Part shown: positions 1 through 26,226 of the stretch, piece after piece
How positions within the stretch are numbered: position 1 is the first letter of the stretch
How the letters are laid out: the number at the start of each line of letters is the position of its first letter
DNA from: a virus
Direction: 5' to 3' (one strand)
Length of the DNA: 26,226 nt
IMG/VR virus record: IMGVR_UViG_3300034072_002195
Coordinates: 1 to 26,226 of that record
Position numbers and translations under genes: made by a program
Notes under the pieces: model-generated
What the model saw: only the letters and a program-made list of their open reading frames with translations
The model's database searches: none
What the model was told of the DNA's origin: nothing

Positions 1-69
1 GTGCTCGCCAACCATCCGCACCGCTCGATCACGAACCTCAGGCGAAAATCTGTTTCCCATCTTGCTCAT
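1..69 (-). CDS. IS3-family transposase OrfA, N-terminal fragment (cut by window edge)
   Basis: Twenty-three codons run leftward from an ATG at 69 and leave the window still open. The start MSKMGNRFSPEVRDRAVRMV matches the opening of IS3-family OrfA proteins, which begin with a short basic segment and a helix-turn-helix of the RFSPExRxRAVRMV type that binds the terminal repeats. GAAGGAG lies about 8 nt upstream of the ATG as a ribosome binding site. OrfA normally works with OrfB, made by a -1 frameshift as a fused DDE transposase; that part is not visible. The transposase points away from the phage tail genes. Confidence 0.75.
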   Translation of the reverse strand, partial: MSKMGNRFSPEVRDRAVRMVGEH

Positions 70-96
70 ACCGGATGCTCCTTCTCACAGTTCGGA

Positions 97-122
97 GCCT
101 CCGGAAAACCCGGGACGCTTCA
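97..122 (-). repeat. Terminal inverted repeat of the IS3-family element
   Basis: On the minus strand this reads TGAAGCGTCCCGGGTTTTCC followed by GGAGGC. It lies at the outer edge of the transposase leader and abuts the resumed phage frame. The matching repeat at the other end is not in the window, so the exact repeat length is inferred. Confidence 0.6.
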
Positions 123-464
123 TGGAGCAATCTGGATACCACCGAGGCAACCGCACTGTTGCAGGATGCAGAGGATTACATTCGCTCTGTCTACAAGGTG
201 CGCACCAATCTGGCCACCGAGGAACAGCGCATCTTTGATGGGCTTGTCTGCCGTCTCGCTGCCGCCTTCCAGACCAATCCTCCCTCTATCGCTGCACCGC
301 AGACGGTGAAGATGGAGAAGAAGGAACTGGCGGGCATGAAGAAGGAAACAGAGTACTTCCAGGGCGACACTGATCCCTACCCCTACATCACCGCCAACAT
401 TCGTCCCTTCCTGGACAACAGCGATGCAATCGGTCTGTTCACTGGCACGGTGGTGACGCGATGA
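123..464 (+). pseudogene. Head-tail connector (gp6/DnaT-like family), 5' end removed by IS insertion
   Basis: This open frame enters from the IS boundary without a start of its own; the ATG at 75 lies inside the IS terminus. The remaining 113 residues (W-S-N-L-D-T-T-E onward) include a helical stretch with ATALLQDAEDYIRSVY and RIFDGLVCRLAAAF. That pattern is seen in the head-tail connector proteins often annotated as DnaT-like or gp6-like, which form the ring under the portal and have about 130-180 residues. The position directly before head closure, neck and tail terminator genes supports this. It overlaps the next gene by ATGA. The missing N-terminus probably inactivates it, which would block virion assembly. 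Confidence 0.6.
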
Positions 465-811
465 ACCTCTATGATGAATTCTATCCACTGGCCGTGGAGA
501 TGCTGAACGACCTTGGCACCGACGCCACCCTGATCGGCACTGCGCAGACCGATACCAGCCTCGCAGCAAAGCGAGCCGGTCGAGTGTCCGCCGGCGGACA
601 GCCCCAAGGACGCCCTACGAAGGCCGTTGTGGGGCCTATCGAAGTCACGGGCTCCGATGGACGCAAGACGCTGCAAAGCGTCGCTACGATGCTCGCAGAG
701 CCCCACGAGGGCGACACCCTCACGGTGGGCTCACTCCGCTGGCAGATCGGCAAGGTCACGCGCATCGCTCCGCAGGGCCAGGCCATCGTCTACATCGCGG
801 AGGTCGCATAA
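461..811 (+). CDS. Putative head closure (stopper) protein
   Basis: A 116-aa protein that I place by gene order and general look rather than a strong motif. It begins with a helix (YDEFYPLAVEML), then a polar glycine-rich loop at about 40-55, then short beta strands including DTLTVGSLRWQIGKVTRI and a C-terminal strand. This small beta-barrel plan with a long loop matches head-closure proteins that seal the connector after DNA packaging and receive the tail. Its start codon overlaps the stop of the upstream connector (ATGA), and its stop overlaps the ATG of the next gene by one base, so translation is likely coupled. Confidence 0.55.
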   Translation: MNLYDEFYPLAVEMLNDLGTDATLIGTAQTDTSLAAKRAGRVSAGGQPQGRPTKAVVGPIEVTGSDGRKTLQSVATMLAEPHEGDTLTVGSLRWQIGKVTRIAPQGQAIVYIAEVA

Positions 812-1113
812 TGGCAGGCCCAATCCCCACCGACCGCGCAGGCATCCGAAATCTGCTCGAGGCCAAGGTGCTTGAGGTCACGCAGAAGCTGACCCTCGAT
901 GCGCACGCCAATCTTGTGCAGGCCAGCCCCGTGGACACCGGCAAGTTTCGTGGGTCCTGGAACGCTGAAACACCGACGAAGCCGATGCAAAAGGGCCGCG
1001 TCACAAACAACACCGAATATGCGGTTCCGCTTGCAAACGGCCATAGCCCCCAAGCTCCAGCTGGTTGGGTCGAGAATGCCGTTGTGGCCGCCGTGAAAGG
1101 GCTCAAGCCATGA
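811..1113 (+). CDS. Neck / tail completion protein, HK97 gp10-like
   Basis: A 100-aa protein with the pattern of the HK97 gp10-like family: an N-terminal amphipathic helix, then SPVDTGKFRGSWNAE (residues about 41-55), then TEYAVPLANGHSPQAPAGWV and a C-terminal helix. The SPVDTGxxRxSW and the EYAxxLxxGHSxQAPxGxV blocks are hallmarks of this family, which sits at the head-tail joint and helps attach the tail. The gene begins one base before the end of the previous one and ends in an ATGA overlap with the tail terminator gene. Confidence 0.75.
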   Translation: MAGPIPTDRAGIRNLLEAKVLEVTQKLTLDAHANLVQASPVDTGKFRGSWNAETPTKPMQKGRVTNNTEYAVPLANGHSPQAPAGWVENAVVAAVKGLKP

Positions 1114-1532
1114 TCCAGAAAGACATCGAGGCGCTGAACGCGCGACTGTTCGACAACATGGACGTGGAGGCTATCCAGCTTTTGGTCGAGAACCAGAAGG
1201 ACCAGACCATTGACGCTACGAGGGTGTGGACACGCTGGATCATCAACCCCGGTGCGAGCGAGACGCGCGCACTCGGCCCTAATCCAACCTACACGCAGTA
1301 CGGCACAGCCACCCTTCAAATCTTCGTGCCCAAGGGGCTGATGACAGGACCGGGCAACGACATTCGCGACCAGTTCAACAACCTCTTCCGTGGCTGGCGC
1401 AGCGCGGACAAGAAGCTCGTCGTGGACAATCTCAAAAGCAATACCAGCACGTACAAGCGCGGCGACCAAGAGTTCTACCTGATCAACGCAATGGTGTTCT
1501 GGCACTCCAACAGGAAGACGACAGACCAATAA
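1110..1532 (+). CDS. Tail terminator protein
   Basis: The chosen start is the ATG at 1110, which overlaps the upstream stop (ATGA); the open frame extends further upstream to 1065 but that would run deep into the previous gene. The 140-aa product starts with a helix (DIEALNARLFDNM) and continues with beta strands around GTATLQIFVPKGLMTGP and a helix with GNDIRDQFNNLFRGWR, ending in a strand before HSNRKTTDQ. This alpha/beta plan and the place just before the tail tube gene match the tail terminators that cap the tube and stop its growth. Assignment is mainly from position and size. Confidence 0.6.
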   Translation: MIQKDIEALNARLFDNMDVEAIQLLVENQKDQTIDATRVWTRWIINPGASETRALGPNPTYTQYGTATLQIFVPKGLMTGPGNDIRDQFNNLFRGWRSADKKLVVDNLKSNTSTYKRGDQEFYLINAMVFWHSNRKTTDQ

Positions 1533-1555
1533 TCAAGCCCATGCGTACGCTCAAA

Positions 1556-1561
1556 TAAATA
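1556..1561 (+). promoter_or_regulatory. TAAATA element 1 (candidate phage promoter) before the tail tube gene
   Basis: TAAATA followed by GTCGCG, in the 73-bp gap between tail terminator and tail tube genes. If it acts as a -10 element, transcription would start near 1568, leaving a leader that carries GAGGAG 5 nt before the ATG at 1606. No -35-like hexamer is seen at the normal distance. One of nine similar copies in the window. Confidence 0.5.
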
Positions 1562-1565
1562 GTCG

Positions 1566-1584
1566 CGAGCCAACTTCAGGCTCG
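1566..1584 (+). promoter_or_regulatory. Hairpin in the tail tube leader
   Basis: CGAGCC and GGCTCG form a 6-bp stem around a 7-nt loop, followed by TCATTATTTT. It lies at the predicted 5' end of the transcript from TAAATA element 1. It could be a weak terminator for read-through from the neck genes or a 5' stabilising hairpin on the tube mRNA; the sequence does not decide between them. Confidence 0.4.
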
Positions 1585-1605
1585 TCATTATTTTGAGGAG
1601 CCCGT

Positions 1606-2535
1606 ATGGCATTGATTAATCCATCGGACGTCACGTTCTCTCTCGTCCCCGAGGCAACTGCTGGCGTTCTTCCAACTGCAAGCGCATCGCGCTACGAAAT
1701 TCCTGCTAAGGCAGACCAGTCGATCATCGCATTCACCGCGAACGAGATCGCATCCAACACCAAGCGTCCAGGCCGTGCAGGCAACGGTATGCAGCGCGGC
1801 ATGGTGACCGGCAGCGGCTCGCTTGAAATGCGCCTCCAGTCGGCTCCCCTGTATTTCGCCCTCATGGAGAGCGCGCTTTCGGGCAAGTTCACCACCACCG
1901 GCACCAAGACCCTCAAGGCAGGCAGCACCGATAGCACCTTCTCGGTCCTCTCCGTGCTTCAGCTGACGCCATCTGTGATGGTCGAAGCCGCTTCGGGCGC
2001 AATGGTCAACAAGATGACCCTGAGCGCGAAGTTCGGTGACGAGGTGAATGTCTCGTTCGACGTTCTCGCCACCACGCAGGCTCAGCTAACCGCTGACAGC
2101 ACGCTAACCCTCACCACCATCCCCGGCTCCGCTTATGAGTTCGCTGGCAAGGACGTGTCGGCTGTCACTGTTGCGGGTAACTCCACCATCCAGTTCACCG
2201 AACTGAACCTGGAAGTCACGCAGGATCGTGTTGCACGCGGCAAGCTTGGCACCAACACTCCAATCGGCATCGGCACCAACGGCACTCGCACTGTCAAGCT
2301 CACCCTCAAGGCATACCGCGAGAGCTTTGCTGTTGATACGCTGCTCACCGGTCAGGCACAGTCGTTCAGCTTCACCATCGGTGCAGCAGGCAACGGCTAT
2401 GGTGTCTACATTCCAGCTGGCTTCGCTTCGATCCCTACCACGGAGTTCGACAGCGAGAGCGCATTCGTGAACATCGAAATCACCGCTGCTTACGACACTA
2501 CTCAGGCAACTGATCTGTACATCACCCAGCTATAA
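1606..2535 (+). CDS. Major tail tube protein
   Basis: A 309-aa protein that starts with INPSDVTFSLVPEATAGVLP, a beginning typical of siphovirus tail tube proteins (they open with a strand and an E-x-T-xG-x-x-P turn). The rest is rich in Thr, Ser, Ala and Gly with alternating hydrophobic residues, as expected for a beta sandwich with long loops. It polymerises in hexamer rings around the tape measure to form the non-contractile tube. GAGGAG sits 5 nt before the ATG. It stands alone between a candidate promoter and a strong UUCG-type terminator, unlike the overlapped genes before it, which fits the high copy number needed for a tube subunit. Confidence 0.8.
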   Translation: MALINPSDVTFSLVPEATAGVLPTASASRYEIPAKADQSIIAFTANEIASNTKRPGRAGNGMQRGMVTGSGSLEMRLQSAPLYFALMESALSGKFTTTGTKTLKAGSTDSTFSVLSVLQLTPSVMVEAASGAMVNKMTLSAKFGDEVNVSFDVLATTQAQLTADSTLTLTTIPGSAYEFAGKDVSAVTVAGNSTIQFTELNLEVTQDRVARGKLGTNTPIGIGTNGTRTVKLTLKAYRESFAVDTLLTGQAQSFSFTIGAAGNGYGVYIPAGFASIPTTEFDSESAFVNIEITAAYDTTQATDLYITQL

Positions 2536-2573
2536 GCTTTGTGACCACTCCCCTTTGCAACTCCGGTCACAGG

Positions 2574-2599
2574 ATGGAGCAGTCTTCGGACTGCTCCAT
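2574..2599 (+). terminator. Strong hairpin terminator (UUCG loop) after the tail tube gene
   Basis: ATGGAGCAGTC and GACTGCTCCAT form a perfect 11-bp stem closed by a TTCG tetraloop, followed by a short T tract (TTT then CC). A weaker inverted repeat, GTGACC/GGTCAC at 2541-2546 and 2565-2570, lies just before it. Both are between the tube stop and the next promoter-like element. Confidence 0.8.
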
Positions 2600-2618
2600 T
2601 TCCATATGCGCGTCGCGG

Positions 2619-2624
2619 TAAATA
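2619..2624 (+). promoter_or_regulatory. TAAATA element 2 (candidate phage promoter) before the tail chaperone genes
   Basis: CGCGG then TAAATA then GGTGCG, starting 19 bp after the tube terminator. A promoter is expected here because the terminator would otherwise silence the chaperone genes. The ATG is 37 nt downstream of the first T, with AAGGGG 9 nt before it as ribosome binding site. No -35 consensus. Confidence 0.55.
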
Positions 2625-2655
2625 GGTGCGTACTTTAACAAAGGGGTTACACACC

Positions 2656-3096
2656 ATGACCAAGACTACCAAGAAGCCCGCATTCAAGAAGCTTGTTCGC
2701 TTCGATGCCAACAAGGCTGCAAAGGGCGTTCCACACCACATCGTTGACGAGAACGGCAACGACTATGGCACCTGGACCACTTCGCTGTTCGACGTTCATA
2801 ACAAGTTCCTCAAGGTCGAGAACGAGCGCTACGAGCGTGAGCATGGCGACAGCGAGAATGCCAAGGGCAAGAACGCGGGCGTCTTCGCATTCGTTCAGGT
2901 CTGCCTACATGACTGGAGCGGCGTTGTTGACGAGAACGATCAGGCCATTCCGTTCAGTAAGGAACTGGCGTTCGAGTATCTAACCGACGAGGACAACGCC
3001 TGGTTCGTTGGCGAGCTTATCGGTCGTTCGCAGGACGTGCGCTACTACCGCGCAGTCACCCCAGCTGCCACCAAGGAAGCTGACGCGGGAAACTAA
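2656..3096 (+). CDS. Tail assembly chaperone, short form (lambda gpG analogue)
   Basis: The ATG at 2656 was chosen because AAGGGG lies 9 nt upstream and the 146-aa product then begins with a lysine-rich segment (MTKTTKKPAFKKLVRF). The gene lies between tube and tape measure, the fixed place of tail assembly chaperones, and its last two sense codons, GGA AAC, form the slippery part of a -1 frameshift site directly before the TAA stop. No strong family motif was recognised in the protein; the residues near 30-60 look helical and charged. In related phages the short and the frameshifted forms bind the tape measure and recruit tube subunits; neither ends up in the virion. Confidence 0.8.
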   Translation: MTKTTKKPAFKKLVRFDANKAAKGVPHHIVDENGNDYGTWTTSLFDVHNKFLKVENERYEREHGDSENAKGKNAGVFAFVQVCLHDWSGVVDENDQAIPFSKELAFEYLTDEDNAWFVGELIGRSQDVRYYRAVTPAATKEADAGN

Positions 3097-3422
3097 TCGC
3101 CTTTCTCGACTGGTGGGTTTTCAAGGATGGCGCTGAACTCACCGATCTAGCCGAGAAAGGCGAAGCGATGGCGATCAGCAAAGTCGCTAGGGCTCCCAAG
3201 CTAACGAACACGTTACACTGGGAAAGCTTCTGGGACTTGCATACCGAGCGCATCAACGGAATGAGCCTCGGTCCTATCCCCATTAGCAAAATGCATTGGT
3301 ACGCCGATGTAGAGTTAGGGCTAGACGACGATGAAAAGTCCGCATTCATCTACATCATGCGGCGCGTAGATAGCTTCTTCGTTTCCAAGCAGAACGCCAA
3401 AGCAAATAGCAAATCCTCATAA
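2656..3422 (+). CDS. Tail assembly chaperone, frameshifted long form (gpGT analogue)
   Basis: A -1 slip on G_GGA_AAC at 3087-3093 moves ribosomes from the G frame into an open frame that continues to the stop at 3420-3422. The extension begins CTA ATC GCC (L-I-A-F-L-D-W-W-V-F) and has no stop for 109 codons, giving a fusion of about 255 residues. The downstream frame has an internal ATG at 3168 but no good ribosome binding site before it, so the segment is best read as a T domain made only by frameshifting. It contains a tryptophan-rich start and an acidic stretch (VELGLDDDEK). In lambda, the T part contacts the tube protein while the G part coats the tape measure. Confidence 0.85.
3087..3163 (+). 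promoter_or_regulatory. Programmed -1 ribosomal frameshift signal: slippery heptamer plus stem-loop
   Basis: The heptamer GGGAAAC (3087-3093) is in the right phase (G GGA AAC) and is followed at once by the TAA stop of the G frame. Downstream, TCGCCTTTCTCG (3097-3108) and CGAGAAAGGCGA (3152-3163) form a perfect 12-bp stem. Inside its loop GGTGGGTT (3112-3119) pairs with AACTCACC (3136-3143) over 8 bp with one G-U pair. The result is a long hairpin starting 3 nt after the slip site; the lowest pairs may be melted by the ribosome, giving the usual spacing of 5-9 nt. Confidence 0.9.
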
Positions 3423-3438
3423 CCAACGATCCTCCCGG

Positions 3439-3444
3439 TAAATA
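3439..3444 (+). promoter_or_regulatory. TAAATA element 3 (candidate phage promoter) before the tape measure gene
   Basis: CCCGG then TAAATA then CCCGCA. It forms the left half of a near-perfect inverted repeat, GGTAAATACC (3437-3446) with GGTATTTGCC (3453-3462). The ATG at 3474 is 35 nt downstream of the first T and has GGGAGG 4 nt before it. The hairpin would lie at the start of the predicted transcript. Confidence 0.5.
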
Positions 3445-3473
3445 CCCGCACAGGTATTTGCCAGGGAGGCGCC

Positions 3474-6400
3474 ATGAGCGACGCACTATTTCAAATTGAC
3501 GTTTCCATTGATCCTTCCAAGGCGGCCCCTGGGATTAATCAGTTAGATGCAGGCCTCGCTCACTTAGAACGGCGTCAGCGCAGCGTACAGGCGGCCAACG
3601 ACAATCTCAAAGGCACTTTCGACCGACTTGGCTCCAGCATGGGCGGTGCAGCCGGCCATGGTGGCAAGCTCAGCGCGATCTTCGACAACATCAAGGAGCG
3701 CGCTTCTGGCGCTGCACCGGAGGTAGCGAACCTCACCAACACCCTGGGCAAGATGGGTCCGATGGCCGCAGTCATCGGCGGCGTCAGTCTGGCAATTGGT
3801 GCAATCGGCGTCGCGTCGATTAAGGCAGCAGCGCAGACACAGCAGTGGATGGCGCAGCTGGAAACCACAACCAAATCCAGCCAAAAAGCCAAAGACAGCT
3901 ACAACGCGCTCGTAAAGTTCGCCAGCACAACCCCATTCGATCTAGGCCAGTCCATCGACGCATTCGTGAAACTGCGCCAGATGGGTATGGCCGCAACCGA
4001 AGGGCGCATGAAGTCCTTTGGCAACACGGCAGCGGCGACCGGCAAAACTCTGAAGCAGATGATCGAAGCGGTCGCGGATGCTGGAACCTTCCAGTTCGAG
4101 AGACTGCTTGAGTTCGGCATCAAGGCCAACACGGTCGGCAATAAGGTCAAGTTCACCTTTGCTGGCGTGACCACTACGGTGGACAAGAACTCCCAGGCAA
4201 TCGTCAAGTATCTGGAGAACATCGGCAACACCAATTACGCCGCTGCCATGGACAAGCAGATGGACACGCTCAACGGCGCGTTCAGCAATGTCGGCGACAA
4301 CCTCCAGCAGATGTTGAGCGGCATCGGCAACGGTGAACTCGGAAACGCAGTCAAGGAGATCGCCAAGAGCTTGGCGAACGGCATCACTGCAATTTCTCCG
4401 TTCATGGCGTCGCTGGGTAACTTCTTTGGCAGCATCATTAGCGGCGTCGGCTCGATCCTCAACGGCCTGGGCTCCGTGTGGAGCAGCATCAACACTGGCG
4501 GCAAGGGCGTTCAACCCATCCTCGATACACTGACCTCGGGCATCAATCTGCTTGCGGACGGCATTAAGATCATCGGCAACACCGTTGGCTCCGTGTTCGG
4601 CGGCATCGGCTCCGCGATCAACAGCGCCAGCGGCTCGGTCATGAACTACCTGGGACTCAACTCCAAGGCCGCCAAAGATAGCGTGGGCTGGGCAGACCTC
4701 ATCCGCGCATCGTGGCAGGTACTCGGCGGACAGGTGAACGCGATCAAGTCCCAGGTCGCGAATGCCTTCACCAGCTTGTGGACGGGTGCAAAGGGCACGC
4801 TCGGACAGATTGGCAGCTTCCTCGCCAGCAGCTTCGCCACCCCGCTCAACGGCATCAAGTCGATGTTCAACAGCGTCGCCGGCTGGTTCAAGCAGACGTT
4901 TGGCGATCTAACGTTCAGCCCCGAGGGAATCGCTACCGGCGCAGCCCGTGCGGTCGATCTGCTCATCGGCACCTTCCGTGGCGGCATCAACGTCATTGGC
5001 GTGCTGTTCAACGAATTGCCCGGCACGATCTGGGCCAGCTTGAGCCCCGGCTTCCAAACCATCCTCGCCAGTGGTTGGGCGCTGCTCAAGGGCATCGGCA
5101 GCATGGTCGGTCAGGTTTACACTGCCGTCACCGGCTTCGGCGCAAGCCTGGGTAAGAGCATTGCGAGCGTGTTCAACAGCGTGTCGTCCTACATCGAAGG
5201 CGTAGCGAACTCCGCGATCAACATGATCAACAAGGTCATCACCGCCGCCAATAAGCTGGGCGCGGGCATGAGCACGGTCGCCAATGTGCAGGTCGCCAAG
5301 GTGCCGGTGCCGAAGACGAACACCGCCGCTGAAAGCGCTTGGTCCACCCTGGGCAACCACCTGGGTTCGGCGTTCAATAGGGGTTTCGGGCACGAAGCAG
5401 AAACCGGCATCAACAAGGTAATTCGCGTTGCACGCGGGATGCGAGGCAAGCCAGTGGCCGACAACGGCCTAGATGCTGGCTCCGATGCTACTCCGGAGAA
5501 CCCAGCTGGCAAGAACAAGAAGGATAAGGGAGCCGCCGAAGCAGAGCGCCGTGCAAAGCGCGAGAAGGAATTCTGGGATGCCCTCAACGGCGAAGTGGAG
5601 ACGGCTAAGCGCCTGCCGCTTGCTGCCGAGGATTATCGCAAGCAGCTAGAGCTACAGAAGATCCTGGGCCACGAGCTAGGCGCGCAGGACATTGCCCGCA
5701 TCGGTTCGCTGATGCAGCAGGCGCGCACCGCCAAGTTCGTCACCACCGCGCTGGACGACCACGCGAAGCGCGGTGCGGAACTGGCCAACCAGGAACAGCA
5801 GCTTCGTGCCAAGCTCCTGGGTGCCACCGACGAGCAGCTGGCCCTTGAAAACAAAATTGCCGACTTCCGCCTCAATGCGCAGCGCCAGGGCGTGGACCTG
5901 CAGAGCGAGGGCTATAAGGCCGCCGAGGCGCAGCTTCGCCTAGACGAGCAGCGCGCACAGGTTCTCGACCGTCAGAACGCTTCGCTTGCACGCGGCCTCG
6001 ATGTGGCTCGCCAGTACAGCGGCAGCTACGCGCGTTCGCAGGAAATGGTTGGGCTGGGCAAGGCTCGCCAGGACCTCGACACCCTTTGGAACGGCGGCAA
6101 CAACGGCGGCAAGCTCACCCAGGAGCAGTACAAGGAAGCCACCGAGGGTCTGCGCAAGGCCGGTGTCGAAGTCGCCAACCGCTGGAAGGACGAGTTCGGC
6201 GCTCGCATCGACCAGATTGGCGAGCAGTTTGGCGGCGTCATGGGCCAGGCCATCAGCAAGTTTGGCAAGATCATCCAGGCGCTCAACGCCGCTGCGCAGG
6301 GTGATTGGACCAAGGCCGGTCCGCTGGGCTCGATCATCGGTCTCCTGGGCAAGACGGCGGGCGGCAAGGACACCGCTTTCGGCATTGGCGCTAACGCCAG

Positions 6401-7790
6401 CGCGGGCAAGATGCTGGACAGCCTCTTCAAGTCGGACACCTGGGCCAAGCCGTTCAAGTCGATGAGCGACGGCTTCTCCGATCTCAAGAGCGTGTTCACC
6501 GGCACCAACGGCGGCTTCATGCAGGCGCTGGGCAAGGTTGCTGGCACGGCAGCAGCAGGCGCGCAGATTGGTTCGCTGACCAACAGCGTTCTCGGCGCGG
6601 TCGGCATCAAGCTCAACGGCACCGGCTCGCAGATTGGTGGCGCACTCGGCAGCGCGTTCGGCCCTATCGGCTCGATCCTGGGCAGCATCGGCGGCGGCAT
6701 CCTGGGCAACCTGTTCACCAGCGCACCACGCGGTAAGGCGATCATCACCAGCGGCAAGGATGCGCAGATCAGCGGCAACAAGGGCAGCGTGCGCGACGCG
6801 CTGGCCGGTACGTCAGGTTCCATTCAGAGCGGCTTGCAGAACATCGCGAGCCAGCTGGGTGGCGACCTGGGCAACTTCATGGTGTCCATCGGCAAGTACA
6901 AGGACAGCTACCGCGTTTCGTCCACGGGTTCGAGCAACGTCGATGGGAAGAAAACCAGCCGCATCAGCGGTCTGCTCTATGATGGCAAGGACGAAGCACA
7001 GGCCATCTCGATTGCGATCAAGGACGCAATCCTTGACGGTGCGATCACGGGTCTATCCGACCTGATGAACAAGGCGCTCAAAGCCTACGCGGGCAATGTG
7101 GACAAGGCGGTCAACACCGCTCTCCAGATGAAGAACTTCGAGGACGACTATAAGGCGCTGACCGATCCTATCCGCGCTGCCGTGGACAGCATCATCAATC
7201 CCCTGACCGCGCTCCGCAAGAGCATGGTGGAGGTTGGCGCAACCACTGCCGACCTGACCAAGCTGGACGAGTACCGCGCGAAGAAGCTGGATGCCGTTCT
7301 CAAGGATCAGGTGTCCGGTTTCCAGAGCCTGCTCGATAGCCTGAACGGCGATGGTGGCGGTGTCACGGCGCTGACCCAGCTGACGCAGAACCTCGCCAAG
7401 CTGGACAGCTTCAAGGCCGATCTAGCGGCGGGCAAGACAATCGACCAGGATGCATTCACGTCCCTGGCCGACAAGATCATGAACGGTGCGGGCAGCGTCT
7501 ACGGTACGAACACCACGGACTTCCAGGACATCATCGGCACGCTCAAGGGCCTGACAACCGGCGCGATCACCAATGCGACCAGCGCATTCAACGCGGCTGC
7601 TGGCGCGGACACCACGACCAAGGCGATCACCGATCAGACCAACGCGGTCACCGCGTCCATCGGCATCACCAACGACTATCTGCGCGTAATCGCGAATGCA
7701 GTGTCGTCCGGTGCGCTCACCCAGAACCAGGGCGCTGCTCTCTCGGCAAAGGCCGAGGTGCAGGATGGTAGGGTGCAACAGGCTTTTTGA
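3474..7790 (+). CDS. Tail tape measure protein
   Basis: A 1438-aa protein with the domain plan of tape measures. The N-terminal 60 residues are coiled-coil-like. Residues about 95-120 form a hydrophobic segment (GGVSLAIGAIGVASIKAAA). The block around 140-165 with FASTTPFDLGQSIDAFVKLR is the signature of the conserved tape-measure N-terminal domain. Several glycine/alanine-rich hydrophobic segments follow to about 600, then a charged helical region from about 680 to 870, and another hydrophobic stretch at about 1030-1085. The protein sets tail length, roughly 0.15 nm per residue in known phages, so about 200 nm here. It fills the tube and is later ejected with the DNA. Near the C-terminus, residues 1398-1411 (ITNDYLRVIANAVS) recur in the small protein at 14483. 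Confidence 0.92.
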   Translation: MSDALFQIDVSIDPSKAAPGINQLDAGLAHLERRQRSVQAANDNLKGTFDRLGSSMGGAAGHGGKLSAIFDNIKERASGAAPEVANLTNTLGKMGPMAAVIGGVSLAIGAIGVASIKAAAQTQQWMAQLETTTKSSQKAKDSYNALVKFASTTPFDLGQSIDAFVKLRQMGMAATEGRMKSFGNTAAATGKTLKQMIEAVADAGTFQFERLLEFGIKANTVGNKVKFTFAGVTTTVDKNSQAIVKYLENIGNTNYAAAMDKQMDTLNGAFSNVGDNLQQMLSGIGNGELGNAVKEIAKSLANGITAISPFMASLGNFFGSIISGVGSILNGLGSVWSSINTGGKGVQPILDTLTSGINLLADGIKIIGNTVGSVFGGIGSAINSASGSVMNYLGLNSKAAKDSVGWADLIRASWQVLGGQVNAIKSQVANAFTSLWTGAKGTLGQIGSFLASSFATPLNGIKSMFNSVAGWFKQTFGDLTFSPEGIATGAARAVDLLIGTFRGGINVIGVLFNELPGTIWASLSPGFQTILASGWALLKGIGSMVGQVYTAVTGFGASLGKSIASVFNSVSSYIEGVANSAINMINKVITAANKLGAGMSTVANVQVAKVPVPKTNTAAESAWSTLGNHLGSAFNRGFGHEAETGINKVIRVARGMRGKPVADNGLDAGSDATPENPAGKNKKDKGAAEAERRAKREKEFWDALNGEVETAKRLPLAAEDYRKQLELQKILGHELGAQDIARIGSLMQQARTAKFVTTALDDHAKRGAELANQEQQLRAKLLGATDEQLALENKIADFRLNAQRQGVDLQSEGYKAAEAQLRLDEQRAQVLDRQNASLARGLDVARQYSGSYARSQEMVGLGKARQDLDTLWNGGNNGGKLTQEQYKEATEGLRKAGVEVANRWKDEFGARIDQIGEQFGGVMGQAISKFGKIIQALNAAAQGDWTKAGPLGSIIGLLGKTAGGKDTAFGIGANASAGKMLDSLFKSDTWAKPFKSMSDGFSDLKSVFTGTNGGFMQALGKVAGTAAAGAQIGSLTNSVLGAVGIKLNGTGSQIGGALGSAFGPIGSILGSIGGGILGNLFTSAPRGKAIITSGKDAQISGNKGSVRDALAGTSGSIQSGLQNIASQLGGDLGNFMVSIGKYKDSYRVSSTGSSNVDGKKTSRISGLLYDGKDEAQAISIAIKDAILDGAITGLSDLMNKALKAYAGNVDKAVNTALQMKNFEDDYKALTDPIRAAVDSIINPLTALRKSMVEVGATTADLTKLDEYRAKKLDAVLKDQVSGFQSLLDSLNGDGGGVTALTQLTQNLAKLDSFKADLAAGKTIDQDAFTSLADKIMNGAGSVYGTNTTDFQDIIGTLKGLTTGAITNATSAFNAAAGADTTTKAITDQTNAVTASIGITNDYLRVIANAVSSGALTQNQGAALSAKAEVQDGRVQQAF

Positions 7791-7799
7791 GGAGGCGCG

Positions 7800-7805
7800 T
7801 AAATA
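7800..7805 (+). promoter_or_regulatory. TAAATA element 4 (candidate phage promoter, near-leaderless position)
   Basis: GCGCG then TAAATA then GCTG and ATG. The first T is 10 nt before the ATG at 7810. A GGAGG lies at 7791-7795, 14 nt before the ATG, further than a normal Shine-Dalgarno. Acting as a -10 element it would place the transcript start at or within 2 nt of the start codon. Confidence 0.5.
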
Positions 7806-7809
7806 GCTG

Positions 7810-8166
7810 ATGGCGACACTTGATCCAAATCGCGCTGCATTCGTGCAGCAGGAATACCGCTACGCAACGGCAACCGATCCCGCCGTGAAGGCGCGCAATC
7901 CGTCCGCTCGCACGGTGGAAATCAACACCAACCTCAATGAGGGAGACGCGACCGCGCTGGCGGCGAAGATCCTCGCGGACAACAATACGCCTCGCGTGTT
8001 CGAGGTGGTCCTTGAGGGTGTGGTTTTCCTGGATAGCTTCATTGGCAGCGTGCCTACGTTCATCGCAAATCTCCCCACGTTCAGCACGGACGGCAAGGCC
8101 CGCAAGGTCATGTCGTTCACGACCGATTTTGGAGCGAACACCACGACCATCCAGGTGCGCGGATGA
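7810..8166 (+). CDS. Putative tail-tip structural protein, small
   Basis: A 118-aa protein not matched to a named family. The sequence reads as helix, then beta strands (ARTVEINTN, FEVVLEGVVFLDSFIG, KVMSFTTDFGANTTTIQVRG), consistent with a small virion protein. Its place between the tape measure and the larger tip proteins is where lambda M or distal-tail-type proteins are coded. It overlaps the next gene by ATGA, so the two are likely made in similar amounts. Function beyond tail tip or tail completion is inference from position. Confidence 0.5.
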   Translation: MATLDPNRAAFVQQEYRYATATDPAVKARNPSARTVEINTNLNEGDATALAAKILADNNTPRVFEVVLEGVVFLDSFIGSVPTFIANLPTFSTDGKARKVMSFTTDFGANTTTIQVRG

Positions 8167-8936
8167 GCGCAATCCTCGTCACCCCCAAGCCGTTCACCGT
8201 CGTCTCTGGTAACGCCAGCGGCACGGCTCCGGTCAGCAATGCGAACATTGACGAACCCGCGATGGTCTGGCGCTCGGCCAACCTCACGACCGTTTATGCC
8301 AAGGTCCAGCTCGACGGCACCGCCTGGGATACGATCGCACTTGTGGGAAGCAACCTGCGTGCCGGCGACACCATCCGCGTTCGCGCGGGTGCGACCGCCG
8401 CTGCCGTTGATGGCACCACCGGCTTGACGGTGGACCAGACATTCGCGGCCTGGAGCGGCGTTGCTCCAACCAAGGGCGCGCTGTCGTTCAAGCTGCTTGG
8501 TGCGTCGGTGACGAGCCCGTTTGTGCGCATCGACATTACCAGCACCGGCAATCCTGCTGGCTATGTAGAGGTGTCGCGCATCGTCCTCGGTCTGCGCGTT
8601 GCGCACGATGGTGTTGGCGTGGGCGCAGAGCAGACCTTCGAGGACATGAGCGTTATCGAGGAAGGCCCCGGCTACACCACGGTGGATCGCTATGGCGTTC
8701 GCATCGCCTGGAAGATCACGCTCGATGGCATCACAGATGCCATGTACTACACCAACTGGTTCCCTTTCCTGCGCGATGTCGGGAAGAGCAAAGCTTTCGT
8801 GTTCATCCCCGATGACAGCGTTTCCTACATTCAAAACCAAGCCATCTTTGGACGCCTCAGTGGCTCTCCAGCGAAGGGGTCTAGTCCTGTTGAAAACTTC
8901 AACATCGTTGAGTTCGTGGTTCTAAGCGTCAGCTAA
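8163..8936 (+). CDS. Putative distal tail / tail-tip protein with galactose-binding-like fold
   Basis: A 257-aa protein rich in beta-strand segments. Residues about 30-145 (AMVWRSANLTTVYAKVQLDG, TFAAWSG, SPFVRIDITSTGNPAGYVEV) have the rhythm of a galactose-binding-like sandwich ending in GYVEVSRIVLG, a motif seen in tail-tip proteins that sit beside the hub. The second half (GPGYTTVDRYGVRIAWKITLDG) probably forms the ring-building part. Its start codon overlaps the previous stop, and TAAATA element 5 lies between it and the J-like gene. I infer a distal-tail role from order and fold impression; a carbohydrate-binding role is possible but not shown. Confidence 0.5.
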   Translation: MSAILVTPKPFTVVSGNASGTAPVSNANIDEPAMVWRSANLTTVYAKVQLDGTAWDTIALVGSNLRAGDTIRVRAGATAAAVDGTTGLTVDQTFAAWSGVAPTKGALSFKLLGASVTSPFVRIDITSTGNPAGYVEVSRIVLGLRVAHDGVGVGAEQTFEDMSVIEEGPGYTTVDRYGVRIAWKITLDGITDAMYYTNWFPFLRDVGKSKAFVFIPDDSVSYIQNQAIFGRLSGSPAKGSSPVENFNIVEFVVLSVS

Positions 8937-8953
8937 GGAACTTTAGCCAAGCG

Positions 8954-8959
8954 TAAATA
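8954..8959 (+). promoter_or_regulatory. TAAATA element 5 (candidate phage promoter, leaderless position)
   Basis: CAAGCG then TAAATA then CACGC and ATG. The first T is 11 nt before the ATG at 8965 and there is no Shine-Dalgarno at normal spacing; the nearest purine run, AAGGAA at about 8935, is over 20 nt away. GCGT and ACGC flank the element as a short inverted repeat. Used as a -10 box it predicts a transcript that begins at the ATG itself. Confidence 0.55.
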
Positions 8960-8964
8960 CACGC

Positions 8965-11900
8965 ATGGCGAACAACATCCTTTTCGAAGTCACCGTTCTA
9001 AAGAACGGCACCACTCCCGAGACCCTCCACATGGCGAGCGCGTTCGCTACAAAGGCGGGCGTTCAGATCAACAACTTTCAGTGGGTTCCGCTAATCACGA
9101 AGTTGACCGCAATTTCGGGTAGCTGGTCAGATAACGGGGTCTTCCAGCAGGGCTCTATCAACTACTCTGGACTCTCGTTCCGCATGAGCGAGGCCTACGA
9201 CAACAATAAGTGGTCTGCCTATGAGTGGACCGGCGCACTTGCTCGCATCTATATCCAGACCGGCGACAACGAAGGCGACTTCGCATCCTACAAGCAGATT
9301 TTCGAAGGCACCGTCTCCAGTCTTGATCGCCAGGGCCCGGAAGCAACGGTCGCTCTCCTCGGACCGGATGCGCTTCTAGATCGCGATCTACTGACCCTGG
9401 AATATGCGGGCTCCGGCGCTGCCGAAGGCCCAGCGAGCCTTAATGGCAATCTCAAGCCGATGGCACTCGGCAACTGCCAGAATGTGGAGCCGGTGCTGAT
9501 CGACCCCGCGCGCTGGATCTATCAGGTTCACGGCTACGGCGCAGTTCAGGGCATCACCCCTTACGAGTACGCACAGGCGCTCGATCCCGCGAAGAACAAG
9601 GGCGACGCTTCCGATTACGCGACCCTGGCGAACCTAACCCTCGCTCCTGGCGAATGGGCAACTTGCGCAGCACAGGGCATGTTCCGCTTTGGCGGCGCTC
9701 CATCGAAGAAGGTCACTGCCGACGTGAGTGTCGGCGGCATGAGCGCCGGAACCATCATCTCCTCGCTGCTCACCCAGGCAGGAATTCCCGGCGCAAAGAT
9801 CGCTATTGGCCTGCTCCCGCAGAACTGGAGCTTCTACGCCAAGGAGCAGACTTCCATTGGTGAGGTTGCGCGTCTCGCGGCATTCCACACCGGCAACGTG
9901 CTGTTCGCCGATGGCACCGGCACATGGCAGACCATGGACTTCTATTCGTCGAAGGCTCCAATCACCCTGAACGCAGACCGCAGCAGCACGCCGCTGGTCA
10001 AAAGCTACAAAGAACTCAACGCGGCGGCTCCCGTTTGGAAGGTTCGCGTCGGTCATACGAAGTGCTGGAGCGTGCATTCCAGCAGCGACGTTTCGCCCTC
10101 GCTCGCCATCAACAGCGATGATGTCCAGGCTGCAAAGGATGCGGCCCAGCGTGCGCAGGAAGCTGCCCAGACCGCGCAATCCGATGCGAACATCGCCAAG
10201 CAGCGCCTGGATGCCATTGAAAGCGACGGCATCCTGGACCGCAGCGAGAAGGCCGACATTGTGCAGCGCTTTGGCTCCTACACCGCCGAGCGCACCGGCT
10301 TGCTCGCGCAAGGTTTGTCGTTCCTGCTTCCGACGCAGCGAGCGGCTTACGAAACCGCATACTCGCAGCTGAAAAGCTACCTCGAGGGCTTGTCACCAGC
10401 ATACACGGACAGCACCCAGAACACGCCTATCGACCGCGCGACGTTCAGCGCTCGCTTCAACGCCTATCTCGACGCGCGACAGGCGCTGCTCAACGCTATC
10501 GACACCAAAGCAAAGTCGCTGGCCGATTGGAACGGCGTCACTGGTCCCGGCAAGCCTGCCGACAATGCGACCGTGGGTGCGCCGATCGGCACCAACGTGG
10601 GCGATGTGCCAGCTGGTTCGATTGCGGATGCGGTCAAGGACAGCACCGGCACCGTAAAGCCTGCACGCGATCAGATTGCCGCCGTCAAAGCCACCATCGA
10701 CGCCAACGTGACGAAGGTCACCAACGACCTCGCGGATGAGGTTGCACGCGCCAAGGGCAAGGAAGGCACGCTCGAAACCAGCATCACCAATGTGAAGATA
10801 ACCGCCGATCAGACCGCTGCCGGTCTCCAGGATCAGGTGACCATCACGAACAACCTGGCCAACCGCGCAGTGTCCCTGGAAGCGACAGCAACTTCCTCGT
10901 CAACCGGCGCAGCACTCAATCCAAACTTCGCCCGCTGGGTTTCGACCGATCCAACTCCAACCAGCTGGAACAGCTGGGAGATGAAGGGCTCGGCCCGCTT
11001 CGCTCGCGTGAATGGCGGCGGCGTACGCGGCAGTCCCTACGCGGTCGATGCGCGGAACGACACGCCCAACGTCAATTGGGGCCTCGTGCAGGTCGTCGCG
11101 ATGTATCCCGGCAAGTGGGTCATCGAATGCAGCATGATCCTCGACCAAGGCGGAACCCGTGGCGCTGGTGTCACCCTCAGTGGCGTCGCCGGAATGGGCA
11201 TCGACTTCATGATCGAGCCCGACCTTAACGGCTACACGGGCAACGTGCAGGGTGTCCGTTCGTGGTCGAAGACCGTCGATTGGACGATGACCGGCAATGT
11301 GAACCTCCACGCCATGTGCGGGTGGGATGGCTTCGGCCCTACCATCGACGCAAAGTACATGCGCTGGTTCTACCTCAATGTTCGCCCCGTGACCGATGGC
11401 GAATTGAAGGGTCTGCGTGCCGACACGAACGCAACTTCCGCTCTGGCGAAGATCAGCACGGAAGAGACAGCGCGCATCAACGGCGACAACGTGGCTGCGC
11501 AGAAGATCAGCACCGTCGAAGCCAACTACAGTCGCGGCGGCTACCTCAACCGCAATGCGCTGTTCAACGAAACATGGAGCCCCGGCCTTCCACCCGGCTG
11601 GTCGAACTGGGCAACGGAGGGCAGTCCCGCGATTGGCAAGTGGGAAGGGTCCGGCATCTACGGCGGTGGCGCTCTGCGCATCGACCGAACCGGCACCAAC
11701 TGCGGCGTCATGCAGCAGCTGGACGGCAGCTTCCCCAAGGGTTGGTATGTCATGGAATGCGAGATGCGCTTTGAAGCTGGCCAGACGGCTGGCTCCGGTA
11801 TGCTCGCGCAGTTCCGACGCGGTGACAACACCGAGCATTCAGCTGGCTTCGTGCCCTTCGACAGCACCCCCGACACCGCAGGTTTCACCGGCCACGATGC

Positions 11901-13014
11901 CGATCGCGTCCGCAAGTTCACCAAGCTCGTCTGGTGCAACGAGGATAGCCCGCGCATCGTCTTCTACCTCATGGCCGGTTGGGAGGGCTTCAAGAACCCA
12001 TCCGTTGGCTACCTGCGCACGATCTGGTTCAAGGCAGGCATCCGCCCCGCAACCAAGACCGAGATTGATGGCAAGACCGTCATTGACGCGAATGTCGTCG
12101 CTCGCGTTGGTTCGCTGGAAACGACGACCTCGAACCAAAACACCGCGACCGCAAGCCGTCTGAGCTTCCTGGAAGCGGGCTACAGCACGGACAGCGGATC
12201 GATCAACGTCAACCCGACGTTCAAGAACTGGCCCGATGGCACCACGCTTCCTAGCAGCTGGTCCTGGTGGGACAGCACTGCACCAGCGATCCGTGCAGCG
12301 GGCGTCAACGGGCGGCCCTACGCGCTCCAGTTCAATGCCCCGGCCAACTCAAACAGTGGGCTCGTGCAGGGCGGCATCAGCGCCGCGTTCGGTGCCTACG
12401 TCATCGAGTTCTCGGGCCGCGCTACCGACTGGCAAGGTGCTGGCGTCCTCGTCTACTTCCTAGATGCCAGCGGCGGCATCGTAGAAGCCAGAGCGATCAG
12501 CGCAGCGGCAACGGCAGACACATCGGGATACGTCAACCGCGATGGTGGCGGCGGTGCCTATACGCGCACGTTCCCGGCTTTCTACAAGACAGCCATCAAC
12601 GGCAACATTCGTCAGATCCAAATCTATGCGATGGCCAATTGGGATGGCTTCGGCGAGCGCGCAGCGAAGACGATCACGTTCGACAAGGTAAGCGTCCGCC
12701 CAGCCACATCGGCGGAGATCAACGGCCAGAAAATTGAAGACAGCAACGTGCTGGCGCGTGTCAGCACGTCGGAAGGCGCTATCAGCGGCTTGCAGGATCG
12801 CACCCGCGCATTCTGGCAGGTGCAGGCGGTCGCAGGCAACAACCGCGCTCAGCTGGGGCTCTACGCGGATGCCAACGGCGGTGCAGGCGTGGACATCGTT
12901 GGCGATGTCGCGATCCGCGGTTCTGGAGGCAGCGGACAGACCGTCATCAATCAAACTGGCCTGTTCATCTATCACCCGAACGGCGTGAACGTCGTTGAGA
13001 TCAGCAGCCGATGA
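8965..13014 (+). CDS. Tail tip / central fibre protein (lambda J-like) with three tandem sandwich modules
   Basis: A 1349-aa protein. Residues 1 to about 370 look like the beta-rich tip hub domains (EGTVSSLDRQGPEATVALLG, then PARWIYQVHGYG). From about 385 to 430 is an alanine/glutamine-rich coiled coil, followed by GILDRSEKADIVQRF and helices to 520, the pattern of J-like neck regions. Three related modules follow at about 650-805, 858-1030 and 1078-1245. Each starts N-P/A-x-F-x-x-W, contains W-S/N-x-W, a strand with VIEF/VMECE, a late AxxGWDGF, AGWEGF or ANWDGF element and ends VRPAT/VRPVT. The last 75 residues (AFWQVQAVAGNNRAQLGLYA) resemble the DUF1983-type end of J proteins. It would contact the host surface; the modules may bind glycans. 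Confidence 0.75.
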   Translation: MANNILFEVTVLKNGTTPETLHMASAFATKAGVQINNFQWVPLITKLTAISGSWSDNGVFQQGSINYSGLSFRMSEAYDNNKWSAYEWTGALARIYIQTGDNEGDFASYKQIFEGTVSSLDRQGPEATVALLGPDALLDRDLLTLEYAGSGAAEGPASLNGNLKPMALGNCQNVEPVLIDPARWIYQVHGYGAVQGITPYEYAQALDPAKNKGDASDYATLANLTLAPGEWATCAAQGMFRFGGAPSKKVTADVSVGGMSAGTIISSLLTQAGIPGAKIAIGLLPQNWSFYAKEQTSIGEVARLAAFHTGNVLFADGTGTWQTMDFYSSKAPITLNADRSSTPLVKSYKELNAAAPVWKVRVGHTKCWSVHSSSDVSPSLAINSDDVQAAKDAAQRAQEAAQTAQSDANIAKQRLDAIESDGILDRSEKADIVQRFGSYTAERTGLLAQGLSFLLPTQRAAYETAYSQLKSYLEGLSPAYTDSTQNTPIDRATFSARFNAYLDARQALLNAIDTKAKSLADWNGVTGPGKPADNATVGAPIGTNVGDVPAGSIADAVKDSTGTVKPARDQIAAVKATIDANVTKVTNDLADEVARAKGKEGTLETSITNVKITADQTAAGLQDQVTITNNLANRAVSLEATATSSSTGAALNPNFARWVSTDPTPTSWNSWEMKGSARFARVNGGGVRGSPYAVDARNDTPNVNWGLVQVVAMYPGKWVIECSMILDQGGTRGAGVTLSGVAGMGIDFMIEPDLNGYTGNVQGVRSWSKTVDWTMTGNVNLHAMCGWDGFGPTIDAKYMRWFYLNVRPVTDGELKGLRADTNATSALAKISTEETARINGDNVAAQKISTVEANYSRGGYLNRNALFNETWSPGLPPGWSNWATEGSPAIGKWEGSGIYGGGALRIDRTGTNCGVMQQLDGSFPKGWYVMECEMRFEAGQTAGSGMLAQFRRGDNTEHSAGFVPFDSTPDTAGFTGHDADRVRKFTKLVWCNEDSPRIVFYLMAGWEGFKNPSVGYLRTIWFKAGIRPATKTEIDGKTVIDANVVARVGSLETTTSNQNTATASRLSFLEAGYSTDSGSINVNPTFKNWPDGTTLPSSWSWWDSTAPAIRAAGVNGRPYALQFNAPANSNSGLVQGGISAAFGAYVIEFSGRATDWQGAGVLVYFLDASGGIVEARAISAAATADTSGYVNRDGGGGAYTRTFPAFYKTAINGNIRQIQIYAMANWDGFGERAAKTITFDKVSVRPATSAEINGQKIEDSNVLARVSTSEGAISGLQDRTRAFWQVQAVAGNNRAQLGLYADANGGAGVDIVGDVAIRGSGGSGQTVINQTGLFIYHPNGVNVVEISSR

Positions 13015-13316
13015 CCACGTTCAGGATTCGGCGTCCAGAAGACGGACTTGTCACTATCGACACCCAGGACAGCGCTCTGTTGATCTTGGGGTCGGCCCTC
13101 ATCGGCGGTTCCAATCAGGCACAGAGCGGCAGCTTTGGCGACAGCAGGCTAACGCTTGGCACGCCTTGGTTCCTCGTCACTTCGGTGGAGGTTACCGGCT
13201 TCGTTGGCTATCGTCCCAACGTCTCGTTCAACGGCACGACCCTTACGTGGTCCTGGCCGCCGCAGTACAGCGGCAACGCCTATCCTCGCACCCGCTTCAT
13301 CTACGGGGTGCGATAA
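13011..13316 (+). CDS. Small tail-tip-associated protein, unknown family
   Basis: A 101-aa protein whose ATG overlaps the J-like stop (ATGA) and whose TAA overlaps the next ATG by one base, so it is translationally locked between two tip genes. It is predicted to be all beta: RIRRPEDGLVTIDTQD opens it, followed by hydrophobic strands and WFLVTSVEVTGFVGYRP and WSWPPQYSG. The RIRRPEDG start resembles RFRRPDGT at the start of the next protein, so the two may share a first beta element and partner. No catalytic motif is visible. A virion decoration or tip protein is the most likely role. Confidence 0.55.
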   Translation: MTTFRIRRPEDGLVTIDTQDSALLILGSALIGGSNQAQSGSFGDSRLTLGTPWFLVTSVEVTGFVGYRPNVSFNGTTLTWSWPPQYSGNAYPRTRFIYGVR

Positions 13317-14101
13317 TGGCAACAGCAAGGTTCCGCCGACCAGACGGCACAATTCAGTTCGACGCCAATATCGCTCCCTATGTGTTTCAGAACAAGGGAA
13401 CGGTGCAGACGTTCAACGTGCAACAGCGCTACCCACAATGGACTTGCTCCGCACCATCATCGTTCTTTGTCCCAATGAACTATGATGCTGACGAGGTGAT
13501 CGCGATCACGATGCCGAACGGCCACGCCTACTCCAAGTATGCCACTCTAGCGTCGTATGGAGGCTCCAACCTAAATGGATGGCAGCATATCTACCATACA
13601 ACCGCGCCAGCTGGCTCCACGATCACCTACTATCGCTTCCAGAGCATGATCAATGTGAGCGTGCCTTCAAACGGGCCAGCGCTGAGATTGCGAAATGACG
13701 CCGGACAGCTGACGTTCAGCAGCGCGATGCGTCCGGCTATCGTGGCAGGCACACTCAGCGGCAATGGCTCCACAATCAACCTCAACGGCAGTCGTGCATA
13801 CGCGAGCATCATCCAGAGCTTCGCCGGGTATGAGCAAAGCCACTTCGATGGCTCCTATGAGGAATACACCGACGAAAAGGGCATGGTGTATGCCCGCTAC
13901 TGGAACGGCTACAGCACCACAAAGATGTATGGCATTCGCACCAACAATGCGGCTTCCGCATCCGTGGTGGAAGTGCCCTTCTACGACACGCAATACAACA
14001 TGCTGATGAGTGGCGCGTACCAGTACAATCCGCCCGCCGATAGCAGTCAGTTCAACTTGCCGCTCCAGAACGCCTTGATGGTGGACGTAACCGGCATTTG
14101 A
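13316..14101 (+). CDS. Putative tail-tip or receptor-contact protein
   Basis: The ATG at 13316 overlaps the previous stop; an open frame reaches back to 12995 but inside the J-like gene, so the short start is preferred. The 261-aa product begins MATARFRRPDGTIQFDANIA, parallel to the start of the protein before it. It is rich in Tyr, Asn, Ser and Gly with many short strands (YYRFQSMINVSVP, GSYEEYTDEKGMVYARYWNG), as in exposed virion proteins. No signal peptide or catalytic motif is seen. I do not recognise the family. Position after the J-like gene suggests a tail-tip accessory or host-contact protein. Confidence 0.5.
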   Translation: MATARFRRPDGTIQFDANIAPYVFQNKGTVQTFNVQQRYPQWTCSAPSSFFVPMNYDADEVIAITMPNGHAYSKYATLASYGGSNLNGWQHIYHTTAPAGSTITYYRFQSMINVSVPSNGPALRLRNDAGQLTFSSAMRPAIVAGTLSGNGSTINLNGSRAYASIIQSFAGYEQSHFDGSYEEYTDEKGMVYARYWNGYSTTKMYGIRTNNAASASVVEVPFYDTQYNMLMSGAYQYNPPADSSQFNLPLQNALMVDVTGI

Positions 14102-14108
14102 TCCCGCT

Positions 14109-14114
14109 TAAATA
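14109..14114 (+). promoter_or_regulatory. TAAATA element 6 (candidate phage promoter)
   Basis: CCGCT then TAAATA then GCTGGA, just after the tip gene stop. The ATG at 14149 is 40 nt downstream of the first T and carries GAGGGAG 9 nt before it. The element would drive the three small genes up to 15156. Confidence 0.5.
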
Positions 14115-14148
14115 GCTGGACGATAACCACAAGAGGGAGCAAACCCCC

Positions 14149-14493
14149 ATGGCAACACCAACCGAAGAAGAGTACCTTGAGGCTCTGAACGTCAAGAACG
14201 AGTATGAGCGCGTTCAGGCGGAAATCCTCCAGGCAAAGCGCACTGCCTACCATGCCGATCTAAAGCCGTTTGTTGAAGGCGACACCTACGCGGTGTTCTG
14301 CAACGCGCTTCTGGCGATCAAAGAGCGCAACGAAGCCGACAATATGTTCAACTACACTGTCGAGACTTTGCTCGCGAACCTGAAGTACCTGCTCGACATC
14401 GTGACGCAGTATGCGCCGCCGATCCCCGCGAACATGATGCCCGCGCCGCTGCCCATCACTCCAGCACCGGAGGGCAACACCGATGGCGAATGA
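14149..14493 (+). CDS. Small helical protein, unknown
   Basis: A 114-aa, mostly helical protein: residues 1-90 are amphipathic and charged (EEEYLEALNVKNEYERVQAE, then LLAIKERNEADNMFNYTVE) and the last 25 are proline-rich (PPIPANMMPAPLPITPAP). A tail-fibre assembly or chaperone-like role is possible, since small helical proteins with a flexible proline tail often follow tip genes, but nothing shows it directly. A clear GAGGGAG ribosome binding site supports the start. It overlaps the next gene by 11 bases. Confidence 0.6.
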   Translation: MATPTEEEYLEALNVKNEYERVQAEILQAKRTAYHADLKPFVEGDTYAVFCNALLAIKERNEADNMFNYTVETLLANLKYLLDIVTQYAPPIPANMMPAPLPITPAPEGNTDGE

Positions 14494-14794
14494 TAACGAA
14501 AAGCAGACAGCTGAGCAGCAAAGCATCACCAACGACTACCTGCGCACCATCGCCGAAGCAGTCAGCCAGAACGCTGGCACGGCGGCGGGCGGAATGTTCG
14601 TTGCTGCACCCGAGAAGCGCAGCTTCCTCAAGGATGTCGCCAAGGGCTTCGCTGGCACACTGGTGACCGTCGCGAAGACCGTCTGGCACGTTCCGGCTGC
14701 TCAGGGCTACCTCGCCACGCTCGTCGTGCGCCTGGGCGTCCCTGCCGGTGCCGTCGCGATCATCACCGCACTCGTAGACGCGGCCCTCAAGTAA
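14483..14794 (+). CDS. Small membrane-associated protein sharing a motif with the tape measure C-terminus
   Basis: A 103-aa protein. Residues 15-28 (ITNDYLRTIAEAVS) match tape measure residues 1398-1411 at 12 of 14 positions. The C-terminal third is hydrophobic: LATLVVRLGVPAGAVAIITA at about 78-98 could cross the membrane once, and the segment at about 45-65 is a basic amphipathic helix. This architecture fits a holin-like protein or one that binds the same partner as the tape measure end. It starts inside the preceding gene and ends one base into the next, so all three small genes are coupled. Confidence 0.55.
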   Translation: MANDNEKQTAEQQSITNDYLRTIAEAVSQNAGTAAGGMFVAAPEKRSFLKDVAKGFAGTLVTVAKTVWHVPAAQGYLATLVVRLGVPAGAVAIITALVDAALK

Positions 14795-15156
14795 TGGCTG
14801 GCTCCCCTCCCCCGATCCCGCAGGATATGCGCGACCTGCTCATCCGTCTCGATCAACGTGTCGATGACGGCTTCAAGAGCATGAACGAAAAGCTGGACGC
14901 GATGAACCGCCGTGCTGATGGCCTGGACCAGCGCACGGATGGTATCGAAAATCGCGTTCGCACCCTGGAGACGTGGCGCAGCGAGGTTCAGGGAGGTGCC
15001 AAGGGCATCGGCCTTGGCTGGAAAGCGGGCTCCGCAGTCTTCGGGGCCGTTGTTGGCGTTCTCGGCTGGCTAGGCGTTCAAAGCGCTGTCGCACCCACGA
15101 AACCGATCGCCAAGCAAACCGAAACCATCGAGCGGACCATTCAGGTTCCCCGCTAA
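14794..15156 (+). CDS. Coiled-coil plus single membrane segment protein (holin candidate)
   Basis: A 120-aa protein with two clear parts. Residues about 10-68 form a coiled coil (LLIRLDQRVDDGFKSMNEKL and repeats of the xxGLDQRTDGIENRV kind). Residues about 80-100 form a membrane segment (AVFGAVVGVLGWLGVQSAV). The tail is polar. Small phage proteins with a coiled coil and one membrane helix include XhlA-like and other holin-associated proteins. The endolysin lies 6 kb away on the other strand, so a lysis role is plausible but not proven. The gene ends shortly before a bidirectional terminator. Confidence 0.55.
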   Translation: MAGSPPPIPQDMRDLLIRLDQRVDDGFKSMNEKLDAMNRRADGLDQRTDGIENRVRTLETWRSEVQGGAKGIGLGWKAGSAVFGAVVGVLGWLGVQSAVAPTKPIAKQTETIERTIQVPR

Positions 15157-15162
15157 GTCAGG

Positions 15163-15203
15163 AAAGCCCTCAGACGCGTCGTGGAGAGCGTTGGGGGCTT
15201 TTT
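15163..15203 (+). terminator. Terminator of the late tail operon
   Basis: AAAGCCCTCAG (15163-15173) pairs with TTGGGGGCTTT (15191-15201) with G-U pairs allowed, and a run of five T follows at 15199-15203. It lies a few bases after the stop of the last plus-strand tail-operon gene. Confidence 0.75.
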
Positions 15204-15213
15204 CGCATACAGG

Positions 15214-15240
15214 ACAGCCCCGCCTTGCGGACGGGGCTGT
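15214..15240 (-). terminator. Hairpin between convergent operons
   Basis: ACAGCCCCG and CGGGGCTGT form a perfect 9-bp stem with a 9-nt loop. It lies 20 nt beyond the stop of the minus-strand gene at 15261 and after the plus-strand terminator. Read from the minus strand it is followed by no immediate T run, so it may be a weak or Rho-assisted terminator or an mRNA end-protecting hairpin. Confidence 0.5.
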
Positions 15241-15260
15241 ATGGGCTTCCTAGGAGCTTC

Positions 15261-15500
15261 TTAGACCTCGGCTTGATTTTGGTTGCCAGGCCCGACGTTC
15301 ACACCAACGCCATCCCGATTGGCTTTGAAGCTGATGCCCTGGCCGGTGAGACCAGCAACCAGCATCCACGCAGCGCCTCCTACGACGGCGACTGCACCTA
15401 CAACGGCGATTCCGACCGCTACCTCTGGGATTGCAACCGCAGCACCGCCAACAACGACCGCCGCCTTTGCGCCATTCGTAATCAATGAACCAGCAGACAT
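15261..15500 (-). CDS. Small glycine/alanine/valine-rich membrane protein
   Basis: A 79-aa protein whose middle is strongly hydrophobic: AAVVVGGAAVAIPEVAVGIA followed by VVGAVAVVGGAAWMLVAGL, enough for two closely packed membrane helices with a short turn around the P-E. The N-terminus is short and the C-terminus polar (ISFKANRDGVGVNVGPGNQN). GGGGGAAGAAG directly precedes the ATG. It is the first gene on the minus strand facing the late operon and lies apart from the lysis genes. It could be a holin/antiholin or a membrane-acting lysogenic gene such as superinfection exclusion; the sequence does not decide. Confidence 0.6.
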   Translation of the reverse strand: MSAGSLITNGAKAAVVVGGAAVAIPEVAVGIAVVGAVAVVGGAAWMLVAGLTGQGISFKANRDGVGVNVGPGNQNQAEV

Positions 15501-15593
15501 CTTCTTCCCCCGTTTGAGCCAGTGAATTTACCAAAAACGCGCAGCTTGGCAATCGCAGCTCCCTGACAATCTCCGTTTAGGGGGAACGGCGCG

Positions 15594-15911
15594 TTACGTT
15601 TGCAAGCCGATGAGGATGCGAAGCCGCTGGAGGTACGCATCCATCTGAGCCTTGCCATTTTCGGGATTGCTACCGTCGTCGTAAAAATAGATGCGGTCGC
15701 CCTCGCCCTTGCCGTCGATGTCCAGCTTTTTCAGCGTCGCTGGGCCGAGGCCCTTGATCTGCAATTTGTGCTTGGGGTCATCCCACTCCGACCAATCGCG
15801 CGTGATCGTGCCCAGGGTCTTGTAGTGCCGGTTGAAGAACGTCCACGACCCGTCGGGGTTTTTCGCCATGCCGTATGGGAACATCGACTGGCGCACATTT
15901 GGATTGTGCAT
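15594..15911 (-). CDS. Unknown 105-aa protein
   Basis: The ATG at 15911 was chosen over an in-frame GTG at 15920 because GAGAGG lies 7 nt upstream of it. The product (MHNPNVRQSMFPYGMAKNPD) is polar, with a beta-like start (SWTFFNRHYKTLGTI), a middle with KLQIKGLGPATLKKLDIDG and a C-terminal helix (AQMDAYLQRLRILIG). The NRxYKxLG pattern seems to recur in phage and bacterial hypothetical proteins, but I cannot name the family. It follows the 373-aa gene with a 15-nt gap, so they are probably co-transcribed. Confidence 0.6.
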   Translation of the reverse strand: MHNPNVRQSMFPYGMAKNPDGSWTFFNRHYKTLGTITRDWSEWDDPKHKLQIKGLGPATLKKLDIDGKGEGDRIYFYDDGSNPENGKAQMDAYLQRLRILIGLQT

Positions 15912-15926
15912 TATTGCCACCTCTCG

Positions 15927-17048
15927 TTATGCTAGATTGACCGCTCCCTTGAAGCGGCTATTTCCTTCGAACTTGACCGGTACAGCCACGCGGCTATCCC
16001 CGTCGATAATCGTTGCTGCCGTTGGGATCGTACCTTCCCAATGCAAAATTACCACCTGCTGGTCCATGACCGGCGATTTGAAGCAGTGCGTGTCTTCGCT
16101 GGCATACAGCCCGCTCATCGTTGAATAGGACGCCACGCCGGTCTGCTTTGCCTCCTGGGGCACCACCGCATCCGCGACATCGCTTGCCATCATCGAGAGC
16201 CACGCTCCGTTGCCCTGGGTCTCGGGGATCGCCTCCAGCTCGCCGAAGAAGGGGTTGAAGCTCAGGGGGAAACGGATGCCGCCCACTTCCAGGTTGCCGG
16301 TGGCGCGCAGCTTACCCCGGCGCTTGTCCTCTTTGACCCAGATCGTCAGGGCGTCGCGCTTGTCCGCGCCGCGCTTCCTATGACCCAATTCTTCCGTCTC
16401 ACTTCCTGGATGAATGGGAGGAGGCTCAGTGCCGTCATGTTGTTCTGGCTGAACTTCTGGCGTAATAGATGGCTGAATTCCTGGCTCCTCATGGACATGC
16501 GAAGCAGCGATCATGCCAGGCTCATGATTTAGTTTAGTTTCCATTAGTTTACTTGAGTACCAAAACCTCAGCTTTTCTGCGAGGTTTGGCGTCATATCTG
16601 CTGAAACGGTGCTGAACTGATGCTGAAAAGATGCTGAAACGATGCTGAAATACTGCTGAAAGGCCTCCATCAATTCAGCATCCTCGACTTCCGTTTCAGC
16701 AGTCGTTTCAGCAGCACCGCCAGGAACTGCACGGCTCTGGCCATCGGCGTACAGCTGATCAAACGGCGCCATGTCCTTCCATCCCATCTTCGCAGCATAG
16801 GTGCGCTGGTGACGAGAGAGGACAATCGGTCCGTCATGCTCGATATCGACCTTTGCACGAATGCGGATATTGGACAGCAGAGCGTCTTTGACCTTGCCGT
16901 CGATGCCACGAGGATGGAACAGCCCGGATACAGCCTTGCTGACTGCGCCGTAGGTCTTCTTGTCCTGGATGAAATTGAATTCGCCCGTGCCAATGGTTGC
17001 GAGCACGGCCTGAACGTGGGCTAGCCACTTGGTGTTGTTTTTTCTCAT
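15927..17048 (-). CDS. Unknown 373-aa protein with a repeat-bearing linker (candidate replication-associated protein)
   Basis: The start MRKNNTKWLAHVQAVLATIG at 17048 has GAGG 6 nt upstream; the open frame goes on to 17099 without a better site. Residues 1 to about 105 form a compact N-terminal domain, possibly DNA-binding (AVSKAVSGLFHPRGIDGKVK). Residues about 115-250 are low-complexity and acidic or proline-rich. Residues about 255-373 form a second, beta-rich domain (GKLRATGNLEVGGIRFPLSF to the C-terminus). The DNA coding the linker holds six 11-bp direct repeats and an AT-rich tract. A two-domain protein with origin-like repeats in the linker-coding DNA recalls lambda O. No initiator motif was recognised, so the replication role is inference. 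A terminator-like hairpin lies in its leader. Confidence 0.65.
   Translation of the reverse strand: MRKNNTKWLAHVQAVLATIGTGEFNFIQDKKTYGAVSKAVSGLFHPRGIDGKVKDALLSNIRIRAKVDIEHDGPIVLSRHQRTYAAKMGWKDMAPFDQLYADGQSRAVPGGAAETTAETEVEDAELMEAFQQYFSIVSASFQHQFSTVSADMTPNLAEKLRFWYSSKLMETKLNHEPGMIAASHVHEEPGIQPSITPEVQPEQHDGTEPPPIHPGSETEELGHRKRGADKRDALTIWVKEDKRRGKLRATGNLEVGGIRFPLSFNPFFGELEAIPETQGNGAWLSMMASDVADAVVPQEAKQTGVASYSTMSGLYASEDTHCFKSPVMDQQVVILHWEGTIPTAATIIDGDSRVAVPVKFEGNSRFKGAVNLA
16525..16713. other. Candidate replication origin or regulator-binding array
   Basis: Three elements lie together inside the 373-aa gene. An AT-rich tract at 16525-16557 has about 24 percent GC in a clearly GC-rich window and contains TTTAG repeats. 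The six 11-bp repeats lie at 16599-16664. Three inverted copies of the core (TTCAGCA) lie at 16674-16680, 16695-16701 and 16707-16713. Iterons next to an easily melted tract are the plan of iteron origins. The alternative is an autoregulatory binding array or simple slippage. Confidence 0.45.
16599..16664 (+). repeat. Six direct repeats with exact 11-bp period (TGCTGAA core), iteron-like
   Basis: Units start at 16599, 16610, 16621, 16632, 16643 and 16654. Each begins TGCTGAA; the remaining four bases vary (ACGG, CTGA, AAGA, ACGA, ATAC, AGGC). The period is not a multiple of three, so the repeat is kept at DNA level rather than as a peptide repeat. Eleven bp is about one helical turn, which would place all sites on one face of the DNA. 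Confidence 0.85.
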
Positions 17049-17059
17049 GTCAAACCTCA

Positions 17060-17104
17060 AAAATGAACAAACCCGCCTGTTGCGGGTCCAGTGCAACAAG
17101 CGGG
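17060..17104 (-). terminator. Terminator-like hairpin (possible attenuator) in the leader of the 373-aa gene
   Basis: On the minus strand CCCGCTTGTTGC (17104-17093) pairs with GCAACAGGCGGG (17083-17072) around a 9-nt loop with one G-U pair, followed by TTTGTTCATTTTT. It ends only about 12 nt before the start codon at 17048. It may stop read-through from the HNH gene or attenuate transcription from TAAATA element 7 at 17190. Confidence 0.55.
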
Positions 17105-17184
17105 CGTAGATTTGTTCAATTGGGGTTGTGAACTACGGGACCGCTGTCATGAGCGACAGCTTTTGGACCCTGTGCTCACATCAC

Positions 17185-17190
17185 TATTTA
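17185..17190 (-). promoter_or_regulatory. TAAATA element 7 (minus strand) before the 373-aa gene
   Basis: On the minus strand GGAATAC then TAAATA then GTGATG, between the HNH gene stop (17214) and the 373-aa gene start (17048). The leader would be about 130 nt and would contain the terminator-like hairpin. Confidence 0.4.
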
Positions 17191-17213
17191 GTATTCCTCG
17201 TCAAAAAATGTCA

Positions 17214-17729
17214 TTAATGAAATGATTTACGCCCTCTATCCATCTTGCTCATCGTGATGGCTTCTTCAATCGTGTACCCGCGCTTTATGCGACCGTGCAA
17301 AGCGCTCCTAGTCAGGCCCAGGCGCTTGGCCCACTGAGGCAGCGTAAGGCTCTCACCGTTGTAGGTGAACACGTTGGCATTGGTAGTTTTCGGACCGCTA
17401 CCAACACGCGTCTTGCTCCGTGCCCGCTTCACTCGAATAATGATCTTTTTCTTTCTCGGGCGCTGGTTCGCACTCTGCTCGGCGCGGGTTGCCCATCTAC
17501 AGTTTCCCGGCTCGTAGTTCCCGTCGTTATCAATGCGTTCGAGTGAATGACCGTCTGGGCGCTTCCCCATGTCATCAAGAAAAGTTTCGAAGCTGTCATA
17601 CCAACGGTCGCAGACCTCTATCCCGCGACCACCATAGTTGCAGAACCACTTCAGTTTGGGATTACGGCAGCGGTGGCGCATGGCCAACCACGAATTGTAT
17701 TCTCGTTTGTTCTCTGTGATCAGTGTCAT
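17214..17729 (-). CDS. HNH-like homing-type endonuclease with C-terminal helix-turn-helix
   Basis: A 171-aa protein from the ATG at 17729; another ATG at 17750 has no better ribosome binding site, and 17729 fits the TAAATA-to-ATG spacing seen elsewhere. Residues about 18-90 carry HRCRNPKLKWFCNYGGRGIE, then VCDRWYDSFETFLDDMG, SLERIDNDGNYEPGNCRWAT and EQSANQR. This is the signature of a large phage family usually called HNH-like or homing endonuclease, where the His/Asn-rich element near the end supplies metal and catalytic groups. A basic linker follows, then a helix-turn-helix at about 130-165 (LTLPQWAKRLGLTRSALHGR) for DNA recognition. It lies alone between unknown genes, as a mobile gene would. 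A second family member is at 21657. Confidence 0.75.
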   Translation of the reverse strand: MTLITENKREYNSWLAMRHRCRNPKLKWFCNYGGRGIEVCDRWYDSFETFLDDMGKRPDGHSLERIDNDGNYEPGNCRWATRAEQSANQRPRKKKIIIRVKRARSKTRVGSGPKTTNANVFTYNGESLTLPQWAKRLGLTRSALHGRIKRGYTIEEAITMSKMDRGRKSFH

Positions 17730-17734
17730 GCATA

Positions 17735-17740
17735 TATTTA
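17735..17740 (-). promoter_or_regulatory. TAAATA element 8 (minus strand, leaderless position)
   Basis: On the minus strand AACCAT then TAAATA then TATGC and ATG; the first T is 11 nt before the ATG at 17729, the same spacing as elements 5 and 9. No Shine-Dalgarno is present. It supports the start chosen for the HNH-like gene. Confidence 0.45.
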
Positions 17741-17860
17741 ATGGTTGCATGATCTGGGCGTCATTTTAGAAATGCCAGCGCTACTCCTGCTTTGGAGAAA
17801 CGGGGCCCGCCGATGCCGTCCTGTTTGCGACCACACAGCACCAGCGAGCCCCGTCCTGAA

Positions 17861-17890
17861 CTACCCGCGCGTTTAGGGGCACGCGGGTAG
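17861..17890. terminator. Hairpin in the 190-bp gap between unknown genes
   Basis: CTACCCGCG and CGCGGGTAG form a perfect 9-bp stem with a 12-nt loop. It lies 30 nt beyond the stop of the gene at 17920 and could end that transcript, although no T run follows. The rest of the gap (17751-17860) holds a looser CGGGGC/GCCCCG pairing at about 17800-17853 and no gene that I can support. Confidence 0.4.
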
Positions 17891-17919
17891 CGCAAGCTCA
17901 GGAAGCGTCTCTACGACGT

Positions 17920-18135
17920 TTAAACGCTGTTTCCGAACATGGCATCTACGGCGGCCATGACACGACGCTCGAAACCGTCCAATGGCTCGCTTCCATCGTA
18001 GCGAGAAGTGGCAGCCCAGAACTGCGAATGCTTGTCCATAAATCGCCACTCTGGTCCACCGTTTGCCGCAATGGACTCTAGCTCGTCCGCAAGTCGTGCG
18101 AAGGTACGAGTTGTCTTTAGACGAGGTGGTATCAT
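17920..18135 (-). CDS. Small unknown protein, 71 aa
   Basis: The start at 18135 has GGGGAGG a few bases upstream; the frame is open to 18213 but without a good site there. The product (MIPPRLKTTRTFARLADELE) has two predicted helices (ARLADELESIAANGG and FERRVMAAVDAMFG) joined by a segment with WRFMDKHSQFWAATSRYDG. No family recognised. It lies downstream of the 199-aa gene and is probably in the same minus-strand operon. Confidence 0.55.
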   Translation of the reverse strand: MIPPRLKTTRTFARLADELESIAANGGPEWRFMDKHSQFWAATSRYDGSEPLDGFERRVMAAVDAMFGNSV

Positions 18136-18205
18136 GCCACCTCCCCACACTTGTGGTTGACGTTCATTTTGACTCCTTGAAATACTGTTTGAATGCCGCA
18201 GAGCT

Positions 18206-18805
18206 TCACCCACAAGTTTGGATCAACCACTTGAGCAAATGCATCTGCCTTGCCCGTTCTGGAGTTTCTTCCAGGGGGTAGAAGCACTGTGGTGCAGGGG
18301 CGAGCAGTGGGAAATCTCCGGCCCACCTTGTGACCGGAGGCAAATCACGAAACCACTGAGCCTCTTCCCACGTCATTTTGAAGTAGTACCGCTCGCACGC
18401 GTCGTGCCAGGAACGAACCCGCTTCCGGTGCCCATCTGCTTTCTCGACAAGCTGATGATAGGCGGCAGAAAGCGGCTTCTCGAAGAACCCCTTCTTGTGA
18501 TCCGCTTTCATGGCAGCAATCCGATGGCGAAGCTCTTTCAACTGCCCCAGCGAGTAGCTGCTTTCGCTCTGCGCCGTTTCCACCGTGTACAGATACTCCT
18601 TTGCGCTAGGTGAGAGCCTCGGAGAGTCGAGTGGATTATACGGTCGCTCCGCACGATGCTTGAGTACCTTGTCCTGCGTCGAGCGCCGCAACTCGTAGGG
18701 AATGCCCAGCGCTACAAGGTCAGCCTCCTTAAACAGCAGGAAGCGATCTTGCTGGAGTGCGGCCAGCATTTCGCTGGCCCGCACCCTAACGGCGTCTCCG
18801 CTCAC
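18206..18805 (-). CDS. Unknown 199-aa protein
   Basis: Starts with GTG at 18805 overlapping the stop of the gene upstream (GTGA); an internal ATG at 18769 is an alternative. Helical throughout: ALQQDRFLLFKEADLVALGI, then SLGQLKELRHRIAAMKADHK at about 85-105, and a tryptophan-rich C-terminal part (MTWEEAQWFRDLPPVTRWAG). Position in a minus-strand pair with the 258-aa gene suggests a shared job. No known family, no membrane segment, no catalytic motif that I can name. Confidence 0.6.
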   Translation of the reverse strand: MSGDAVRVRASEMLAALQQDRFLLFKEADLVALGIPYELRRSTQDKVLKHRAERPYNPLDSPRLSPSAKEYLYTVETAQSESSYSLGQLKELRHRIAAMKADHKKGFFEKPLSAAYHQLVEKADGHRKRVRSWHDACERYYFKMTWEEAQWFRDLPPVTRWAGDFPLLAPAPQCFYPLEETPERARQMHLLKWLIQTCG

Positions 18806-19578
18806 TGATCGGAGGGAACCGTCATCGCGACCTCTGCCGCATAACGGTTAGCCAGTCGCTCAGTCAGATTGGGCTCGTTGTCGATGATTTCGCAAATATC
18901 GAAGCCCCCAGAAGTCTGGCGAACGAGCACCAGCTGATATTCGCCGATTTTGCCAACCCGCGTGTTCGAGCGGACGGTTTCCAGCGGCTGCGCCTTTGCG
19001 GCCAACTCGCGGTTCTTCTGAATTTCGGCCTTCGACGGAGCCTTCTTCTTGGGAGAGGCATCAGCGAGGATACCGCCGCTGCGCTTGGGATAGTTCAGGA
19101 TCACCTCTTCCAGGCGCTCCACAGGAAACTTCTCCGGTTGCGCAAAGAAGATCCGATAGAACCGGCCAACTCGCTCATCCCGCCGGCTACGGACAACCCA
19201 GACCTGGCCCTTGTCCTTGCGCTCCTGCCAGCTGCCCAGCTGCAATTTGGCAATTTGTCCCAGGAGCCCGGTGTTGTCATTCGCTGGAGCCATCCCGACC
19301 TTCACCAAACGCTCGATCAGCAGCTTGCGGTTGTCCAGCCATTCGAGGGCATTGCGGAAACCAATCGCCAACAATGACGCGTTGTTTTGTTCCGCCGTCT
19401 CCTGGGCCTCACCTTCAGCGATGAGGATCGCTTCGAACTTCATCCGCACCTCTGCGGTACGATTTTCCAGCTCCTCTGCGGTGCTGATCACAAACGTCCG
19501 GTCCTGCGGATTGCGCAAAACCACATCAGCTTCAGAGGATACGTGTGCAGTGGCAAGATCGTCTGCATGTGCGCTCAT
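18802..19578 (-). CDS. Unknown 258-aa protein
   Basis: The ATG at 19578 is preferred over TTG at 19587; GGAAA at about 19590-19594 is then a slightly distant ribosome binding site. The N-terminal half is helical and acidic (AEELENRTAEVRMKFEAILI), the centre has VWVVRSRRDERVGRFYRIFF, which looks like a beta segment rich in basic residues, and the C-terminal third contains KKKAPSKAEIQKNRELAAKA followed by VGKIGEYQLVLVRQTSGGFD. A nucleic-acid-binding role is conceivable from the basic patches but not shown. It is first in a minus-strand operon that diverges from the 288-aa gene. Confidence 0.6.
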   Translation of the reverse strand: MSAHADDLATAHVSSEADVVLRNPQDRTFVISTAEELENRTAEVRMKFEAILIAEGEAQETAEQNNASLLAIGFRNALEWLDNRKLLIERLVKVGMAPANDNTGLLGQIAKLQLGSWQERKDKGQVWVVRSRRDERVGRFYRIFFAQPEKFPVERLEEVILNYPKRSGGILADASPKKKAPSKAEIQKNRELAAKAQPLETVRSNTRVGKIGEYQLVLVRQTSGGFDICEIIDNEPNLTERLANRYAAEVAMTVPSDQ

Positions 19579-19587
19579 GTTGTTCAA

Positions 19588-19726
19588 TTTCCTTCATTTT
19601 TCCGGCGAGGCATCATTGCTGCCGGTGAGGAATTGATACGGTCGGGATGCGCTGATACGTGATTAGCTAGATGGCCAAAACGCAACGAGACAACCTTTGA
19701 GCGGTACGAAACGCAGGCAATCCGAG
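19588..19726. promoter_or_regulatory. Divergent intergenic region with direct repeats
   Basis: The 139-bp gap separates minus-strand and plus-strand unknown genes, so it should hold promoters in both directions. TGATACG occurs at 19634-19640 and again at 19653-19659, 19 bp apart, about two helical turns, as a possible operator. No TAAATA element and no convincing sigma70 promoter were found by eye. Confidence 0.4.
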
Positions 19727-20593
19727 ATGGCAACCGATGGTTTCTGGGCCTCCCCAGAGCAGGTCGTGTTTGCGCGCCTATGCTTCACATATCTGCTGAT
19801 CAGCCCGAGCTATGAACTCGCCCGCAAGCAACGGCTGGGGCTGCTTAGCGATGTCGAGAAAGCTGCCCTGCCTGCCGACATGGATGTGGTACTTGGCGTG
19901 TACGACATGCTGGGTGATCTGAAACAGACCGACTTTGAAACTTGGTGGCCAACCAAAGGCATCGCCGCGTTCGGCAACGAAGGCGAGAAGCCGATCGTTT
20001 ACCCAATTGATTTAATCTGGCCCACTAAAGAGGGTCCAGCGAACAACCTGAATGAACGGATGAATGGCTATTTGGCAGGCCGGTTTAGCAACCAAGACCC
20101 TCAAGTCTGCCTGATCACGGCTATTCCCTTAACACTCTCTAAGTCGGAGATTGTTGAGCAACTTACAACATTCTTGGACGAAGTTCCACAAAAAGTGAGA
20201 AACACGCCGCGCCGGACGCCAGATTATCCCCTGTATGGCCAAAAGCGTGACTTGAGTAGCTTCATTGGTTATATGAAGTGCGCGATGTGTAAGGTTCACG
20301 AGCCCGATCTGAAACTTTGGGAGATCGGCGTTATCGCAGAACTCAGCAGCACGTACAGCACGCGCTTAGCGTTGGGAAAAGGCACACCCGAGGACCAACA
20401 GCAATTGAAAATGCTGGCGAGCCGCGCGCTCAACCGCGCCGCTATGATCGCTGAAAACGCTGCTCGCGGCCGATTTCCGACGTACGAAAAATGCGGACAT
20501 GCGCTCAAGCCCGATTGGGCAGGAATGGGCGACGTGTTCAGTGCGCATGAGGGTTGGATGGACGGTCTGCAAGAAGCAGATGGATCGTTGTGA
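19727..20593 (+). CDS. Unknown 288-aa protein
   Basis: The ATG at 19727 is chosen; an in-frame TTG at 19697 would add ten residues and neither has a strong ribosome binding site. The N-terminal 70 residues are helical and hydrophobic in places (QVVFARLCFTYLLISPSYEL), followed by a tryptophan-rich motif (DFETWWPTKGIAAFGNEGEK), a middle segment LITAIPLTLSKSEIVEQLTT and a C-terminal helical region with two cysteines (MKCAMCKVHEPD). Its base composition is a little lower in GC than the tail genes. It is alone on the plus strand between minus-strand operons and followed by a hairpin, so it is probably an independently acquired gene. No family recognised. Confidence 0.6.
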   Translation: MATDGFWASPEQVVFARLCFTYLLISPSYELARKQRLGLLSDVEKAALPADMDVVLGVYDMLGDLKQTDFETWWPTKGIAAFGNEGEKPIVYPIDLIWPTKEGPANNLNERMNGYLAGRFSNQDPQVCLITAIPLTLSKSEIVEQLTTFLDEVPQKVRNTPRRTPDYPLYGQKRDLSSFIGYMKCAMCKVHEPDLKLWEIGVIAELSSTYSTRLALGKGTPEDQQQLKMLASRALNRAAMIAENAARGRFPTYEKCGHALKPDWAGMGDVFSAHEGWMDGLQEADGSL

Positions 20594-20598
20594 TAGGA

Positions 20599-20631
20599 GA
20601 AGCGCCGCCCACAAACGTGGATCGGCGCTTC
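20599..20631. terminator. Bidirectional terminator-like hairpin
   Basis: GAAGCGCCG (20599-20607) pairs perfectly with CGGCGCTTC (20623-20631); the loop holds a second small stem (CCAC/GTGG). It lies between the convergent ends of the 288-aa gene and the GIY-YIG-like gene. There is no long T run on either side. Confidence 0.6.
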
Positions 20632-20686
20632 CGCATTTCGAAACGAGGTTTTGAGCAGACCGCGTTGAATGCGGCACCTTGCCGCA

Positions 20687-20696
20687 CGAGTACTTA
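20687..20696 (+). repeat. CGAGTACTTA repeat, copy 1 (right after the nuclease gene end)
   Basis: The 10-mer overlaps the stop codon of the GIY-YIG-like gene. An identical copy is at 21569-21578 directly before the endolysin start, and an inverted 9-mer copy at 21620-21628. The two direct copies bracket the endolysin plus nuclease unit. Confidence 0.5.
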
Positions 20697-21134
20697 GTCG
20701 AGCAAGCCCGCCGCCCGACGTTGATTTGCCGTATCCTGCATGTACCGCTCGCAACGCTCGTCGCTATGCCATCCCTGCACGACCTTGCGCTGATACTTCG
20801 CCGCGATGTTGCCGTTCATGCAAAGCGGATCGAGCATGGCATCCAGGCTCATCAGCATCCGCTCCTCGATATATCCGGCTTTGCCGGTGCTTTCCGTTAG
20901 CCGAAGGATCTCGCGCCGGCAGTTTGCATAGCCCGCGCTTTTGGCCGCGGCCTTCACGTCCTTGCTGCTCGACCAATAATCCCGCCAGTGGCTTTCCCCG
21001 ACGATCTTGCCGTCCTTCACGCGGTAGACGTTCTTTTTGCCGATATACCACCGGCCATCCGGTAGGGTGATCCGGTACACGAACGCGCGATAGGCCAGCA
21101 CGTCCAGGCCCTCGGGAACGATCCAGTCGCTCAT
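20694..21134 (-). CDS. GIY-YIG-like endonuclease
   Basis: A 146-aa protein with a GIY-YIG-type opening: FVYRITLPDGRWYIGKKN at about 18-35, where VY and YIG are the two signature elements. It continues with GESHWRDYWSSSKDV at about 46-60, NCRREILRLTEST at about 71-83 and an E-E pair in YIEERML near 90, the probable metal-binding glutamate. This pattern is common in phage-encoded nucleases resembling Seg-type homing enzymes. It starts at an ATGA overlap with the endolysin stop, so it travels and is expressed with the lysis gene. Whether it cuts phage, host or competitor DNA cannot be read from sequence. Confidence 0.7.
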   Translation of the reverse strand: MSDWIVPEGLDVLAYRAFVYRITLPDGRWYIGKKNVYRVKDGKIVGESHWRDYWSSSKDVKAAAKSAGYANCRREILRLTESTGKAGYIEERMLMSLDAMLDPLCMNGNIAAKYQRKVVQGWHSDERCERYMQDTANQRRAAGLLD

Positions 21135-21568
21135 GCGGGCTTGCGGAACAATGCCGCCTCCGCTGCACGACGACGGGTAAGCCCCGCGAGGGCTTTGCCA
21201 CCGGCCCTGTTCCAGCGCTCGAACTGAGCCGCTGCACCCTCATAGTCCTTGCCGTTGAGCAACCGCACCAGAGTGGAACCCGCAAACGCACCGGCACCGA
21301 TGTTGAACGCTAGTGCCACACATGCGTCGAACTGGTTCTGGTTGAGCGGCACCTTGACCGCTGCACTGACCGCCTTCTCGAACCGGGCGAGATCGGCACG
21401 CAACAGTGCCTCACTCTCCGCAGAAGTGATCTTCTGTCCTGGCTTAACGTCGGGTCCAGTGTGACCCACTCCCACAGTCAATATACCGGCGGGGCATAGG
21501 TAAGCGGTTAGTCGTTCGCCTTCGAACTGTTTGATTAGGGCAATGCCCGCACTCGATGTCTTTTGCAT
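21131..21568 (-). CDS. Endolysin, glycoside hydrolase family 24 (P1 Lyz-type catalytic Cys)
   Basis: A 145-aa lysozyme that cuts the glycan strand of peptidoglycan. IKQFEGERLTAYLCPAGILT at 12-31 carries the catalytic glutamate (E16), a cysteine (C25) where T4 lysozyme has aspartate, and T31; the E-9-C-6-T spacing is that of P1 Lyz. GVGHTG follows, and LNQNQFDACVALAFNIGAGA is the conserved second block. There is no N-terminal SAR or signal segment, so it should be cytosolic and need a holin for release. It is on the minus strand, away from the late tail operon, and overlaps the GIY-YIG-like gene. The divergent region before it carries operator-like repeats. Confidence 0.9.
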   Translation of the reverse strand: MQKTSSAGIALIKQFEGERLTAYLCPAGILTVGVGHTGPDVKPGQKITSAESEALLRADLARFEKAVSAAVKVPLNQNQFDACVALAFNIGAGAFAGSTLVRLLNGKDYEGAAAQFERWNRAGGKALAGLTRRRAAEAALFRKPA

Positions 21569-21656
21569 CGAGTACTTACCAGTGCGTTATAGCAGCACTT
21601 AACGTCGCATGTATCTCGATAAGTACTCTCGGAAACAAGGTTCCGAGGAGAGAGAC
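21569..21656. promoter_or_regulatory. Divergent control region between endolysin and HNH-like gene
   Basis: The 88-bp gap contains GAGTACTTA at 21570-21578 and its exact inverse TAAGTACTC at 21620-21628, both with the palindrome AGTACT, and between them AGTGC/GCACT at 21581-21585 and 21595-21599. GAGGAGAGAGAC just before 21657 is the ribosome binding site of the HNH-like gene. The nested inverted repeats look like binding sites for a dimeric regulator of both genes. Confidence 0.5.
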
Positions 21657-22223
21657 ATGCCTAGAAAGAAGAACAATCCACCATCACTACGTCAGCGACA
21701 CTTCCGAGAGTATCAAGCCTGGATCAATGCAATCCACCGCTGCCACAATCCCCGCAATCTAGCTTACAAGCGCTATGGCGCACGCGGCGGCATTGAAGTT
21801 TGCGGGACCTGGCGCGATGCAGAGAACGGCTTCCAGAACTTCTTCAATGATGTGGGAGTACGTCCAGAAGGCGACTACAGCCTGGAGCGCATCGACGGCA
21901 GCAAGGGCTACTCACCCGACAATTGCATCTGGGCGGATCGCAAGACACAACAGAACAACCGTTCTGGCTACAACCGCACCGAAGGCTACGGCCACGGCGT
22001 TGATCGCTACGGCAGTCCCTTTCTGGAATACCGGGGCGAGATCAAGACACTGGCCACATGGGCACAGGAGCTAGGGATTAAGGCTCCGACGATCCGCCAG
22101 CGCCTAGAGCGCGGAATGACTGTGGAACAGGCTTTGTCCGACCAGTCCTATCGCAGCATCGTAGATCGCCAGAAGCTTCTAACCTCCATGCTCGTCCGCA
22201 ACGACAGCCCAACGATCCACTAA
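21657..22223 (+). CDS. HNH-like homing-type endonuclease, second copy of the family
   Basis: The start at 21657 has GAGGAG 6 nt upstream; the frame runs on to 21609 without such a site. The 188-aa protein is a divergent relative of the one at 17214: AWINAIHRCHNPRNLAYKRY at 21-40, GARGGIEVCGTWRDAENGFQ, FFNDVGVRPEGDYSLERIDG, then GYSPDNCIWADRKTQQNN at 84-101. The GNCRWAT element of the first copy is here DNCIWAD. A helix-turn-helix follows at about 137-165 (IKTLATWAQELGIKAPTIRQ), probably for target binding. The last 20 residues have no counterpart in the first copy. The two copies differ enough to be separate acquisitions. Confidence 0.75.
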   Translation: MPRKKNNPPSLRQRHFREYQAWINAIHRCHNPRNLAYKRYGARGGIEVCGTWRDAENGFQNFFNDVGVRPEGDYSLERIDGSKGYSPDNCIWADRKTQQNNRSGYNRTEGYGHGVDRYGSPFLEYRGEIKTLATWAQELGIKAPTIRQRLERGMTVEQALSDQSYRSIVDRQKLLTSMLVRNDSPTIH

Positions 22224-22245
22224 GAACAAGAAGGAGAAAACTCCC

Positions 22246-22506
22246 ATGAAGACCGATGCCGAACTCGAAACGCTCATTCAGAACCTCATCGAGCGCATGA
22301 ACCGCGTTGAAGCCGCTGTAGCAAACATGAAACCTGTCGCTCCCGCAGATAACACGGCGGCGAAGTGCGCCATTGACCAGGCAATCGCCTCACTTGAGAA
22401 TGCCGCTGCGCTCTATGCGCAGAACACCAAGGACTTCGAAGGCATTGTCTCTGAACTAAAAGCGGCCAGTCGCAAGACCGGCGGAAAGCTACTCCGTGCG
22501 AATTGA
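22246..22506 (+). CDS. Small coiled-coil protein, 86 aa
   Basis: AAGGAG lies 9 nt before the ATG. The product is helical over nearly its full length (ELETLIQNLIERMNRVEAAV, then AIASLENAAALYAQNTKDFE) with heptad-like spacing of hydrophobic residues and a central break around KPVAPADNT. The C-terminus is basic. No family recognised. It lies in an operon with the following two genes. Confidence 0.6.
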   Translation: MKTDAELETLIQNLIERMNRVEAAVANMKPVAPADNTAAKCAIDQAIASLENAAALYAQNTKDFEGIVSELKAASRKTGGKLLRAN

Positions 22507-22645
22507 TATCCCACTAGAGGAAGAGTTCGAGATGCTGGGCGACGCGATTTTCGCCCTGCTCTCCTGGGACCCACACTGCCCATACGCACAGATCCTCGGC
22601 CAACGCCGGATGGACGTGCAGATTGAGCTATTCGAACAAAGCTAA
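22496..22645 (+). CDS. Very small protein, 49 aa, GTG start
   Basis: The frame starts with GTG at 22496, inside the end of the previous gene, with GGAAAG 7 nt before it, and runs to TAA at 22643-22645. The sequence VRIDIPLEEEFEMLGDAIFA then LLSWDPHCPYAQILGQ is acidic and amphipathic with one Cys. The overlap with the upstream gene, the ribosome binding site and an otherwise empty gap support it as real. No function can be assigned. Confidence 0.5.
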   Translation: MRIDIPLEEEFEMLGDAIFALLSWDPHCPYAQILGQRRMDVQIELFEQS

Positions 22646-22679
22646 AACTGGCCACGAGAAGCCAGAGAAAGAGAATACA

Positions 22680-23072
22680 ATGAACACCACGAAGATTTTC
22701 CTTGAGGAACTAACGGAAGCCCTGGAGCGCGCGATGGAGCGTGTGGTTGATCTGGATGCTGAGGAGATTTCCGACATCATGCTTGATGCAGTCAACGGCA
22801 ACCCAGCTGCAAAGCGTGCGATTACAAAGAGCTTTGACCGTAGCGAGAAGGTCAAGGAGCTTGCCAACTTGGCAGAGGCAGCGGTTCAGGGCATTGAACA
22901 TGCTAAAGGACAGTTCGCGAACGAAGCCTCAAACAGAGTTGAATACTTCCTCGGCATGGAATTTAGGAGTCTAAAAGAGGCAATCGACGCTTACACAAAT
23001 CGCTACCCTCGCAATCCAATTACCGTTGATGACATAAAGCTTCTCAATTCACGCGTCCGCCAAGCGAAGTAA
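22680..23072 (+). CDS. Unknown 130-aa helical protein
   Basis: The ATG at 22680 was chosen as the first with purine-rich sequence upstream (AGAGAAAGAG); the frame reaches back to 22623. The protein is helical and charged: EELTEALERAMERVVDLDAE, SFDRSEKVKELANLAEAAVQ and a C-terminal basic part (LNSRVRQAK). It is followed by a strong hairpin, so it closes the small-gene operon. No family recognised; a virion role is not indicated. Confidence 0.6.
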   Translation: MNTTKIFLEELTEALERAMERVVDLDAEEISDIMLDAVNGNPAAKRAITKSFDRSEKVKELANLAEAAVQGIEHAKGQFANEASNRVEYFLGMEFRSLKEAIDAYTNRYPRNPITVDDIKLLNSRVRQAK

Positions 23073-23080
23073 ACTGAACA

Positions 23081-23106
23081 ATGGCCGGGGGCACCTCCCC
23101 GGCCAT
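23081..23106 (+). terminator. Strong hairpin terminator before the tail-fibre operon
   Basis: ATGGCCGGGG and CCCCGGCCAT form a perfect 10-bp, very GC-rich stem with a 6-nt loop, 8 nt after the stop of the 130-aa gene. The T run is poor, but the stem alone is very stable. TAAATA element 9 follows 16 bp later. Confidence 0.65.
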
Positions 23107-23121
23107 AGCCATGACTGCCGG

Positions 23122-23127
23122 TAAATA
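23122..23127 (+). promoter_or_regulatory. TAAATA element 9 (candidate phage promoter, leaderless position) before the tail-fibre genes
   Basis: TGCCGG then TAAATA then GCGGC and ATG. The first T is 11 nt before the ATG at 23133. There is no Shine-Dalgarno. The arms TGCCG and CGGCA flank the element. As the tail-fibre operon follows a strong hairpin, some promoter is required here and this is the only candidate visible. Confidence 0.6.
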
Positions 23128-23132
23128 GCGGC

Positions 23133-23489
23133 ATGGCAAATCAGACAGTCACCGACACCGAAATCACCGTTCACGGTCGCGGTTCGCTTGTGCTTCCCTA
23201 CAAGGTGCAGGACGCGAACAAGACGCAGATCGACATCTCGACTTGGAAGATCTTCTTCGAAGTCGATGGCGTCCCCATCCGCGAACAGCTGGTGGCCGAC
23301 CCCAGCGACGCAAAGGGACTGCTCCTCAAGCTGGAGCGTGCCCAGGTCGAGACGCTGAAAAAGACCCCCACACGCTTCGCCTTCGTGGATGAAACGCAGA
23401 TTGCCCAGGACCTCCCCATGGTCCTCTGGGAAGGCAAGATCAGCCGGACCGGATACATGGGCGCTCCCGACGCGACGGATGACGCGTAA
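23133..23489 (+). CDS. Putative tail-fibre adaptor / baseplate-binding protein (BppU-N-like)
   Basis: A 118-aa protein that resembles the N-terminal domain of lactococcal BppU-type proteins and the small proteins placed before tail fibres: it begins with strands, continues with [20 protein letters not shown] and [13 protein letters not shown], then [20 protein letters not shown] and GKISRTGYM. This immunoglobulin-like block commonly anchors fibres to the tip. Its stop overlaps the start of the fibre (TAATG), so the two are coupled. The role is from homology impression and position. Confidence 0.6.
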
Positions 23490-25189
23490 TGGCGGCGATC
23501 ACCACCCTCCCCTCCGCATCCGTCATCACCACGCTGAGCGATCAGCAGGGTGTTTCGACCTCTGTTCAGCAGCCTAGCGTCCAGGTCACCGCGACGACCG
23601 GCTCAACGGCGATCACCGCAATGATGGGCGCTCCCGGCCCAGCCGGTCCCAAGGGCGACACGGGCGCAGCTGGTCCGCAAGGCCCCAAGGGAGATACTGG
23701 CGCACAGGGCATCCAGGGTATTCAGGGCCTCAAAGGCAACACTGGTGCGACTGGTGCAACCGGCCCAGCTGGCCCTACCGGCGCAACCGGACCTCAAGGA
23801 CCCAAAGGCGATACCGGAGCAACCGGCGCGACTGGTCCAGCTGGTCCACAGGGATTGAAGGGCGACACCGGAGCAACCGGCGCGACCGGCCCGCAAGGTC
23901 CCAAGGGTGACATTGGCCCAATGGGACCGGCTGGCCCTGCTGGCTCTGGCGGTTCGAATGGCTCGTTCACCACCGATGTGGAACTGACTGGTCAGGCGTA
24001 CCCATCGCTAATCCTGCACTCAAACACCGATGTCGCAAACGGCGGTGGAACCATCTTTTTCAGAGATGGCGCTGGTGACGACAATGCTTACGTCGGCTTG
24101 GATGGTGTTGGTGGCATCATGCAGATGATTTCCATGGACAACACTATCGAACTGGATGCCGCCTCGGACATCTTTCTTCGTCCGCGATCCGGTATTGCCC
24201 GTGTAGTGAGCTTTGGTCCTCACGGTCTCCTGCAACTTGCAACGGCGAACCTGCGCGACAACCGCATTGAGTTTCTGGAAGGCAGCACCACGCGCGCAAG
24301 CTTTGGCAGCTTCACCAAATCCTTCACGGAGTATGGCCCAACCGGCGCAGTGGTCAGCACGAACAGCAATCGCCGCGTGTTCCTGGACAGCACCACGGAC
24401 ACCATCGTCAACACCACGGCGGGCAGCAAGATCATGCTCGGCGTCAACGGCGGTTCCAACCTTGTGGTTTCGGCCTCTGGTGCAATCGTCAAAGGCACCC
24501 TGGATGCAACCGGCGCGATCAAGCAGAACGGCAATCAGGTCTACCACGCAGGCAACCTGTCGTTTGGCAGTGGCCTAACCTATGATAGCACCTCGGGCAT
24601 TGTCGCGGCCAATGGTGGTGCGTCGATCTACCAGCGACCCTATCGCCCCGGCTGCTGGTATCCAGTGAATATCGGTTCAATCGCGAGCGGCGTGGCTGCT
24701 GGTCAGGATACCATCCTCTGGTGCCCGTTCGTTATCACTCAGACGGTGACCGTTGATAGCTTGCTCACGCGCATCACGACCGCAAGCTCGACGGGCAGCA
24801 TTCGCATCTACCTCTATGCGCCGGGTGCCAGTATGTGGCCATCGGGCACACCACTTGCCGCCACGGCAGTTCTATCGGCAGCAGTATCGCAGATCGTCCA
24901 GGGTGACGTGACGCCGGTAACGCTGACGCCGGGGTTTTACTGGTTTGGCTATCACGCCAGCGATAGCACCGTTGCAGTGGCCAACGGCTCGCACCTCGAA
25001 GCAGCGAACATCATGGGACACGAAGACCCAACTCGCACGCTGCCAGCCAACAACCAGGCTCCATGGGGCTATCGCAGCAATGGTCAGGCGTTCGGCAACG
25101 GTCCGCCAACGCTCACCACCGCGCCAAACTATTACAGCGGCTCCGGCGTGAACCGCCTTCCAACCGGCTTTTTCAGGGTGGCAGCATGA
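23489..25189 (+). CDS. Tail fibre with collagen-like shaft
   Basis: A 566-aa protein with a clear modular plan. Residues 1-46 are the attachment part. Residues about 47-152 are about 35 uninterrupted Gly-X-Y triplets ([20 protein letters not shown] and on), a collagen-like triple-helix shaft. Residues about 160-345 are beta-helical or fibrous, with many Gly/Asn/Ser. YHAGN at 352-356 is the short motif that marks the end of the shaft in many phage fibres. The last 190 residues, from [20 protein letters not shown], are the probable receptor-binding tip. It is likely a trimer. Its separation from the tail operon by 8 kb of accessory genes suggests that fibre genes are exchanged as a block. Confidence 0.85.
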
Positions 25190-25347
25190 ACAGGATGATG
25201 ACCTACAGGATCGACGGCACGATCCTCCTCCAAGAAAACGAGCGCGAACTCGAACTCCCCGCCGGTCTGAGCCAGGAGGAAATCGTTGCCGCGATGCTGG
25301 CTTTTTACACGCCGGACCCCGCTCCCGAGGAAACCGATCCGGCTTGA
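25186..25347 (+). CDS. Small protein after the tail fibre, 53 aa
   Basis: The ATG at 25186 overlaps the fibre stop (ATGA); a longer frame back to 25063 would lie inside the fibre gene. The product ([20 protein letters not shown]) looks like a short beta start, a helix ([14 protein letters not shown]) and an acidic proline tail. Such small genes next to fibres can act as fibre-assembly chaperones, but no such motif is recognised here. Confidence 0.5.
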
Positions 25348-25388
25348 TGCCCGTTGACTCGAAGAGAACAATTCGAGAACATAGGCAC

Positions 25389-25580
25389 ATGACCCAGCCC
25401 GATTCCTCCAGCCTCGCCACTACCCTCCTTCATGCTCCAGCCTGGGCACGCATTGGGCTGACTGCCCCCAGCGAACGGCTCCGGGAGCGAGCCGCCGCCG
25501 AGTTGGCCGAAAGCATCCTCGATGCCCTGACGCACCCCATGCCGGTCACCGATCCGCGTCAGATGGCCCTCCCCCTTTGA
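25389..25580 (+). CDS. DUF6771-like small protein
   Basis: The ATG at 25389 gives a 63-aa protein; an in-frame TTG/ATG pair at 25344-25349 is an alternative. HAPAWARIGLTAPSERLRER followed by AAAELAESIL matches my memory of the DUF6771 family found in sphingomonads and their phages (APGWAR-GLTAP--RLRE-AA-ELA). Function unknown. It is one of two short genes that close the prophage. No clear ribosome binding site. The family attribution is from memory, not a search. Confidence 0.55.
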   Translation: MTQPDSSSLATTLLHAPAWARIGLTAPSERLRERAAAELAESILDALTHPMPVTDPRQMALPL

Positions 25581-25581
25581 C

Positions 25582-25878
25582 ATGGGCGCTAATCCTCGGC
25601 TGGACAGCCTACACGACCTAATTCACCGCAAGGCCAACCTGCGCGTTACGTGCCAGTGCGGAAAGCAGCACGTCTATGATGCGCAGCGGTTCTGCCGATA
25701 TGCGCTCCTGAGAAACTGGAACACGCAGCTTGAGGCGCTTGCTCATCGCATTCGGTGCGACCGCTGCGGGCGCAAACATCCACACCTTCGTGCGGTTGCC
25801 GATCCACCTACGCCAGCTGATCCCTTCCCCAGAAGCGAGGATGAATGGAAGCAGCTTATGCGCCGGTTAAGGGGCTAA
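25582..25878 (+). CDS. Zinc-ribbon-like small protein, 98 aa
   Basis: A basic 98-aa protein with paired cysteines: VTCQCGKQHVYDAQRFCRYA at about 22-41 and RCDRCGRKH at about 57-65. The C-x-C and C-x-x-C pairs about 34 residues apart could bind one zinc ion, with nearby histidines as alternative ligands. Arg-rich stretches would allow nucleic-acid binding. It begins one base after the previous gene ends and stops about 60 bp before the radC junction. A DNA-binding accessory role is possible, but no family was recognised. Confidence 0.6.
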   Translation: MGANPRLDSLHDLIHRKANLRVTCQCGKQHVYDAQRFCRYALLRNWNTQLEALAHRIRCDRCGRKHPHLRAVADPPTPADPFPRSEDEWKQLMRRLRG

Positions 25879-25990
25879 GTTACTGATCCTCAACGAGAAC
25901 ACACGAAGTTTTGCGGGGTTAGCACAACCTATTTTTGCGCGAACACCCGCAACCTGCTGATCCGCGACGAGCTGATGAACGAGGGCTCGA
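25879..25990. other. Probable prophage attachment junction (attR) inside radC
   Basis: The last phage gene stops at 25878. The radC frame has an in-frame stop at 25876-25878 and reads through unrelated codons (VTDPQREHTKFCGVSTTYFC) until RadC-like sequence begins near NTRNLLIRDE at 25942. The switch from non-RadC to RadC residues marks the junction at about 25930-25945. The attachment core would be around the NTRNLLIRDEL codons. The matching attL is outside the window. Confidence 0.55.
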
Positions 25991-26226
25991 TCGACGAGGC
26001 GCCGATCTATGCCCGCCAGGTCATCGCCAGGGCGCTGCATCTGGGGTCGGCCGCGCTGATCCTCGTCCACAACCACCCCTCGGGCGATCCGAGCCCGAGC
26101 CGCGCCGACATCGAGGTAACCCGCAAGATCGTGGAAGCCGGGAAGCCGCTTGGCATCACCGTGCACGATCACATCATCATCGGCAGCGATGGCCATGCCA
26201 GCCTGAGGTCGAAGGGGCTGCTATAG
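25942..26226 (+). pseudogene. radC: radC, 3' part only (5' part separated by the prophage)
   Basis: The open frame to the TAG at 26224-26226 codes the last 94 residues of a RadC-family JAB/MPN+ protein: NTRNLLIRDELMNEGSIDEA, then VIARALHLGSAALILVHNHP and SGDPSPSRADIEVT, where HNHPSGDPxPSxxD is the metal-binding motif of the family. The first roughly two-thirds of the protein are missing. Upstream sequence is phage. RadC proteins are thought to act in DNA metabolism, but no clear biochemical function is settled. The fragment has no start codon near its edge, so it is not expressed as a normal gene here unless attL restores a full copy. Confidence 0.85.

Follow-up and report, generated by a model that had tools for sequence, protein, structure and literature searches.

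The TAAATA element and its setting

The window analysed here, 26,226 nucleotides of viral DNA from IMG/VR record IMGVR_UViG_3300034072_002195, carries tail, endonuclease and endolysin genes on both strands (Table 1). The start of an IS3-type transposase lies at its left end and a fragment of radC at its right, and an Rfam search of the window gave no match. TAAATA occurs nine times, with seven copies on the plus and two on the minus strand, where 2.05 (sd 1.28) are expected; none of 100 dinucleotide shuffles of the window reached nine or more. All nine lie in intergenic DNA, which makes up 9% of the window under the gene starts adopted in the analysis, and each is directed toward the next gene, as the original prediction had described. 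Its list of TAAATA sites was complete, but it overlooked two copies of a variant, TAAGTA, that likewise precede genes. A third TAAGTA (20691-20696, minus strand) has no gene behind it.

Table 1. TAAATA and TAAGTA sites in the window and the genes they precede. Minus-strand sites are named in the text by their higher coordinate; SD, Shine-Dalgarno sequence.
Feature	Position	Strand	Context
TAAATA	1556-1561	+	44 nt before ATG 1606, tail tube/minor tail protein; leader with short hairpin and SD gagga
TAAATA	2619-2624	+	31 nt before ATG 2656, tail assembly chaperone; strong hairpin precedes
TAAATA	3439-3444	+	29 nt before ATG 3474, tape measure protein; flanked by CCTCCCGG (3431-3438) and CCAGGGAGG (3461-3469), the latter containing the SD
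TAAATA	7800-7805	+	4 nt before ATG 7810; predicted leaderless
118-aa gene, phrog_19330	7810-8166	+	predicted translation from leaderless mRNA
TAAATA	8954-8959	+	5 nt before ATG 8965; predicted leaderless
J-like tail gene, 1349 aa	8965-13014	+	predicted leaderless mRNA
TAAATA	14109-14114	+	34 nt before ATG 14149 (114-aa protein); leader with SD
TAAATA	17185-17190	-	would start a 136-nt leader to ATG 17048 of a leftward 373-aa gene
Terminator-like hairpin in 17190 leader	about 17066-17106	-	
HNH endonuclease gene	17214-17729	-	predicted leaderless mRNA
TAAATA	17735-17740	-	5 nt before ATG 17729; predicted leaderless
Endolysin gene, phrog_7	21131-21568	-	predicted leaderless mRNA
TAAGTA variant	21573-21578	-	4 nt before ATG 21568; predicted leaderless
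TAAGTA variant	21620-21625	+	before ATG 21658, HNH endonuclease; leader with SD and hairpin
TAAATA	23122-23127	+	5 nt before ATG 23133; predicted leaderless; strong hairpin precedes
118-aa gene upstream of tail fibre gene	23133-23489	+	predicted leaderless mRNA

The distances claimed for the two groups of sites hold: from the start of the box to the ATG there are 10-11 nt at 7800, 8954, 17740 and 23122, and 35-50 nt at 1556, 2619, 3439 and 14109. Genes of the first group have no well-placed SD, the box itself occupying the SD position, and the GGAGG at 7810 lies 14 nt away. The copy at 17190 serves a gene with GAGG 6 nt 5' of ATG 17048, and relatives possess comparable leaders of 114-139 nt upstream of leftward genes. 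Folding confirms the hairpins said to precede the boxes at 2619 (-22.8 kcal/mol) and 23122 (-22.1 kcal/mol), and a conserved -35 element is indeed missing, since the upstream region of 54 sites contains no conserved block as far as -60. The supposed G/C-rich flanks are weak and amount to a C/G bias upstream and a G at positions d1 and d4 past the box.

Conservation in related phages and prophages

TAAATA precedes the same genes (terminase, portal, capsid, tail tube, tape measure and J) in 18 related phage and prophage sequences, on the same strand as the gene, although the proteins of phages sharing this placement are often just 30-60% identical. Among all 4096 hexamers in 17 sequences (353 kb) it ranks first between genes, with 121 intergenic and 24 coding copies (z 23.8; the best hexamer not overlapping TAAATA has 9.5), where sites upstream of orthologous genes are not independent observations. 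The enrichment between genes that had been proposed as a check is thus present. Strand bias is pronounced (e.g. 14:0 and 12:0), and reversed-pattern controls mostly give lower counts.

The element lies upstream of every capsid (9/9), tail tube (9/9), Ad1, TAC1, TMP and p118 gene (8/8 each), and of TerS in 11/12, J in 7/8, portal in 9/10 and TerL in 8/13 cases. The twelfth TerS (in G408) has TAAATA at 6880, within the longest ORF; the eighth J gene has TAAGTA instead, and of the seven TerL, portal and J genes that lack TAAATA, six are preceded by this variant. Of the window's own sites, those at 1556 (9 of 9 sequences), 2619, 3439 and 7800 (8 of 8 each) and 8954 (7 of 8) have counterparts before the corresponding genes of the compared sequences. 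Upstream of closely coupled genes TAAATA is practically absent (Hc1 0/10, Ne1 0/7, Tc1 0/8, TAC2 0/7, p257 0/8, MuF 1/10). This distribution over gene units supports the promoter reading, and TAARTA is almost certainly a promoter for most virion-gene units, as judged from sequence comparison.

One host contains two prophages that both use the element and are unrelated in their head genes. Two prophages of this kind are present in Sphingomonas sp. Leaf242; TAAATA occurs 172 times in 4.3 Mb of Leaf242, compared with 15 copies, all on one strand, in its 31-kb prophage, and TAAATAnnnnYATG has 0-2 copies in most of 398 genomes of the family. These two counts rule out that the hosts themselves use the box. 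The phage group is hardly described: its 257-aa and tail proteins, used as markers in tblastn against 50,697 deposited phage genomes, had no match. The tail fibre gene, as a probe for relatives, yielded short fibre-domain matches only and was of no use here.

Spacing to the start codon and the predicted start point

An ORF's ATG lies 4-5 nt past the hexamer for 41 of 154 TAAATA and 11 of 38 TAAGTA sites (27-29%, compared with a background of 0.9%), and among hexamers only these two show this spacing at a high rate. All 38 sites with a 5-nt spacer have a pyrimidine directly before the ATG, at d5 (26/26, 7/7 and 5/5), and where the spacer is 4 nt long, G precedes the ATG in 12/15, 4/4 and 5/6. 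Spacing and d5 rule together place the predicted start at d5/d6, on the A of the ATG and at the T4-late distance, which would make the mRNAs leaderless. The comparison with relatives thereby favours the leaderless reading of the original prediction, and at about a third of the sites the 5' end of the mRNA should coincide with the start codon.

Hairpins around the box

Inverted repeats surround the box at portal, TMP, TerL and other genes. At 3439 the SD has a predicted unpaired fraction of 0.00 in read-through RNA, compared with 0.67 in RNA begun past the box (shuffle rank 0.02). For the AUG the corresponding values in long and short RNA are 0.00 and 0.90 at 17740 (rank 0.00), and 0.00 and 0.40 at 23122 (rank 0.03), while a CTCGATG...CATCGAG hairpin at 21552-21572 conceals the endolysin AUG in read-through RNA only. 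Hiding of the ribosome binding site is not a rule for every site, since a shuffle rank of at most 0.05 was reached by 11 of 42 SD sites and 11 of 74 ATG-adjacent sites. In all ten capsid leaders a stem begins 1-2 nt past the box; changes at d3 and d5 are compensated within it, and the pair at d2 varies. RNA begun at d5/d6 would not contain the lowest pairs of this stem, so that either the start lies further upstream there, or the stem acts in read-through RNA or in DNA.

A model for TAARTA

We propose, with a probability of roughly 0.8, that TAARTA, in the form of TAAATA or more rarely TAAGTA, forms the core of a promoter with a -10 element only, from which a family of temperate sphingomonad siphophages starts each virion-gene unit separately. 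Host core RNA polymerase with a specificity factor would open the DNA at the box and start on a purine 5-6 nt past its last A. At about a third of the sites this purine would be the A of the ATG, allowing translation from a 5'-terminal AUG, and at the remaining sites transcription would produce a leader of roughly 15-135 nt that includes an SD. In a subset (3439, 17740, 21578 and 23122 in the window) the box lies within an inverted repeat that, in read-through RNA, is predicted to sequester the SD or AUG by pairing. RNA begun at the box would be devoid of the 5' arm, and translation of the gene would consequently depend mostly on transcripts from its own promoter.

The factor that might read the box was sought among the phage proteins. 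Pfam Sigma70_r2 (PF04542) and the gp55 family phrog_234 had no match in 12 records, most of them partial, T4 gp55 gave only chance scores by phmmer and tblastn, and a T7- or N4-like RNA polymerase was not recognised among the assigned genes of the complete G135 prophage, some of whose proteins have no assignment. A small serine resolvase, encoded near the terminase genes and more widely conserved than any other non-structural gene, is judged an unlikely promoter reader. F1, an orphan protein that the phages share, is a weak candidate. Its modelled structure has a pLDDT of 83.6, and PUR-alpha chains head the list of structural matches to it (Foldseek E 0.15, VIA Z 5.3); the match is weak and a sigma-factor structure is absent among the matches listed, so that F1 was rejected as a sigma factor and, given this weak ranking, we claim no function for it. 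Our tentative suggestion, which we hold to be possible rather than probable, is that small temperate sphingomonad phages, including the two prophages of one host that differ in their head genes, have in common a phage-encoded factor without homology to sigma-70 or gp55, which steers host RNA polymerase to TAARTA, with many virion mRNAs leaderless and the box silencing read-through RNA. On this suggestion F1, PUR/Whirly-like by its weak structural match, could be part of the machinery.

Alternative explanations

The box might instead be an unusual -10 for the host sigma-70 holoenzyme, which an upstream-bound phage activator would assist by a logic like that of GafA/GafYZ. Alphaproteobacterial gene transfer agents do combine an activator with RpoD (PMC11150451), and the lack of Sigma70_r2 and phrog_234 matches in the 12 records would fit. 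However, the region from -60 to the box contains no conserved sequence, the final T of TATAAT is absent from TAAATA, and the hosts have no such sites, so we consider this explanation unlikely. A role in RNA appears improbable: transcripts would begin upstream, and UAARUA would be a cleavage site or translation signal by which a 5' end adjoining the AUG or a protective hairpin is created or marked. The inverted repeats and the compensated capsid-leader stems directly past the box would suit such a role, but the box also occurs at distances of 14-139 nt from starts that have an SD, which excludes a role as translation signal there, and at 2619 and 23122 strong hairpins precede it. Moreover, the purine/pyrimidine rule at d5 suits the choice of a start point and has no obvious rationale in cleavage.

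Mycobacteriophage L5 has stoperators, which are short, asymmetric sites for a repressor and follow the direction of transcription. Operators of this kind, silencing late genes in the lysogen, would also fit the intergenic location and orientation of the element, yet they need no fixed distance to the ATG, whereas two hexamers alone show a spacing of 4-5 nt together with the d5 rule, and genes directly adjoining the box would be left with neither SD nor promoter; we regard this as very improbable. That AT-rich six-mers accumulated by chance in intergenic DNA, which is usually richer in AT than genes, can practically be dismissed in view of the hexamer ranking, the mostly lower reversed-pattern controls, the conservation pattern gene by gene and the ATG spacing.

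Comparison with known systems

If the promoter reading holds, TAARTA represents a simple and testable promoter code for this phage group, and the failure to find a known sigma-like protein possibly points to a new means by which bacterial RNA polymerase is redirected. Leaderless starts are mostly associated with single phage genes and with certain bacterial and archaeal groups; our data suggest that a single phage can produce several virion proteins from leaderless mRNAs.

The T4 late promoter has a TAAATA core at -11 to -6 and no -35 (PMC2988020). The likeness to T4-type late promoters (TATAAATA; gp55, gp33, gp45) that had been noticed for the element stands in its architecture, a -10-like box alone and a start predicted to lie about one turn of the helix past it. 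Membership in this class does not stand: the core is TAARTA, the two bases 5' of TAAATA generally differ from TA, the window has no copy of TATAAATA, and the carriers are small temperate siphophages in which gp55 was not found and about a third of the sites are predicted to be leaderless. The Aeh1 late promoter departs at the same two leading positions (PMC2988020).

In Deinococcus-Thermus, a TANNNT -10 lies a few bp before the ORF at fixed spacing, and the mRNAs are leaderless and have no SD (PMC12340547). The layout resembles ours, but TANNNT is the normal -10 of the host, whereas TAARTA is confined to the prophages and stands mostly before virion genes. In the gene transfer agents regulated by GafA/GafYZ, an alphaproteobacterial, phage-derived structural cluster likewise needs a dedicated regulator; the main cluster of these agents depends on a single -35/-10 promoter used with RpoD (PMC11150451), in contrast to the many separate boxes without -35 seen here. 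The late promoter of the T4 lysozyme gene e lies within a hairpin that hides the ribosome binding site, and RNA begun at it has no 5' arm (PMC3014915). The endolysin and tape measure genes of the window share this layout, which differs here in that it extends to several virion genes, uses a TAARTA box and is sometimes combined with a predicted leaderless start.

Distribution of the TAAATA box

The window, a virus record of 26,226 bases, contains nine copies of TAAATA, against 2.05 expected from dinucleotide shuffling, and none of 100 shuffles reached nine. The original prediction placed all nine between genes, aimed at the next gene; this was borne out for nine of nine in a sequence of which 9% is intergenic, and its box-to-ATG distances proved correct on re-measuring. 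The count across related phages that it had proposed ranks TAAATA first in intergenic enrichment among all 4096 hexamers (17 sequences, 353 kb; z 23.8, the best hexamer not overlapping it reaching 9.5), with 121 intergenic and 24 coding copies, some of the latter being longest-ORF artefacts (e.g. 17735 in the window).

The window encodes siphophage proteins: head-tail connectors, tail tube, chaperones, tape measure, J-like protein and endolysin. With its 257-aa protein (p257) as query, two viral contigs from metagenomes were retrieved along with a Sphingomonas sp. Leaf242 prophage, and a search of 398 Sphingomonadaceae genomes yielded one complete prophage (G135; G+C about 0.50, host 0.65). 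The G135 terminase led to eleven further contigs (G402-G412), and a protein encoded beside the portal gene to three more (G416-G418). Box-bearing relatives thus number 18, the window not counted, and a few of them overlap in sequence (G402/G403, G406/G407). More distant terminase/MuF relatives (G413-G415, G419) have no TAAATA or one. No other non-structural gene of the family is as widely conserved as a small serine resolvase gene, which lies near terS and terL in most relatives, on either strand.

The TAAATA element is a trait of this phage family. Copies on the coding and the other strand number 14:0 in the Leaf242 record, 12:0 in G403, 7:0 in G405 and G408, and 6:0 in G404 and G416; in the 31-kb Leaf242 prophage 15 of 15 lie on one strand (172 in the whole 4.3-Mb genome). 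A box precedes the capsid, Ad1, tail tube, TAC1, tape measure and p118 (118 aa) genes in all sequences checked, and nearly all TerS, portal, scaffold and J genes. It is absent before Hc1, Ne1, Tc1, TAC2 and p257 and almost never found before MuF, all genes that closely follow or overlap the preceding one. Where TAAATA is missing at TerL, portal or J, TAAGTA takes its place in six of seven cases. Identity between family proteins is often no more than 30-60%, so the box persists where the DNA around it has diverged.

Both ends of the window are irregular (see table). The truncated adaptor gene, its box lost, indicates that the phage was cut at the left end by an insertion or a chimeric join, and the RadC-like gene without a start suggests that the prophage may integrate in radC. 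The two HNH endonuclease genes are possibly mobile, carrying the promoter along with them.

Features of the window and predicted accessibility of starts (unpaired probability, read-through RNA to RNA begun after the box)
Position	Strand	Feature	Observation
1-74	-	MSKMGNRFSPEVRDRAVRMVGEH	start of an IS3-type transposase
75-464		head-tail adaptor gene	no normal N-terminus, no box
3474		tape measure gene	Shine-Dalgarno 0.00 to 0.67
17049-17184	-	leader after box	contains hairpin
17214-17729	-	HNH endonuclease gene	own TAARTA (TAAATA or TAAGTA) box
17740		box	AUG 0.00 to 0.90
21568		endolysin AUG	closed to 0.70, via an arm within the spacer itself
21658-22223	+	HNH endonuclease gene	own TAARTA box
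23122		box	AUG 0.00 to 0.40
25930-26226	+	RadC-like gene	C-terminal part, start absent

Proposed promoter layout and predicted leaderless starts

Over 54 aligned sites nothing is conserved upstream to -60, in agreement with the predicted T4-late-like promoter without a -35 element. The box is flanked by a C/G bias upstream and a G preference at d1 (the first base 3' of the box), stronger at d4. Sites fall into two groups: in 54 an ATG follows 4-8 nt past the box (in 46 at 4 or 5 nt), and in 89 a Shine-Dalgarno-containing start lies at least 14 nt away. TAAATA (41/154) and TAAGTA (11/38) are the only hexamers often found 4-5 nt before an ORF ATG (background 0.9%).

The bases next to the ATG differ with the spacer. 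As orthologous sites are not independent, the following counts are given without p values: with the ATG at d6, d5 is a pyrimidine at 26 of 26 TAAATA sites, 5/5 TAAGTA sites and 7/7 sites of a second Leaf242 prophage; with the ATG at d5, G precedes it at 12/15, 5/6 and 4/4, respectively. SD-type sites have a purine at d5 in 38 of 75. The 38 of 38 pyrimidines are not accounted for by a general preference for C ahead of ATG: SD-type genes have a pyrimidine there in only 42/66, and the 4-nt spacer class contradicts such a preference. If transcription began at whichever of d5 and d6 is the first purine, both spacer patterns would be accounted for. The spacing of 4-5 nt and the invariant pyrimidine thus predict leaderless mRNAs where the box adjoins the ATG, as originally proposed. 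From sequence evidence, TAARTA is predicted to be a family-wide -10-only promoter, with roughly one site in three giving a leaderless mRNA.

All ten capsid leaders (Leaf242, G135, G402, G404, G405, G408, G409, G416, G417, G418) have a strong stem of 9-12 pairs that sets in 1-2 nt past the box; changes at d3 and d5 are compensatory, and pairs at d2 vary. An RNA starting at d5/d6 would lack the lowest pairs of this stem, which leaves two readings: another start point at these genes, or a role for the stem in read-through RNA or in DNA.

The second Leaf242 prophage, HK97-type (contig C9, about 168-209 kb), has head genes without a blastp match to the family and a J-like protein that matches at 35%. 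TAAATA stands 4-5 nt before the ATG of several of its genes, including TerS, portal and tape measure, their roles being read from gene order and sequence. In Leaf242, 16 of 20 TAAATAn4-5ATG lie inside the two prophages (reversed control pattern: 2); most of the 398 genomes have 0-2 TAAATAnnnnYATG, about control level.

Candidate reader of the box

Neither Pfam Sigma70_r2 nor phrog_234, the gp55 family, had a match in 12 records; T4 gp55 as query gave chance scores only, nor was a phage RNA polymerase recognised among G135 genes. Both Leaf242 prophages encode a small orphan protein, F1 (32% between the two, E 6e-17), which occurs also in G402, G404, G408, G411, G417 and L090, and in G135 in a second search round; it was not found in G418. 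Its gene lies near the terminase genes where position is visible, a side absent from the window. The predicted fold (pLDDT 83.6) ranks PUR-alpha first, as a weak match. F1 is a candidate only, by association, for reading the box. The two Leaf242 prophages (L024/L025 and L083-L085), whose head genes are unrelated, share promoter code and F1.

Leaders, hairpins and comparison with known systems

Leaders like that at 17049-17184 occur in G001, G003, G135, G402, G417 and G418. They measure 114-139 nt, contain a hairpin, often carry a terminator-like stem just before the Shine-Dalgarno, and precede leftward genes that include replication genes. An attenuator or small RNA is possible; Rfam had no match in the window.

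At some sites the box lies inside an inverted repeat, and starts closed in read-through RNA are predicted to open in RNA begun after the box (see table). In the comparison with shuffled upstream sequence, 11 of the 42 SD sites and 11 of the 74 sites adjacent to an ATG reach a rank of 0.05 or less, so that hiding of starts characterises a subset and is not the rule. T4 gene e follows the same scheme (PMC3014915).

The -10-only layout resembles that of T4 late promoters, which have no -35 and place the box roughly one helical turn before the start point (PMC2988020); if T4 numbering applies, the start would be at d6. The likeness is one of working, and membership is not claimed. For translation, the nearest parallel is Deinococcus-Thermus, where a -10 motif adjoins ORFs (PMC12340547).

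Follow-up and report, generated by a model that had tools for sequence, protein, structure and literature searches.

An 11-bp iteron array within a gene of a siphovirus record related to Sphingomonas prophages, a candidate initiator gene carrying its own origin

The window, i.e. the whole stretch of DNA that was analysed, is the entire sequence of a 26,226-base virus record, probably a fragment, and carries a siphovirus tail module on its plus strand up to approximately 15.2 kb. On the minus strand at 15927..17048 is a gene of 373 aa (P373), which is the candidate initiator considered here. Its product consists of a conserved N-terminal domain (aa 1-110), a linker that bears a repeat array in its coding DNA, and a conserved C-terminal domain (aa 230-373). 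The protein had zero matches in Pfam, PHROGs, NCBIfam, PDB, named phages, plasmids and viral contigs, while homology to plasmid Rep families was searched for and was absent. An earlier note on this DNA had stated that P373 resembles no known initiator, and the empty database and lambda O comparisons bore this out. Single-sequence AlphaFold models, with a helical N-terminal domain and pLDDT values of 36 and 41, were not good enough to be compared with known folds. The neighbouring minus-strand genes at 15594, 18206 and 18802 matched no family in Pfam, PHROGs or NCBIfam.

A promoter-like pair identified by eye (ATGACA and TAAATA separated by approximately 18 nt) was located on the minus strand at 17185..17215, upstream of a structured leader RNA (17046..17184) that ends at the P373 start codon, and its position was conserved in the relatives. 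An HNH-endonuclease-type gene (17214-17750) is directly upstream of this promoter region, and a second gene at 21609-22223 was assigned to the same type solely by its similarity to the first.

Six direct iterons of 11 bp, each made up of the heptamer TGCTGAA and 4 nt, were located on the plus strand at 16599..16661, with starts at 16599, 16610, 16621, 16632, 16643 and 16654 that give a period of exactly 11 bp. They point away from an A/T-rich tract of TTTAG/TTTA pentamers (approximately 16522..16560), a candidate unwinding element that is A-rich on the coding strand and lies approximately 40 bp from the first repeat. In 32-bp windows the AT content of the record peaked in two places with equal values, the tract at 16522-16560 and the promoter region at 17185-17230. 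Three inverted copies on the minus strand (16674..16713; TTCAGCA at 16674, 16695 and 16707) are on the side of the array opposite the tract, and the order in the coding direction of P373 is inverted copies, direct array and A-rich tract. The repeats, their period, the inverted copies and the tract had been described in the earlier note, as had the location of the array in linker-coding DNA between two domains, and all were confirmed.

The P373 gene contains nine copies of the heptamer. No more than six appeared in any of 20,000 permutations of synonymous codons, and no more than five in any of 20,000 redraws from the codon usage of the window. The period-11 autocorrelation was 47/66 compared with a maximum of 41 in 1000 synonymous permutations. 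These permutations ruled out chance or codon bias as the source of the array. No DnaA box with one mismatch or fewer was found near the array in the window, and GC skew did not switch at the array.

Relatives of P373 were reached from a tail protein that led to a Sphingomonas prophage, and subsequent family and genus searches gave L010, L013, L014 and an N-terminal fragment, L015. The relatives sit in Sphingomonas-group genomes, the family being present in 3 of 295 Sphingomonas genomes, and all except L010 are in prophages that share the tail module of the window, past the tail-tip genes. The L013 protein was 39% identical to P373 over its length and the L014 protein 26% identical, while that of L019 was cut to 157 aa and retained the N-terminal domain only. 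The L010 copy belongs to an island (L016:1342-9459 of G394) in which inspection by eye showed large serine recombinases, two in number, together with an ORF like the C-terminal part of prokaryotic Argonaute. Searches of viral contigs with the P373, A2, A3, L013 and L014 proteins gave no further family members, and L011 was discarded as a chance match. The closely related sister phage L008, which is 75-95% identical to that of the window across most shared genes, had neither the P373 gene nor the array, which indicates that the putative P373 replicon is at least replaceable. The same slot of the sister phage (L008:8380-8560) contains three copies of TACTTCACTTCAAA adjoining an AT-rich TATATACTACTACGTAGTAGATA, perhaps an origin of another type.

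In the related loci and the flanking DNA that were searched with TRF, 11-bp arrays of more than two copies were confined to the array sites set out next. The L013 array kept the repeat of the window at the 11-bp pitch, with six copies in direct and about four in inverted orientation. The L014 gene carries its array at the corresponding position, where AGCGGAATGGG occurs three times inverted and CCATTCCGCTN seven times direct with an 11-bp spacing, and this repeat unit (AGCGGAATGGG / CCATTCCGCT) encodes a peptide unrelated to that of P373. The L019 array (TTACTGAACGC, 11 bp, about 7.6 copies and one inverted copy) is located in intergenic DNA without an ORF of at least 40 aa, with A-rich pentamers (GTAAAGTAAAGTAACGTAGC) approximately 45 bp ahead of it. 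An A-rich pentamer tract was also present in L010, L013 and L019, and an A-rich tract in L014. In the orientation of the window, the window, L013, L014 and L019 shared a layout of A/T-rich tract, a spacing of 40-85 bp, outward-pointing iterons and inverted copies, with identical iteron polarity relative to the tract in all four and a loose core of (G/A)CNGAA common to the repeat units. Identical residues of P373 and L013 were encoded by the same codon at 49 of 58 positions in the array and linker compared with 39 of 81 in the domains (Fisher p = 1.4e-5).

Order, polarity and rough spacing were conserved across the relatives, which argues that selection acts on the DNA, and it is strongly supported by these comparisons that the array is a real feature selected as DNA. 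The earlier note had reached the same conclusion from a unit length that is not a multiple of three, an argument insufficient alone; the conclusion held on other grounds, namely three iteron sequences in one layout, once outside a gene, and conserved linker codons. Three units (33 bp) correspond to 11 codons and the array encodes an 11-aa peptide repeat, FQxxFSxVSAx, therefore a unit length not divisible by three cannot by itself exclude selection on the peptide. On this arithmetic, and on the FQxxFSxVSAx repeat that P373 and L013 have in common, one could argue for tandem expansion of a low-complexity linker, under selection for a peptide repeat of 11 residues or under no selection at all. 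However, L014 has the DNA layout with another unit and another peptide, the L019 array is outside genes and slippage does not produce inverted copies, and we regard such an expansion as highly improbable. The peptide-repeat reading is contradicted by L014 and L019. A site for a host factor is also unlikely, since related prophages do not share one repeat unit. A comparison of the repeats in homologues, as the earlier note had proposed, gave a divided result: L013 keeps the repeat and L014 and L019 keep the layout with other units, whereas L010 keeps the protein, the leader and CGAAA pentamers but its 11-bp signal was not significant (equalled in 82 of 1000 permutations), an outcome that the note had named as counting against its reading.

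The same iteron was found in viral contigs as two exact triple matches, L020 and L021, both at unrelated loci. The first (L020:4577-4605) is in the regulatory region of a Mu-like phage, where three exact TTCAGCA copies at an 11-bp pitch are located beside a repressor-like gene. Arrays with inverted copies commonly are operators, and P373 or a prophage repressor might bind such an array to control transcription or immunity, with a roadblock or autoregulatory site inside P373 and an upstream operator in L019, whose array is upstream of a 178-aa gene. The three-copy L020 array would fit an operator as well. In three homologues, however, the array is approximately 330-450 nt into the gene with the promoter far away, and operators do not need an A/T-rich tract held at 40-85 bp or a constant polarity. 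An operator is therefore considered unlikely, if the most plausible of the alternatives to an origin.

The leader RNA of approximately 135 nt directly precedes 5/5 of the family genes found (window, L013, L014, L010 and L019). It folds into a small hairpin, a long terminator-like hairpin with a loop that forms a pseudoknot by pairing with sequence further upstream (7-9 bp in 8/8 sequences; GGGTCC/GGACCC in the window), and a stem over the Shine-Dalgarno sequence. Other copies were located at L008:8671-8812, L016:11479-11607, L017:10377-10509, L018:9416-9561, L019:9396-9532, L043:9030-9157 and L044:2326-2461. Outside the family the same leader precedes a NUMOD3 gene in L008, a gene resembling superfamily-2 helicases in G872:C28 and, in G872:C23, a gene of 538 aa that belongs to no known family, and it stands ahead of at least four unrelated kinds of gene. 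In eight sequences the observed level of pseudoknot complementarity was reached by 6 of 40,320 reassignments, and that of the Shine-Dalgarno stem by one of 40,320, the true one. Pairs changed on both sides numbered 16 compared with 2-4 with slid partners, in an alignment fitted to part of this structure. The leader had no match in Rfam at the gathering score and chance-level matches only below it. It appears to be an undescribed, covarying pseudoknot RNA with a stem that would mask the ribosome site, and a translational switch would be its simplest reading.

Six TTACAGTGCGCTA-like repeats, several at multiples of 11, are intergenic and upstream of the 538-aa gene of G872:C23 (L041:1712-1966), in a module that recurs in opposite orientation close to each end of an 87.5-kb contig. 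The occurrence of such repeats by a leader-bearing gene is consistent with a slot for replication genes, although the leader also precedes the NUMOD3 gene and is therefore no proof of a replication gene.

The G991 prophage, the best-mapped of the related prophages, was mapped from its serine integrase to the right-end genes and includes terminase, portal and tail/structural genes. No recognisable helicase, primase or other initiator was present among its genes scanned against Pfam and PHROGs. Between its integrase and large terminase genes (L025:9214-11425) are genes for J-domain and RelA/SpoT-domain proteins. The exchange of slot content between sister phages, with the NUMOD3 gene included, and the position of the L010 copy beside large serine recombinases and a pAgo-like ORF would fit a cargo site under a common leader, with P373 an accessory (moron) DNA-binding protein, e.g. 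for anti-defence or silencing, served by the array. Such a role is improbable given the lack of another recognisable replication gene in the genes scanned from the G991 prophage and the iteron-like repeats that flank the leader-bearing gene of G872:C23, and it would leave the A/T-rich tract and the polarity unexplained.

Partition centromeres typically consist of short direct repeats spaced at helical pitch, and the related elements, being temperate, might be maintained as plasmids; the array could be such a centromere, comparable to the iterons that ParR or TubR binds, with P373 as the centromere-binding protein. This is just as doubtful as the accessory role. No ParA, ParM or TubZ-type NTPase was found next to P373 or among the subset of ORFs scanned in related prophages, the serine integrase and large contigs indicate that the related elements are chromosomally integrated, and centromeres do not require adjacent A-rich pentamers.

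A linked protein gene with in-phase iterons and a low-melting, strand-asymmetric tract is the anatomy of an origin, and the array is probably a site of replication initiation not described before, with P373 as its dedicated initiator. We favour, with some reserve, the reading of the P373 segment as a lambda-O-like initiator gene that holds its own origin, in a protein family unrelated to lambda O. The array, its layout and polarity, the DNA-level constraint, the leader covariation and the prophage context are known here from sequence, and from them we infer binding, melting, recruitment, replication and switching. P373 would bind the 11-bp iterons, most likely via its N-terminal domain, and wrap the DNA so that each helical turn takes up one protomer. 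The A/T-rich pentamer tract beside the array would then be melted by P373, and host replication proteins would be brought in via its C-terminal domain. Translation of the initiator would be set by the pseudoknot leader hiding or freeing the ribosome-binding site. A broader and more tentative possibility is that the prophages of sphingomonads share a slot for replicons, where initiator-type genes of unrelated families are swapped together with their own iterons under one conserved pseudoknot riboregulator, and that P373 founds a new initiator family with the origin inside or outside the gene.

If the initiator reading is right, it would add an initiator family without a sequence tie to known ones, and the lambda plan of an origin within the initiator gene would have arisen more than once. 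Small replicons for use in Sphingomonas could also come from it, and phage translation control would gain a new class in the covarying pseudoknot leader. Three natural iteron sequences with related proteins make a recognition code directly testable.

Several known systems share parts of this arrangement. Origins of iteron plasmids (pi, RepA, RepE and TrfA type) have, like P373, direct repeats beside an A/T-rich tract, but plasmid iterons are usually 17-22 bp and P373 matched no Rep family. The repABC plasmids of alphaproteobacteria have their origin inside repC. ParR/parC and TubR/tubC centromeres have short direct repeats at helical pitch, as in the P373 array, whereas here a partition NTPase was not found and the array is tied to an A-rich pentamer tract. 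In IncI-type repZ the leader of the replication gene forms a pseudoknot with the ribosome site in a stem, which is alike the P373 leader, although the structure differs and Rfam gave no match. The closest parallel is lambda O with ori-lambda, together with the O genes of Stx phages. The lambda O and P373 proteins have no detectable similarity (hhalign probability 0.1%; no Pfam, PHROG or NCBIfam match), and lambda has four iterons of 18 bp compared with the 11-bp iterons and inverted copies of P373. Initiators of the lambda O type bind their iterons through an N-terminal winged-helix domain and have a partner helicase loader gene, P, as neighbour. Unlike lambda, P373 has no P-like gene recognised alongside, has a separate promoter and a pseudoknot leader, and has one relative with the array outside the gene: linker-coding iterons were inside the gene in the window, L013 and L014, intergenic in L019 and not detectable in L010. 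The proposal of the earlier note that the gene follows the lambda O plan and contains its own origin is accordingly retained for its geometry, as the best-fitting mechanism with an unrelated protein, and is weakened by L010. In lambda O the iterons are at codons ~116-144 and are followed by an A-rich coding strand (PMC7466680; also computed here). In P373 the iterons span codons ~111-151 and the tract spans ~163-174, towards the C-terminal-coding end as in lambda O. Both genes have mid-gene iterons in the linker between two domains and then, in coding order, an A-rich tract, which in P373 is a candidate unwinding element.
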